A DNA stretch of 64,000 bases. It comes from Phytopythium helicoides (taxonomy: Eukaryota > Oomycota > Peronosporomycetes > Pythiales > Pythiaceae). The notes beneath the pieces are model-generated. The model was not told the origin of the DNA. It made no database searches and saw only the letters and a program-made list of their open reading frames with translations. The position numbers and the translations under genes were made by a program. This document shows positions 1 through 64,000 of this stretch, in pieces. Position 1 is the stretch's first letter. Each line of letters starts with the position of its first letter. The stretch lies in assembly GCA_024867545.1 (NCBI GenBank), contig JANFNE010000065.1, forward strand, positions 221,413-285,412. The letters run 5' to 3'.

Positions 1-75
1 AGCCGCCGCCAGCGACAGCGCTGTGGCCGACGCCTTGGCAGCCGCCGACGGCGCCGCCTCCGCCTCCCCTTCCAT
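1..75 (-). CDS. 5' end of a divergent gene, product unknown (partial)
   Basis: Reading leftward from an ATG at 75-73 there are 25 open codons up to the window edge. They encode an Ala/Glu/Ser-rich start (MEGEAEAAPSAAAK...), typical of a disordered N-terminus. It is divergent from SMC1, about 246 bases away. Nothing identifies a family because the rest lies outside the window. A competing ATG a few bases upstream (around 96-98) opens a different frame, so the start is not certain. Confidence 0.4.
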   Translation of the reverse strand, partial: MEGEAEAAPSAAAKASATALSLAAA

Positions 76-321
76 CTCGGCTCCAATATGGAAATGGCAT
101 CCTTGTTCCTTCAACCAACGCGGCGGTTAATATTGGATCGTGGAGGTGTTAAGCGCACTTTTCGAACCAAGGGAAACGTCTCTATCACTTATACTATATG
201 TTATTCAAGGATATGAAGCCTCAAGTCTCGTTTCCGCGCCAAAGTGAAAGGAAAAGCTTTCATTGCGGCAACTGCAGCTGGAGGCGACAGGCGCTGGCGG
301 CGGTACCGCTAGTTGGTGACG
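76..321. promoter_or_regulatory. Divergent intergenic region upstream of SMC1
   Basis: This 246-base gap lies between two divergent start codons and must hold the SMC1 promoter and 5' leader. A stretch around 258-270 (gctttcattgcgg) loosely resembles the TCATT core of the oomycete initiator, but it is not a good match, and I see no other clear element. Confidence 0.3.
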
Positions 322-3300
322 ATGGGGCGCATCGCAAGGCTGGAGCTGCGCGACTTCAAGAGCTACGGCGGCGCGCACGTAGTGGGCCCGTTTCACCGGT
401 TCACGGCGGTCGTGGGGCCCAACGGCGCGGGAAAGTCCAACCTCATGGACGCCATCTCGTTCGTGCTGGGCGTGCACTCGCGCCACCTGCGCTCCACGCA
501 GCTCAAGGACCTGGTGCACCGCGCGCCGAGCGACTCGAGCGAGCAGCTGGCGCGGCGATCGGCCGGCGTCACGCTCGTCTACGAGCTCGCGGACGGAGAG
601 CGCGCGCCGTCGCTGGCGCACAGCGGCGCCAAGGAGGTGCGCTTCTCGCGGCTCATCTCGGAGAAAGGCACGGGCAGCTACCGCGTGGACGACAAAGACG
701 TGTCCTTCGAGGCCTACCAGGAGCAGCTCAAGCAGATTGGCATCCTCGTCAAGGCGAGGAACTTTTTGGTGTTCCAGGGAGACGTCGAGTCCATCGCGAG
801 CAAAAGCCCCGACGAGCTTACCAAGCTCTTTGAACAGATCTCGGCATCCGACGAGCTCAGGTATTGCGTCTGTGGCGTGTTTGTAATGTTGATGAATTCT
901 TACACGGAGTAATTGCGTAGACTCGAGTACAACCGACTGCTTGAGGCCAAAAACGCAGCGGAGGAGAACACGATCTTCGCATATCAGAAGAAGAAGGGAC
1001 TTGTGGCCGAAAAGAGAATGGTGCGCACATTATGCTCTCAAAGCTATCGTAGCAGGATTAACTAGACATTCTTGTGTTACAGGTGAAAGAGCAGCGTGAC
1101 GAGGCGGCACAATTCAAGAAAAAGCTCGACGAAGTGGTGCGTGACGAAGCACAAAAGCATTGATACCAATTAATCCACTTAATTAACAGACTGGACTCTT
1201 CTAGAGCAACTTGCGGGCGGAGCACTATCTTTGGCAGCTTTTCCAGGCCGAAGAGAATGTCAAAGCGCACGAAGCACTCATTCGCGAGCTCAAGGATGAA
1301 ATGCAAGCTAGTGCCGGGAAAGAGAAGTCGCTGCTGCAAATGTTCAAAGACAAGAAAAAGGATCACAACATAAGTGTACGTGAGATTATGCAATGCCGCG
1401 ATCGTATCCAGGAAGTGCAAGGCGAGCTGGAGCGCACAGAGCCGCGAATGATTCAGTTGCGAGAGCAAGCTCGATTCTCAAAGAAGCGCATTTTGGAGGC
1501 TGAAGCCACCGAGAAGAGTATGCGCGCAAAGGGGGTCTCGAAAGAGAGAGAAATTGAAGGTTTGCACCGCGATCTCAAGGAACTGAAAGCGGCAAAAGAT
1601 GAGCTCGATGAAAAGCAAAACCGACGGATTAGTCAAGGCGGCGATCAGAACAACTTGGTTCTGGAGGGTGCGCGTCTTGAAGAGTACCACCGCATCAAGG
1701 AAGCAGCACAAGTCAAAACAACTTCGATCCGCAGCGAGCTTGATTCTATCATGCGACTGCAGAATGCCGATCAAAATAAAGTGGATACGCTCACACAGGA
1801 GCTTTACGATCGCGAAAATGAGATCGCGAAGCTATCGGACGAGATGAAACAAGCGGATGAGCGTATCGTCAATGTAAGTGGACTGGTGTAAATTTGTGCT
1901 AGATCTGAGCTGGACTATCTAATCGATTCGTTCCGTACAGATGCGTAATGTTATCGTGGAGACTGAGAAAGCAATCCGCGAAGCAGACCAGGAGCTGAAG
2001 CGCGCAAACGCGGAGGTTCGTATTGATCCCGAGCACTTGAGATAGTTGGAATCGTCCTGATGCATGGTTTTCTTGGTTGAACGCTGTAGATCGAAGGCCA
2101 AGGAAAACAAAAGGATAAATTGACAAAAGAGCTGGAGCAAGTTAACTTGAAGCTGCGTGAGCTCAAAGACGACAAGCGCCAATCCCAAGCAGAGAGTCGA
2201 CGAGTTGAGACGTATGAAACGCTGAAGCGCTTATTTCCTGGTGTTCGCGGTCGCCTGGTAGATCTGTGCAAGCCAGTACAGCGCAAGTACAACATGGCGG
2301 TAACCGTTGCAACGGGTAAGCACATGGACGCTTTGGTGGTCACTGATTACAAGACAGGTCAAGAGTGCATCCAATACTTGCGTGATTCGCGATCTGGCAG
2401 TGCGCAATTCATTCCGCTGGACAAAATCCGCGTCAAACCGATCAATGAGCGTTTCCGTAATCTCGGTGATAACATCAAGTTGGTGGTCGATGTTATTGAG
2501 TGTGACCCTGAGATTGAGCCTGCGCTGCACTACGCTGTTGGCGACACTGTTGTTTGCGACTCTATCGACACTGCGCGGGATCTGTGTTTTGGTCAAAACG
2601 AACGCGTCAAAGCCGTAACGTTGAGCGGTATGGTTGTGAGCAAGAATGGCAGTATGACCGGTGGTCGTACACATAACGATATGCGCCGAGCTGGTCAATG
2701 GGATGAAAAGGAGATCGAAGCCGCGCAGCAGCGTAAGGAAGAGGTTGCTGAGCAGATTCAGGCCATTGAACGCCATGGAGCATCGTACGCCAAGATTGAG
2801 AGCCGTCGCAATCAAATGGAAGGCATGCGTAACCGCCTAAAGTATGCCAAGGCTGACTTGGTGACCACGGAGTCTCGAAAGCCCATGTTAAATGTCCGGA
2901 TCGAAGATGCACGGAGGCGGATAGCCGAGTCCATTCGACCTGAGCTAGCTAAATTTCAGGCTGCAGTGGACTCCCGCATCGATAGTATTACTTCCTTGGA
3001 AGACAAGATTCACAGCGTTGAAGACGAGATGTTCGCTGACTTTAGTCAACGAATCGGAGTCGAAAATATTCGAGTCTACGAAGAGAAGGTGATCAAGCGT
3101 CAGAAGCAACATGCCGAAATGAAGCGCAAAATTACTGAGCACGAGGTCAAGCTCCAGTCACAAGTAAGGAGCTGTTTCAGTGAAGGCTTTCCATCTCTTG
3201 ATAACTGGTGGCTAATGGTTTGGTGTGCAGCTTGCGTATCTTGAGGCCCAAGATTTTGAGCAGCCCATGGTTGCTGCACAGGAGCGAGCTGCCGACGAAA

Positions 3301-4493
3301 AGCAAAAAGTTCTTCGACTCAAAGAAGAAGAGGCCAAGCTGGCTAGCGAGATCGCAGCACTCGTAAAGCAAAAGCAAGATGAGGAGGCAGTTCATGCAAC
3401 CCTCTCAGGCCGCTTGGATGCGGTCGAGAAAGAGCTGCGCCACATTGCGCACAAGAAGGTCAAGTATGAAGACAAGAAAAATATCGCGCTCAAGAAGATT
3501 GCCGCCGAAGAGACAGCCCTCGACCACTTGCGAGACAAGAAGAAGGAGATTCTTAAGCGCGCGTCACTGGACCACGTGACTTTGCCAGTCAAGCGCAGAC
3601 GAGGGTCGGGTTCTCGCAGCAGAAATAACGTAGATGCTGACGGCGACGTGGAGATGGAAGACGTCGACGACTCGAATGCTAATGCCCAGGACCAGAGCAG
3701 TAGCGACGACCCGGAACATGCGCTTACAAATCAGGCCATGGACCCTTACGCTGACCAGGAATTCGACTTTTCGTCACTTCCAGACGCCAATGCTGTTGAT
3801 GATGAGCACGAACTGGCAGTACTCAATGCCGACTATGAAGAGCGCATCAACGACTTGCTCTCTGAACTGGACCGCATGCAACCGAACATGCGAGCACTCG
3901 ACAAGTTTGATGAGATTCAGAAACGCATCTCAAAAGAGGAAGGCGATTTGGACCGGATCAAACAGCAGGCGTTGGATGCAGCTGCAGCGTTCGAGAAGAT
4001 CAAAGCGACTCGCCATGAGCGGTTCATGGAGGCGTTCAACCATATTTCGGGTGTCATCGATACAACATACAAGGCGCTTACAAAAAGCTCAAAGCATCCA
4101 CTCGGCGGCACGGCGTACCTCAGTCTCGAAAACACAGAAGAGCCGTATCTCAACGGCGTCAAGTACAACGCCATGCCTCCGATGAAGCGCTTCCGCGAAA
4201 TGGAGCAGCTATCAGGCGGAGAAAAGACTGTCGCGGCGCTCGCGCTGCTTTTCGCCATCCACAACTACCGGCCGTCTCCGTTTTTCGTCCTTGACGAAGT
4301 TGACGCTGCGCTCGACAACGTCAACGTAAACAAGGTTTCGACGTACATCGCGAACTGTGATTTCCAGTGCGTGGTTATTTCATTGAAGGACTCGTTCTAC
4401 GAGAAGGCAGACGCATTAGTGGGCATCGCTAAGGACATTGGTTCACAGCGCTCCCAGTCGCTCACTCTCGACTTGACCAAGTACGAAGCGTGA
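322..4493 (+). CDS. SMC1: Cohesin subunit SMC1 (structural maintenance of chromosomes 1), seven exons
   Basis: SMC1 pairs with SMC3 to form the cohesin ring ATPase that holds sister chromatids together in the nucleus. The exons read 322-860, 921-1020, 1083-1136, 1205-1873, 1941-2015, 2090-3163 and 3231-4493. All junctions are GT..AG and keep frame, giving 1257 residues, close to the family's usual ~1230. The start [15 protein letters not shown] aligns with other SMC1 proteins. Walker A (GPNGAGKSN) is near residue 32, followed by [16 protein letters not shown]. Long coiled coils flank a hinge encoded at about 2215-2650. The C-terminal head has the signature [15 protein letters not shown] and Walker B ([12 protein letters not shown], about 4279-4318). 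An acidic, Ser-rich insert encoded near 3600-3780 breaks the second coiled coil. Exon 4 starts at 1205, because a closer AG at 1189 would bring in a stop. Identification as SMC1 rather than SMC3 rests on the N-terminal and signature sequences. Confidence 0.96.
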
Positions 4494-4568
4494 TGAAAGA
4501 CGGACAATAGATGGCGTGATTATGACTATGTGTCTGCTGCGTTTGTTTCGTTCGTGTTCTCACACTCA

Positions 4569-5273
4569 TTATTCTTCTTTCGTCTTGCTGATCGCCCCGA
4601 ACCGAGACTTAGCAGCGAAATCAGCTTCGCGCTTCACGAGCGATTTGAGTCTGTGGTCAGCGGCGGATGCGCTTGCAGGATATCGGCCGAAGCATTCCTC
4701 CTCGTACAGAATGAGACGCTCGCACAAGCGAATACGCGTGGGTTGGTCCAGCACTCGATTGGAGTCGCCGAACGCTGCAGTATCCAGTAGAACAGGAATG
4801 TCTTCGGCTTCCGGCAGCTCGAACTCCCATAGCGCTCGCATGCTGTGGTCAAGTCCGCCGATGGTGGCGAACGGATTTCGCCGCACGAGTCGCGTCCCAC
4901 CAAGCGCGGCTGTCGCGATGCGACTCTTGCTGACGAAGTCAATGTCGCTCGCCATCTTCAGCAAGTAGTTGACGCGGCGCCACTCAAATGGCAGGTGCCT
5001 CACCATGCGCCGACGCCATCCAGCGATGCGCTCCACAACTTCCAGCGACAGTTCTCGCATTCGCAGCATTTGCTCAAGAAGCTCCTCGCTCACTGATGGT
5101 GCCGCTGGAGGCTCCGTGCTGGAATTGTTTTCGTTGGTGTCCTCATCAAAGCTGCAGCATAACTCTAGCACTTCATCAAGTGCCGCCTCGCGCGCCACAA
5201 TTGCGCGCAGAACCGCAAGATCTTCAGCCGACTGTACGCCAACGCCGCTTTGATACGAGATCGCCTTCTCCAT
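4569..5273 (-). CDS. Conserved-looking hypothetical protein, 234 aa
   Basis: This is an uninterrupted frame from an ATG at 5273 to a stop at 4569, convergent with SMC1 and only about 75 bases from its stop. The protein is mostly helical and charged, with no signal peptide or membrane segment. It contains an acidic/Ser-rich patch near residues 42-62 and a basic, Trp/Arg-rich middle (GWRRRMVRHLPFEWRRVN, about 85-103). A later part holds a Cys/Glu-rich stretch (RLCERLILYEEECFGRY). I do not recognise the family. Balanced amino acid composition and clean boundaries argue that it is real. It shares a short upstream gap with the next minus-strand gene, which ends at 5422. Confidence 0.75.
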   Translation of the reverse strand: MEKAISYQSGVGVQSAEDLAVLRAIVAREAALDEVLELCCSFDEDTNENNSSTEPPAAPSVSEELLEQMLRMRELSLEVVERIAGWRRRMVRHLPFEWRRVNYLLKMASDIDFVSKSRIATAALGGTRLVRRNPFATIGGLDHSMRALWEFELPEAEDIPVLLDTAAFGDSNRVLDQPTRIRLCERLILYEEECFGRYPASASAADHRLKSLVKREADFAAKSRFGAISKTKEE

Positions 5274-5421
5274 AGTGTGCTATTCCTACCAAGAATGGTT
5301 ATGAACATGGTGATCGACCAGTCGAGCTCATGAGCATAAGGCTTCAACACGTGTTGAACTCTGTTTTGATTTTTGGTTGAATGGCAAGTAGGTTTGCTTT
5401 GCCAGCAGATCCAGCTGCTGT

Positions 5422-6583
5422 TTACTTGCGCTCGTTTTCACGCTGAGCAGCCCGGCGACGGATTTCGTCCCAGGTGGTGGCACGCACAGGCTCCTCGCGG
5501 TCGCTCGGCACGCCGAAGAAGTACTCGTCTTCGTCCCGCTTGATCACATCGCGGCCGTCGCGAGGCTGAGCGCGGCGAGTGCTTTCGTTGCTCGGGTACG
5601 CAGCGTACGGATCACGCGAGAGAGGCGGGAGGTCACGGTCCTTGTCCTCACTGTCAGACTGATTCTGTCGGGCACCAAACACGAAGAATGGCGTGCGGCT
5701 CGAGCTTTCAGGGGCGTCCGAGAATGCATCACTGTCGTTGGACGCGGTCGGAGATGATCCAATCGAGACCGAGATCGTAGGGGTGTCCTTGCCGCTCTGG
5801 CGCGGAGCTGACGGGAGCGGAGGGAAAGCTGCCGCCGCCTCTGCTGCAGCATCCCAAGTGTCGCTGTAGATCACAACAACGAGCGATTAGTCGAGTTGGG
5901 AAATTTTTGGCTGATGGGCGACAGGAACGCACTCAAAGCTGGACGCCGTGTTCTTCATACGCTCGCGCAGCTCCTGCACGAACTCATTGTTCGGCAGCTT
6001 TTCCTGCAGTCTGTAGCCCAGTTTTCAATTAGCAGACGGCGCCGCCACTGCTTTCATGACGTTCAAAGACGCACACTTTGCGTGCGCGAGCCGCGAACGG
6101 AGACCGGTCGGCCGGCAGCGTCAGCAGCTCCGAGAAGAGGTCACGACGGATGCTGAGCAGGCCGTAGGTCATGCCAAAGATGCCTCCAGCTATCCTCAAG
6201 AAGCATCACGTCAGGGAACTCGGCGAGCCCACAGGAACACAACTGGAGAACGCACAGATGACCGAGAGACCGCCGAGCACGCGGCGCTTGTTGCCAGACC
6301 AGCGCCAGAGTGCGCCCATAGCGCTACCGCCCACCAGGAAGCCAAGCGACGAGCGCTGCTTGCCCTTGGCCGAGTGTCGCTGGAGCAGCTCCTTCTCGGC
6401 CGGCGTGCTGCGTGCAAAATCGACACGATAAGAAGTTCGTCATTCTGAGCGATCACGAGAGGACCCAGGAGGACGCTATCGCCGATCTTACTTCCCCAGG
6501 ACGACACTCTGGCCGCTGCGGCTGAGCTCGACGCCAACCAGGCGGATGGCGTCGTCCACGGCCACGTTCCCCAGGAGCACCAT
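5422..6583 (-). CDS. Putative small two-segment membrane protein with acidic tail, five exons
   Basis: I built this gene by splicing on the minus strand: exons 6492-6583, 6256-6407, 6077-6189, 5933-6003 and 5422-5863. All have GT..AG borders and consistent phase, giving 289 residues. The start [17 protein letters not shown] is the only ATG in frame after an upstream stop. Residues ~51-65 ([14 protein letters not shown]) and ~74-93 ([19 protein letters not shown]) are Gly-rich hydrophobic segments with small-residue spacing, suggesting two packed transmembrane helices separated by a basic loop (WSGNKRR). The C-terminal half is Ser/Asp/Arg-rich and probably disordered, ending in a charged helix. 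The topology is reminiscent of small mitochondrial or endosomal inner-membrane factors, but I cannot assign a family. The intron 3/4 acceptor has a second AG seven bases upstream that would break the frame. Confidence 0.7.
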
Positions 6584-6709
6584 GGCAGATGGATCGATCG
6601 TTCGGCCGGCTTCCAGATGAGCTTTTCAACGAGTGCTGGGGGCTGCGATGGCATTTCAGCCAATCGAAAGCGGAGATGAGACTAGCATGATGGTCGCCAG
6701 ACTTGTTTG

Positions 6710-9700
6710 ATGGCGCCAAGCGACGAGCTGCAGCAGCAGCTCGTTGTGGCCGCGCGCCGCCAGAGGTGGGATGACGTGCGGCTGCTCGTGGAAAATGGGG
6801 CAGACGTGGATGCTGTGGATGAGAATGGCCGCTCGGCGTTGATGCTAGCGGCACGAGCGGGACACGAGGACACTGTGCGATTTCTCGTAGCCAGAGGAGC
6901 GAGCGTGGATTTGGTCAGCAATAGCGGGGAGACTGCGGTCTCCTTTGCGACGAAGCGGGGGCACCAACATATCCAACGAGTGCTCGTTCAGCATGTTGCA
7001 AACTCATCAGCAGTACTAAATGAAAAAACTCGATCGAGTTCTTGGTCCGAGCTGCCGAAGTGGTTCATCTCTCCTTTCGAAGTATCCATCACGAAATTCG
7101 TCGAGAGCGGCAACATTGGCGGAGACTTTCTGGCGACGTGGCTCAATGCCGAAGTTGCGCTTAAACTGTTCGTTCCTGGTACTTCGAGCTCCGAATTTGC
7201 CGAGGAAGTGCGTGTGTGGCACCAACTCCGACACCCGAACGTGATCAAATTGTATGGAGCGTGTGACGTTGGTCACAATTTTTACGTTTGCGAATGCGCA
7301 AGTTATGGACCAGTCGTGGAGCATTTGGCCAAGTTGATGCCACCTGCACGAACACCGTGGAAGTACATATACCATGCCGCGCTCGGACTTGCGTACTTGC
7401 ACGAGCGAGGTATCGTTCACGGTAATCTCTGCACGAACAATATCCTGATTGGGAGTGACGAGCTCGGAAAGCTGGCTGACTTTGGCTCAACTGTCACAAA
7501 TCAAAGTGCTGGGTTCGAATCATCCCATAATCTTTCTTCGGTGCGATGGCGGTCACCAGAGCAGCTGCGGGGAGAAAACTCATCGAATGCTTCTGACATC
7601 TACGCCCTAGGGCTATGTGCAATTGAAGCTGTGACCCTAAGACGCCCATGGGCTGACGCTAGAAATGACTATTCAGTCTCATGGTTCAAGTCGAACTGGT
7701 TTCCCGAGTCTTCAAGTGATCGTGAGTGCGCTCCTGGTAGTTTGTCTGGTGATCTAGTTGAGGTAGTCGAAAAGCTGTGCTGCCACGATCCAACGCGTCG
7801 TCAGTCAGCAATAGCTTGCGTCTATCTCTTTGAGCGATTGGCAGCGGAAGAAGAAACCCGCATCTTGAATAGTTCAGGATCTCCGTCGACTGTAATGAGT
7901 CTCTCTGAGTATGTAGATGGAGACATATCTGCACAACTTGAGGCAATTCGGGTCGAAGTATCCAATTCCGCTGCTTCTGACCTAAACGAACTCCTCCTCC
8001 AAGACCTTGAGGAAATTCACAAGGCTATCCAAACGTCTCCACAACCAGTCAAGTTGCTGGAGCAGGTATATCGACTTTTTATTGACGCAATGCAAGTAAT
8101 CAAACATGGTTCTCAAGGAAATCAAGTTCTCCATTTTTCTGGGAGTCAAGCAGTGGATAATGTTCTTGCGTTATGCTCACGAATCAATGCTATCAAGCGA
8201 CTCCTCGGAATTGGCATTGCAGATCGAAGACACCGAAAACCGAAGGCAATCGATCTACGCCGTAAGCAAATTCAGGCAATTATTTCAACTGGAGTCAAAG
8301 ACAATGAATGCTCAGATACGGATGTTGAGACTATCGACACACCTCCAGTATGGTTTGTGCCATGGCACGAACTATTTGTGAGTGAGTGGCAGCTTCTCGG
8401 AAAGGGTGGTTACGGGAGTGTTCATCTCGCAAAGTGGCTTGATTCGGAAGTCGTCGTCAAGCTGTTGGATTTTGGCGGAATTCCTAGTGCAGTTACTTCC
8501 TACAAGCCGGCACTCGAATCAAGTTTTGATCCAGATAGCTTCAACTTTCTTTCCAAATTATGTACTAACCAAGGGCAAGAGCAGGAGTCAGTCCAGAGGC
8601 AGTTCAAGCGTGAAGCCGATATTTGGTTCAACTTCAGTCACCCGCATGTGGTCCGCCTATTCGGCGCATGCCATATCGGACGTCCTTTCTTCGTCTGTGA
8701 GTATGCATCGCATGGCTCGCTCGATAAATACCTCGAGAAACACCCAAACGAAATCTGGCACAAGCTGTATGAAGCCGCGCTCGGACTATTATATCTGCAT
8801 GAGCGTGGGGTTGTCCACTGTGACTTGAAGTGCAACAATATTGTGGTGGGTCGAGACAGAAAAGCGAAGGTAACCGATTTTGGATTGAGTTCTGCGGCAA
8901 ACGTCGCCGATGTGTCTGTAGTTGGAGGGCATGTCAGTGGTGCCTGGAACTGGTTGGCACCGGAGTTACTGCTGGGGAAATCGACGACTCCGACGCGCGA
9001 GTCGGATGTCTACTCTTTCGCGATGTGTATAATCGAGGCTCTTCGTGTTGTGGAAGGAGCGAGCGTTGTGTCAAGCGATGCAGATCTGCAGCGACCGCGA
9101 GTTCCATGGCAGTACGCTGACAGATCAACTGTGATGGTTCTCATGAAACGTGGAGAGCTACCTGGTCGGCCAGTAAATTGTACTGACGTGCAGTGGGATC
9201 TGATCACGAGGATGACGCAATTGAAACCGAACGAGCGCATTCAAATGTGTGTTGTTGTCGATGCGCTTTCTCTACTGGCGGGTGTAGACACCACCGGAAT
9301 GCATGTTCCCAGCAACACTGAGCGAGATCTGGTCCTAGGCGAGATGAGTGTTCCAGAAAGAATTGAATCGGGTCAAGCGCTTATTTCTTGCACGAGTAGA
9401 GTCCGAGGCGATAAGAATTGTTTGTGCCACATCTTCAAGTTACTTTGGCGCCGACTAGAGGACGCGGATCAACGCGTACACGATAAAACGATGCGAGTAA
9501 GCCTATTCGCTCTCATTGCAGATGCTACAGCGTTCTCAGCAACGCTGCGGTGTGAAGATACACTTGTACACTCTACTGAGAGAGCATTTCGCGGATATGG
9601 ATTGCATCGCCGTCTTGACAAGATAATTTGTGCTGCTGGTATCAAGCAACCGTCAGATGAAGGGACTGATAGTCAGTTTGACGATTGGAGAAGAGGTTGC

Positions 9701-9778
9701 AGTAATAGACTCGGAGTCAACAGTAGCACGGTAACACTCTTGTTAAGTACTAATCCAACTAGCTACGGATTGTTGTAG
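6710..9778 (+). CDS. Ankyrin repeat - pseudokinase - protein kinase (TKL-like), copy 1
   Basis: This single-exon gene encodes 1022 residues from the ATG at 6710. About three ankyrin repeats span residues 5-95. A first kinase-like domain (about 118-390) keeps VALK and DFG but has HGNL in place of HRDL and no glycine loop, so it is probably a pseudokinase. A linker follows, then a second kinase domain from about 560. It has a glycine loop GKGGYGSV, VVVK, HCDLKCNN (~703) and DFG (~723). The HCD form of HRD is tolerated in some TKL kinases, so activity is plausible. The C-terminus carries a small helical domain with a RGYGLHRRLDK motif that recurs in both neighbouring copies. It is likely a cytosolic signalling kinase. 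The kinase core is almost identical in DNA to the copy at 13255-13850, while the rest has diverged. Confidence 0.9.
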   Translation: MAPSDELQQQLVVAARRQRWDDVRLLVENGADVDAVDENGRSALMLAARAGHEDTVRFLVARGASVDLVSNSGETAVSFATKRGHQHIQRVLVQHVANSSAVLNEKTRSSSWSELPKWFISPFEVSITKFVESGNIGGDFLATWLNAEVALKLFVPGTSSSEFAEEVRVWHQLRHPNVIKLYGACDVGHNFYVCECASYGPVVEHLAKLMPPARTPWKYIYHAALGLAYLHERGIVHGNLCTNNILIGSDELGKLADFGSTVTNQSAGFESSHNLSSVRWRSPEQLRGENSSNASDIYALGLCAIEAVTLRRPWADARNDYSVSWFKSNWFPESSSDRECAPGSLSGDLVEVVEKLCCHDPTRRQSAIACVYLFERLAAEEETRILNSSGSPSTVMSLSEYVDGDISAQLEAIRVEVSNSAASDLNELLLQDLEEIHKAIQTSPQPVKLLEQVYRLFIDAMQVIKHGSQGNQVLHFSGSQAVDNVLALCSRINAIKRLLGIGIADRRHRKPKAIDLRRKQIQAIISTGVKDNECSDTDVETIDTPPVWFVPWHELFVSEWQLLGKGGYGSVHLAKWLDSEVVVKLLDFGGIPSAVTSYKPALESSFDPDSFNFLSKLCTNQGQEQESVQRQFKREADIWFNFSHPHVVRLFGACHIGRPFFVCEYASHGSLDKYLEKHPNEIWHKLYEAALGLLYLHERGVVHCDLKCNNIVVGRDRKAKVTDFGLSSAANVADVSVVGGHVSGAWNWLAPELLLGKSTTPTRESDVYSFAMCIIEALRVVEGASVVSSDADLQRPRVPWQYADRSTVMVLMKRGELPGRPVNCTDVQWDLITRMTQLKPNERIQMCVVVDALSLLAGVDTTGMHVPSNTERDLVLGEMSVPERIESGQALISCTSRVRGDKNCLCHIFKLLWRRLEDADQRVHDKTMRVSLFALIADATAFSATLRCEDTLVHSTERAFRGYGLHRRLDKIICAAGIKQPSDEGTDSQFDDWRRGCSNRLGVNSSTVTLLLSTNPTSYGLL

Positions 9779-9939
9779 TCACAGCAGCACCAGCAACATA
9801 GAAACCAAAAGAGTTGGCTGTGACAACAAGGCAAGAAAAAAAATATTATCTCGTAAGAGGCGCGAGAAATTGATTTGTACACCAGAATTGGTTCTCAAAG
9901 AGACAAAAAAAGTAAATACAACTCGATTGTAACGTGCGT

Positions 9940-10443
9940 TTCCTTTTGGAGTCAAAGTTCTCATCAAAAGGTGACAATACAGATGACGAACATTGGGTGA
10001 CCTTAAGTCGAAAAGATGACAAAGCGCGATCCCAGCAAACGAATCAAAAAGGGCAAAGTTCTCGAAGAGGTAATTTCTCTCGCAAGTGTCCAGCAAGCTC
10101 ATAAATTGACCCAACTCATCAGCATTTATGCGTTGCTATGGAATTGATTCGGTGACACGTACCAAAGTTCAATGCCAAGTAGTCGTAGCACAACGCCTCA
10201 AGCTGTTGGAAAGAGAAGCGGCGAAGAATCTAGAGTGTACAGGAATGCTGATGCAGTCCGCCTTATTATCGCTGCGAGGATATGGCGTGCATCGTCGACT
10301 CACCAACCTTACCGTTGCTGAGTGGTTGGAAGTTTCCGCTCATGTAAAGGGGTTTCATGATTGGGAACAGAGTTTTTGCGAGGTGTTTGGAGTTAATGGA
10401 ACTGTGGCAAACCTAGTTTTGATTCAAAGTGCTTGCTCAGTCT
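9940..10443 (+). pseudogene. Decayed 3' end of a third ankyrin-kinase gene
   Basis: Translation in changing frames recovers the kinase C-terminal end and tail seen in both neighbours. A piece matching VLMKRGELPG appears near 9957, HWVTL near 9990, and VEKMTKRDPSKRIKKGKVLEE near 10005-10070 (compare RMTRFDPEERIK in the downstream copy). IYALLW* is near 10122. An open stretch ending at 10443 then contains LSLRGYGVHRRLTNLTVAEWLEV and HDWEQSFCEVFGV, matching the tail domain of the downstream gene. Stops and frame shifts separate these pieces, and no ankyrin or pseudokinase part is left. This shows that the locus once held at least three tandem copies. Confidence 0.8.
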
Positions 10444-10571
10444 GAAGTTGATGCGCATGAGGACTGGACGCGTGACATATACGAGCCATGGTTATGGGTT
10501 TTAAGTATTCGTATGGGCAATTCAACACAACTTTGATTGCTTGCCTTGCACATGTTGAACCATGTAACAGG

Positions 10572-11110
10572 CTACTTAGCTTTCAGCAACCCCTCCTCAG
10601 CGAGCCGCTGGTGCACCTGCCTTTCGACGAACGAGAAGAGCTCGGGAACGTGATCCGGCAGCTGACATGACACGAAGCACTGTCTTCCTGAGCGCCTTGC
10701 GAGCCGCTGCGCCATCTGCTGCTCCTCCATCTCCGGCGAGCCTACGAGCGCCGACACGAGAGGCATTGGGCTGTATCGCGTCGCAATGGCCGTAGACATG
10801 GAGCTGTTGACAATAATCAGTCATTTAGAAGACGACTAGGATCAAACAACAAAGCGGCTCATTGAGCGGCGAACCTGAGCGAGGGCTTGGCGGACGCAGA
10901 GCCCATCCAGACGAACAGCGCGTTGGCCAACGCCCAGACTTGCACGACGTACGCCTGGTCCACCAGCGCTCCGGACCAGTCAATGACGCGCATACCGACA
11001 CTCTCGACCTTCTCTTCTGCTGCCAGTAGATCCCACGCGTCACCCCAGTCCATGGAACGAGCGAAATGGCGTCATGAGGCGAGCGAGCTCCACCTACCTG
11101 GGGTCTCCAT
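10572..11110 (-). CDS. PSMG4: Proteasome assembly chaperone 4 (PAC4/PSMG4-like), three exons
   Basis: PAC4 works with PAC3 to help assemble the alpha ring of the 20S proteasome core. Splicing exons 11098-11110, 10875-11019 and 10572-10803 on the minus strand gives 129 residues (human PSMG4 has 123). The sequence contains ALANALFVWMGSASAKPSL, then TAIATRYSPMPLVSALVG, then MAQRLARRSGRQCFVSCQL and a helical end FSFVERQVHQRLAEEG. These match in order the human LTDSLFLWVG, CSRYDSIPVSTSLLG and LAQRLARKTNKQVFVSYNL segments. The first exon supplies only METP plus one base. It is divergent from the second ankyrin-kinase gene, 82 bases between start codons. The small first exon is the least certain part. 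Confidence 0.87.
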
Positions 11111-11192
11111 GATTGTTTCGACCTGGAGCGCCGAAAAATGAGATTTTAGCCAATGACACACTGACTAGAGAACTGGGGCATGCCTGGTCATC

Positions 11193-14100
11193 ATGGTGTC
11201 GTCAACGGAAGCGATGGCGGAGGGTGAGGCCGACTTTCCATCGAATGGGCCCCGCCAGATGAGTTTTGTGCTGACGTGAGGTGTGCATTGGGGCTGGACA
11301 GCGTTGGCAAAGGCCGCAGCGAATGGCCAGTTGGGAATTGTCCGCGAGATTCTCGGCCGAGGAGGAGATGTGAATGCCAAAGCTCCTGACGGGTCGACGG
11401 CCTTGATGTGGGCAGCGAGCACCGGGCAAGTTGATGCGGCTGAGCTCTTGATTGCCCATGGAGCGGACGTCAATGCCGCCCACGGTGGAGACCGATCGAC
11501 GGCGCTCATGTGGGCAGCTGGCTGCGGTCAAACGAAGGCTGTCAAACTCCTCGTCGCCAACGGGGCGGTAGTGAACGCGAGGCACCGAGATGGCTCGACT
11601 GCAGTCATGCGTGCAGCTGGCAATGGTCACTTGGATATTGTCGAGCACCTTGTCGCACATCATGCTAAAGTCAATGCGAGGCATGCAGACGGGTCGACTG
11701 CGCTAATGCGAGCAGCAGGAAACGGACATCTCGGCATCGTTCGCTTCCTCATTGCTCATGGTGCAGATGTGAATGCCAAGCGAGACGATGGATGGACCGC
11801 GTTGATGCGAGCTGCTCGTAGTGGCCAAACCGATACCGTAAAGTTCCTAGTCGAACACGGAGCTCAGGTTCGCTCAGTCAATTCTAGCCGGGATTCAGCC
11901 ATTACTGTAGCTGCGAAGCATGGATACCAGAATATTCAGCGCCTGCTCATTCGTCAAATGTCAAGCTCGGCAGCATTGGCGGGTGTGAAAATGCTGAGGC
12001 GTGATTGCGCCGGCGAAGAGTTACCGGAATGGTTCATTTCTCCGTTTGAAGTCACGGTCACACAATTTGTCGAGGATGGCAACATCGGCGGGGACTTTCT
12101 GGGGACTTGGCTCGACGCTGAAGTCGTTCTCAAGCTATTTGTTCCGAATACAACAAGTACTACTTTTGCTGAAGAAGTCCGCGTTTGGCATCAACTTCGG
12201 CACCCGAACGTGATCAAGCTGTATGGGGCGTGCGATGTTGGTCACTTCTTCTTCGTGTGCGAGCATGCGAGTCAAGGATCATTGCTTGATTATCTATCGA
12301 TATGCGAGCTGCACGCTCGAAAGCCGTGGAAGTATTTGCATCACGCTGCGCTAGGCTTGGCGTATTTGCACGAGCGTGAAATTGTCCACGGCAGCCTCGA
12401 CGTAAACAGCATTCTCGTCGGTAGCGACGGATTAGCCAAGCTTGCTGAGTTTGGCTTGAGCGGGCCAATCGGATACTGCGAGAACGATGTATCGGAACCT
12501 GTTTTTGGGTGGACTCGGTGGCAGTCACCTGAGCAACTGGAGGGAAACCAAGCTTCTAAAGCATCAGACATATACGCTCTTGGACTCTGTGCTGTTGCTA
12601 TCGTCACTGGAGTACTTCCATGGTCGAAAGAGCGAAACCAAACCGCAATTCGGCAGCAAAAACTCAATTGGAATCCTGGGCTTTTTGATGATTGCAGCTC
12701 GCATCCTGCAGAGCTATCTGAAGAGCTCGTCGAATTGGTGGCGATTTTGTGCTGTAAGAATCCTGCACTTCGAGTAACTGCGCCTGAGTGCGCTCGTATC
12801 TTTGAGCGTTTGGCTGCCAAGGAAGGATTTAGCTTTCAGTTAGAACCGGAGACTTCTGTACTAGTAGCCGAGGTTCCAGACGGACTGACGAAAATGTGGA
12901 GCGAAATGGACGGGTCGTTATCGAGCAAAATCGCTGCGGCCGCTGAAAGCGATTTGATGACGGAAATACCGGTGTGGTTTGTACCGAGCAACGAATTATT
13001 TGTGAACGAATGGGAAGTGCTCGGCAGTGGTGGATTTGGCAGTGTGCATCGCGCGCGTTGGCTTGATTCAGAGGTCGTCGTGAAGCGTGTAAAGTTTTTG
13101 TCTGAAATCGACAGATCTTCTACCATGAATTCGCAGTGGTCTAAGCTGTTGTCGATCGGAACTTTAGATAGCAGCGCGTTTTCAAGCAGCGACGACGACT
13201 ATTTTCAACTCTTGCAAGAGGAAGCTCGAAAGATGTTTGAGCGTGAAGTCCATATTTGGTTCAACTTCAGTCACCCGCACGTGGTTCGCCTATTCGGTGC
13301 ATGCCACATCGGACGTCCTTTCTTCGTCTGTGAGTATGCATCGCATGGCTCGCTCGACAAATACCTCGAGAAACACCCAAACGAGATCTGGCACAAGCTA
13401 TACGAAGCCGCGCTCGGACTATTATATCTGCATGAGCGTGGGGTTGTCCACTGTGACTTGAAGTGCAACAATATTGTGGTGGGTCGAGACAGAAAAGCGA
13501 AGGTAACCGATTTTGGATTGAGTTCTGCGGCAAACGTCGCCGATGTGTCTGTAGTTGGAGGGCATGTCAGTGGTGCCTGGAACTGGTTGGCACCCGAGCT
13601 GCTGTTGGGGAAATCGACGACTCCGACGCGTGAGTCGGATGTCTATTCTTTCGCGATGTGTATAATCGAGGCTCTTCGTGTTGTGGAAGGAGCGAGCGTT
13701 GTGTCAAGCGATGCAGACCTGCAGCGACCGCGAGTTCCATGGCAGTACGCTGACAGATCAACTGTGATGGTTCTCATGAAACGTGGAGAGCTACCTGGTC
13801 GACCAGTAAATTGTACAGACGTGCAGTGGGATCTGATCACGAGGATGACTCGCTTTGATCCTGAAGAACGAATTAAGATCTGCACCGTCGTGGATGAGCT
13901 TGCAGGTTACTCGAAGAAGTGTGTTGAGGGGACTGTGGAAGATACTAGCTCCGCAAGGATATCCCAGCTGCTGCTGTCGGGGAATGCTCTTCTGGATGCT
14001 AGAACGCAAACGCCAGCCTCACGACATCTTCGAGGAGTCTATGAATTATTGTGGAGGCGGTTCGATGACATACGTCACCGACTACCGAATCAAGGCTCGG

Positions 14101-14369
14101 CAATGAACTGTCTTGAACGATTGATATTGGATGCCACGAACCAAACAGCGAAGGCCATGGAATCTAGAACCACATTCGTGCAGTCGACTGATGCGGCATT
14201 GCGTGGGTACGGTCTCCATCGTGAGCTGGACAAATTCATGGTCGCCGAGTTTTTGAAGCTTGACATGCAGGACGAACCGAGTCTCCATGAGTGGGAGAAA
14301 TCGTGCTGCAAGCTGCTTGGGATTAGCGATTCTGTCGCGGAGCAGCTTTGCCGGCAGAGGCATCAGTGA
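11193..14369 (+). CDS. Ankyrin repeat - pseudokinase - protein kinase (TKL-like), copy 2
   Basis: The gene has two exons, 11193-11223 and 11302-14369, giving 1032 residues. The first exon (MVSSTEAMAEA) removes an in-frame TGA at 11277 and produces an N-terminus parallel to copy 1. About six ankyrin repeats (GSTALMWAA, GSTAVMRAAGNGH and similar) fill residues ~10-235, twice as many as copy 1. A pseudokinase follows, with HGSL near 373 and LAEFG in place of DFG. The second kinase has a glycine loop GSGGFGSV (~585), VVVK, HCDLKCNN (~727) and DFGLSS. The tail domain has RGYGLHRELDKFM. The core of kinase 2 is nearly identical to copy 1, unlike the flanks, which suggests gene conversion. Divergent PSMG4 lies immediately upstream, so the two may share a short bidirectional promoter. 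Confidence 0.9.
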
Positions 14370-14721
14370 TTTTTTTTCCCGTTCTGCTCACTTCAACGTG
14401 AAACTGCGGCTGATCAGAAAACTGTCGACTGAGCTCGCGATCTTTTGCGAAGCGACATGTGGTGATGGACAGATACAATTCTCCGCCTCATGACGCACCA
14501 TGGGGACTCGTCATGGAGCCCCCACCGAGACATGATGAGTGTGAACGCTACTTGATTCAAGCGAACGAGGAGTGCAAGCCCTTCATGAGGCCGCTCCTCG
14601 TTTACGGTGTTAAATATTCATCGGGGCGGGCTGCGTCCGTCCGCCCGACATCGACACAAACACACACTTCATACGCTTCAACTACACCACTGCATGACAC
14701 ACACAGGTCTCCCTTATTGAC
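14370..14721. other. Gap with no gene seen
   Basis: This is the convergent gap between the ankyrin-kinase copy 2 and a hypothetical gene. Short open frames here (for example 14459-14785 +) overlap the end of the neighbouring gene and have no recognisable content. It presumably holds both 3' untranslated regions. Confidence 0.5.
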
Positions 14722-15252
14722 TCACCGCGCATCGTCCTTGCTTCCATCGGTCTCCTCGCTCGGCGGAGACGAATTCGACGACTGAGATGATGCCGATGGA
14801 GAGCCATTCATGTCCACACGGCGCCATTCGATGCCCAAGAAGGCCGAGATGTCGACGCGCGCACTCTGCGGGTCCAGGTCACTGAACTTGTCCAAGAGTC
14901 GGCGGTAACGCAGCGCCTTGCGCGCGACCCGCGCGTTCACGGTCGTGGAATCACGGTCACGCTGCAGGCCATCGACCAGGTCCTGCGCGTTCTTGCAGAT
15001 GCGCGTCCGTGTCTCCTCGTCCTGATAGTCGAAGCGGACCCGAGTTGATCCGTCCGAATGCTGGCTCTGTAGCAGCTCGCTCTGCTGCTCCTGGTCCTCG
15101 CTCTGGTTGCTGGACGGGTATCGATCGCACGCGTGCGTCCAGCGGTACGTGACGTGGCTCGAGCACGAAGACGCCAGTGGTGGGCTGGCCGCACGAGACC
15201 GGAGGACGTCGTTGCTGGAGCTGCTAGTCGACGACGGCTCGGTCTCGCCCAT
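14722..15252 (-). CDS. Hypothetical protein, 176 aa
   Basis: An open frame on the minus strand ends at 14722. The ATG at 15252 (MGETEPSS) is preferred because residues upstream, from a second ATG at 15390, look like translated leader. The N-terminal half and the extreme C-terminus are Ser-rich and probably disordered. A charged helical core lies between them, with DYQDEETRTRICKNAQDLVDGLQ and ARVARKALRYRRLLDKFSDLD, followed by ISAFLGIEWRRV. No known family is recognised. The core looks like real protein sequence, so I keep the call, but a longer N-terminus is possible. Confidence 0.6.
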   Translation of the reverse strand: MGETEPSSTSSSSNDVLRSRAASPPLASSCSSHVTYRWTHACDRYPSSNQSEDQEQQSELLQSQHSDGSTRVRFDYQDEETRTRICKNAQDLVDGLQRDRDSTTVNARVARKALRYRRLLDKFSDLDPQSARVDISAFLGIEWRRVDMNGSPSASSQSSNSSPPSEETDGSKDDAR

Positions 15253-15554
15253 CGAGTGATGGAGATCAAGGTGATGCCACGCTGGACTTGAGCGATCGCG
15301 TCTCAATTGCGAAATGAGCAGCCCGAGGTGGAACCTCCTCGAAGGAGGTGGGTGCTTCAAGGTCGCCGCCTTCGAGAAGGAATGTATCATTCACGTTGAG
15401 CAGGCAGTAAGTAGCATCACACGAACAACCACAACAGAGAGAGAGAGAGAGGGCGGATGGGCGGCGGCCGAGAAACCACAGAAGGATCGCTCGCGGATAC
15501 TGTACGGCTGCGAGCGCGAGTACATGAGAGAGCTGGTCGGAGACGCTGCGGGGC
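15253..15554. other. Gap between hypothetical gene and inverted repeat
   Basis: This is the likely 5' leader and promoter of the minus-strand hypothetical gene. It contains a short purine (ga)n run around 15437-15450 and no other recognisable element. Confidence 0.4.
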
Positions 15555-16703
15555 TGCCTGTCTGCTGCAGGTTCAGGTTGCATCGCATCCGCTTGGCGAG
15601 GGCAGGCGGACGAGCGAGCGACTCAACTCAAGGTTGGACCCGCCCTCCACCGTCGAAGTCTGACTCTCGCGAAGGCAGGGAGCACCCGGGTCCTCTGTGA
15701 GTCTGTCGATCCCTCACACCCACTGGGTGACCCACACCCACGAGCAGCAACCAGCAATGGGAATGGACTTGAGGTGATGCCGGATCGTTATCCTCACATG
15801 CCTTCTCCTTCCTCCTGCAATTCAACTGCATCACTTGCGCGCCTAGTGCACATCACATCGCATGGAGCAGGACCCTCTTCCAATGTCCTCGAGATGCGAT
15901 GATGCGAAGCACATTCGTCCTCCTATGGTTGAAAGTGTTGTTTCGCGTTGTTGCGCCCTCGGAGCGGGCGAATTCGCGGGACGTCGGCATGATTGCGACC
16001 AGCCTCGCGTGCCTCCTTCTTCCATTTTGGATCGCAACGGAGTCGCCCCCGCACCACGTCTGACCCTGGCAACGGACCGCTGGGCTGTGAATGCGATCGC
16101 GGCGTATCGAGATATCGTCTCGCTCTGAACTCTAGCGCAACCAACGTACTTTACGTTGGCGATGGATGTCGCTGGTCCATCATTGTGGTGCCGTCAATGG
16201 CGAGCTGCCAGTCGTCGTCGGTGGTTGTGGTCGTCGGTGGTTGTGGATACAGTACGGGCGGCAGCAGCTTCAAGTTGAAGGACGAGGAGGAGCCGATTGT
16301 ACGCACGGGATCGAGTCATCGCGGACCGCATGCAACTGTTGCGCACGCCACCGGTCGGTATGATTGCTTCGTGTCCGTCGCGCTACTGCTGCGCTTGTGC
16401 AGCGTAAATCGCTACGCAACCACTCCCACGCACGCACACACACCTTGGTCTGATTATCTCTGAAGGTACGGTACAACATCAACGCAAGCAACGACGCCAC
16501 AAGGCTGCTTCGCTTTACTTGTTAGCACCATTGTGCCACGAGGACATGATGACTCGCTGCGCGGAATGCTGCGTTCCGAATGCGCTCCGAAGGCAGCCAA
16601 GGGAAATCCTTGCGTGAAGATTGCTCTATGAATACTAGGAAGGTGACGATTGGCGATCAACTTCAAAGTAACTCGACCCTGAGCCATCGGGCCATCAGAC
16701 CGG
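15555..16703 (+). repeat. Left arm of a large imperfect inverted repeat
   Basis: Read as its reverse complement, this arm matches 16985-18335 over most of its length. Shared landmarks include the ctgctgcagg/ttcaggttgca outer end, the stretch around 15700-15800 (ccctcacacccactgggtg), 15850-16340, and the inner block 16500-16700. Open frames in the two arms translate to matching peptides (for example DPGNGPLGCECDRGVSRYRL and SSATNVLYVGDGCRW), but I cannot show that these are expressed proteins. Several indels interrupt the match, including about 270 bases present only in the right arm. No transposase or target-site duplication was found. Confidence 0.8.
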
Positions 16704-16814
16704 TCCTCCGCTCTGGAAGAACTCAACAATATAATGTACGGCATACCAGATTTAGAGATGGCATCCGTTCTCCATTGTGAGGCACGGAGTTTTCGCCTTG
16801 AGCTTGCCCACTAA

Positions 16815-16856
16815 GCTCTGTGAGATGGAGATTTTGCTCTGTGTGATGGAGATTTT
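16815..16856 (+). repeat. Two-copy 21-bp tandem repeat in the inverted-repeat spacer
   Basis: The unit gctctgtgagatggagattt(t) occurs twice back to back with one base change (a to t). It sits in the ~280-base unique spacer between the two arms (16704-16984), which shows no other gene. Confidence 0.75.
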
Positions 16857-16984
16857 GCGTTCCATGTTGCTTTGCTTGAGTATGCGAGAGGCAAAGTGGC
16901 CAAGCCAAGGTAGTAAGATTTTTTTTTTCTATGTTGTGCCGTGAGCTATACGAAACGTGTGCACTATTTTCTTCACTTGGGGTC

Positions 16985-18335
16985 TGGTGGCCCAATGGCT
17001 CAGGGTCGAGCTACTTTGGAGTTGATCACCAATCGCCACCTTCCTCCTTCCTAGTATTCATAGAGCGATCTTCACGCAAGGGTTTTCCTTTGCTGACTTC
17101 GGAGCGCATTCTGAATGCAGCATTCCGCGCAGCGAGTCATCATGTCCTCGTGACACAATGGTGCTAACAAGTAAAGCGAAGCAGCCTTGTGGCGTTGTTG
17201 CTTGCGTGCTCCACGTTCGGCTTCGACAAGCAGCCAGCAACGAGCGACGAGCGGCTGCAGCTGGCCGCGCTCGGCACCGTTCCGCTAGGCGGCGATTTTG
17301 TGTTCAGCACCACCGGGAGCGCTGAACATCGTTCGGTCGGCCATTCCTTCGTGTGCCTAGCGCTACAAACTGTAGTGGCGTTCCTCATCACGCGGCCATC
17401 GAGGCGATCCGCGTCGACGAGCCGCTACTTTGGGTCTCCGCGGTACAAATTGCACTGTGAGGGGACCAGGTCGGCGCAGCGAATGTAGCAGTAGCGCGAC
17501 GGACACGAAGCAATCGCGAACATCATACCGAATGGATGTCACCGCCAAGGTGGCGTGCGCAACAGTTGCATGGGGTCCGCGGTGACTCGATCCCGTGCGT
17601 ACAATCGGCTCCTCCTCTTCCTTCAACTTGAAGCTGCTACCGCTCATACTGTATCCACAACCACCGACGACCACAACCACCGACGACGACTGGCAGCTCG
17701 CCATTGACGGCACCACAATGGACCAGCGACAACCATCGCCAACGTAAAGTACGTTGGTTGCGCTGGAGTTCAGAGCGAGACGATATCTCGATACGCCGCG
17801 ATCGCATTCACAGCCCAGCGGTCCGTTGCCAGGGTCAGACGTGGTGCGGGGGCGCCTCCGTTGCGATCCAAAATGGAAGAAGAAAGTACGCGAGGCTGGT
17901 CGCCACCATGCCGACGTCCCGCGAATTCGCCCGCTCCGAGAGCGCAACAACGCGAAACAACACTTTCAACCATAGGAGGACGAATGTGCTTCGCATCATC
18001 GCATCTCGAGGACATTGGAAGAGGGTCCTGCTCCATGCGATGTGATGTGCACTAGGCGCGCAAGTGATGCAGTTGAATTGCAGGAGGAAGGAGAAGGCGT
18101 GTGAGGATAACGATCCGGCATCACCTCCAATTCATTGGTTGCTGGTCGTGGGTGTGGGTCACCCAGTGGGTGTGAGGGATCGACAGACTCACAGAGGAGG
18201 CGGATCCTCTCTGCCTTCGCGAGTCAGACTTCAATGTCAGAAGGCGGGTCCAACCTTGAGTCGCTCACTCGCCAACCAGCACTCACTAAGAGGGCGTGAT
18301 GCAACCTGAAGCTGCAGCAGATAGGCAAGCAGACC
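16985..18335 (-). repeat. Right arm of the large imperfect inverted repeat
   Basis: This is the inverted partner of 15555-16703. The inner end (ggtctggtggcccaatggctcaggg) and outer end (gcaacctgaagctgcagcag) mirror the left arm. An additional segment of about 270 bases around 17215-17490 has no counterpart on the left and may be an insertion here or a deletion there. The longest open frame in the arm (17363-17950, minus) resembles the left-arm frame only in the repeat part. Confidence 0.8.
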
Positions 18336-18479
18336 TATTGGGGCCAACTACATGTATGCTGTTTCTGATAATGTATCGAGCACTAAGACAGCAAAATCAA
18401 AGCAGCATTCAACACCGACGCTCTACTCGACGGACGGACTGGTGGACGACGCCGCTGCTCTTTATACACACCCGCGCTC

Positions 18480-19646
18480 TCATAGCAGAAGATTTTCAGT
18501 CTGATGCTCGACGGCGGCCATGGTAGGCACCGGTGGAGGTGGTGCTCGCTTGATCGGCGTTGAAGGCCACGTCATTTCGTCCTCTGGAGTCTGTGATACC
18601 GCCGATGTCGTGGACGCGCTGGGCGATGGCGGCGCGAGCTGCATGAGGTTTTGCATCTGGTCCAGGTTCTCCTGCTGCAGCTTCTCGCATCGCAGCACCG
18701 TCTCGGTGAGAAGCACGAGCAGTCCGCTGTGCATCTCCTCCTGCTCCTTGCAAAACATCTCGACGTCGTCTGACAGCGTGCCGGTCGAGGATGTCGATGA
18801 CGAGGTCGTGGGTCGCTCCATGTCGTCGTCCGGGAAGAAGGACGACGGGCGAGCAATGCTCCCGCGGCTGACTGGCGCCGTATGGGCAAGCGAGGACCGT
18901 GGCGACGTCTGCACGTTCTGGTTGGTGCGGAAGCCGAGCGTGATAGGACGACTCGTGTTCTTGAGCTTCTGCACAATGTCTCGGAAGCGCATGTCGTCAA
19001 CACGGTCGTCGTTGACGGTCACGAGCTGGTCGCCGAGGCGGCAGTTGGCCATGCCCGTAGTCACTCCGTCGGCGTGCTGCAGCACGGCGATCTGCGCGCC
19101 AACCTTGTTGGTCGAGAAGTTGCGCAGCGAGATGCCGCACTCGCCGCTGACCCACATGACCGAGTAGTCCCACGCGTTGCCGCCGCCTCCCGTCCTGCCC
19201 ATTAAGCTAGACGCCGACGACTGGCGCGGCAGCGACCGCTGGCTGGGTCTCTGGAACTGGTGCCCGCTGCCATAGTGTCGGAAGTTGGGGTGCGAGTAGC
19301 GACCACCCGTGCCGTTGGCAGCCTGCAGTGCGTCGCTGTAGCGCGTGGACCCAGCCGCGGGCTTGTGCAGGTCTCCTCGCAGCGCGTTCTCTCCGCCCGT
19401 GATGCTGATGCGCTCGAGGTCCGGGGCCGCGAATGGCGTGAAGATGCTCTGTCGGTCTCCGAAGCGGTCGTCGCCCTTGGCCACGGGCGAGGCCGCCAGC
19501 AGGTGCTCGTACATCTTGCTCTTCTTCTCCATCTCGAGCCGCAGCTTCTTGAGCTCGGCCACGAGCTCCGGCAGGCTGCGCGCCAGCTCGGCGGACGCCT
19601 CGTCCTCGGCCGTCGCGTCCACGTCAATTGCCGGCGGGCTCTCCAT
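18480..19646 (-). CDS. PDZ-domain protein with N-terminal coiled coil, 388 aa
   Basis: This is a single open frame from the ATG at 19646. Residues ~22-50 form an acidic coiled coil (LPELVAELKKLRLEMEKKSKMYEHLL), followed by a Ser/Arg/Gly-rich linker. Residues ~162-250 look like a PDZ fold: GISLRNFSTNKVGAQIAVLQ, then GMANCRLGDQLVTVNDDRVDD, then FRDIVQKLKNTSRPITLGF. The carboxylate-binding loop is the less usual ECGISL. A second helix (~290-325) precedes a Pro-rich end (IKRAPPPPVP), a possible SH3- or profilin-binding patch. It is probably a cytosolic scaffold; the partner is unknown. It lies just beyond the inverted repeat, and its stop falls ~145 bases from the right arm. Confidence 0.82.
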   Translation of the reverse strand: MESPPAIDVDATAEDEASAELARSLPELVAELKKLRLEMEKKSKMYEHLLAASPVAKGDDRFGDRQSIFTPFAAPDLERISITGGENALRGDLHKPAAGSTRYSDALQAANGTGGRYSHPNFRHYGSGHQFQRPSQRSLPRQSSASSLMGRTGGGGNAWDYSVMWVSGECGISLRNFSTNKVGAQIAVLQHADGVTTGMANCRLGDQLVTVNDDRVDDMRFRDIVQKLKNTSRPITLGFRTNQNVQTSPRSSLAHTAPVSRGSIARPSSFFPDDDMERPTTSSSTSSTGTLSDDVEMFCKEQEEMHSGLLVLLTETVLRCEKLQQENLDQMQNLMQLAPPSPSASTTSAVSQTPEDEMTWPSTPIKRAPPPPVPTMAAVEHQTENLLL

Positions 19647-20616
19647 CTTGTCGCTGCGCTACGCTGGACGAGGAATAGCTAGTCGCGCGCCACGCGGGAC
19701 TCGTACTTCTCGAGTGCCAAGAAGTTGGGCGAATGCTCCCTCCTCCTTCCTCCCTTTTTTTTCTGGGGGGCACAGTGCGATTGGGACTCTTGCGCTCAGT
19801 ATGCGTTCGTAGCTCTTCGTTTGACTTGGATTCAGTATGGGAGAGGCGCACCCAAGAGGGAGCATGCACTGATGTAAGATGGGTTTGGTGAGATGTGATT
19901 GGCGGAGACGAGAGAGCGTCCGGCGGCTCTGGGCCGACCATAGTCAGTTCAAGTCAGAACAGAAAAGCTCCCATCGGCAGAGGGATGCCAGCCGCACCAC
20001 CACCGCCGCATACATCACATTTGGCTGCCCGACTGAAATTTGCTGCCTCGAGCTCATGCATAGGGCGTGCGGGGGGAAGGCGGCATGTGACGAGAACTGC
20101 TGGTGATGCGGGACTCGAAGCTCGATATCATATCGGCAACATGCGGTGGGTGGGTGATGGATTGATCAGCACCAGCCTGTCCAGCATCCAGACCGGCTCG
20201 TTTGTGTGATGACGATGGAGACCTCTTCGCCGCCACCTTCATAGTCGCCGTCGGGTTGTGGGGAAAAACCCACGACCCCGAATACTGTGTAGCATGTCGG
20301 AAAGCGGAGATAGAGCGGCCGAGTGGATGGGTCATTGTAGGTGCCATGTCGAGTCAGCCCACGCTGCTTCAACGCGAGTGATTTGCAACGCCGCGCGGCT
20401 CCGCGACTCACGCTGCCTTCGGTCACAGGACAGGCCACCAATGTCATTCACATCCTGGTCGCCACGCCGCAGCTTTCGTCTCGTTGTCGGCATGGCTATT
20501 CGTTCCTTCTCATTTGGATCCATGTGGACCACACGCGAACTTGACCCAGTTGCACCTCGAAATAGCAAGTCGCTTCAACTTGGCTGGCAATCCACAACAC
20601 GCTTCATTCAGCATCC
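19647..20616. other. Divergent intergenic region, no gene seen
   Basis: This separates the divergent PDZ and LRR genes. Open frames on both strands overlap each other, have no domain-like content and are rich in Ser/Arg/Cys, as expected for chance translation. The promoters of both flanking genes should lie here. Confidence 0.55.
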
Positions 20617-23600
20617 ATGCTTGCAGCCAATGTTGCCGAGGTTGCCACGGCGGAGTCGGGATTTGAGCCGATTCAGTCACCTGCGAAGAAACTCGAACGA
20701 CTCGCACCGACGAGAAAGTCGCTACCTGCCAAGAATTCCAAGCGCAGACTCCGAGGAAAACCAGCACGGCCATGCGAGAGCACCGCCAAAACGCAACCCA
20801 ACGAAGACGCAGCGAGCGATAGCGAAGACGACAGTGACGGATCTCCTGGTGATCGATGGGACATCTCGAGATTAAATGGTCACTGGGAGATCGACGCCGA
20901 GCTCAAACGCAATTTGCCAGCTATGGCCCGTATTCGGCGAGGTACCAACGAGACTGCCGGCAGCAAGTTCTTGCGCCTCACCAAGCTCCCTTGCCCCGTC
21001 TCACCAGTTCCGAACGCGGATGGAGACCCAATCATTGGCTGCGAGATAGATCCATCTGCATTACCACACCCATTGTCGAGGCGTTTGTCGTCGCAAGCAA
21101 GGTCGATTGCTACAATCGTCACACCAGAGGTGAAAGCCAAGTACTTTGGAGGTGCGGCTTCCAAGACGGAGTGCTACAGCATCTTCCGCAAGCTCGCAGC
21201 ACAAAAGTATTTGACGACGTCGACGTTGACCGAGTTCCTCGAGGAGCAAAAGCTTCGTAAAAACACTACATCAAGCGAGCTAGAGTCGCACCGAGGGCAG
21301 CATGATGATGCCGAGCTTACCCTTGACGGAAGTGAACACTTTAGCTCCAACCAACGAAAACGACAAGTTCAGTGGTCGCCCGACAAACAGGACGATACTT
21401 CATCTCCATTGTTGAAGAACGTACCACCTCTATCAATGCCAAGTGAATCAACCGCTAGCTCCTCCAGACTGAAATCGTCTGGACAATCTCGCCAACAACA
21501 CCACAGTTTATATGATGAGGACAGCACAGAGTTTGGTCTCTTTTCCCAACAGCTGACTGCACGCCATAAGTTCGCAACGCTGTGTCTGGACCGGGAGCTT
21601 CCACCGTGCATCCGACTCATCATCCGAAACTACTTTGCTCCTGAAATCAACGTTTCGCACATGGCCATTGGTGACGATCTCGCCGAGGTTTTCGCAAAAT
21701 GCCTACTCGATTTGCCCATGGTCACAGGCCTAAATGTGCGAAACAACCGGCTAAAAGATGCTGGGCTGCGTGCAATCATCGATGTGATCGTTTCAAAGCA
21801 CGACATGCACCACGTTGACTTGTCGGAAAACAAGGTCGATGGCGACGCATCTGGTGCACTAGCTACCTATCTTGGATCTTCGCGTTGCTCACTTCAGAGC
21901 CTGAAGCTTGCTCACGCAGATGTCGATGACGATGAATTGTCAGCTTTCACGCGTGCCCTCCACACAAACACCTCGTTACAAGCCCTTGACGTCTCCAACA
22001 ATCTTATCGGAAGTTCCGAAAATCTCAATGTAGTTCGTCCGTCGATTGTCACTGGTGGCGAGGCGCTCGCAACAATGCTGAGTATCAACCAAACTCTTAC
22101 TAGCCTCGACTTGTCCTGGAACTATTTACGACTCGGTGGTGCCATTGAGCTCGGACGCGCACTTGCTTACAACTCGTCTCTTCGAGAGCTTCACCTGGCG
22201 TACAATGCATTTGGGGATGCTGGAGCTCAGGCAATAGGCGAGTCACTGCTTGTAAACTCGTCGTTGATGACCCTTAATCTCGGTCACAACAACATCCCAG
22301 CAGAAGGTGCCCTGACGATTGCGAACGCGCTAAAAGCCAACCCCCATGCCCCGCTCTCCGTACTCAATGTCGACGGCAACCCACTTGGTCAAACTGGGGG
22401 AAGAGCAATGCTGCACGCAGTTGCTGCTCGACCCGAACGGAAACTTGCTGTTTCCATGGAGGGCTGCAACTTTGACCTGACGAGTACTGACGCATTTGAC
22501 CCAGCCGAAGCGACAGGAAGTTACGATCTCAACATGGAGGTTCCGTATGAGCGTGCGATTGCTCTCGAACTGCTACGTGTCGCCAACACTAAGCAAGGCT
22601 GCAAATTTTTGTCCATTACCCACATATCTGGCAAGCAGAAGCGAACAATCAAAGTGGAACTGCGCGAGATCGAAGGATCCGATGCTCGACGTCGCTTGCT
22701 CAAGACTGCTGGCATCTTGACGGATGCTGCTGCTGATGAAGAGCAGATCAAGACGTACAAGCTTGACCGGGATTCGCTTCGAGCAGTGTTCGCAGAGCTC
22801 GACGCGGATGAGTCAGGGTTTATCGATGAAGAAGAACTTCGAATCGGCATGCATAGGTTGCAACTGGTGTTTCAAGACGAGGATATCCCCCGTTATATCG
22901 CGCTTTATGATGTTGATGGCACCGGCACGATTGAGTTTGAGGAGTTTGCGGAGCTCATTGGAAGCTTTCATCTCGAGACGGACCATTTTCCGCGCCACTG
23001 CGTTGACGTTGAGACGAATCGACCATTCGAGATCCCGTCAGACGGGCGTTTGCTCATCGACTTTGCAGACTTTCACGTATCAACAGACCAAGACAATGCG
23101 CACTCTCGCGCAGGCGTCGAGCGACTTATTGAAAACATCAGTTCGAGCAAGAACAAGGGTCAGATGCTCGGCATGGCCAAGTCAGGACTGTACTTTCGCA
23201 CAAACGAGGCGCAACTTCTCCTCGAGTCGGTTTCAGATGCTTATGATGTCGCGCAAGCCGTCATGTTGCTGCTACCGAATATGGTGGATCCAAAAAATGC
23301 ATACACGCTAGTCGAGCAAAATTTGGATTCCTCTCAGCGCGTGCGCATTCAGCATCTCATGGGCTCCGCCCTTCCTCCAATCCTGGGCTTGAGCTCAGCC
23401 CACTATCGTCTTGACCTCAGCCTCGATATGGATCGATTGACAATCAAGAAACTTGTAGAGAATAGTAACCGAACAGCTTTTCTGCGCAAAAAGGCAGGAC
23501 TGAAGGACACAAGCCAGCACGGGAACTACCAGGGATTTCGGAATGAGACGCTCAACAACAAACCCTTTGTATTGGAGCCCTCGTTTCTGGACACTATGCC

Positions 23601-24855
23601 AAAGTTCGGCACGCTCGAGCTCGACTACGTGCAAATCGGTCGTCCCACACCAATACCACGCCCTATTTCAACAAAGCGGCTCAAACAGATCGTGGATGTG
23701 TGCCAATTGCCGCAGATGGGGCCAGCCATGGGTGTTCAAACTTTAAGTAGAGCAGGCGGCGCTATGAGCTCAAGCCGTGCGGCGCCGTCGCCTCCATCGT
23801 CCCGGACAGGATCCTCCACGATCAATAAGCGAGCATCGATCGGTTTGGCTGGAAACGTACCAGGATCCCAACTAAGTGGATCTGGTCTGAATTTGCCATA
23901 CACAGGACAGTTTCCCCCACGTAGACCATTCTCTCGTGCGCTCTTTGCGGAACTCGAAACCTTGAAAACGACTTCGAATCATATCAAGTTTGGGGAAGGC
24001 CTCAACCGGGCAATCGAGCTTCGCTCCCTCGAAAATGTTGGCTCTGATAGTGTTGAACCGTGTAATGGCCAGCCTCGTCGAGTTTCCAATGCCCGGAGAG
24101 ACTTTGATGATGATGATGATGATGACGACGACAGCACAGATATTGATGGTGTCGGTTCAAAGGTCGTAGATTCTGGTCCCATAGCAACAGGGAGTCCAGC
24201 ACCACCACCTCAGCGAGAGTACTGCACCGCCCGAAGGCTGCTGTTCAACTTGCAGTGGTGCCTTGCAACTCATTGGATCACGGTGCAGCACGCCGTCGCA
24301 CTGCTTGCTCTGTGGCCAGAGGCATTTTCGTCTTCACGTTGCGATTTCGCATGCGTTCTTTTTGATCGGATCGTCGACCTGCACAACTTTTGTGGCGTGC
24401 TCTCGGCTCTCACGGACGAGGAGGCCGCGCAGTGCATCTACCGGCTCGGGTGGCTCAACATTTGGACACCATTACTCCCTGATAACTACTACCAGCTAGA
24501 GCTAGCACGATACGAGGAGCGTGAGGTGGCCAAGGCGCTTGTGAGACTGGCAATCGATGAACCCGGCGAGAACTGGCAGGGTGAGACGTTCGGTTGGACG
24601 CGCGAAGAGCCGATCCCGGGCTGGGAGCTCAACATGTCGTGGCTTAAGGATGGCGGGTTCCCCGAGAAGGGCTTCCTGAGTCTCGAGTATTACTCGGGCG
24701 CCGACAAGGGCTGCGGCCCCGTGTGGCCGACGCGGCGAGAGCTCGCGGCCGGCACGCTGTGCGGACTCCCGGACGACGTTGAGCAGCTCGTGCAGCACGT
24801 GGACTCGCTGTCCATGATGTCAAGACAGCGAAATCGCCGCGATAGCCGCGTGTAA
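20617..24855 (+). CDS. Leucine-rich repeat and EF-hand protein, 1412 aa
   Basis: A single exon runs from the ATG at 20617. The first ~330 residues are charged and low in complexity. Residues ~345-610 hold ribonuclease-inhibitor-type leucine-rich repeats (for example LNVRNNRLKDAGLRAI, LDLSWNYLRLGGAIEL, LHLAYNAFGDAGAQAI, LNLGHNNIPAEGAL). Two EF-hands follow at ~720-790, with loops DADESGFIDEEE and DVDGTGTIEFEE, both with good calcium ligands. The middle has no family I recognise. A run of Asp (encoded by gat/gac repeats near 24106-24132) and the Trp-rich C-terminal region ~1180-1380 complete the protein. LRR plus EF-hand fusions are common in flagellate eukaryotes, and a cytoskeletal or flagellar role is possible but unproven. 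No signal peptide or TM is seen. Confidence 0.88.
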   Translation: MLAANVAEVATAESGFEPIQSPAKKLERLAPTRKSLPAKNSKRRLRGKPARPCESTAKTQPNEDAASDSEDDSDGSPGDRWDISRLNGHWEIDAELKRNLPAMARIRRGTNETAGSKFLRLTKLPCPVSPVPNADGDPIIGCEIDPSALPHPLSRRLSSQARSIATIVTPEVKAKYFGGAASKTECYSIFRKLAAQKYLTTSTLTEFLEEQKLRKNTTSSELESHRGQHDDAELTLDGSEHFSSNQRKRQVQWSPDKQDDTSSPLLKNVPPLSMPSESTASSSRLKSSGQSRQQHHSLYDEDSTEFGLFSQQLTARHKFATLCLDRELPPCIRLIIRNYFAPEINVSHMAIGDDLAEVFAKCLLDLPMVTGLNVRNNRLKDAGLRAIIDVIVSKHDMHHVDLSENKVDGDASGALATYLGSSRCSLQSLKLAHADVDDDELSAFTRALHTNTSLQALDVSNNLIGSSENLNVVRPSIVTGGEALATMLSINQTLTSLDLSWNYLRLGGAIELGRALAYNSSLRELHLAYNAFGDAGAQAIGESLLVNSSLMTLNLGHNNIPAEGALTIANALKANPHAPLSVLNVDGNPLGQTGGRAMLHAVAARPERKLAVSMEGCNFDLTSTDAFDPAEATGSYDLNMEVPYERAIALELLRVANTKQGCKFLSITHISGKQKRTIKVELREIEGSDARRRLLKTAGILTDAAADEEQIKTYKLDRDSLRAVFAELDADESGFIDEEELRIGMHRLQLVFQDEDIPRYIALYDVDGTGTIEFEEFAELIGSFHLETDHFPRHCVDVETNRPFEIPSDGRLLIDFADFHVSTDQDNAHSRAGVERLIENISSSKNKGQMLGMAKSGLYFRTNEAQLLLESVSDAYDVAQAVMLLLPNMVDPKNAYTLVEQNLDSSQRVRIQHLMGSALPPILGLSSAHYRLDLSLDMDRLTIKKLVENSNRTAFLRKKAGLKDTSQHGNYQGFRNETLNNKPFVLEPSFLDTMPKFGTLELDYVQIGRPTPIPRPISTKRLKQIVDVCQLPQMGPAMGVQTLSRAGGAMSSSRAAPSPPSSRTGSSTINKRASIGLAGNVPGSQLSGSGLNLPYTGQFPPRRPFSRALFAELETLKTTSNHIKFGEGLNRAIELRSLENVGSDSVEPCNGQPRRVSNARRDFDDDDDDDDDSTDIDGVGSKVVDSGPIATGSPAPPPQREYCTARRLLFNLQWCLATHWITVQHAVALLALWPEAFSSSRCDFACVLFDRIVDLHNFCGVLSALTDEEAAQCIYRLGWLNIWTPLLPDNYYQLELARYEEREVAKALVRLAIDEPGENWQGETFGWTREEPIPGWELNMSWLKDGGFPEKGFLSLEYYSGADKGCGPVWPTRRELAAGTLCGLPDDVEQLVQHVDSLSMMSRQRNRRDSRV

Positions 24856-25716
24856 GCGAGTGACTGCACTGTGGAGCCGTTGCGTGCGTCGGTCTGATGT
24901 GGCTGCTAACGAGTTGGCATCTACCACTTCAACCACTGCAGCAATGGGGAGATGAGATGGTGATGTGGATGGATGCCGTTCATCGGAAGAACGCGAGTCA
25001 CACGTGACAAAGAATCTCTCGCCGCACGACTGGATACTGCCAGAGTCCCACGATGGAGTGACGCGAATGCCATCGGCGGTGCTGGGCGGTTTGCCATGCG
25101 GAGGGTGTCCCAGCGACCAGAGGAGCTGGAATTGAAGCGCGCCATGCAGTAATCGCCCGAATGGTTGGGGGTAGCGGTTTTTGACTTGGTTTTTGTATGA
25201 TGCCACCTGTCCATGGCGTGCGTGCTATACATTTCAACGGATTTTACGTCGGAATTGGAAAGCGTCACGTTGTCTGGCTTCAATACCTAGCTTTTAGTAT
25301 GGCGAGCGTTTCGGTAATCTACAGTACGTGCGCTGAATTTTTTAACTTGCGTAAGATATGCAGACAGGCTTCTAGAATTTAGAAAAACACAATAAAAACT
25401 GTCGCAACGTCTTCAGACCGACGTCACTGTTCCGATCTTGCGCCATCGGCCGCAGCAAATGTTTCTGGCCGCGCTCCATGCGTGCAACGGCTCCCATGGG
25501 ATGAATTTGCTGCAGTCAACAAGTTCGTCCGCTCTGCTTCTCCCCCCGGAGGCTGCGAGGGCTCTCGGCGGACTCAACTCGCCGCCTTCCGCGCTATCTT
25601 CTCCGCCGCGGTCGGTACCTAGATTGCGCGCCGGCCAATTTGACACTTCCGCATTGCCCCTGCGAGGTACAGTAGGCGCCAAGTGAGACCGAGGTGCGCG
25701 CCACGCGTGACTCGCC
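24856..25716. other. Intergenic region, no gene seen
   Basis: This holds the 3' end of the LRR gene and the promoter of the TIR-ankyrin gene. Short minus-strand frames at 24820-25283 overlap each other without coding character. The 25300-25420 part is AT-rich. Confidence 0.5.
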
Positions 25717-28700
25717 ATGTACGAGGGGCTCCACACGCCGAGCGCCGACCGCGCGGAGCTCGTGCCTCGCCTGGCACCTCGCTCGTCTGAGCCAGAGCTC
25801 CCGATCGCCAGGCCTGCAGCCGCGTCGGTCGCGTCTTCGTGCGGCCACGGAGCGCTGCGGGACGACGACGACGACAGTAGCAGTGCCAATTCGTACCAGC
25901 TGCCCATCAACGGGCTCTCGCTGCGTCCGAGCTTCCGTCCGAGCGGCATGAGCGACGCTAACATCGGCAACTTCATCGACATGTCGTTCGCCTCGCACGC
26001 GCAGCCGGCGACGACGCCGCAGGTGCCACGGAGCTCGGTCGCGAGCTCAGCCAACTCAAGATCCATTGTCCGCAGAGTGCCTGGTCCTATGGGGAGAGCC
26101 CTGCCATCGGCGTCGTCCAAGAAGAGGTCGTTCTACCAGAAGACGAATTTGAGAGGCAGGGAACCGCCTCTGCCCGCGCATTTGCTAGGCAGCAAGTTCC
26201 GCAACAACTCGTATTTTGCGCGCCGCCTACTGCGCGTCGGCTGGCCTCTCTGCCTCCTGTTGGCCACGGGACTCGGTTTCTACTACTTCTACAAGCCGCA
26301 TGCGCTCGTCATCGGATACAACCTCACCAACTATGGCTTCATGCTGTATGACCCCAGCTCAGTGTTTACATTCCAAGCCACGGCGTGTGAGAACATGGTG
26401 GGCTTCTCTGCCCTTGTCTACCACGTGCTGCCGGCTATGGTGTTGCTTATGCTGCCCGGAACGGGTATCCGTGCGTTCGAGCCGTTCCAGCGAATGCCTC
26501 CTCTTGACGCCGACGGAAACGTCAACAAGATCAAGCGAACGTTCGTCTTCCAGCTCTGCGAGCTCGTCGCTGTGTTCGTTGTCATCTTCGCAATGCTCGT
26601 TGTTATTTTCTTCCTCTACATGTTTTTCAACGGCGGTGCCTTCAGCTGCAACATCCACGCAGTGCAGATCTTCGCAGCTGTTGCTATGGTTGCCTTCGTC
26701 GGCATCTTTGTCGAGCTCCGGTGCTTTGCTCGCTTCCGCGAACACGTCAAGATGCAGCTCGGCGCGTTTCAAGAGAGCGACCAGACAGGTGACATCCGCA
26801 ATCATGTCGTGGGCGGCGACGGCGAGACGACTTCTTGGTTGGAGACTGTGATGCAGAGTGACAAGACCGACCAGGTGCTCGAGGGGCTACGTAAGCGGCT
26901 CTACAAATGTGCAAAGCTTGGCGACACGCGCGAGATGCGGGAGTTGCTAACGCTGGCGCGCACCAAGAAGCTTCATGAGCAATGTGGATTCCCAGCCAAG
27001 TGTTATGAAGCCCCGAAGATCTACTTGCGGCTGTTTGGCAAGTCCAAGAAGAACCCGATGCACGTCGCTGCGTACCATGGAAACATTCCTGCCATGGAAC
27101 TGCTTCACCGCGCAGGTTTTGAGGTTGACGCTCTCGACAAGTTCAGTCGCGTGCGCTTTTCGACAGGCGACTTGTTCTGGTACTTTGCTCGCTACTTCGT
27201 GGACAAGCCAGCCGGTGTCGGTAGCGAAGACACTGCTGTCTCCATCTTCCGAACGACCCTCGTAACACCGTTGCATTGTGCGGTATCAACTGGTCAGCTT
27301 GAGGCGGTTCAGTGGCTGATCGCCCACGGTGCGAACGTGGACGCTTGTGCCAAATCTTCTTATCGATCAGATCGCGTACCACCGATGTTCCTCGCGGATC
27401 ACGCGGACGTGGTGCATGAGCTTGTAGTGAACGGCGCTGACTTGCTGGAAGTGCCAGACCCTGGCTTCATGAACACCTTGACTGTGCTGCAGCTCGCTTA
27501 CTTGCGTGGGAACTATGCTGTTGCTCAGGAGCTTGAAGAATGGGGAGGAGACGTAGCACTCACCCCTTTCCATGCTGCGGCAGCGCGCAACGACGTCATT
27601 CGCGTGCGAAAGTATATCCGTCGTAAGGTCGATCTCGACTGCCTCGGTGAGCACGGATATGTGGGTATTCATCGTCGAACGCCTCTGCATTGGGCAGCCG
27701 TCAACGGGTCTGTCGACGCTGCTGCGATTTTGCTCGAAGCAGGCGCCGATCCCAACTTCCAGGACGCTCGCGGCCGATCTCCACTTCATTGGGCAGCTCG
27801 ACGAAACCGCCTCGAAGTCGTCAACCTGTTGCTTCAAGCTGGGGCTGATCCGAATCTGGTGGATGAGGACTACATGACACCTGTTATGTGTGCCGCGTTC
27901 GCGTTGGATGTGAGTCGTGAACTGTTCTCATCTCTGGTGGGAACCGGAGCCGACATTAATTATCAACTTCCTACGACGGGCGACACAGCACTGCACCTTG
28001 CTGTGCGTGAGGACAACGAAGCATCTGCACTCGCTATTCTCGCGTGTGGTGGCTCTCTTATGAAAATGAACATGGAAGGACTACGCGCTTTGGACTGTAC
28101 AACTTCGACGAAGCTCCTATTTGAGGTGAAGCGAGCGGCAGGACACCGCGATGTGATGATCAGCTATACGCACTCGCACGCCGAGTTTGCAAAGAAGCTG
28201 CGCAAATCCCTTGAGCGCGCCAACGTGACAACATGGCTCGATTTGATGGATCCGAGTGGAATTGGCGGAGGATCTGTCTGGCGGGAAGAGATTGCACGCG
28301 GGATCACGAACGCGGCGCTTGTTGTTTGTATTCTGACTGAAGACTACGCTCAGTCAGAGTGGTGCTTGAAGGAGTTGGCGCTAGCCAAGCAAGTTGGAAC
28401 TCCCATCCTCGCTGTTTCAACGGAAGGCGTTCGTATCGGCGAAGAGCTCCAAGTGTATCTGTACACCCGTCAGATTATCCCGTTTGAGCCGTCCATTACG
28501 AACGTCAACAAGGAGAACGCGCGACAGATCGAGTATGAGTACGATGACAGCAAGTACGAGTCCCAGTTCCGTCTATTGCTCGACGGCGTTCGCGACGAGA
28601 TCGAGAAGCGCCGCAATGCGGCAGTGCAGAAGCAAGCAAAGGCAAACGCGAATGGTGCCAGCAGTGCGGCAAGTTCATTTATTGGCCCGGGCAATGGCTT

Positions 28701-29553
28701 CTCGTCAGTTTTCCAGCCGTGGGAAGTTGTCGACGGTTCTGGCACCGTTGCTCCATTCGTCTTTATTTCGCACGGCGACAAGCACGCAGCTTTTGTGCAG
28801 CAGCTTTACTCGGAATTGACGGAGGCTGGGCTGGTATGCTATGGAGATCGCAATGTTGAGGGTCAAGACTTTGAAGACCGCATTCACGCTGCGCAGGATG
28901 CGATTCAGAAATGTGCATGCTTCGTCGTGGTTCTGTCGGCCAAAACAATGGCGAGTGAGCTTGTGCGAGACCAACTTGCTTTCGCCGAGGACAAGAGCCG
29001 GCCGATCTTCCCCTTGGTACTGAACGATCTCGAGCCGGGGCTCGACAAGCGCTACTCGCTCGCCCGCAACGAGTTGTACCACTTCATGACCAATGGCATG
29101 AGCTTTAAGCCAAGCGCTGAGCGCCTTGTCGCTGGGCTGCGCCGCTACATTCGGGTCGTTGACAACGGCTCGCGAGTCGCCAGTGCCAACACCTCGTTCG
29201 TTTCATTTAATCAGCCAGGCGGGTACGACATTGGCACAACACGTACGTACGACTCGAGCAACAGCGGCTCGTTCGTGTCGTTCATCGACTCCAATACGGA
29301 GACTGGGAGCCATTACAACGCCCTCATGAGTGCTCTCCACGGCAGCAACGTTGTGGATTCTAACACAGCGAACGGTGTCATTTTTGAGAATGCGGAGATG
29401 TATGATGTGTCGGGCGAGCAGGATGGCGAGGTCGTGGAAGGCCGCGAACACCGCCACAGCTCGATCCGCAACTTCGAGTCGATCTCAGCACTTGAAGACG
29501 AGAACGGGAGGTTTGTGGATGTCGACCTGTCTAGCACGCGTGTGCGCATGTGA
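25717..29553 (+). CDS. Four-TM ankyrin double-TIR protein, copy 1
   Basis: One exon encodes 1278 residues. After a disordered N-terminus there are four hydrophobic segments, about 174-193, 224-248, 277-304 and 314-334. Ankyrin repeats run from ~445 to 800 (TPLHCAVSTGQLEAV, TPLHWAAVNGSVDAA, SPLHWAARRNRLEVV). The first TIR domain (~808-925) starts RDVMISYTHSHAEFAKKL and contains SEWCLKEL at 880-887. That is the WxxxE setting of the catalytic glutamate in plant TIR and SARM1 NAD-cleaving enzymes. A second TIR-like domain (~1012-1146) starts FVFISHGDKHAAFVQQL but has LVRDQ at the equivalent place, so it looks inactive. A Ser-rich tail ends the protein. It is likely a membrane-anchored sensor with cytosolic TIRs. 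The paralogue at 41057-46252 has the same order. It is convergent with the first RWP-RK gene. Confidence 0.9.
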   Translation: MYEGLHTPSADRAELVPRLAPRSSEPELPIARPAAASVASSCGHGALRDDDDDSSSANSYQLPINGLSLRPSFRPSGMSDANIGNFIDMSFASHAQPATTPQVPRSSVASSANSRSIVRRVPGPMGRALPSASSKKRSFYQKTNLRGREPPLPAHLLGSKFRNNSYFARRLLRVGWPLCLLLATGLGFYYFYKPHALVIGYNLTNYGFMLYDPSSVFTFQATACENMVGFSALVYHVLPAMVLLMLPGTGIRAFEPFQRMPPLDADGNVNKIKRTFVFQLCELVAVFVVIFAMLVVIFFLYMFFNGGAFSCNIHAVQIFAAVAMVAFVGIFVELRCFARFREHVKMQLGAFQESDQTGDIRNHVVGGDGETTSWLETVMQSDKTDQVLEGLRKRLYKCAKLGDTREMRELLTLARTKKLHEQCGFPAKCYEAPKIYLRLFGKSKKNPMHVAAYHGNIPAMELLHRAGFEVDALDKFSRVRFSTGDLFWYFARYFVDKPAGVGSEDTAVSIFRTTLVTPLHCAVSTGQLEAVQWLIAHGANVDACAKSSYRSDRVPPMFLADHADVVHELVVNGADLLEVPDPGFMNTLTVLQLAYLRGNYAVAQELEEWGGDVALTPFHAAAARNDVIRVRKYIRRKVDLDCLGEHGYVGIHRRTPLHWAAVNGSVDAAAILLEAGADPNFQDARGRSPLHWAARRNRLEVVNLLLQAGADPNLVDEDYMTPVMCAAFALDVSRELFSSLVGTGADINYQLPTTGDTALHLAVREDNEASALAILACGGSLMKMNMEGLRALDCTTSTKLLFEVKRAAGHRDVMISYTHSHAEFAKKLRKSLERANVTTWLDLMDPSGIGGGSVWREEIARGITNAALVVCILTEDYAQSEWCLKELALAKQVGTPILAVSTEGVRIGEELQVYLYTRQIIPFEPSITNVNKENARQIEYEYDDSKYESQFRLLLDGVRDEIEKRRNAAVQKQAKANANGASSAASSFIGPGNGFSSVFQPWEVVDGSGTVAPFVFISHGDKHAAFVQQLYSELTEAGLVCYGDRNVEGQDFEDRIHAAQDAIQKCACFVVVLSAKTMASELVRDQLAFAEDKSRPIFPLVLNDLEPGLDKRYSLARNELYHFMTNGMSFKPSAERLVAGLRRYIRVVDNGSRVASANTSFVSFNQPGGYDIGTTRTYDSSNSGSFVSFIDSNTETGSHYNALMSALHGSNVVDSNTANGVIFENAEMYDVSGEQDGEVVEGREHRHSSIRNFESISALEDENGRFVDVDLSSTRVRM

Positions 29554-29713
29554 GCAGCAGCATGGATACATAGAGAAATAGGACAGTCGTATCAAGAAAA
29601 CTTGTACACGTGCCAGAAAACCAGAAACACGATTGATCATTCGGATTGTATTGATAAATACGCCAGGCTTTCTTGGCGCCAAGCAATAAAATAGGGCGAG
29701 CTGCATGCCTTGA

Positions 29714-30693
29714 TCACCATGAGGCTCGCACGCCGCCACTGGCAGGCACGACGAGCGAAGAGATCGGCGGCAGCAGCGGCTTGGGCTGGAGAGGAGGGAT
29801 TTCAGGTACGGCAGCACCCGCATAGTCGTGGCGGAAATGCTGCTGATGCTGATGCTGGTGCTGGTGCTGGTGCTCGTATCCGAACTGCGGCTGGTGCTGG
29901 AAGTGGTCTTGGGGCTCGTGGGTGAACTGCGGGCGGAGGACGCCCTGAAGAGGGGGCAGCACTGGTGCTTGGCTCTGGAAACGATCGCTCTGCATGTCCG
30001 AGTGGCGGTAGTTGTCGAAGCTGTAGCCCCGGTCGTAGGCAGGAGCCGAGCTCGCCATCGCCACAGAGTAGTTGTACTCCTGGCTGTCGAACATGTAGCC
30101 CGAGGTGGTTGGCGAGCTCTGCGGGCTCTGGTCGTCTTCATAGTACTCTTCGTCTTGGAAGCTGCCTGCGGCCGCTGCTCTGAGCGCTGGCGTGTGCCGT
30201 CGATGAGGGCGAGAGCAGCGAGGGGGACGTGGGGTCGCGCAGCAGCAGCTCGAGCTTGACGCGCTGCTTGTTGAGTTGGGCAGGCGTACGACTCGCGGCG
30301 GTCGCCCTCAAAGTAGCCGATGGCGTGCTCCATACTGGCGATGCTCTTGCGGAGGCCCGAGATCTGGCGGTGGGGCCACCGAGCGATGCCGTGGCGCCGG
30401 CAGATCTTCTTGAGCAGCGTGACGCAAATGCCGAAGCGGTTGGCGACCTGCACGAGCGGCTCCTCGAAGTGTGGGCGCAGCATGTCGAGCGTGATGGTGC
30501 TAGAGGCCGTCATGTTGGGCCGCGAGCTCGACGTCTTGGCGGTCGGCGTCACCTTGGGCGACGAAGCCTGCGTTGGCGAGGGCGTCGCCGGGTGCAGGTG
30601 CTCCGTGAGTGGCACGGCCAGCGGAGAGCTCGCCTGCCAGGCGAAGCCTCGCGGGAAAGGCGACACGTCCTGCGTGGTCGCGGGAAGGTTCAT
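29714..30693 (-). CDS. RWP-RK domain regulator, copy 1, with disrupted or unusually spliced frame
   Basis: The ATG at 30693 (MNLPATTQDVS) opens a frame with an RWP-RK DNA-binding domain: FEEPLVQVANRFGICVTLLK, then KKICRRHGIARWPHRQISGL. This family regulates nitrogen response in plants and gamete genes in algae; its oomycete members are poorly known. After RRESYA near 30283 the frame breaks. The paralogue continues DQLRKLQIELEAYKR, and here the matching LNKQRVKLELLLRDP sits in the next frame. A third frame then carries FQDEEYYEDDQSP and the His/Gln-rich tail down to the stop at 29714. Either two indels occurred, or a 128-base intron (30162-30289) joins the first and third frames as RRES-FQDEEYY. 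The tail resembles the His-rich end of copy 2. Confidence 0.72.
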
Positions 30694-33600
30694 GGCTATC
30701 TGGTGGAAGATGGTCAAGTGAATGCGGTGATCGCGGGGGTCGACTCGGTCTCCGGAGGTCGGTCTCGTCTAGGGGACCCCACGAACGTCTCGGTTGTGCC
30801 AGAGAGCTCTCAGATATGAGATCGGCCGGCTGGCAGATGGATAGGCACGATCGGATCGGCGGTCGATCGATCGGGCGACCGCGAATCTGTGTTGTGTTGG
30901 TCGCCTGCGGGTAGCTCGGGAAAATCTCGACTGACGAGGCTCAAGGCTTTGGCTTGCGGCCGGGAGGCTGGCGACTTTCCCTGCGTGCTCCGCTCCTCTC
31001 CGGCTCCACCGCCGAGCGCGTTGACGTGTACAGACGCAGCGCGGCGGCACGCTGTCAATCACCCGATTTGGCTGTCCCACTGCTCGCCTGTCTTTCCGAC
31101 GCGGCTGATCCGCTTGCCTCGAGCGATCGATCACCCGTCACGGCAGTTTGAAGTTCTCCCGCCTCCTTTGTGCCCAGACTGCCCGTCTCTCTCGCGCGCC
31201 ACTGCTCAGTCGCCCGCCAAAGACGCGGCCGGCGGCTTCACACAGTGCCGTCATGGCGCGCAGAGACCATCCCGTGGGCCTCGAGGCTCCACGCGTGCGT
31301 CGAGGGCTTTCTCATTCGTGACGTCGCGCAGGATGTATTTTCCCGAGATGTCAAGGAACTTTTCTTTCAGGGTTTTCAGTATCATGGAGGCATGAATTGA
31401 GCGAATGCGACCATGCCAAGCAGGACTCGCCATCGCTCGGCCCTCGGCGGGCGTTCAATGACGCAGCTCGCGGCTGTCACGGTCGTTGCACTTGAGCCTG
31501 TCAAGCAGTGGCACGATGTATCCTGTAGAAGAGACCATCGGGCGCCATGAGGGGCAAGTGATTTTGACTGACAAGATTCACACTGGAGCAGTCGCGCGGA
31601 GGAGAGGGCCTCGAAGCTGTGGATGGGAGGCGCGCTGCTCGGAGACATGAACGCTGGGCTGCGCTGCTGTCAAGCGAGTCAAGGAAATCGCGTTCGTGGG
31701 AAGCAGTCGCCGCCCACTGTAGTCTCGCAGTGGACTCCAAAGTGAGACCATGAACCCTCGGAGCAGGTGCCGCTGACGTCATGGATCGCCATGGATCTTG
31801 CGTCGGAGCAGCCGGGTGGCGGCATCACCAGTGAGCGAGGCCCGCTGCTGCTCACGGCCCGGGATGGAGCCTGCATGGAGGACTTTGGGTGGATTCTCGC
31901 CCTCCTCATCCCTCTTTTCCTCCTGGAGAGGAGTGGAAGAATTGTGGCGTTGAGATCGGTGCATGTAGCTTCCTGGTTTGTTTGATTGCGGGGCGGCACC
32001 TGGAATGGCGTGCGGGCTCCGGGTAATCATGCTGATGTCATGACTTTTTCGTTGATACATCAGAGCCGAAATGAGAGTCTCTCGCTTGCCCGGTCTGCAG
32101 CAATTCCCCCAAGAAAATAATAAAACTGGCCAGGAGCTCATTGCGAGCGAGCGGTGGCGTGCTTTTGACGGATCGCTAAGCAATCGGGATGGGGCGGCGT
32201 GTCCTACACTCGTCCTGACTTGCCAGAACGTATCCGAGGAGCAGGCGAAGCACCACCTGCAAGGTGCACTCCGCCGCATCATTCCGCCTCGCTGCCTTGG
32301 TATGGAGAATCCTATACACGAAAAAGTTGGCAAACTTTGCTCTTCCGAGCGTGAGCACACACAAAGCGAGTGCAGAGGAGAGGGTGAAACTGCGAGTGTG
32401 ACACCTCGGCTCTGCCGACGCTGATTGACCCACCGTCGCCAAGTTTGAAGCACACCCGCAGGCAATAGAACGGGCGTGGAGCTAGCCGGCTGTCACCGCA
32501 ATGCCACTGGGAGATGGATCGTGGGACTGGCGCTCCATCATCATTGCGCTCGCAGATGTGTCTACGAAGGCCGTAAACCCAGGCGTCGATCACGCGCGCG
32601 CGAAATCTCCAGCTGGGATTGCGGAGCGCAGAGCAGCGACGCGAGGGCGCGCCGTCGTGCCTCGAGACGAGTCGTCGCCGACTGGCCTCGTTTGCTACCG
32701 GCCAGTGTCTCTAATGTGTATATATGTGGCTCAGCAGGAAGTGCGTAGATGTGGAGGTTGTAATTGGACAACTCCATACGTCCCAGACGCCTTCCAACGG
32801 TGTCTGCCAGCCGACGAGTACTGTGTGCGTGTATTCGGACAGTCGAAGCGCTCGCGACCTCAGCACAATGCAACGCAGACGAGTTGCTTGCGCTTCAGTT
32901 TCGTCCGTCTCCGTTTCGGGGGAGCACATCTGCAGCATCTGAGTTGACGAGTCTCTTGACAGCATTGTTCAGAAAGCGCCTGCGCGTCTCTGTCCACCGA
33001 GGCGAGTGTCGAGTGTGACGCAGCCTCATCGGTTTTGCGATCCGAGCCCGCCCCAATATGCAATCCGCTTTCTCTCTAGACGCAATGCTTCAGGTTTGGG
33101 CCGCGGTATGTACACGCGTATTGTAGACGACAGCAGGCGCGCGGGGTGGCGAGATGCATCCGCGACGTGAGTCACGCCGACTCAAGGTCTCTGTCGTTGC
33201 TGTGCAACGCGTAGAGTGCAGCACTGCCCCGTCGTGGGAGCTTTGTCCCATCGTGGTCGCCCGCAGCCCCTTCCTGCCTTCCCGTCCGGTTTCCCGTGAG
33301 ATTCGTCCAGCGGGCGAGTGGTTGCAATGCAACGCCGCGTGGATTGCAAGGCGCATGGAACCGACGGCAAAAGCTTGAGTTTGGGGCTGGACTATGATGT
33401 CCCTGCGCTGCATTGAATGCCATGAATTCAGGCAAACGCATGGTAGGGACGCGCTGGCATCACGAGGCGCTTTGGAGGATTCCGCTAGGCGCGAGCACGG
33501 GTGCAATCGATTCTCGACTCTCGACGTGTTCAGAAGCCGCCATATAATGGTTGTGCAACCAGGTTGAGTCTCGCGACCAGTTGATTTGGATCGCGGCTGC

Positions 33601-34722
33601 AAGGTATGTGTGCAAACAGAGTGGCGTCGCTCGGATAGCTGGCCATCTTGCCAGACAGGCATGTGAATTGGCATGTGTTTCTACCGTTGGGATGAGGAGG
33701 CAGGCTTCAGATATGCAGTCAGTGGCGAACTTGCCGGCGTGCTAAGGAACTTCTCGCAGGAAGCTGTGCATAGTCTGACTGCCAAATACACGAAGTGCAA
33801 TCGCATGGAACCTGAAACCACTTCTGCTGCAAGCCGACGATACAGCTTTTTTTTTTTTTTTTCATGGAGCAGGTGCGGCTCACCAGGCTGTCCGCTTAGC
33901 TCCCACGTTGCGGTACAGGGCCTCAATGTTGCTCCTTAGGGCTGCACTGCTTATCGATCTCGATCATGGTCTCAGACAGGACCGCCCGCTACAGCATTCC
34001 CGTCCTCCCCGGCTCTGTTGTTTGCACCAGAGAATGAATCCTCTCTGTACTGTATCAGACACAATGTTCGAGTGCGGTGCCGGCAATAGTGAAATCGAGC
34101 CGCGCCTGCAACAGTACTGTACGAAGTGGCCAACTTTCGGAGGGCAGCCTACGTGACGATATTATCTTGACATCCAAGACTTGGTCATGAACGCGCCTCA
34201 ATTTGCTCTTCTGCACCGAGGCGTTTGTGGCGAGCAGCTCAAGTAGTGCCCACCAGGACGGTCCCTTTGTATACGCTGTTAGAACGTCCATGTCCTCGAG
34301 GAACATCCGTCAGGTTACCTCATCGATGCATGTCAAAGAAATCGCAGTCCAAGTTGAAGCAGTGACCTTCCATCGACGATAATTTAGGTTGAAATAGGGC
34401 TTGACAGGTCTGAAAGAAGCTAAAACAAGGCGATTTTGCTAGTACTACAAATGTCCTCACCTTTGAGACGCTTAGAGTCCTTTCTCGCCACAAGTTTGTT
34501 TGGATAGCGAGAGTTAACGACGGAAACCGCTCTTGAGATCGTGCGAGCTTGCGTGCTTGGTTCCAGTGTATTTCTACCGTCGAGGGTCTATTTGTGGGAG
34601 CATTTCGATCGCTATTTCGGTCTATCCTCCTCTTCCTTCTACTGTAGTAGTTGCCGTGACACTCGCATCTCGCTCCGACTGCTGCTCCTTCGATCGCAGC
34701 TCGCCGTCGGGTCTTCAAGCTG
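30694..34722. other. Long gene-poor stretch
   Basis: Many short frames occur on both strands, but none has convincing coding character. The longest (31779-32465 minus, 228 codons) is rich in Ser/Arg/Cys/Trp with no domain. Exceptions worth noting are a LURP-like peptide at 31290-31385 and a natural-looking minus-strand peptide starting MFLEDMDVLTAYTKGPSWW at 34306. A 16-base T run lies at 33847-33862. The sequence 34320-34722 presumably includes the RWP-RK copy 2 3' untranslated region. Confidence 0.5.
31290..31385 (-). pseudogene. Short fragment resembling the start of a LURP-one/YxjI-like domain
   Basis: A 32-residue peptide beginning MILKTLKEKFLDISGKYILR and containing DVTNEKALDARV resembles the opening strands of the Tubby-C-like LURP-one-related fold. 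In that fold an LKEKF-type strand is followed by a strand ending in a Val-rich turn. The frame then runs into Pro/Arg-rich sequence and a stop at 31251 with no later strands. It could be a gene relic, an exon whose partners I cannot find, or chance. Confidence 0.3.
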
Positions 34723-36693
34723 TCAGAATTGGTACTGATGCTCTTCGTTGCTCTCGGATTGTCCTTGAGTCTTCTCTTCTCGCTCCTCGGGGGTGATTCT
34801 TGTCTGCCGGTGCAGCATGTGGCCGATCGAGGGCAGCGCGCGCTGGTGAGCACCAATTGTGGATAACCCCAGCAACGATGGCTCCGTTCGATGGAGATAA
34901 CTGTGGTGATGATGCGACTGGAACTGGTGATACTGCGGAGTCTGCTGCGCGTGGAAATGCTGGTGGTGGTGATGCTGGTGGTGATGCAGGTTGGGCTGGT
35001 AAAGGTGCTGATGCTGGTACTGATATTGGTCAAGCTGTATCTCATCTTCGTGCCGACGATCGTACTCTTGAGGGTGATAACGGTGGCTGTAGCGGCCCGA
35101 GTCGCCCGCACCAGTAACTTCTCTGAGATGATCGCGACCACGATACGGCTCCTTGTGCTCATCTGACCGCGGAAGACTGAACTGCGGCTGCGTCCACGCG
35201 TCCCCAACCTTTGTGACATCTCCATGCCGAAATTCTTGAACGTCACTACCTTGGATATTTGAGCTTGTGCTTGCTTTGCCCTGGGATGATCCTCTCTCTG
35301 TGCAACTGACTGGAGAAGCTTGCATTGGCGCAACCGGCTGACCACTACTTCGTGGCTCGGTTTCATCCACTTCTGCGGATTGATCACCCATGTCATTGTC
35401 TACAGCAGAGATGTCGCCGTGTGCTTCCTCTGGCATCGCGGCGTCCTCCCTCTCCATCAGCGCAATAAACTCAGGTGTCGGTGCAGTTCCGATGCGTTTG
35501 TACGCCTCCAGCTCAATCTGCAGCTTTCTCAACTGATCGGCGTACGATTTCTTTTGATCTCCGTCAAAGTACTGCACTTGTTTCTCCATGGACGCGATCG
35601 ATTTGCGCAGACCGCATATGCGTCGGTACGGCCAGTTAGCGATTCCATTCTTGCGGCAGATTTTTTTGAGCAGAGTCGTGCAAACACCAAATTTGAGTGC
35701 AGCTTCCTGGAGAGGGCGTTCAAAGTGAGGCTGCAGCATTCCGAACTTGATGTTGCGTGACGCATTGGTGATCGGCCGGACTGATAACGTTGTTGTTGCC
35801 GGCTCCGACGTCGCTGCTGTATGCGAGGACACAAAAGACGATGACGGTGAAGCGGCAGAAGTGCCAATTGCCACTGCTGGTACACCTGTCACAGCCTCGG
35901 GTGCACTCCTCATTGCTTCCCATCCTGTCCCAATCGCGCGGAATGGCTGGTCGTCATCCAAATCTGTAGAATGCGCGTAGGAATCGTACCCAGGAAACCG
36001 AATTGTCGACGCAGGGGAGATGCGCAACCCAGAAATCCTTTGCCGTGTCGAAGCTGTTCTGTTGGGCACTGCATCCGATCTATACCCAGGTGCATTGTCC
36101 ATCGCCGACGAGATATTGAAGCGACTGCCACTTGGTCGCTCCTGTTCCTGGATACTTTGGTAATATTGGTCGAAATTCTGTTCTCGGTCCATCAATGTTG
36201 CTTCACTTCGTCTTTCAGACCCACGATCGGCCTCTCGACGATTCCAGCTGCCGACATCGAAACTCTTGTCGTGGTAAATGACTTTTTCGGTACTCTCGGC
36301 TTCGTTCCTGTTTGTTCTCGACCGGTACGGCGAGTCTTCGAACTCGTCCGAAAAGTAATTAGCAATTTCGCCACTCGCGCGCCGTTTTCCTGTGAACGTG
36401 CGGAGCGGACTTGGCGTGCTGCTTGTTGACCGTCGAGCTACATCGTCGTAGTAGTGCGGACGTGCACTTCCTGACCTGTCTGCTGAGTCGTACTGCTCTT
36501 GACGCATGTGCATTGGTGCTGCATAGCGCCGCGGCGAAAGGTAGACGCGGCCACGCGGCTCTTCTTCCATTCGTTCGCGCTCTTCCGGGTGCCCGTACCA
36601 CGGAGGCGCTGCTTGTTGGCCGGTGGACGTTGTAGGAGACGAGTATCGGCCCCTATCGCTCTTGTCTCGACGGTCGACATCGAAGGGCGTCAT
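34723..36693 (-). CDS. RWP-RK domain regulator, copy 2, 656 aa
   Basis: This is a single exon from the ATG at 36693 (MTPFDVDRRDKSDRGRY); upstream in-frame residues lack an ATG. The long N-terminal region is Ser/Arg/Glu-rich and disordered. The RWP-RK domain lies at about 320-370: FERPLQEAALKFGVCTTLLK, then KKICRKNGIANWPYRRICGL, followed by a coiled coil (SIASMEKQVQYFDGDQKK, ADQLRKLQIELEAYKR). The signature is WPYRR rather than WPxRK. The C-terminus is His/Gln/Tyr-rich with long His runs (about 560-600). It is likely a nuclear transcription factor. Its domain is closest to that of copy 1, 4 kb away, and both lie on the minus strand near a TIR-ankyrin gene, which suggests an old segmental duplication. 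Confidence 0.88.
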   Translation of the reverse strand: MTPFDVDRRDKSDRGRYSSPTTSTGQQAAPPWYGHPEERERMEEEPRGRVYLSPRRYAAPMHMRQEQYDSADRSGSARPHYYDDVARRSTSSTPSPLRTFTGKRRASGEIANYFSDEFEDSPYRSRTNRNEAESTEKVIYHDKSFDVGSWNRREADRGSERRSEATLMDREQNFDQYYQSIQEQERPSGSRFNISSAMDNAPGYRSDAVPNRTASTRQRISGLRISPASTIRFPGYDSYAHSTDLDDDQPFRAIGTGWEAMRSAPEAVTGVPAVAIGTSAASPSSSFVSSHTAATSEPATTTLSVRPITNASRNIKFGMLQPHFERPLQEAALKFGVCTTLLKKICRKNGIANWPYRRICGLRKSIASMEKQVQYFDGDQKKSYADQLRKLQIELEAYKRIGTAPTPEFIALMEREDAAMPEEAHGDISAVDNDMGDQSAEVDETEPRSSGQPVAPMQASPVSCTERGSSQGKASTSSNIQGSDVQEFRHGDVTKVGDAWTQPQFSLPRSDEHKEPYRGRDHLREVTGAGDSGRYSHRYHPQEYDRRHEDEIQLDQYQYQHQHLYQPNLHHHQHHHHQHFHAQQTPQYHQFQSHHHHSYLHRTEPSLLGLSTIGAHQRALPSIGHMLHRQTRITPEEREEKTQGQSESNEEHQYQF

Positions 36694-38997
36694 AGAGAGA
36701 ACTTTGCGCGTGCGCGCGGTGGACCAGACCGTGATTGTTGAAGATGAGCTAGTCCGACCTCGGCGCCACGGTGCAGACCGGCCAGCTTCGCGCGCGGCAG
36801 GCAAGAACGGAACGAGCAACACGCCACTGGCTGGACAAGCACTAGACCCTGCCAAATGAAAATCTCGACTCGAGCTGCAGCAGTCGCCGCGGCTCCGAAC
36901 GCGTCGGTTGAGCTCTTCACTCCAAGCTGTCCCGGGGCGTTCGTGCGCGTCCGTTGTCTGCGTGCCTGCAGCAAAAATGGTGCTGTCGCTGGACTTCGAC
37001 GCGCTGCGACTGCGAGGCCTGTCGGCGCGCGGCGTTCAATGTCGAAGTGAGCTAAATGCTGTGCGGCCTCGACAGTGGTGTGGAGAGTGCCTCGAGCCCG
37101 TCTCTTCCCTCGGCCTCGGGCCGCGGCGGTCGCACGTCACTGTGGGGAACGGAGCGCCTTGCCCCCGCTCTGCACGCTTCACCTTCCCGTCGTTCGACCG
37201 TCGGGCGCCGCGGAGCTTTGATCGCTGTAGAGCAAGCAAAAGGAGGCGCTGTCCGACGTAGCGCCTGCGTCTCGCTGTCGAGTTAGATCCTCTACAGGCA
37301 AATCGGTCGCTAGCAATCCTCCGAGGAGGGAATTGCGCGTCCAACGCGTCTCTACGAGCGTCGGTGGGAGCGTCGCGAGGTCCTCGACGACAAAGCGGCG
37401 CGAACGAACGGCGAGCGGCGACTGCTGAAGCGGAGGCCGAGCCAGCCAACCGGAGACCACCGGAGACCGACGGCTCGCGGCCTATACGGATTGGATACTG
37501 AAGCAGCCTGCGGTCCTCGTGAGACCTGAGCTGAGACCGAGTCCGAAACCGAGACCTCGAAGCCAATGGGCGGTGGATCGTGAATGGATCCGCCCCGAGG
37601 GCGAGAAAGTTGTTGCACCTGCGGGTTTTGGCCCGCCGCGCAATTGCGTGCGGGGAGGGAAGGGATCGGCGCGAGGGAAGGCGAGGGAACGAAAAACACA
37701 GGGGGATGGCGTCGCGAGCATTTCTGTACCGTACTGCCGCGGCCTCATACAAGTCCTGCGTTACCCTCGTGTACAACGGCCTAGCATGCATAGCAGCGAA
37801 CAGAAGGCACCTCGCGAAAAATCTCACACGAGGGAACAGGGAATCCATGTGGTGCTCTGCATGATACAGAGCAAGATCTCGCTTGCTGCGAGCGCGTGGC
37901 CAAGCAGCTTGAATGAGTCGTGTCAAGCACATGCTTGGCGCAGCGGTGTGAGACGCACTTGTAATCAGCTGTTTGAAGCAAAAAAAGCAGCCGTAGGGGG
38001 GGATAATATGGTAGTGTCAAATTCTATTTTTTAGCTGAAGCGCGTTTCCATGCGTAAAAATACAAGCCACTTGGCATTTGTATGACATTTTGGCATCTTT
38101 AAACGGGCAAACGAGACATGATGGGCGGACTATGCTTTTTCAACATATCGTTTTGCCATAAAACAGCCAAGCGATTGCACTGCCGACTCCGCACAAGGTT
38201 TCCGGTCCTAGACGAGCGTGTCGAGCCGAATCAAAACAAATTGGAGAGCCTCACAAGAAGCCTACGCCACATCTAACTACAGTGTCAAGCACTGTGTCTG
38301 GCACTATTTGCTAGTGGGGGGAGGAGCAAAACCGGGCTGGACCTTGCAATCCGCCTCTGTTATATTTTGTGCTGTGTGCAGAATGCTAGTACTGTGAAAT
38401 CAGAGCATACTTACTCCAAGTACAATCTAGGTACCACACTCTCCCAAAATTGTGCAAAAGATCGCCAAGCATGGTAGGACGTGTGACTTGTGACTCTCGT
38501 CGTCCTGATGCACTTCAAGCAATTGCAGCAGCGCAGGGGGCACCAAGCCGCCCGATTCTACTGTACCGATTGACGGGATCGGCTCACCGAATGTCCCTCT
38601 GTCGCTACAGGTACGCCGTTCGTCCTCCAGCAAGTATACATGCGCAATGTGTTATACCATTGTGAAGAGCTCCACCTCCAACCACCCATGACCGAAGGCT
38701 GGCAGATCATCTCATTCCTCTCTTTTTCGCGGTGGTACATTCGATGTCCGTTGGTGTCGGGCCGCGTCGCTGCGCGGGGGTGGCGTGCGACTCGCAGCTG
38801 ACGCCACGCTGGCCGTGGTACTGCACCGTCGCCGCGTCGGGCTGATCTCCCTTGAAGCCGTGCGTCCGTCCGCCGTTCCGCCCCATCACTCAACTAACCT
38901 GAGATCGAACTTTGACTTGACGGGAGGAAAGCCCTTCCAAGGTCGTGGCGTCGCCTTGGCGGCGGGCGTCGTCAATCACGGTCGAGGTCCACTCGTG
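36694..38997. other. Gene-poor stretch upstream of RWP-RK copy 2
   Basis: The first few hundred bases should include the RWP-RK copy 2 leader. The GC-rich 36860-37700 part has overlapping frames on both strands (longest 37036-37932 minus, Arg/Ser/Pro-rich), which I judge to be chance. An ATG near 36978 opens MVLSLDFDALRLRGLSARGV, which looks natural for ~20 residues and then degrades; it could be a first exon without visible partners. The 38030-38450 part is AT-rich with no feature. The MON1 3' end lies at the right edge. Confidence 0.45.
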
Positions 38998-40523
38998 TCA
39001 CGGCCACATGGACGACCCCACGACGCCCAGGTCTGCCGGCGTCACGAGCTGCTCGTCGCGTTTCAGCCGCTCCAGCAAGACGTGCGCTTGGTCGCGCGCG
39101 TCGGCCACCGTCGCGAGTGCATCAAAGCACGCGAGCAGTCGATGGTCATCGCTCCCCACACCCAGGAACAGCCCTTCCTCCCGACGCTCGAACACGAGCC
39201 GCGACGATACCAGCTCCGACAGGTTTGGCAGCCGCGCTCCCAGCGCCTGGCTCTCGTCCACGGACTCACCATCCGAGGCAGTAGTGGTGGCCATTGGCCG
39301 GAACATGAGCTGGTGCAGCCGCGCAAAGGCCTCAAGCAGCCGCTCCTTGGTGTCCTGGTCGGCGTCGTCGAGCGGGAACGCGAGCGCTGGCGCCGCACAT
39401 TGCCCGCTCGCCTCGCTCTTGAACACAAAGTGCTGCAGCAGTGGCAGGTCGGCGTGCGGCTGCCACTGCGGGAATTCGTCGAGTGCTTGCGTGACGGCTG
39501 CGACGGCGTCCAGCTCTTGCAGTCGCTGTGCGACAAATGCGCGCTTGGCCTGGAACCGCGGAAACTGCTCCGGCGACTGGTCGCTACTGAGCAGCACCAT
39601 GCACAGCTCAGGCGCGAGAAACACGATGTAAGCGTGCAGGAATCCACTGCCATGATCACGTGGAGTTGGAGCAGGTGACTGAGCGAGGGAAGTGGGTTCA
39701 CAGTTCAGTGAGAGCACTCACCGTGAGTTGAAGTGCGGCAGGCACACGGGCGTCCACGTCTCGGCACTGGCGAGCGATGGCGCGTAGAAGACAAAGTTGG
39801 CGAGCAGCAGCAGATCTGCCCCGACAGCGATGAGACTGCGTGCCATCACAGACATCATCACAGACACTCACCGTCAACGCGGAGGCTGAACTGTTTGCGG
39901 TTCGGCTGCGCGAGGGCCACGACTTGCGCACGTGTGAGCAGCAGCCCGCATATCATGGAGGACGCCTGCTCCCCTTCTGGCTCGTGCAGCAGCGCTCTTC
40001 CCAGCGCCTTCCTCATCGCCGGCGCGAGTTGCACGAACGGGACGCCGCAGCCCGCAAGTCTCAGCGACGGCTCGGTTTTCCACCTGTCGCACAGCGCGCG
40101 CATGACGCTCTCCGTGCCGCCGAGCAGCTCGCGCAGGTCGTAGTTTGGCTGTCTGCGCAGCACGTCGAGCCCTCGGTCGGTGAGCACGAGCAGGATCTGC
40201 GCCCTCACGAGCCTCAGCAGCCTCGCCAGGCACTCGCGAGAGGCTCGAGGCGCCGCCTGCGACGCCGGAAAGCGCTCAATGGCCGCGAGCGTGAGCTGGT
40301 CCGCGCGCCAGAAGATGGCTCGGCTGCTCGGCGTCGACAGCTCGCGCAGCTCGCGACCGCTCCGGATGCGCACGAAGGCCACCAGTGCCTGCAGGGAGCC
40401 CACGAACGCGCTGTTGGCCGCCGCCTCCGGCCACGAGTAGTGCACCACGGGCTTGCCCGACGCGCTGCACGCCACCACCTCCAAGTCGAGCATCGGCGCT
40501 GGAAAATCTTCGGCGATATCCAT
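38998..40523 (-). CDS. MON1: Vacuolar fusion protein MON1, three exons
   Basis: MON1 with CCZ1 is the exchange factor that loads Rab7 onto late endosomes, driving endosome-to-vacuole traffic and autophagosome fusion. Exons 39872-40523, 39722-39815 and 38998-39646 on the minus strand join to 464 residues. Recognisable segments in order are FVGSLQALVAFV, LTLAAIERF, QILLVLTDRGLDVLRRQPNYDLRELLGG, FVQLAPAMRKALG, LLLTRAQVVALAQPN, the spliced LRVDDLLLLANFV, then ETWTPVCLPHFNS joined to RGFLHAYIVFLAPELCMVLL. They match human MON1A (for example EAWTPVCLPKFNA, GFFHAHISYL). The N-terminus lacks the acidic extension of animal MON1. At both introns the nearer AG breaks the frame; the chosen acceptors restore the conserved sequence. 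Confidence 0.92.
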
Positions 40524-41056
40524 GTCAAATAAAAAATAAATAAAAATAAATACAATACGACATGATGTTTTGATACATCGAATTATTCTGTCGAAATGTA
40601 ATGTGATACTGTCGAAATGTGGTTTGAAAACTGTCGAAATGTAATGCCATTGGTCGTGGTGAAAAATTTTAGCTGGTCGACAGCTTGAAGCGAAAGCGAG
40701 TGTTGAGTGTTACCTGGGGGCATCCCAGCAAGAGCTTCAGCACGTTGTACGTGTGGTAGATGTCGCCCACAGATATGGGCACGATCGGAGGCACACGGAC
40801 TGCGTCACGGTGTGTTGAGTGTAGTTTTATATCATATATGCTGGTAGACAAGCTCCATGGCGTGGCACGCCACCGAAGTTTCGTTATGTTGGGCATAATC
40901 TTCAGCATGAGTCGCCATGGCAGCCGGTGCGGCCGCCTCATAAACACTACATGGATGTAAAGCCAACCCTGCTTACGCTCTCTGCGAAGGTTGATGGGTC
41001 AAAATTTTGCACTGCATTACACTGCCACAAAGTACTACACATCGTATCCTTACACG
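40524..41056. other. Gap between TIR-ankyrin copy 2 and MON1
   Basis: AT-rich at the MON1 side. A minus-strand frame at 40669-40947 (92 codons, ending in a hydrophobic/basic tail) has no recognisable family. The 3' end of the TIR-ankyrin gene and the MON1 promoter should fall here. Confidence 0.45.
40588..40642 (+). repeat. Three copies of a 12-bp motif at 21-22 bp spacing
   Basis: The motif ctgtcgaaatgt occurs at 40588, 40609 and 40631, each followed by similar 9-10 base spacers, just upstream of the MON1 start. It could be a short tandem repeat or a regulatory cluster. Confidence 0.7.
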
Positions 41057-44000
41057 CTACCGCCCGGGAGCCATGAGCATGGCGTCGATGGCGGTGGAAG
41101 GCACGTCTGACCGCTCCTCCAGAATGCTGATGGAGCCCGAACGTTGCCCTTGACGACCCTTGTGCAACTGGCGACGAGCCTCAGTCTGCCGTGCAGCCGC
41201 CTCGAAGTCGCCATCTTCGTTGATAATCCCGATCACGTGCTGCTGGGGTGCGAACGTGGGAGATCGCTGAGGTGCTGTTCCCCACGTGCGCGTCGACGAC
41301 ATGTCACGCTCATCATCGGAGCTCGATCCGCCGTTATAGTAGGCACCGCCACCGCGAGAACTCATACTGTTCACGTACTCAGTCCCATCGAGGTCGTCCA
41401 GGTCGTCATCGTCAAAATCACCGGCATGATACGACAGCGCATCCAGGTCGTCGTCGTCCAATTCGTCGTCCGAGACGCGGCCAACGATAGATGAAAAGTT
41501 GCCAATAATCGACTGCGACAAGCTCCAATCCGACGCAACGCCTCGAGACGAACCCGTCGGACGCAGCGATGCAGCGCGTGTCGAAGTAGGAGTAGCATCC
41601 ACAAATGACTGAGACAAACGCGGCAAGCCAAAGCCTGTGATATCACCTCCTCGTGCGCTAGCCATATTGAAAGCGTGGCTGGTGTGCGTCGGAGAGCTCA
41701 TGCGCCGCTGTCGACGGCGCAAGGACGCCATCGAGTAGTTCTGGTTCTGGGACAGTAGGATCGGGTCAGTTTCTTCAGCCGTGTCCTCGTTGAAGCTGTC
41801 ACGCAGGTTGCGGAACCCGCCGCGCAAAGCTGTCGAATGCCCGCTCGTGTTCTCGACGCCAACAAAGCTCCGGAACGACTGCGCCGAGTACATGGATGTG
41901 GCATTGTCGTCGTCTGCACTATGGCTGTCGTAATATTCGTCCTCTCCAACTGCGGCTGTTGAGAGTGGCGGCAACTGCATACGCATCGAGTACTGCTGCT
42001 GCTCTTGTTGCCGCGTGTCAACGGTGATACCGTATACTTCCTCGCGCACAGCATCGAGCAGATGAGCAAGGGATCGATCGAAGCCCATCATGTCGCCTTT
42101 GGAGAAGAAGTGGAAAAACTCGCTGCGTGCAAGCGAGTACTTCACGTCAAGCGAGAATTCTAGTCGGTCCACGACGACAGGAAGGATCTTTTTGCCCTTG
42201 TCCTCGGCAAACGCGAGCTGATCGCGCACAAGCTCGCTAGCGAGAGTCTTCTCCGAAACAAGTAGCACAAAGGCCGAGCACTTGAGGATCGCTTCCTTGG
42301 CCTCGTGGATGCGCCGTGATAAATCCTCTTCGCGATGATGGTGGTGATGGCCACTGCCACTCATCGTTGTGGCCCCGAAGTTCCGGCCACCACTAGAGCT
42401 TAGCGCGCTCGATGCGTCCGTGTCAGTAGTATCTTGGCGTGCAAGCAGATGTTTGCGGTCAACAAAGCACCGGAGCCCACCCTCGCGGCACAGCTCCACA
42501 CAAAGCTTACGGACGAACCGCTGGTGATAATCGCCATGGCAAATGAACACGAACTGTTCGCCGCCAGCGGCAGCTGTCGCGAGCTCTTGATAGGACTCGA
42601 CAATGCTTTCGCTCACGTACGGGTTCTCGGGGTCAGAATTGCTTGAGCCACTTGTCTTGCGCTTTCCGTTCGCGCGGTCCTTTTTGCTATCGTCCCGCAA
42701 CTCGGCCAGGTTCGGCTTGTGGAAGTAATATCCCCCCGTATCCATAACAATGCTATCGGACACAGCGTACGCATCATCGTTCATGCTGCTCACGCTGCTC
42801 GCACTGCTTACGCGCCTGGTATTTCCTGAGCTGAAGTCGAAGTTGAGTCGCCGACCACCACGTCCACTCGGATACCCGTTGCTGCCCACGGAACGAATTG
42901 ATCGACTAGAACCGCCAACGCGATGGCGAGGTCCGCGGCTATTGCCAATCGGCGCGAGTCCAGGAAACTCGCCATTCATTAGTGCCGGTGTGTCCATCAG
43001 CCCAAATGATGACCTGGACGAGTCAAACACACTCTCGTTCTGGCCCGTGAAGTCGCCGACACCGCCCCCACCCATCCCGGTCGCAGACATCTCCAGTGCG
43101 TGCTCATCGAACCGATTCTGGCTCCCATAATCGCCGAGCAGGTGCTTGGAGCTATTACCACCACTTTTGTGAGTCATACCCGACGCAACATGGTGAAGCT
43201 TCCACCGCTTGCTGCCAGATGAGCTCATCGCTAAATGCTGCTGAATCGTTTCCTGGCGTCTCAAATAGTGGTTGCGCTTCATGTCCCCCACCTTGCGCTT
43301 CTCAATCTCGTCTCGCAGTCCGTCTAACAGCATCGTCAGCTGATTCTTGTATGCTTCTTCGTCGTAAGTGTACCGCACGGCGGTCGTTTTGCCACCACCT
43401 TCCTTGTCTCCATCGACAACTACGTGCTCAACGCTCGTGATGGCCGGCTCGAAAGGCACGAGCTGTCTGGTGTACAAGTACACTTGAAGCTCCTCGGAGA
43501 TGGTTGCACGTTCTGTGGAGAGCGCAAGAATCGGAGTACCGACCTGCTTGGCGAGCGCGAGTTCTTTCAGACACCACTCTGATTGAGCGTAGTCTTCGGT
43601 CAGCACACATAGTACAACAGCAGCGTTGGTGATGCCTCGAGCAATCTCCTCTCGCCACACAGAGCCACCGCCGATGCCGCTTGGGTCCATCAGGTCTAGC
43701 CAAACGGTGATGTTGGCTGCCTCGAGCGACTTGCGAAGCTTGAGCGCAAACTCCTTGTGTGAGTGCGTGTAGCTGATCATCACATCTCGGTGACCTGCCG
43801 CGCGCTTGAGCGCGAACTGGAGCTGTGTGGACGTTGTACAGTCGATGGCTCGCAAACCTTCACGGTTCATTCGCATCATGTCACTGCCGAGACTCAGCAG
43901 CGAGAGAGCTGTCTGTAGATCCTCCAGCTTGACAGCAAGGTGAAGTGCTGTATCTCCTGTTGACGCTAGCGGAAAGTTGATGTCACCGCCTGCACCTGTC

Positions 44001-46252
44001 AGCGCAGCAAACATCTCGCGCGTGGTGCCTCCAGCGCATGCAGCACAGAGAATCGGCGTCATGCCACTTTCATCAACCGCGTTCGGGTCCGTCACACTGG
44101 AACTGGATCCATTTCGAGAACGAGATAAGAGAGTGCGCACCACATCAACGCGGTTGACACGAGCGGCCCAATGCAGTGGCGTTCGTCCTCGAGCATCTGG
44201 GAAGTTGGGGTCTGCACCAGCGTCCAGCAAGATCTCGACGGCATCGACAGAACCATTCACCGCTGCCCAGTGCAGCGGCGTGCGCTTGTTTAGCCCAACG
44301 TACCCGAGCTCGCCAAGGCAGTCTGGGTTGACTTTTTTCCGCAGGAACGACCGAATCATAACGACATCGTTGCGGGCGGCGGCAGCGTGTAGCGGTGTGA
44401 GCGCCACATCGCCACCCCAGTCCTCGAGCACCTGCGCAACAGCGTAGTTTCCTCGTAGGTAGGCTAGTTGGAGTACTGTAAGCGTGTTCATATGACCCGG
44501 ATCGGGAATGGCAAGGTGGTTGGCGCCGTAAATGAGCAGGACACGCACGATCTCTGGGTTGTCGGCGAGGAAAAGCGGTGGGAGTTTGTGCTCGACGCGA
44601 TAGGACGATTTGGAGCACAAGTTGACATCTGCGCCATGGTCAAGCAACCAACGCACGGCTTCGAGGCGTCCAGTTGATACAGCACAGTGCAGAGGAGTAA
44701 CGAGCGTCGTCTTGAACATTGAGGATGCATATGCTTCGTCAGCGGACACGACCGGCTTCGGGATGAGGAACCGTGCAAAGTACCAAAACAAGTCGCCCGT
44801 GCTCAGCCGAACACGAGAAACCTTGTCAAAAGCGTTGACGTTGAGGCCGCCAACTCGCAGCAGCAAATCCATAGCCGCAAGGTTGCCTTGGTACGCGGCG
44901 ACGTGAAGCGGATTCTTCCGCGCAAAGCCGAACACGCCAAATACCATGGATGGATCGGCATACAGCTCATTGGCAAAGTTGGGGCCGAGGTGCGTTCGAG
45001 CCACACGCAACGAACGCCGTAGCAGCCGCAGATCTCCGAGCTGGGCACCTCGAAAGAGCCGTTTGCGCACATCCTGGATGAGCTGGGACCTAGACGGCAG
45101 CGATGGCGGCGGAAGGATCACAGGGTTGATTACCTCAGCATCGTTATTTTTTCCCGACTTGTTCTTGCCGTCGCCGGACGCCTGCCACGCAAGCTGCTCT
45201 CGGCGTCGACGTCTGCGGCGCTTGGAGCGCAGGACGTGAGCCTTGACGTCGCCCGTCTGGTCGCTCTCCTTGAAGGCGCCAAGCTGCATCTTGAGGTGTT
45301 CGCGGAAGCGTGCGAAGCATCGAATGACGACGAAAAGCATAATAAAGACGAACGCCGCGCCGAAGCAAAAGACGTAGACGACGGCGTTGCCGTCGCAGTC
45401 GGCGAAGAGCCGGCCGCTGGTGAAGAAGTAGATGAAGAAGCCCGAGAGCAGCCCCATGTAAATGAATATGATGACACCGACGAGCTCGCAGAACTGCAGG
45501 AAGATGGTGCGCTTGACCTTCTGCAGGCGTCCGCCGCGGTCGATGCGCTGCTCTCGCTTGAATGGCTCGAACGCGCGTAGTCCGGATGCCGGGAGTCCTA
45601 GCACGAGCACTGCCGGGAAGATGTGGTACACTAGCGAGGACAGCGCGACGGTGGTTCTGCAGCTGTGCTCGTGCTTGGCGAGCATCTCCAGTAGCATGGG
45701 TACCCACAGCCCTCCCCTGTCGATGGGTCTGTCCCTCCTGTAGAAGTAGAAGAAGGCGAGCGCGACGATGTCGACGGCGACGACAAACTGCGACGCGCGC
45801 AGCAGGCGCACCGAGAAGTACGAGTTGAGCTGGAACTGTCCGTTGAGGAAGGAGTTTGGCAGCAGCAGCTGCTGCTTGTCGCCGCCCGTCCTCACGTGCA
45901 CGCTGGCGTGCTCCGGCCGCTGCTGCATGGAGCTCAGGTGCTCCGTGGCTCCCTCGGCCTCGTTGTCGTCGCTGTCCCCTCCGCTTCGGCTCCGCTCGGC
46001 CGCCTGGATCTCCCTCGCCACCACGTCGGCCCCGCTGGGCCTGGGCGCCAGCGACCGCCGCGCCAGCGCCACCTCGATCTCCATGTCCACCGCGCGCGCG
46101 TCCTCCATCTCGCGCTCGCCCTGGTCGCTGTCGAACGTCTCCTGAGCGCGCAACTCGCGCGGCTTGACGGGCGTCTGCAGCCGCGCGTAGCCCGCGGTCT
46201 GCGCCTGCGCCTGCGCCTCGGGGGCCGGCGCCTCGGGGGCCTCCGCCTGCAT
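41057..46252 (-). CDS. Four-TM ankyrin double-TIR protein, copy 2, 1731 aa
   Basis: This is one exon from the ATG at 46252 (MQAEAPEAPAPEAQ); the frame stays open upstream but without conserved content. The Glu/Ala-rich start is followed by four hydrophobic segments, the first two near 155-172 and 200-222. Ankyrin repeats follow (TPLHCAVSTGRLEAV, TPLHWAAVNGSVDAV). The first TIR begins RDVMISYTHSHKEFALKL and keeps SEWCLKEL. A Ser/Gly-rich linker of about 300 residues comes before the second TIR (FVFICHGDYHQRFVRKL), which again has LVRDQ in place of WxxxE. The tail is long and acidic/Ser-rich with an Asp run. Compared with copy 1 it has the same order but a longer linker and tail. Its 5' 690 bases are the starting point of the tandem array that follows. 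Confidence 0.9.
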   Translation of the reverse strand: MQAEAPEAPAPEAQAQAQTAGYARLQTPVKPRELRAQETFDSDQGEREMEDARAVDMEIEVALARRSLAPRPSGADVVAREIQAAERSRSGGDSDDNEAEGATEHLSSMQQRPEHASVHVRTGGDKQQLLLPNSFLNGQFQLNSYFSVRLLRASQFVVAVDIVALAFFYFYRRDRPIDRGGLWVPMLLEMLAKHEHSCRTTVALSSLVYHIFPAVLVLGLPASGLRAFEPFKREQRIDRGGRLQKVKRTIFLQFCELVGVIIFIYMGLLSGFFIYFFTSGRLFADCDGNAVVYVFCFGAAFVFIMLFVVIRCFARFREHLKMQLGAFKESDQTGDVKAHVLRSKRRRRRRREQLAWQASGDGKNKSGKNNDAEVINPVILPPPSLPSRSQLIQDVRKRLFRGAQLGDLRLLRRSLRVARTHLGPNFANELYADPSMVFGVFGFARKNPLHVAAYQGNLAAMDLLLRVGGLNVNAFDKVSRVRLSTGDLFWYFARFLIPKPVVSADEAYASSMFKTTLVTPLHCAVSTGRLEAVRWLLDHGADVNLCSKSSYRVEHKLPPLFLADNPEIVRVLLIYGANHLAIPDPGHMNTLTVLQLAYLRGNYAVAQVLEDWGGDVALTPLHAAAARNDVVMIRSFLRKKVNPDCLGELGYVGLNKRTPLHWAAVNGSVDAVEILLDAGADPNFPDARGRTPLHWAARVNRVDVVRTLLSRSRNGSSSSVTDPNAVDESGMTPILCAACAGGTTREMFAALTGAGGDINFPLASTGDTALHLAVKLEDLQTALSLLSLGSDMMRMNREGLRAIDCTTSTQLQFALKRAAGHRDVMISYTHSHKEFALKLRKSLEAANITVWLDLMDPSGIGGGSVWREEIARGITNAAVVLCVLTEDYAQSEWCLKELALAKQVGTPILALSTERATISEELQVYLYTRQLVPFEPAITSVEHVVVDGDKEGGGKTTAVRYTYDEEAYKNQLTMLLDGLRDEIEKRKVGDMKRNHYLRRQETIQQHLAMSSSGSKRWKLHHVASGMTHKSGGNSSKHLLGDYGSQNRFDEHALEMSATGMGGGGVGDFTGQNESVFDSSRSSFGLMDTPALMNGEFPGLAPIGNSRGPRHRVGGSSRSIRSVGSNGYPSGRGGRRLNFDFSSGNTRRVSSASSVSSMNDDAYAVSDSIVMDTGGYYFHKPNLAELRDDSKKDRANGKRKTSGSSNSDPENPYVSESIVESYQELATAAAGGEQFVFICHGDYHQRFVRKLCVELCREGGLRCFVDRKHLLARQDTTDTDASSALSSSGGRNFGATTMSGSGHHHHHREEDLSRRIHEAKEAILKCSAFVLLVSEKTLASELVRDQLAFAEDKGKKILPVVVDRLEFSLDVKYSLARSEFFHFFSKGDMMGFDRSLAHLLDAVREEVYGITVDTRQQEQQQYSMRMQLPPLSTAAVGEDEYYDSHSADDDNATSMYSAQSFRSFVGVENTSGHSTALRGGFRNLRDSFNEDTAEETDPILLSQNQNYSMASLRRRQRRMSSPTHTSHAFNMASARGGDITGFGLPRLSQSFVDATPTSTRAASLRPTGSSRGVASDWSLSQSIIGNFSSIVGRVSDDELDDDDLDALSYHAGDFDDDDLDDLDGTEYVNSMSSRGGGAYYNGGSSSDDERDMSSTRTWGTAPQRSPTFAPQQHVIGIINEDGDFEAAARQTEARRQLHKGRQGQRSGSISILEERSDVPSTAIDAMLMAPGR

Positions 46253-46881
46253 GCGGAGCGCCGCGTTGCTGCTTGGAACGTGGCGCGCGACCTGCCGACA
46301 CTTAGCGCGCCATGTAAAAGCGCGAATGACTTGGCATGAGTATGGAGCGCAAAGGTGGCGGTTGACAGGGGGGAATGGAGGGTTTTTAGCCAATGAGAGG
46401 GAGGGAAGGAGGGGTTTGGACCAATCAGAGGAGAGGATGGAACGAGCGCATCGCCACACCTTCGACAGTTTTCCACTTGGGCTCAGTATGCGGACAGGGA
46501 GTCAGCAGCAGCTTCCGGCTGGACACATGGCGAGGCTTGACGTGCACCACACGAGGCGAAGACGAGGCTGACATGACAGCCGTCAGCAGCTGGAAAGGGG
46601 AGACACGTTATCAAAGCCGACATTCATGGCTGCACATGGTGACAGCGGCGGCGAGCTGTCTGGAGCAGCAGCGAAGCCTCACGGCTGAGAGAGATTGATG
46701 TCGGTATCTATCTGCATGACCGACTGGGATGAGAAGGCGGTGGAAGTTCTCGCGTGGGTTCTGATGTGGGCGTGGGGATGAGAGGGCGATTTGGTCCGAG
46801 ACGGGTGGAGTAGAAGCGTCATGCGTTCCTGGACGATCGATCCGTGGATTTGGATTTGGAGCAATAGATCGCTCGATGGGT

Positions 46882-47094
46882 TCAAGCTTTCAGCGGAGTG
46901 TGCTCTAGCGTGGCTACCTTAACTTGGACACGTCGCGCTTGACACCATTCGTGGCCGATCATCCCTGTCACTGACTTGATGGACTCCGGTGTCACCGCGG
47001 CGAAGACCTTGGAAGGATCTGGAAGCTGGATGCGTGGCCCCGGGTCGTGAGCCGCGAAGTGCGGCCGCTTGGAATCCACCTTGCAAATAATCAA
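46882..47094 (-). CDS. Possible orphan exon present only in unit 1
   Basis: Behind a good acceptor (ttcttctccgcag, about 47095-47107 on the minus strand) lies an open stretch with natural-looking protein: IICKVDSKRPHFAAHDPGPR, IQLPDPSKVFAAVTPESIKS, VTGMIGHEWCQARRVQVKV, stop at 46882. The other frames are poorer. No upstream exon in a matching phase was found, and the segment is deleted from unit 2. It may be a stranded exon of a host gene; the family is unknown. Confidence 0.35.
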   Translation of the reverse strand: MIICKVDSKRPHFAAHDPGPRIQLPDPSKVFAAVTPESIKSVTGMIGHEWCQARRVQVKVATLEHTPLKA

Positions 47095-47637
47095 CTGCGG
47101 AGAAGAATCGAATGCGACTCGCTCGGGCAGCTTTCACCTACGGCCCCGACATTCAGATGGAATCCAAGGCGCTACCAATGAGCTCTCATCAAGCCTTCTA
47201 CGCGACCGAGGAATCCAGCAGCGTCTTTGAGTCCTCTAGTTAGTCTTCAAGACGCTCGGTTCCTTGCTGGGTTCCTGGCACTCCATGCTAACAAGAAACA
47301 AGCGTGTCGTGCAGAGATTATTATCACTTAGCAGTTCATGCGCTTATGTCATATGATACGGAGTTGGGAGCCAAGCAAAACATGGGTCAGAATAGAACAG
47401 AGAATACTAGAGATGTGCATTTAATTGCTTGGGTCTATCTCAAAGCAACCAAGCAACAAATGAACTTGACAGCCTCATGTTCCAATTCCGCATCGACTGC
47501 ATCAATATGCACTTACACCTGGCGTAGCAGTGCTTTCAAGACAGTAACGAATTGGAGGAAATGAAAGAGCTTTGAAAGAAGACATTCCGAATAAGGAAAC
47601 GCTACCAAACCTTGACAGCTCCACTTTCGTCCTAGGT

Positions 47638-47880
47638 GCAGCGGAGCCCGGCCGACCGGCGGGTGTACAACTATTTAGCGTAAACCCACCGAAGTCATTC
47701 ATTGATGTTGATCCTATCCATTCGTCCATGTTTGCTTTTTCCTCAAGCAGACCATCAAGCGGGAACCACGCACCTCATTGTGAACCGAGGCTAATATCAA
47801 ACCAGAAGCAAGGTCACCTTCATCAAATCGTCCAGAATTTCATCACGTTCTTTGCTGCGTTTTCATTTCAACGATAGCCC
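47638..47880 (+). pseudogene. Inverted fragment of the cullin 3' end
   Basis: The plus strand carries the last codons of the cullin ([11 protein letters not shown], stop) and its downstream flank. It is the mirror image of 53782-54025. It is the outer end of the left arm of the A/B palindrome and shows that the palindrome formed after the element had joined the cullin. Confidence 0.8.
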
Positions 47881-48033
47881 GCACCAATAATCGAACTCGG
47901 CGTTTAGCGCTTCAATTCCGCAACACAGAACACTTCCAAAATAGAGGAATTGAAAGAACTTTGAAAGAAGACATTCAGAATAAGGAAACGCTACCACCAA
48001 CCTTGACAACTCCACTTTTGTCCTAGGTCCTCC

Positions 48034-50664
48034 CTACGCCTCACCTTCCTCGCTTTTCTCAACCTCGCGACTCGGAAGCAAATCAAACAACACAGATGCC
48101 GTCTCAGTAGCTCCCTTGCGTGGCAAAACACTCGATAAACGCATGCGAGCTGCCTTGTCCTCATAGCGTGCATTCAGATCGGCCTCCACTTTTGTCTTGC
48201 CGTCCCACCACGCCAAGTTGGCAAGCGTCCTCAGCTCTTTCATTGTTGGAGACGCCAAAAAAGACCACGAATACCCCCATTGCTCTGCGTCTGGGGCGAA
48301 CATCCCTCGAACACACAGCGCAAAATCGTCGACCCGCACAGACGCACCCGTGTTGGTCCTCTTTCTCGTATTCGCCACTCCTGGCATCAACACACACTTG
48401 TTGGGGAATTGATCGGTCGCGCGCTCACGCAGACTCATATAAAGACGAATCATCTTGTTCACAGGAGTGAGATGAAGCGGATGTGCGCTGTCGAACACGT
48501 ACGAAGGAGACAAACAATGGAGTGCCGAATGAGGAAACCCACTGTCATGGTCAGCGCGATTCTTCACTTGCACCAGCACAAATGACACTTCTCTGTCGCG
48601 AAATATCGGGAGGAGCAAGTCGGCTCCCTTGTGGTTGTGTGGCATGATACCAGCTGCGCGGCGCTCCAACATCCTCCACAAAAAGTCGTCGGTTGGTAAC
48701 TTTGGCACGTCCACAAAGTGGCTATAGCCGATCTTCCACCCCTCCCATGTCTGCAGCCACGCTTCGCATTGTTCATGATAGTCTGGATCCTGGTTTGACT
48801 CGTCTGGCTTTTGCACTACCGACACACCATCACACAAAACCGCGTCTTGACCGATGAGCATGCGAATGAACTCCGGAACATCACAGAACTGACCAGCAAA
48901 CACAAACGCTTGCTCCTCTTCTCGCGTTCTCACGCCCTCTGCACGCATCATTGTCGCGTCCATCGCCAACAACAGAAAGATGCGAGCCACGAGTTCGCCG
49001 ATATTCCCCGCGTCAACCATTCCTTCGATCAGCATACTCTTGAACCGAGGCAAAAGGTGGGTAGTCAGCGCCGGTGGATCCAGCTGATACCAAATGCGCG
49101 ACGCACCGAACGTCAAGATCGGGTCCGACGAGTAGTTGGTGAGGTGCATGTCGTTCTTGTACCCGACGTAGTGGAGAACACTCATCAAGTCGGCAACCAT
49201 GCGAGAAGCCATCGGGTCTCTCTCTCGTGGACGCAATCCGGCTCGACAAAACAGTGCAGCTACGCCGTGGAGAGTGGTGTCGTTGTAGCTTTTATCCTCA
49301 TCAGCAGCTTCCCCGATCAGCAGCTTGGAAGAAGCAAATCGATTAAGGCTTTCCTTCCTCTCATCGAATGAGTCACCTCGCGATATCCCGTGCCACAGAG
49401 GACGACCGAGGGAAACAAGAGCCAACCAAACACGCTCTGGGTCCGTCTCCAGCACTCGGTCCATACTTGAAGTTCCATGAAATGGCGATGAAGGGAGCCG
49501 CATCATGACGTCCATCGTTTGCGTCAGGACGAACGGCGGGAACAAAAACGTATTTGGATCCCCTCGAGATGACGGATCATATCGAAGAGCTGGGGTGGAG
49601 TCGTGCACCATAGGCACTATAGGGCTTGTGTCGACAAGCACCGCGAAGACCATACCGTTGACAGCGTTGACTACGGGAGATCTGAATACCATCCTGAGCG
49701 CTCGTCGCAACATTCGAAACGAGTTGATTCTGTTCACATCCGTGACCTTCAACAGAGCTCGAGCCTCATCAATAGCCAACACGAGAACCGGCACTTTCGT
49801 CTTCGTACGCGTCTTGCTCGTTTCAATGTGTGGACGTTTGGAAGCTCTGGAGTCCGGTATTTGAGACGCACTTCGGACCAACAGCTCAAACTCTCCAGCC
49901 AGTCGCGTGTCAAGAGTCTGACCGTTTATCTTTGGGTTGGAGAAGAGATGCAGCCATTGCTGTGATGCTGTGGAGGGGTGGTCAATCGCATACTGGAACA
50001 GATCAGCGAGCTTGTTCTTGATATTGTTCTCCTCGCCAAAAGGATGGAAGAGCCAATTACCCAAATCGGGGGTTGCACACGGATACCCAGTCGATCCCAC
50101 GGGGTCACGTAGATTGACGTACAACACCTTCATGTCGAACTCGTAGCCACCGCTAGAGATTGTGTTGCCTTGTGCGGTGAACTCTGCGAGTCGCTGTAGC
50201 ACACGACTCTTGCCAAACCCCGAGCTTTGGGTTATCGTCGTGTAGGGAGACGTATAGGCGGAGGGAGACGCGCAGTAGGCAGCACAGCATCGAGCGAGAT
50301 GATCCCGAAAGAATGCGTCAGCTCCTTCAACGTACTGTTCTCGGAAGGCTTGTGCTGTCGTTCCAAAGGTGGAGTCGGGATCGACGCTAACAATCTGTTT
50401 GGTGTTGTGTAGGTTGAGTGCGGCGAATGCGGCTGCAACTACCTTCGGGCGAGCTTTCCTAGGTACGTTGAATCCCATATACGCGTCGGTAAAGGCAGCT
50501 CTGATCTCTTTTTTGACGGCTTCCGCGCCTTCAGCGAGTTTGATTTCCCTCTCGATGCTCGGTGACAGCTCACAATAGTCAACTTCGACACCTTCTTCGA
50601 TCAGAGAGTTGTAGACGGCAGCGGAGAGCACGTCAACGATGCCATGCTTCTTGATGGACTTCAT
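48034..50664 (-). CDS. P-loop NTPase / PD-(D/E)XK-like nuclease protein, gene A (Crinkler-type architecture)
   Basis: The protein has 876 residues from the ATG at 50664 (MKSIKKHGIVDVL). The frame stays open further upstream, but that extension is broken in the unit 2 copy, so it is leader. The N-terminal ~130 residues (LIEEGVEVDYCELSPSIER...) are a conserved helical header. Walker A-like SSGFGKSRVL lies near 147-156, and Walker B LVLAIDEA near 295-300. The C-terminal part has GADLLLPIF, then FVLVQVKNR, the D...QxK pattern of restriction-endonuclease-fold nucleases. This combination is published for eukaryotic effectors and selfish proteins derived from transposases, including oomycete Crinklers. 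No signal peptide, RxLR or LxLFLAK motif is seen. Unlike its siblings it has NHKG rather than NQSTRG before the nuclease motif and lacks two residues in the DFDRAHP stretch. It is head-to-head with B. Confidence 0.85.
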   Translation of the reverse strand: MKSIKKHGIVDVLSAAVYNSLIEEGVEVDYCELSPSIEREIKLAEGAEAVKKEIRAAFTDAYMGFNVPRKARPKVVAAAFAALNLHNTKQIVSVDPDSTFGTTAQAFREQYVEGADAFFRDHLARCCAAYCASPSAYTSPYTTITQSSGFGKSRVLQRLAEFTAQGNTISSGGYEFDMKVLYVNLRDPVGSTGYPCATPDLGNWLFHPFGEENNIKNKLADLFQYAIDHPSTASQQWLHLFSNPKINGQTLDTRLAGEFELLVRSASQIPDSRASKRPHIETSKTRTKTKVPVLVLAIDEARALLKVTDVNRINSFRMLRRALRMVFRSPVVNAVNGMVFAVLVDTSPIVPMVHDSTPALRYDPSSRGDPNTFLFPPFVLTQTMDVMMRLPSSPFHGTSSMDRVLETDPERVWLALVSLGRPLWHGISRGDSFDERKESLNRFASSKLLIGEAADEDKSYNDTTLHGVAALFCRAGLRPRERDPMASRMVADLMSVLHYVGYKNDMHLTNYSSDPILTFGASRIWYQLDPPALTTHLLPRFKSMLIEGMVDAGNIGELVARIFLLLAMDATMMRAEGVRTREEEQAFVFAGQFCDVPEFIRMLIGQDAVLCDGVSVVQKPDESNQDPDYHEQCEAWLQTWEGWKIGYSHFVDVPKLPTDDFLWRMLERRAAGIMPHNHKGADLLLPIFRDREVSFVLVQVKNRADHDSGFPHSALHCLSPSYVFDSAHPLHLTPVNKMIRLYMSLRERATDQFPNKCVLMPGVANTRKRTNTGASVRVDDFALCVRGMFAPDAEQWGYSWSFLASPTMKELRTLANLAWWDGKTKVEADLNARYEDKAARMRLSSVLPRKGATETASVLFDLLPSREVEKSEEGEA

Positions 50665-50944
50665 TTGGCCGCGGTCCCGGCGAGCGGTGCTGAGGAGAAG
50701 AATTTGCTTACTTGAATATGCCGACCTTTCGTGAGTGAAGTGAGGTTTTCGTGGAGAATTAACAAGAAAATACTGGCTCGGAAATCTCAAGTGAAAATGG
50801 TATTGAACTATTCTCTTCAATGCTTTCAAGATTGAGGTGACGATGACTGAAGCCGCGCGTTGCGCCGAAATCGAGTTTTGACGGAACAGTACTATTATCA
50901 ATCATCGACAGTTGTCATTCCTGCCTTGCTCGATCTCGTCCTAA

Positions 50945-50960
50945 TTGCATTCCCAAATCT
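50945..50960 (+). promoter_or_regulatory. Oomycete-type initiator plus flanking element upstream of gene B
   Basis: The sequence ttgcattcccaaatct, 42 bases before the gene B ATG, closely fits the described oomycete core promoter GCTCATTYYNCAWTTT: it keeps CATTCC, the A/W positions and the T-rich end. The same sequence precedes gene D. Position and spacing support it as the transcription start region. Confidence 0.6.
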
Positions 50961-51001
50961 GCGTCGAGAGAGAAAAGTCGAACTGCACCAACGCAAACAA
51001 A

Positions 51002-53620
51002 ATGGAAGTCAAGAAACAAAGCATCGTTAGTGTGCTCTCCACTGCCGCTTACGACGCTCTGATTGAAGAAGGTGTCGAAGTTGACTATTGTGAGCTGTCA
51101 CCGAGCATTGAGAGGAGAATCAAACTCGCTGAAGGCGCGGAAGCCGTCAAAAAAGAGATCAGACTTGCCGTTTCCGACGCGTATATGGAATTCAGCGTAC
51201 CTAGGAAATTTCGCGCGAAGGTAGTTGCAGCCGCATTCGCCGCATTCAAGCTGCACAACACCGAACAGATTGTTAGCGTCGATCCCGTCTCCACCTTTGA
51301 AACGACAGCACAAGCCTTCCAACAACAGTACGTTGAAGGAGCTGACGCATTCTTTCGGGATCATCTCGCTCGATGCTGTGCAGCCTACTACGGGTCTCCC
51401 TCCTCCTATACGTCTCCCTACACGACGATAACCCAAAGCTCGGGGTTTGGCAAGAGTCGTGTGCTACAGAGACTCGCAGAGTTCACCGCACAAGGCAACA
51501 CAATCTCTAGCGGTGGCTACGAGTTCGACATGAAGGTGTTGTACGTCAATCTTCGTGACCCCGTGGGATCGACTGGGTATCCGTGTGCAACCCCCGCTTT
51601 GGGTCGTTGGCTCTTCGATCCTTTTGGAGATGAGAACAGTATCAAGAACAAGCTCGCTGATCTGTTCCAGTATGCGATTGACCACCCCTCCGCAGCATCA
51701 CAGCAATGGCTGCATCTCTTCTCCAACCCAAAGATAAACGGTCAGACTCTTGACAGACGACTGGCTGAAGAGCTGTCGGTCCGAAGTGCGTCCCGAACAC
51801 CGGACTCCAGAGCTTCCAAAAGTCCACACTTTGAAACGAGCAAGACGCGTACGAAGACGAAAGTGCCGGTTCTCGTGTTGGCTATTGATGAGGCTCGAGC
51901 TCTGTTGAAGGTCACGGATGTGAACAGAATCAACTCGTTTCGAATGTTGCGACGAGCGCTCAGGATGGTATTCAGATCTCCCGTAGTCAACGCTGTCAAC
52001 GGTATGGTCTTCGCGGTGCTTGTCGATACGAACTCCATAGTGCACGACTTCACCCCAGCTCTTCGATATGATCCGTCATCTCGAGGGGATCCAAATACGT
52101 TTTTGTTCCCGCCGTTCGTCCTGACGCAAACGATGGACGTCATGATGCGGCTCCCTTCGTCGCCATTTCATGGAACTTCAAGTATGGACCGAGTGCTGGA
52201 GACGGACCCAGAGCGTGTTTGGTTAGCTCTTGTTTCCCTCGGTCGTCCTCTGTGGCACGGGATATCGCGAGGTGACTCATTCGATGCGAGGAAGGAAAAC
52301 CTTAATCGATTTGCTTCTTCCAAGCTGCTGATCGGGGAAGCTGCTCAAAAGGATAGCAGCTACAACGACACCACTCTCCACGGCGTAGCTGCACTGTTTT
52401 GTCGAGCCGGATTGCGTCCACGAGAGAGAGACCCGGTGGCTCCTCGCATGGTTGCCGACTTGATGAGTGTTCTCCACTACGTCGGGTACAAGAACGACAT
52501 GCATCTCACCAACTACTCGTCGGACCCGATCTTGACGTTCGGTGCGTCGCGCATTTGGTATCAGCTGGATCCGCCGGCGCTGACTACCCACCTTTTGCCT
52601 CGGTTCAAGAGTATGCTGATCGAAGGAATGGTTGACGCGGGGAATATCGGCGAACTCGTGGCTCGCATCTTTCTGCTGTTGGCGATGGACGCGACAATGA
52701 TGCGTGCAGAGGGCGTGAAAACGCGAAAAGCAGAGCAAGCGTTTGTGTTTGCTGGTCAGTTCTGTGATGTTCCGGAGTTCATTCGCATGCTCATCGGTGA
52801 AGACGCGGTTTTGTGTGATGGTGTGTCGGTAGTGCAAAAGCCAGACGAGTCAAGCCAGGATCCAGACTATCATGAACAATGCGAAGCGTGGCTGCAGACA
52901 TGGGAGGGGTGGAAGATCGGCTATAGCCACTTTGTGGACGTGCCAAAGTTACCAACCGACGACTTTTTGTGGAGGATGTTGGAGCGCCGCGCAGCTGGTA
53001 TCATGCCACACAACCAAAGCACGAGGGGAGCCGACTTGCTCCTCCCGATATTTCGCGACAGAGAAGTGTCGTTTGTGCTGGTGCAAGTGAAGAATCGCGC
53101 TGACCATGACAGTGAGTTTCCTCATTCGGCACTCCACTGTTTGTCTCCTTCGTACGTGTTCGACTTCGACCGCGCACATCCGCTTCATCTCACTCCTGTG
53201 AACAAGATGATTCGTCTTTATATGAGTCTGCGTGAGCGCGCGACCGATCAATTCCCCAACAAGTGTGTGTTGATGCCAGGAGTGGCGAATACGAGAAAGA
53301 GGACCAAAACGGGTGCGTCTGTGCGAGCCGACGATTTTGCGCTGTGTGTTCGAGGGATGTTCGCCCCAGACGCAGAGCAATGGGGGTATTCGTGGTCTTT
53401 TTTGGCGTCTCCAACAATGAAAGAGCTGAGGACGCTTGCCAACTTGGCGTGGTGGGACGGCAAGACAAAAGTGGAGGCCGATCTGAATGCACGCTATGAG
53501 GACGAGGCAGCTCGCATGCGTTTATCGAGTGTTTTGCCACGCAAGGGAGCTACTGAGACGGCATCTGTGTTGTTTGATTTGCTTCCGAGTCGCGAGGTTG
53601 AGGACAAGCGAGGAAGGTGA
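51002..53620 (+). CDS. P-loop NTPase / PD-(D/E)XK-like nuclease protein, gene B
   Basis: The protein has 872 residues from the ATG at 51002 (MEVKKQSIVSVLSTAAYDAL), about 40 bases after an initiator-like element. All the motifs of gene A are intact: SGFGKS, LAIDEA, GADLLLPIF and QVKNR. Its first 60 residues differ from the others (MEVKK start, RRIKLAEG, FSVPRKFRAK). The linker before Walker B (VRSASRTPDSRASKSPHFE) is also distinctive. A neighbouring change gives EAAQKDSSY where C and D have EAADEDKSY. Past the stop comes the border sequence shared with gene A, in mirror orientation, and then the truncated cullin. Intact coding in all four copies suggests selection on the protein or very recent amplification. 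Confidence 0.85.
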   Translation: MEVKKQSIVSVLSTAAYDALIEEGVEVDYCELSPSIERRIKLAEGAEAVKKEIRLAVSDAYMEFSVPRKFRAKVVAAAFAAFKLHNTEQIVSVDPVSTFETTAQAFQQQYVEGADAFFRDHLARCCAAYYGSPSSYTSPYTTITQSSGFGKSRVLQRLAEFTAQGNTISSGGYEFDMKVLYVNLRDPVGSTGYPCATPALGRWLFDPFGDENSIKNKLADLFQYAIDHPSAASQQWLHLFSNPKINGQTLDRRLAEELSVRSASRTPDSRASKSPHFETSKTRTKTKVPVLVLAIDEARALLKVTDVNRINSFRMLRRALRMVFRSPVVNAVNGMVFAVLVDTNSIVHDFTPALRYDPSSRGDPNTFLFPPFVLTQTMDVMMRLPSSPFHGTSSMDRVLETDPERVWLALVSLGRPLWHGISRGDSFDARKENLNRFASSKLLIGEAAQKDSSYNDTTLHGVAALFCRAGLRPRERDPVAPRMVADLMSVLHYVGYKNDMHLTNYSSDPILTFGASRIWYQLDPPALTTHLLPRFKSMLIEGMVDAGNIGELVARIFLLLAMDATMMRAEGVKTRKAEQAFVFAGQFCDVPEFIRMLIGEDAVLCDGVSVVQKPDESSQDPDYHEQCEAWLQTWEGWKIGYSHFVDVPKLPTDDFLWRMLERRAAGIMPHNQSTRGADLLLPIFRDREVSFVLVQVKNRADHDSEFPHSALHCLSPSYVFDFDRAHPLHLTPVNKMIRLYMSLRERATDQFPNKCVLMPGVANTRKRTKTGASVRADDFALCVRGMFAPDAEQWGYSWSFLASPTMKELRTLANLAWWDGKTKVEADLNARYEDEAARMRLSSVLPRKGATETASVLFDLLPSREVEDKRGR

Positions 53621-54025
53621 GGCGTAGGGAGGACCTAGGACAAAAGTGGAGTTGTCAAGGTTGGTGGTAGCGTTTCCTTATTCTGAATGTCTTCTTTCAA
53701 AGCTCTTTCAATTCCTCTATTTTGGAAGTGTTCTGTGTTGCGGAATTGTAGTGCTAAACGCCGAGTTCGATTATTGGTGCGGGCTATCGTTGAAATGAAA
53801 ACGCAGCAAAGAACGTGATGAAATTCTGGACGATTTGATGAAGGTGACCTTGCTTCTGGTTTGACATTTGCCTCGGTTCACAATGAGGTGCGTGGTTCCC
53901 GCTTGATGGTCTGCTTGAGGAAAACGTAAACATGGACGAATGGATAGGATCAACATCAATGAATGACTTCGGTGGGTTTACGCTAAATAGTTGTACACCC
54001 GCCGGTCGGCCGGGCTCCGCTGGAG
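51002..54025 (+). repeat. Right arm of the A/B palindrome
   Basis: This is the mirror of 47638-50664: gene B, its 3' border (gaggcgtagggaggacctagg...cttattctgaatgtcttct), then the cullin 3' flank and last codons. The match ends inside the cullin's final exon near 54025. Confidence 0.85.
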
Positions 54026-55148
54026 GTACTCGCGCTCGATCAGGCTCTCGATGCGCAGCTTGATCAGCTGCGGGGATGGCGTAAAACGCCCGGCCATCTG
54101 ACGCGTCACCTCGGCAATCAGCTGGTTGTGAGGCATCTGCTTGCGTGTTTTCATGATGCGGACTATCGCCGCTTCCACTGAACAGTATCGAGGTGTATGC
54201 GTTAGAGACGTTGATACAAACCCAGCAACTAGCAGCAAACAACACAAAGCACGCACCAAGATGCTTGCGGTCCTCGGCGACTGTCGGTGGAAGCGCATCC
54301 ACCGGGTGCTTCGAGGCAATCCCCGCCATGGCTGGGAGCAGCGACGATTCTTTCTGAGACACCAGCGGTATCCGCACTCGGTGCAGCTTCGACTTGTATC
54401 CGTCGTTCACGGTGAATGAGTCCACCTCCTCGTCGATGCGTTTCCCCTTGGAGCTCTTGACCAGAATCTTGTATTTGGGCGTGCACAGCGATATCAGGTG
54501 ACGCTTGAGGTCGCTCGCTTCAATTCCAGTGCACTCGGCTAGATCCTTGTAGCTCCACTCCGACTTGTCGTTGAACAGCATCAATATGACTGCTTGATAT
54601 GTCGACACGCTCAGTTCATGACGGGATTTGGCACCGCCATCTTCAACTCCGCCAAAGAAGGTAGCTCGAACATCGACGGTACCCATATTCACTAGCCACG
54701 CGAGCTTCCGACCGTTGTGACGTGCCAGGTAAAACGTCTCAAACGAAGAGATCGTCTTCGTCAGTGCCGACGGGAGCGTGCACATTGGGGACATCTCTGT
54801 CGGCCAGAACCCGCTCGTCAGTACTTGGACTGAGAGAGGAGGAGCCAGGTCGAGCAAAAAGTCGTTCGACTGAAGGAGGCTCGTAGCATTCGCGTTCCGC
54901 GCGTTCGTGGTCGACACCTTGCGGTACAGCTCCATCAAGTCCTTCGAGATACTCATATCCTTGAACATCCCTTCGAGCTTGGACGTGAACTGGTAGCCAC
55001 ACTCCGCTTTAAGTTTCGAGATCACTAGCTTCTCGGCCTCGTCGGACGTTCCGCGACCACTTAGCAGCCGCTTCGCAAGCAAGAGTTTATAGAATTCCTC
55101 GAACACGTCCTTGTCTTGCAGATAGCGGAACAGCGCAATCACCTGCGT
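53978..55148 (-). pseudogene. CUL3-like cullin, C-terminal half only (copy 1)
   Basis: Two exons, about 54257-55148 and 53978-54177, read [53 protein letters not shown] and a winged-helix end. That end has [20 protein letters not shown], with the neddylation lysine in VRIMK, and finishes RVYNYLA. It is closest to CUL3. Everything upstream of VIALF, i.e. the adaptor-binding N-terminal half, is missing. The sequence before it (cacgcag|gtgattgcg) looks like an intron acceptor, so the break probably lies in an intron. It abuts the TIR-ankyrin fragment, but that frame does not match, so no fusion protein is made. The remaining frame is intact. Confidence 0.85.
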
Positions 55149-55852
55149 GACTCGAACGTGAATGGCTCGAACGCGCGTAGACCGGATGCCGGGAGTCCTA
55201 GCACGAGCACTGCCGGGAAGATGTGGTACACTAGCGAGGACAGCGCGACGGTGGTTCTGCAGCTGTGCTCGTGCTTGGCGAGCATCTCCAGTAGCATGGG
55301 TACCCACAGTCCTCCCCTGTCGATGGGTCTGTCCCTCCTGTAGAAGTAGAAGAAGGCGAGCGCGACGATGTCGACGGCGACGACAAACTGCGACGCGCGC
55401 AGCAGGCGCACCGAGAAGTACGAGTTGAGCTGGAACTGTCCGTTGAGGAAGGAGTTTGGCAGTAGCAGCTGCTGCTTGTCGCCGGCCCTCGTCACGAGAG
55501 CGCTGGCGTGCTCCGGCCGCTGCTGCATGGAGCTCAAGTGCTCGGTGGCTCCCTCGGCCTCGTTGTCGTCACTGTCCCTTCCGCTTGGGCTCCTCTCGGC
55601 CGCCTGGATCTCCCTCGCCACCACGTCGGCCCCACTGGGCCTGGGCGCCAGCGACCGCCGCGCCAGCGCCACCTCGATCTCCATGTCCACCGCGCGCGCG
55701 TCCTCCATCTCGCGCTCGCCCTGGTCGCTGTCGAACGTCTCCTGAGCGCGCAGCTCGCGCGGCTTGACGGGCGTCTGCAGCCGCGCGTAGCCCGCGGTTT
55801 GCGCCTGCGCCTGCGCCTCGGGGGCCGGCGCCTCGGGGGCCTCCGCCTGCAT
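55139..55852 (-). pseudogene. TIR-ankyrin gene 5' fragment (two TM segments only)
   Basis: From the ATG at 55852 this repeats the first ~230 residues of copy 2 (MQAEAPEAPAPEAQ through the second hydrophobic segment, ending LRAFEPF). It then runs into six foreign residues and a stop at 55139. Differences from copy 2 are scattered (for example SPSGRDSDDNE for SRSGGDSDDNE), and no stop interrupts it. If transcribed it would make a short two-TM protein without ankyrin or TIR domains. The upstream region with the CCAAT boxes is copied too. Confidence 0.85.
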
Positions 55853-56829
55853 GCGGAGCGCCGCGTTGCTGCTTGGAACGTGGCGCGCGACCTGCCGACA
55901 CTTAGCGCGCCATGTAAAAGCGCGAGTGACTTGGCATGAGTATGGAGTGCGAGGGTGGCGGTTGACAGGGGGGAATGGAGGGTTTTTAGCCAATGAGAGG
56001 GAGGGAAGGAGGGGTTTGGACCAATCAGAGGAGAGGAAGGAACGAGCGCATCTCCACACGCGGACGGACCTTCGACGGTTTTTGCACTTGGGCTCAGTAT
56101 GCGGACAGGGAGTCAGCAGCAGCTTCCGGCTGGACACATGGCGAGGCTTGACGTGCACCACACGAGGCGAAGACGAGGCTGACATGACAGCCTTCAGCAG
56201 CTGGAAAGGGGAGACACGTTATCAAATCCGACATTCATGGCTGCACATGGTGACAGCGGCGGCGAGCTGTCTGGAGCAGCAGCGAGGCCTCACGGCTGAG
56301 AGAGATTGGGTGGCGGCGTCTATCTGCATGACCGACTGGGATGAGAAGGCGGTGGAAGTTCTCGCGTGGGTTCTGATGTGGGCGTGGGGATGAGAGGGCG
56401 ATTTGGTCCGAGACGGGTGGAGTAGAAGCGTCATGCGTTCCTGGACGATCGATCCGTGGATTTGGCTAATAAGAAACAAGCGTGTCGTGCAGAGATTACT
56501 ATCACTTAGCAGTTCATGCGCTTATGTCATATGATACGGAGTTGGGAGCCAAGCAAAACATGGGCCAGAATAGAACAGAGATTACTAGAGATGTGCATTT
56601 AATTGCTTGGGTCTATTTCAAAGCAACCAAGCAACAAAGGAACTTGACAGCCTCATGTTCCAATTCCGCATCGACTGCATCAATATGCACTTACACCTGA
56701 CATAGCAGTGCTTTCAAGACAGTACCGTTTTGGAGGAAATGAAAGAGCTTTGAAAGAAGACATTCAGAATAAGGAAACGCTACCACCAACCTTGACAACT
56801 CCACTTTTGTCCTAGGCCCTCCCTACGCC
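55853..56829. other. Flank between TIR-ankyrin fragment and gene C
   Basis: This is a shorter version of 46253-48033. It lacks the ~420-base segment after gatttgg (56460-56466) and the inverted cullin fragment, leaving one copy of the border sequence next to gene C. No gene of its own is seen. Confidence 0.65.
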
Positions 56830-59448
56830 TCACCTTCCTCGCTTGTCCTCAACCTCGCGACTCGGAAGCAAATCAAACAACACAGATGCCGTCTCAGTAG
56901 CTCCCTTGCGTGGCAAAACACTCGATAAACACATGCGAGCTGCCTTGTCCTCATAGCGTGCATTCAGATCGGCCTCCACTTTTGTCTTGCCGTCCCACCA
57001 CGCCAAGTTAGCAAGCGTCCTCAGCTCTTTCATTGTTGGAGACGCCAAAAAAGACCACGAATACCCCCATTGCTCTGCGTCTGGGGCGAACATCCCTCGA
57101 ACACACAGCGCGAAATCGTCGGCTCGCACAGACGCACCCGTTTTGGTCCTCTTTCTCGTATTCGCCACTCCTGCCATCAACACACACTTGTTGGGGAATT
57201 GATTGGTCGCGCACTCACGCAGACTCATATAAAGACGAATCATCTTGTTCACAGGAGTGAGATGAAGCGGATGCGCGCGGTCGAAGTCGAACACGTACGA
57301 AGGAGACAAACAATGGAGTGCCGAATGAGGAAACTCACTGTCATGGTCAGCGCGATTCTTCACTTGCACCAGCACAAACGACACTTCTCTGTCGCGAAAT
57401 ATCGGGAGGAGCAAGTCGGCTCCCCTCGTGCTTTGGTTGTGTGGCATGATACCAGCTGCGCGGCGCTCCAACATCCTCCACAAAAAGTCGTCGGTTGGTA
57501 ACTTTGGCACGTCCACAAAGTGGCTATAGCCGATCTTCCACCCCTCCCATGTCTGCAGCCACGCTTCGCATTGTTCATGATAGTCTGGATCCTGGCTTGA
57601 CTCGTCTGGCTTTTGCACTACCGACACACCATCACACAAAACCGCGTCTTCACCGATGAGCATGCGAATGAACTCCGGAACATCACAGAACTGACCAGCA
57701 AACACAAACGCTTGCTCCTCTTCTCGCGTTCTCACGCCCTCTGCACGCATCATTGTCGCGTCCATCGCCAACAACAGAAAGATGCGAGCCACGAGTTCGC
57801 CGATATTCCCCGCGTCAACCATTCCTTCGATCAGCATACTCTTGAACCGAGGCAAAAGGTGGGTAGTCAGTGCCGGCGGATCCAGCTGATACCAAATGCG
57901 CGACGCACCGAACGTCAAGATCGGGTCCGACGAGTAGTTGGTGAGATGCATGTCGTTCTTGTACCCGACGTAGTGGAGAACACTCATCAAGTCGGCAACC
58001 ATGCGAGGAGCCATCGGGTCTCTCTCTCGTGGACGCAATCCGGCTCGACAAAACAGTGCAGCTACGCCGTGGAGAGTGGTGTCGTTGTAGCTTTTATCCT
58101 CATCAGCAGCTTCCCCGATCAGTAGCTTGGAAGAAGCAAATCGATTAAGGTTTTTCCTCCTCTCATTGAATTGGTCACCTCGCAATATCCCGTGCCACAG
58201 AGGACGACCGAGGGAAACAAGAGCTAACCAAACACGCTCTGGGTCCGTCTCCAGCACTCGGTCCATACTTGAAGTTCCGTGAAATGGCGACGAAGGGAGC
58301 CGCATCATGACGTCCATCGTTTGCGTCAGGACGAATGGCGGGAACAAAAACGTATTTGGATCCCCTCGAGATGACGGATCATATCGAAGAGCAGGGGTGA
58401 AGTCGTGCACTATGGGGTTTGTGTCGACAAGCACCGCGAAGACCATACCGTTGACAGCTTCGACTACGGGAGATCTGAATACCATCCTGAGCGCTCGTCG
58501 CAACATTCGAAACGAGTTGATTTTGTTCACATCCGTGACCTTCAACAGAGCTCGAGCCTCATCAATAGCCAACACGAGAACCGGCACTTTCGTCTTCGTA
58601 CGCGTCTTGCTCGTTTCAAAGTGCAAATGCTTGGAAGCTCTGGAGTCCGGTGTTTGGGATGCACTTCGGACCGACAGCTCTTCAGCCAGTCGTGTGTCAA
58701 GAGTTTGACCGTTTATCGTTGGGTTGGAGAAGAGATGCAGCCATTGCTGTGATGCTGCGGAGGGGTGGTCAATCGCATACTGGAACAGATCAGCGAGCTT
58801 GTTCTTGATACTGTTCTCGCCAAAAGGATGGAAGAGCCAATGACCCAAATCAGGGGTTGCACACGGATACCCAGTCGATCCCACGGGGTCACGCAGATTG
58901 ACGTACAACACCTTCATGTCGAACTCGTAGCCACCGCTGGAGATTGTGTTGCCTTGTGCGGTGAACTCTGCGAGTCTCTGTAGCACACGACTTTTGCCAA
59001 ACCCCGAGCTTTGGGTTATCGTCGTGTAGGGAGACGTATAGGAGGAGGGAGACCCGTAGTAGGCTGCACAGCATCGAGCGAGATGATCCCGAAAGAATGC
59101 GTCAGCTCCTTCAACGTACTGTTGTTGGAAGGCTTGTGCTGTCGTTTCAAAGGTGGAGTCGGGATCGACGCTACCAATCTGTTCGGTGTTGTGCAGCTTG
59201 AATGCGGCGAATGCGGCTTCAACTACCTTCGCGCGAGCTTTCCTAGGTACGTTGAATCCCATATACGCGTCGAGAACGGCAAGTCTGATCTCTTTTTTGA
59301 CGGCTTCCGCGCCTTCAGCGAGTTTGATTTCCCTCTCAATGCTCGGTGACAGCTCACAATAGTCAACTTCGACACCTTCTTCGATCAGAGTGTTGTAGAT
59401 GACCGCGGAGAGCACACCAACGATGCTTTGCTTCTTGATGGACTTCAT
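56830..59448 (-). CDS. P-loop NTPase / PD-(D/E)XK-like nuclease protein, gene C
   Basis: The protein has 872 residues from the ATG at 59448 (MKSIKKQSIVGVLSAVIYNT). The header runs to about 130, SSGFGKS is at 147-153, and LVLAIDEA ends near 298 (D296, E297). GADLLLPIF (Asp 678) and QVKNR (Gln 695, Lys 697) follow. Compared with gene A it lacks the GEFELLV insert before the linker and has NQSTRG before the nuclease motif. Its N-terminal variant VIYNTLIEEG is shared with gene D rather than with A or B. Near the C-terminus it has CATNQFPNKCVLMAG where the others have RATDQFPNKCVLMPG. It is head-to-head with D. Confidence 0.85.
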   Translation of the reverse strand: MKSIKKQSIVGVLSAVIYNTLIEEGVEVDYCELSPSIEREIKLAEGAEAVKKEIRLAVLDAYMGFNVPRKARAKVVEAAFAAFKLHNTEQIGSVDPDSTFETTAQAFQQQYVEGADAFFRDHLARCCAAYYGSPSSYTSPYTTITQSSGFGKSRVLQRLAEFTAQGNTISSGGYEFDMKVLYVNLRDPVGSTGYPCATPDLGHWLFHPFGENSIKNKLADLFQYAIDHPSAASQQWLHLFSNPTINGQTLDTRLAEELSVRSASQTPDSRASKHLHFETSKTRTKTKVPVLVLAIDEARALLKVTDVNKINSFRMLRRALRMVFRSPVVEAVNGMVFAVLVDTNPIVHDFTPALRYDPSSRGDPNTFLFPPFVLTQTMDVMMRLPSSPFHGTSSMDRVLETDPERVWLALVSLGRPLWHGILRGDQFNERRKNLNRFASSKLLIGEAADEDKSYNDTTLHGVAALFCRAGLRPRERDPMAPRMVADLMSVLHYVGYKNDMHLTNYSSDPILTFGASRIWYQLDPPALTTHLLPRFKSMLIEGMVDAGNIGELVARIFLLLAMDATMMRAEGVRTREEEQAFVFAGQFCDVPEFIRMLIGEDAVLCDGVSVVQKPDESSQDPDYHEQCEAWLQTWEGWKIGYSHFVDVPKLPTDDFLWRMLERRAAGIMPHNQSTRGADLLLPIFRDREVSFVLVQVKNRADHDSEFPHSALHCLSPSYVFDFDRAHPLHLTPVNKMIRLYMSLRECATNQFPNKCVLMAGVANTRKRTKTGASVRADDFALCVRGMFAPDAEQWGYSWSFLASPTMKELRTLANLAWWDGKTKVEADLNARYEDKAARMCLSSVLPRKGATETASVLFDLLPSREVEDKRGR

Positions 59449-59734
59449 TTGGCCACGATCCTGGCGAGCGGTGCTGAGGAGAAGAATTTGCTCACTTGAA
59501 TATGCCGACCTTTCGTGAGTGAAGTGAGGTTCTCGTGGAGAAAGGGCTTAACAAGAAAATACTGGGCTCGGAAATCTCAAGTGAAAATGGTATTGAACTA
59601 TTCTCTTCAATGCTTTCAAGATTGAGGTGACGATGACTGAAGCCACGAGTTGGGCCGAGCACGAGTTTTGACGGAACAGTACTATTATCAATCATCGACA
59701 GTTGTCATCCCTGCCTTGCTCGATCTCGTCCTAA

Positions 59735-59750
59735 TTGCATTCCCAAATCT
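59735..59750 (+). promoter_or_regulatory. Oomycete-type initiator plus flanking element upstream of gene D
   Basis: This is the same ttgcattcccaaatct sequence and the same 42-base distance to the ATG as in front of gene B, conserved between the two units. Confidence 0.6.
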
Positions 59751-59791
59751 GCGTCGAGAGAGAAAAGTCGAACTGCACCAACGCAAACAAA

Positions 59792-62452
59792 ATGGAAGTC
59801 AAGAAGCAAAGCATCGTTAGTGTGCTCTCCGCGGTCATCTACAACACTCTGATCGAAGAAGGTGTCGAAGTTGACTATTGTGAGCTGTCACCGAGCATTG
59901 AGAGGGAAATCAAACTCGCTGAAGGCGCGGAAGCCGTCAAAAAAGAGATCAGACTTGCCGTTCTCGACGCGTATATGGGATTCAACGTACCTAGGAAAGC
60001 TCGCCCGAAGGTAGTTGAAGCCGCATTCGCCGCATTCAAGCTGCACAACACCGAACAGATTGTTAGCGTCGATCCCGACTCCACCTTTGAAACGACAGCA
60101 CAAGCCTTCCAACAACAGTACGTTGAAGGAGCTGACGCATTCTTTCGGGATCATCTCGCTCGATGCTGTGCAGCCTACTACGGGTCTCCCTCCTCCTATA
60201 CGTCTCCCTACACGACGATAACCCAAAGCTCGGGGTTTGGCAAAAGTCGTGTGCTACAGAGACTCGCAGAGTTCACCGCACAAGGCAACACAATCTCCAG
60301 CGGTGGCTACGAGTTCGACATGAAGGTGTTGTACGTCAATCTGCGTGACCCCGTGGGATCGACTGGGTATCCGTGTGCAACCCCTGATTTGGGTCATTGG
60401 CTCTTCCATCCTTTTGGCGAGAACAGTATCAAGAACAAGCTCGCTGATCTGTTCCAGTATGCGATTGACCACCCCTCCGCAGCATCACAGCAATGGCTGC
60501 ATCTCTTCTCCAACCCAACGATAAACGGTCAAACTCTTGACACACGACTGGCTGGAGAGTTTGAGCTGTTGGTCCGAAGTGCGTCCCGAACACCAGACTC
60601 CAGTGCGTCACAAATACCTGACTTCACAACTTCTCAACGTCTACATGTCGACGACAGCAAGCCAGAAACAAGTAAGACGCGTACGAAGACGAAAGTGCCG
60701 GTTCTCGTGTTGGCTATTGATGAGGCTCGAGCTCTGTTGAAGGTCACGGATGTGAACAAAATCAACTCGTTTCGAATGTTGCAGAGAGCGCTCAGGATGG
60801 TATTCAGATCTCCCGTAGTCGAAGCTGTCAACGGTATGGTCTTCGCGGTGCTTGTCGATACGAACTCCATAGTGCACGACTTCACCCCAGCTCTTCGATA
60901 TGATCCGTCATCTCGAGGGGATCCAAATACGTTTTTGTTCCCGCCGTTCGTCCTGACGCAAACGATGGACGTCATGATGCGGCTCCCTTCGTCGCCATTT
61001 CATGGAACTTCAAGTATGGACCGAGTGCTGGAGACGGACCCAGAACGTGTTTGGTTGGCTCTTGTTTCCCTCGGTCGTCCTCTGTGGCACGGGATATTGC
61101 GAGGTGACCAATTCAATGAGAGGAGGAAAAACCTTAATCGATTTGCTTCTTCCAAGCTACTGATCGGGGAAGCTGCTGATGAGGATAAAAGCTACAACGA
61201 CACCACTCTCCACGGCGTAGCTGCACTGTTTTGTCGAGCCGGATTGCGTCCACGAGAGAGAGACCCGATGGCTCCTCGCATGGTTGCCGACTTGATGAGT
61301 GTTCTCCACTACGTCGGGTACAAGAACGACATGCATCTCACCAACTACTCGTCGGACCCGATCTTGACGTTCGGTGCGTCGCGCATTTGGTATCAGCTGG
61401 ATCCGCCGGCGCTGACTACCTACCTTTTGCCTCGGTTCAAGAGTATGCTGATCGACGGAATGGTTGACGCGGGGAATATCGGCGAACTCGTGGCTCGCAT
61501 CTTTCTGCTGTTGGCGATGGACGCGACAATGATGCGTGCAGAGGGCGTGAGAACGCGAGAAGAGGAGCAAGCGTTTGTGTTTGCTGGTCAGTTCTGTGAT
61601 GTTCCGGAGTTCATTCGCATGCTCATCGGTGAAGACGCGGTTTTGTGTGATGGTGTGTCGGTAGTGCAAAAGCCAGACGAGTCAAGCCAGGATCCAGACT
61701 ATCATGAACAATGCGAAGCGTGGCTGCAGACATGGGAGGGGTGGAAGATCGGCTATAGCCACTTTGTGGACGTGCCAAAGTTACCAACCGACGACTTTTT
61801 GTGGAGGATGTTGGAGCGCCGCGCAGCTGGTATCATGCCACACAACCAAAGCACGAGGGGAGCCGACTTGCTCCTCCCGATATTTCGCGACAGAGAAGTG
61901 TCGTTTGTGCTGGTGCAAGTGAAGAATCGCGCTGACCATGACAGTGAGTTTCCTCATTCGGCACTCCACTGTTTGTCTCCTTCGTACGTGTTCGACTTCG
62001 ACCGCGCACATCCGCTTCATCTCACTCCTGTGAACAAGATGATTCGTCTTTATATGAGTCTGCGTGAGCGCGCGACCGATCAATTCCCCAACAAGTGTGT
62101 GTTGATGCCAGGAGTGGCGAATACGAGAAAGAGGACCAAAACGGGTGCGTCTGTGCGAGCCGACGATTTTGCGCTGTGTATTCGAGGGATGTTCGCCCCA
62201 GACGCAGAGCAGTGGGGGTATTCGTGGTCTTTTTTGGCGTCTCCAACAATGAAAGAGCTGAGGACGCTTGCTAACTTGGCGTGGTGGGACGGCAAGACAA
62301 AAGTGGAGGCCGATCTGAATGCACGCTATGAGGACAAGGCAGCTCGCATGTGTTTATCGAGTGTTTTGCCACGCAAGGGAGCTACTGAGACGGCATCTGT
62401 GTTGTTTGATTTGCTTCCGAGTCGCGAGGTTGAGGACAAGCGAGGAAGGTGA
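59792..62452 (+). CDS. P-loop NTPase / PD-(D/E)XK-like nuclease protein, gene D
   Basis: The protein has 886 residues from the ATG at 59792 and is the longest of the four. All NTPase and nuclease motifs are intact. The extra length lies in the linker before Walker B. After GEFELLVRSASRTPDS comes an insertion (SASQIPDFTTSQRLHVDDS) before ETSKTRTKTK. The header is the gene C type (VIYNTLIEEG), the start is the gene B type (MEVKKQSIVSVL) and GEFELLV is shared with gene A, so it looks like a mosaic. The 3' border and cullin flank follow as in unit 1. Confidence 0.85.
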   Translation: MEVKKQSIVSVLSAVIYNTLIEEGVEVDYCELSPSIEREIKLAEGAEAVKKEIRLAVLDAYMGFNVPRKARPKVVEAAFAAFKLHNTEQIVSVDPDSTFETTAQAFQQQYVEGADAFFRDHLARCCAAYYGSPSSYTSPYTTITQSSGFGKSRVLQRLAEFTAQGNTISSGGYEFDMKVLYVNLRDPVGSTGYPCATPDLGHWLFHPFGENSIKNKLADLFQYAIDHPSAASQQWLHLFSNPTINGQTLDTRLAGEFELLVRSASRTPDSSASQIPDFTTSQRLHVDDSKPETSKTRTKTKVPVLVLAIDEARALLKVTDVNKINSFRMLQRALRMVFRSPVVEAVNGMVFAVLVDTNSIVHDFTPALRYDPSSRGDPNTFLFPPFVLTQTMDVMMRLPSSPFHGTSSMDRVLETDPERVWLALVSLGRPLWHGILRGDQFNERRKNLNRFASSKLLIGEAADEDKSYNDTTLHGVAALFCRAGLRPRERDPMAPRMVADLMSVLHYVGYKNDMHLTNYSSDPILTFGASRIWYQLDPPALTTYLLPRFKSMLIDGMVDAGNIGELVARIFLLLAMDATMMRAEGVRTREEEQAFVFAGQFCDVPEFIRMLIGEDAVLCDGVSVVQKPDESSQDPDYHEQCEAWLQTWEGWKIGYSHFVDVPKLPTDDFLWRMLERRAAGIMPHNQSTRGADLLLPIFRDREVSFVLVQVKNRADHDSEFPHSALHCLSPSYVFDFDRAHPLHLTPVNKMIRLYMSLRERATDQFPNKCVLMPGVANTRKRTKTGASVRADDFALCIRGMFAPDAEQWGYSWSFLASPTMKELRTLANLAWWDGKTKVEADLNARYEDKAARMCLSSVLPRKGATETASVLFDLLPSREVEDKRGR

Positions 62453-62809
62453 GGCGTAGGGAGGACCTAGGACAAAAGTGGAGTTGTCAAGGTTGGTGGT
62501 AGCGTTTCCTTATTCTGAATGTCTTCTTTCAAAGCTCTTTCAATTCCTCTATTTTGGAAGTGTTCTGTGTTGCGGAATTGTAGTGCAGAACGCCGAGTTC
62601 GATTATTGGTGCGGGCTATCGTTGAAATGAAAACGCAGCAAAGAACGTGATGAAATTCTGGACGATTTGATGAAGGTGACCTTGCTTCTGGTTTGACATT
62701 AGCCTCGGTTCACAATGAGGTGCGTGGTTCCCGCTTGATGGTCTGCTTGAGGAAAACGTAAACATGGACGAATGGATAGGATCAACATCAATGAATGACT
62801 TCGGTGGGT

Positions 62810-63980
62810 TTACGCTAAATAGTTGTACACCCGCCGGTCGGCCGGGCTCCGCTGGAGGTACTCGCGCTCGATCAGGCTCTCGATGCGCAGCTTGATCAGC
62901 TGCGGGGAAGGCGAAAAACGCCCGGCCATCTGACGCGTCACCTCGGCAATCAGCTGGTTGTGAGGCATCTGCTTGCGTGTTTTCATGATGCGGACTATCG
63001 CCGCTTCCACTGAACAGTATCGAGGTGTATGCGTTAGAGACGTTGATACAAACCCAGCAACTAGCAGCAAACAACACAAAGCACGCACCAAGATGCTTGC
63101 GGTCCTCGGCGACTGTCGGTGGAAGCGCATCCACCGGGTGCTTCGAGGCAATCCCCGCCATGGCTGGGAGCAGCGACGATTCTTTCTGAGACACCAGCGG
63201 TATCCGCACTCGGTGCAGCTTCGACTTGTATCCGTCGTTCACGGTGAATGAGTCCACCTCCTCGTCGATGCGTTTCCCCTTGGAGCTCTTGACCAGAATC
63301 TTGTATTTGGGCGTGCACAGCGATATCAGGTGACGCTTGAGGTCGCTCGCTTCAATTCCAGTGCACTCGGCTAGATCCTTGTAGCTCCACTCCGACTTGT
63401 CGTTGAACAGCATCAATATGACTGCTTGATATGTCGACACGCTCAGTTCATGACGGGATTTGGCACCGCCATCTTCAACTCCGCCAAAGAAGGTAGCTCG
63501 AACATCGACGGTACCCATATTCACTAGCCACGCGAGCTTCCGACCGTTGTGACGTGCCAGGTAAAACGTCTCAAACGAAGAGATCATCTTCGTCAGTGCC
63601 GACGGGAGCGTGCACATTGGGGACATCTCTGTCGGCCAGAACCCGCTCGTCAGAACTTGGACTGAGAGAGGAGGAGCCAGGTCGAGCAAAAAGTCGTTCG
63701 ACTGAAGGAGGCTCGTAGCATTCGCGTTCCGCGCGTTCGTGGTCGACACCTAGCGGTACAGCTCCATCAAGTCCTTCGAGATACTCATATCCTTGAACAT
63801 CCCTTCGAGCTTGGACGTGAACTGGTAACCACACTCCGCTTTAAGTTTCGAGATCACTAGCTTCTCGGCCTCGTCGGACGTTCCGCGACCACTTAGCAGC
63901 CGCTTCGCAAGCAAGAGTTTATAGAATTCCTCGAACACGTCCTTGTCTTGCAGATAGCAGAACAGCGCAATCACCTGCGT
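62810..63980 (-). pseudogene. CUL3-like cullin, C-terminal half, with premature stop (copy 2)
   Basis: Exons at about 63089-63980 and 62810-63009 mirror copy 1. The codon after DLMELYR is TAG (63750-63752), where copy 1 has AAG. Translation from the upstream side would therefore end after about 75 residues. The rest, including VRIMK and the YNYLA end, is still open. This points to loss of selection on the captured cullin piece, unlike the neighbouring NTPase-nuclease genes. Confidence 0.87.
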
Positions 63981-63992
63981 GACTCGAACGTG

Positions 63993-64000
63993 AATGGCTC
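63993..64000. repeat. First bases of tandem array unit 3
   Basis: The window ends in cgaacgtgaatggctc, the same junction as at 55153-55168. This implies that another TIR-ankyrin fragment, and probably another unit, follows. Confidence 0.6.

Follow-up and report, generated by a model that had tools for sequence, protein, structure and literature searches.

How does a pair of genes come to stand, several times over, between the broken ends of two unrelated genes? This question is raised by the right-hand part of a 64,000-bp stretch of the genome of the oomycete Phytopythium helicoides (the window), which corresponds to bases 221413-285412 of contig C63 (285,412 bp) and whose right edge is the contig end. 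The genome assembly amounts to 49.06 Mb in 100 contigs. For one neighbouring gene of the window (1,412 aa), the closest proteins from named species are those of Globisporangium ultimum (59%) and Pythium oligandrum (63% over 78%), and the top match, to an unnamed protein, reaches 71%. An earlier note on this DNA had proposed a tandem array of units carrying a head-to-head NTPase-nuclease pair between captured pieces of host genes, the pair being possibly a selfish or effector-encoding element. We consider it quite probable that the locus is instead a locally amplified and reshuffled gene cluster flanked by two native genes, TIR-ankyrin on one side and cullin on the other.

An array bounded by its source genes

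Self-comparison of the window reveals three pairs of direct repeats: 45559-46853 with 55159-56465 (96.6% identity), 47944-51820 with 56733-60614 (95.3%), and 51833-55168 with 60665-64000 (98.7%). Together they define units of 9,600 and 8,832 bp. Unit 1, delimited by self-comparison and piece mapping, occupies 45559-55158, and unit 2, in which nothing corresponds to 46854-47286 or to the left-arm tip described below, occupies 55159-63990, both on the forward strand. The last 10 bases of the window (63991-64000, forward strand) are the first of a next unit, and the identical 10 bases open contig C49, so that the two contigs overlap exactly at the joint between units, base 1 of C49 being the joint base. 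Given this overlap and the presence of both native flanks, C63 and C49 are inferred to be neighbours. Mapping of the unit pieces onto C49:1-50000 showed that the array runs on over C49:1-35457, as far as the native cullin gene. At least six head-to-head pairs are present (U1 and U2 on C63, U3 to U6 on C49), and a single unpaired copy, S7, lies at C49:38583-41189. The part on C49 also flips: 6230-14242 recurs inverted at 14603-22631 with 98.6% identity, forming a palindrome of about 8 kb. Unit-specific deletions and insertions occur across the array.

Native source genes bound the array on both sides. On the left, its edge (45559) falls within the TIR-ankyrin ORF (41057-46252, reverse strand), which is open over 1,731 aa. 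On the right, the last cullin piece extends at C49:35457 into the native frame, which is open over 754 codons and carries a Cullin domain. Several like units sharing the same novel joint are found at one locus, the arrangement expected of local tandem or inverted duplication. The tandem array of 8.8-9.6 kb units and its start inside the TIR-ankyrin gene, both claimed previously, are confirmed, and the array turns out to be larger than was claimed.

A palindromic pair of ATPase-nuclease genes

In unit 1, the left arm (47639-50654, reverse strand) and the right arm (51009-54022, forward strand, matched from 54022 to 51009) are an inverted duplication with 96.0% identity according to the self-comparison; the members of the pair form a palindrome. 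They encode the ATPase-nuclease proteins U1A (48034-50664, reverse strand; 876 aa) and U1B (51002-53620, forward strand; 872 aa), and their counterparts in unit 2 are U2A (56830-59448, reverse strand; 872 aa) and U2B (59792-62452, forward strand; 886 aa). All four genes were correctly described as intact and as arranged head to head; that the two members are inverted copies of each other had gone unmentioned. Over the whole array, the frame is open in 13 of 13 genes; these frames span 872-897 aa and are 95.7-99.2% alike.

The proteins have a variable N-terminus followed by an AAA+-like ATPase region and, probably, a PD-(D/E)XK-like nuclease. The Walker A (SSGFGKS) and Walker B (DEA) motifs that characterize P-loop ATPases are at least 90% conserved in 31 aligned rows. 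In the nuclease region (20 rows), D79 is invariant and both Q96 and K98 are at least 90% conserved, giving a catalytic D and a (D/E/Q)xK; rows P0013 and P0025 differ at the K position. These three residues are what we take to be the PD-(D/E)XK motif, the fold scores of the nuclease being weak. The ATPase region resembles Cdc6/ORC-type ATPases, and the nuclease resembles restriction enzymes.

Matches to described families are scarce. Pfam gave none for the four window proteins at E 0.01 and only weak rows below the cut-off for 10 relatives (best AAA_22, E 0.00082). In NCBIfam, five proteins yielded two weak rows, whose E values of 0.098 and 0.01 fall far short of the cut-off. A sequence search of solved structures returned nothing at E 1. 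Word patterns picked out 35 viral and 45 prokaryotic stretches as possible relatives, none of which was confirmed by tblastn, a result that leaves room for distant relatives. A single fungal relative was found, in Gloeophyllum trabeum (E 3e-4).

Cullin and TIR-ankyrin pieces and their joint

Each unit of the window ends in a cullin 3' piece on the reverse strand, at 53978-55158 in unit 1, where it is convergent with U1B, and at 62810-63990 in unit 2. Unit 2 begins with the 5' piece of TIR-ankyrin and its upstream region (55159-56465, reverse strand), in a frame that is open as far as the joint. These pieces had been regarded as captured from host genes, but they are the flanks of the array's own locus: since the native cullin frame stands at the far edge of the array, both kinds of piece are best seen as native flanks swept along, and not as cargo. 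The description of the host pieces as truncated or stopped holds for the truncation of TIR-ankyrin; a stop before the joint occurs in none of the four TIR-ankyrin pieces counted, a fifth (C49:27578-27993), made up of upstream region only, having been left out.

In the window, cullin is joined to TIR-ankyrin at 55158/55159 and again at 63990/63991; the junction positions reported earlier, 55160 and 63992, are off by 1-2 bases. The joint falls at one and the same base at the contig end and at three places covered in full, of which one is inverted and one differs at 1 of 37 bases. Compared with the native genes, the overlap at the joint is 1 bp. Two copies of ctcgaacg flank the joint and had been thought to indicate microhomology joining. 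This motif is native in both genes, being present in intact cullin just 5' of the break and in intact TIR-ankyrin from the eighth base past it, and is therefore no trace of such joining.

A misplaced fragment reveals more of the history. The tip of the left arm carries a copy of the last 14 codons and the stop of cullin (47639-47683, forward strand), standing without the remainder of the gene; in the unit-1 cullin piece, the same codons lie at 53978-54022, with gene B converging on them. A scan tolerating 5 mismatches located this 45-base tail at nine places, identical in all nine. The context is cullin in five of them, the tail of an ATPase-nuclease gene in three (47639, C49:2072 and C49:26808-26852), and the TIR-ankyrin upstream piece in one (C49:27997). 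Because the tip bears the cullin tail and the native home of cullin is on the right, arm A is considered an inverted copy of the end running from gene B to cullin.

Exchange between copies and selection

Within pairs, identity averages 97.5%, compared with 96.5% (A-A), 96.4% (B-B) and 96.3% (A-B) between units. Only one of the 720 A-to-B pairings, the true one, attains the observed mean, as do 152 of 100,000 random matchings. The arms of one pair are thus closer to each other than arms across units, which suggests gene conversion between palindrome arms. Neighbouring informative sites are incompatible at a rate of 0.39, versus a shuffled mean of 0.52 and minimum of 0.50 (200 shuffles, 170 sites), a reduction that mosaic sequences would give. 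A tree of residues 101-610 grouped the arms of three of the six pairs (U4, 100/94; U5, 98/98; U2, 80/99; bootstrap values that had not settled) and did not group those of U1, U3 and U6. Divergence among copies is 0.3-1.0% for the cullin pieces, 0.3-2.6% for the TIR-ankyrin pieces and 0.8-4.3% for the genes, and this inequality speaks against a simple history. We read the A/B divergence, short of proof, as predating the tandem step and as scrambled later.

The 13 array copies vary at 266 sites. Among at least 284 changes none is nonsense, against 9.1 expected (P 9e-5, taking the observed spectrum as neutral), in agreement with the view that the gene frames are kept while the units are amplified in tandem. 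Over 78 pairs, dN averages 0.032 and dS 0.050; the ratio is 0.65, and it exceeds 1 in 4 of the pairs. For residues 1-100, dN reaches 0.113 and dS 0.101; such variation is either fast or old, and is no proof of positive selection.

The family elsewhere in the genome

A family search returned 55 matching stretches, consisting of the 13 array genes together with genes and fragments on contigs C1, C4, C34, C24, C54, C6 and C68. A unit of 6.3-6.4 kb is present in three copies on C4 and two on C1, and the surrounding segments are about 95% alike, flanks included. As this match extends past the units, C1 and C4 share one larger homologous segment. A 9.6-kb head-to-head unit, whose two genes are unlike at the DNA level, is repeated twice on C34, and C54 harbors an inverted pair (94%) and one copy between pieces of a helicase gene. 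The head-to-head order is found again on C34, C54 and C6, and same-direction copies on C1, C4 and C24. Inspection by eye of the edges of the array, of the C1/C4 units and of the C54 copy revealed no common termini, the edges on C34, C24, C6 and C68 having been left out. Differing units, differing neighbours and no common ends at the compared edges favour repeated local duplication over transposition.

Unit 1 also contains an interspersed repeat of about 220 bp (47158-47375, forward strand), which recurs at 35 or more further sites in the genome and of which unit 2 retains the right part only. An apparent sharp 85-base start of this repeat was rejected, as it is the edge of the unit-2 deletion. 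ARAGORN (bacterial mode) found no tRNA at the repeat, and Rfam, at gathering thresholds, no known RNA over 45000-64000.

Alternative explanations

Could assembly have multiplied a single pair, or stitched haplotypes or fold-back reads together? Fold-back reads can yield near-identical palindromes, C49 contains one with 98.6% identity over 8 kb, and C63 ends and C49 starts exactly at the joint, with 10 bases of overlap. Multiplication of one unit is nevertheless unlikely because 266 sites vary among the 13 copies, and deletions and insertions are specific to single units; moreover, both native flanks are present, the palindrome halves are not identical (99.2% for U4A and U4B), and a like search with another gene of the window hit a single place, as expected if the region is not doubled in general. 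An artefact is accordingly quite improbable. We judge it highly improbable that the locus is a mobile DNA element, with the pair acting as transposase or helper and the host pieces as cargo. The family does occur on seven other contigs, and prokaryotic NTPase-REase proteins are linked with transposable elements according to the consulted part of a review (PMC5289972). In addition, the C54 copy sits between 818-bp inverted repeats (99.0%), which were tried as transposon ends and rejected: they contain part of a helicase gene (Helicase_C_2) and have two full and two partial copies in the genome, unlike element ends. The similarity between C1 and C4 exceeds the units, as expected of a larger homologous segment, and no terminus is common to the edges compared by eye, those of the array, of C1/C4 and of C54, leaving the selfish element proposed earlier without positive evidence.

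Two further proposals bear on what the proteins do. They may be cell-internal defence proteins, in which a STAND-like ATPase and a nuclease would act against viruses or other invaders and which would have expanded like immune-receptor genes. This is a tentative possibility; PADLOC had no match in five proteins at E 0.1, and the weak fold scores of the nuclease also count against it. It appears rather unlikely that they are secreted effectors of the Crinkler kind whose header was lost or exchanged. In favour of this, CRN C-termini in Phytophthora most often combine NTPase, HTH and REase, as far as the same review was consulted (PMC5289972), and the P. helicoides genome has at least 40 matches to the Crinkler header. 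However, the header (PF20147) was not found in any of the four window proteins (Pfam, E 0.01), and the family profile did not match the four header genes compared with it out of these at least 40 (best E 0.33). The header matches listed include none on C63, C1, C4, C34, C54, C24 or C68; C49 and C6 do have some, far from the family genes.

Proposed origin and comparison with known systems

For local amplification between the two native genes, the following order of events may be put forward. A fold-back duplication reaching from gene B to the 3' end of cullin would have produced the head-to-head pair. A break in cullin would then have been joined illegitimately, a single time, to a break in TIR-ankyrin, giving the first tandem copy. 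Further copies would have arisen by unequal exchange; inverted arms may have recombined with one another, turning segments of the array around and holding the arms of a palindrome similar. Selection presumably holds the frames open, the host-gene ends being hitch-hiking by-products. The AAA+/STAND-like ATPase region may control or drive the C-terminal nuclease, which would cleave nucleic acid as part of a biological conflict, the candidate targets being the host plant, a microbe, a virus or the oomycete's own genome; the variable N-terminal helical domain could serve in recognition or targeting.

The events are of known kinds; what is unusual is how legible their combination is. The palindromic and tandem amplification is real and well preserved. 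In the palindromes of mammalian Y chromosomes, gene conversion occurs from arm to arm, and inverted gene copies are likewise held similar; in the present case, identity between arms is only 96-99%, and one palindrome follows another in tandem. Avs3, a STAND NTPase-nuclease defence protein, also combines a P-loop ATPase and a PD-(D/E)XK-type nuclease in a single chain, a similarity at the fold level only, but its matched nuclease is N-terminal (chain residues 24-196), whereas that of the array proteins is C-terminal. CRN effectors share the order of ATPase region and restriction-enzyme-like nuclease and the expansion in oomycetes, in the consulted part of the review (PMC5289972), and differ by their header and by the lack of a family-profile match in the four genes compared. 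In Pythium myriotylum, tandem arrays reportedly account for 27% of the genes, with dN/dS below 1 in almost every case (PMC9430622). Those arrays similarly contain one gene family duplicated locally in tandem; the consulted part of that paper does not mention palindromes, whereas the unit here is a palindromic pair with the ends of two unrelated flanking genes, and inversions are present. A narrow look at the literature found nothing on this locus, and no priority is claimed.

Significance

A tempting reading, that of cargo captured by a selfish pair, is thereby corrected. It is extremely improbable that the family promotes its own amplification, its product breaking or over-replicating DNA near its genes and so generating palindromic arrays without element ends. 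If true, it would be a selfish amplifier that never transposes, and the local arrays on C63/C49, C1/C4, C34 and C54, whose units differ, would be its trace. As local amplification, the locus concerns an uncharacterised oomycete family of ATPase-nucleases, to which neither Pfam nor NCBIfam gave a match above its cut-off among the scanned proteins. It makes legible how such a family may grow, through fold-back duplication, one illegitimate joint, unequal exchange, arm flipping and gene conversion, and the displaced tail of cullin, together with the recurrent joint, provides markers for the order of events and for copy-number changes in other isolates.

Probable exchange among array units, and a dispersed repeat

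The ATPase-nuclease proteins of the array, whose tandem units continue from the window onto a second contig, carry one of two C-terminal endings, EDKRGR or SEEGEA (for example at 53600-53620 and 48034-48070), which differ by a one-base indel close to the stop codon. These two endings are intermingled across the array units, and this mixture is a marker of exchange among them. The units also contain an interspersed repeat of about 220 bp, found at 47158-47375 in unit 1 and at 56465-56553 in unit 2, where its left part is missing. The repeat of unit 1 occurs in at least 35 further places of the genome, spread over many contigs, with 40 of 136 candidates scored.

Related genes and Crinkler headers on other contigs

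Homologous segments with ATPase-nuclease relatives lie on contigs C1 (1.791-1.8085 Mb) and C4 (1.2305-1.254 Mb). They are about 95% alike and harbor two and three tandem copies of the related gene, respectively, a copy-number difference either between haplotypes or between segmental duplicates. On contig C54, within 204000-210500, a family gene is flanked by two inverted 818-bp pieces with Helicase_C_2, 99.0% alike; relatives of this piece (70-77%) are found at 118.8-119.2 kb of the same contig, beside another ATPase-nuclease family cluster. Crinkler headers, the N-terminal domain of CRN effectors, gave 40 matches genome-wide, many of them on contigs C12 and C50; a published table lists 0-25 CRN genes in nine Pythium species and 61 in P. 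myriotylum (PMC9430622), but header matches are not annotated genes, and these counts differ in kind.

Other duplicated sequences of the window

Self-comparison of the window revealed an inverted repeat of about 0.8 kb (15555-16352 and 17549-18327, 92%), within which a second inverted pair is nested (16482-16701 and 16981-17207). Two TIR-ankyrin genes in opposite orientation (25717-29553, forward strand; 41057-46252, reverse strand) contain two TIR_2 stretches each, and share an inverted segment (28093-28505 and 43431-43843) that is 75% alike in the same comparison. Two ankyrin-kinase genes (6710-9778 and 11406-14369) likewise contain two kinase stretches each. Their common segment (8607-9216 and 13240-13849) is 96.9% alike by self-comparison, which suggests a recent exchange between these two genes.
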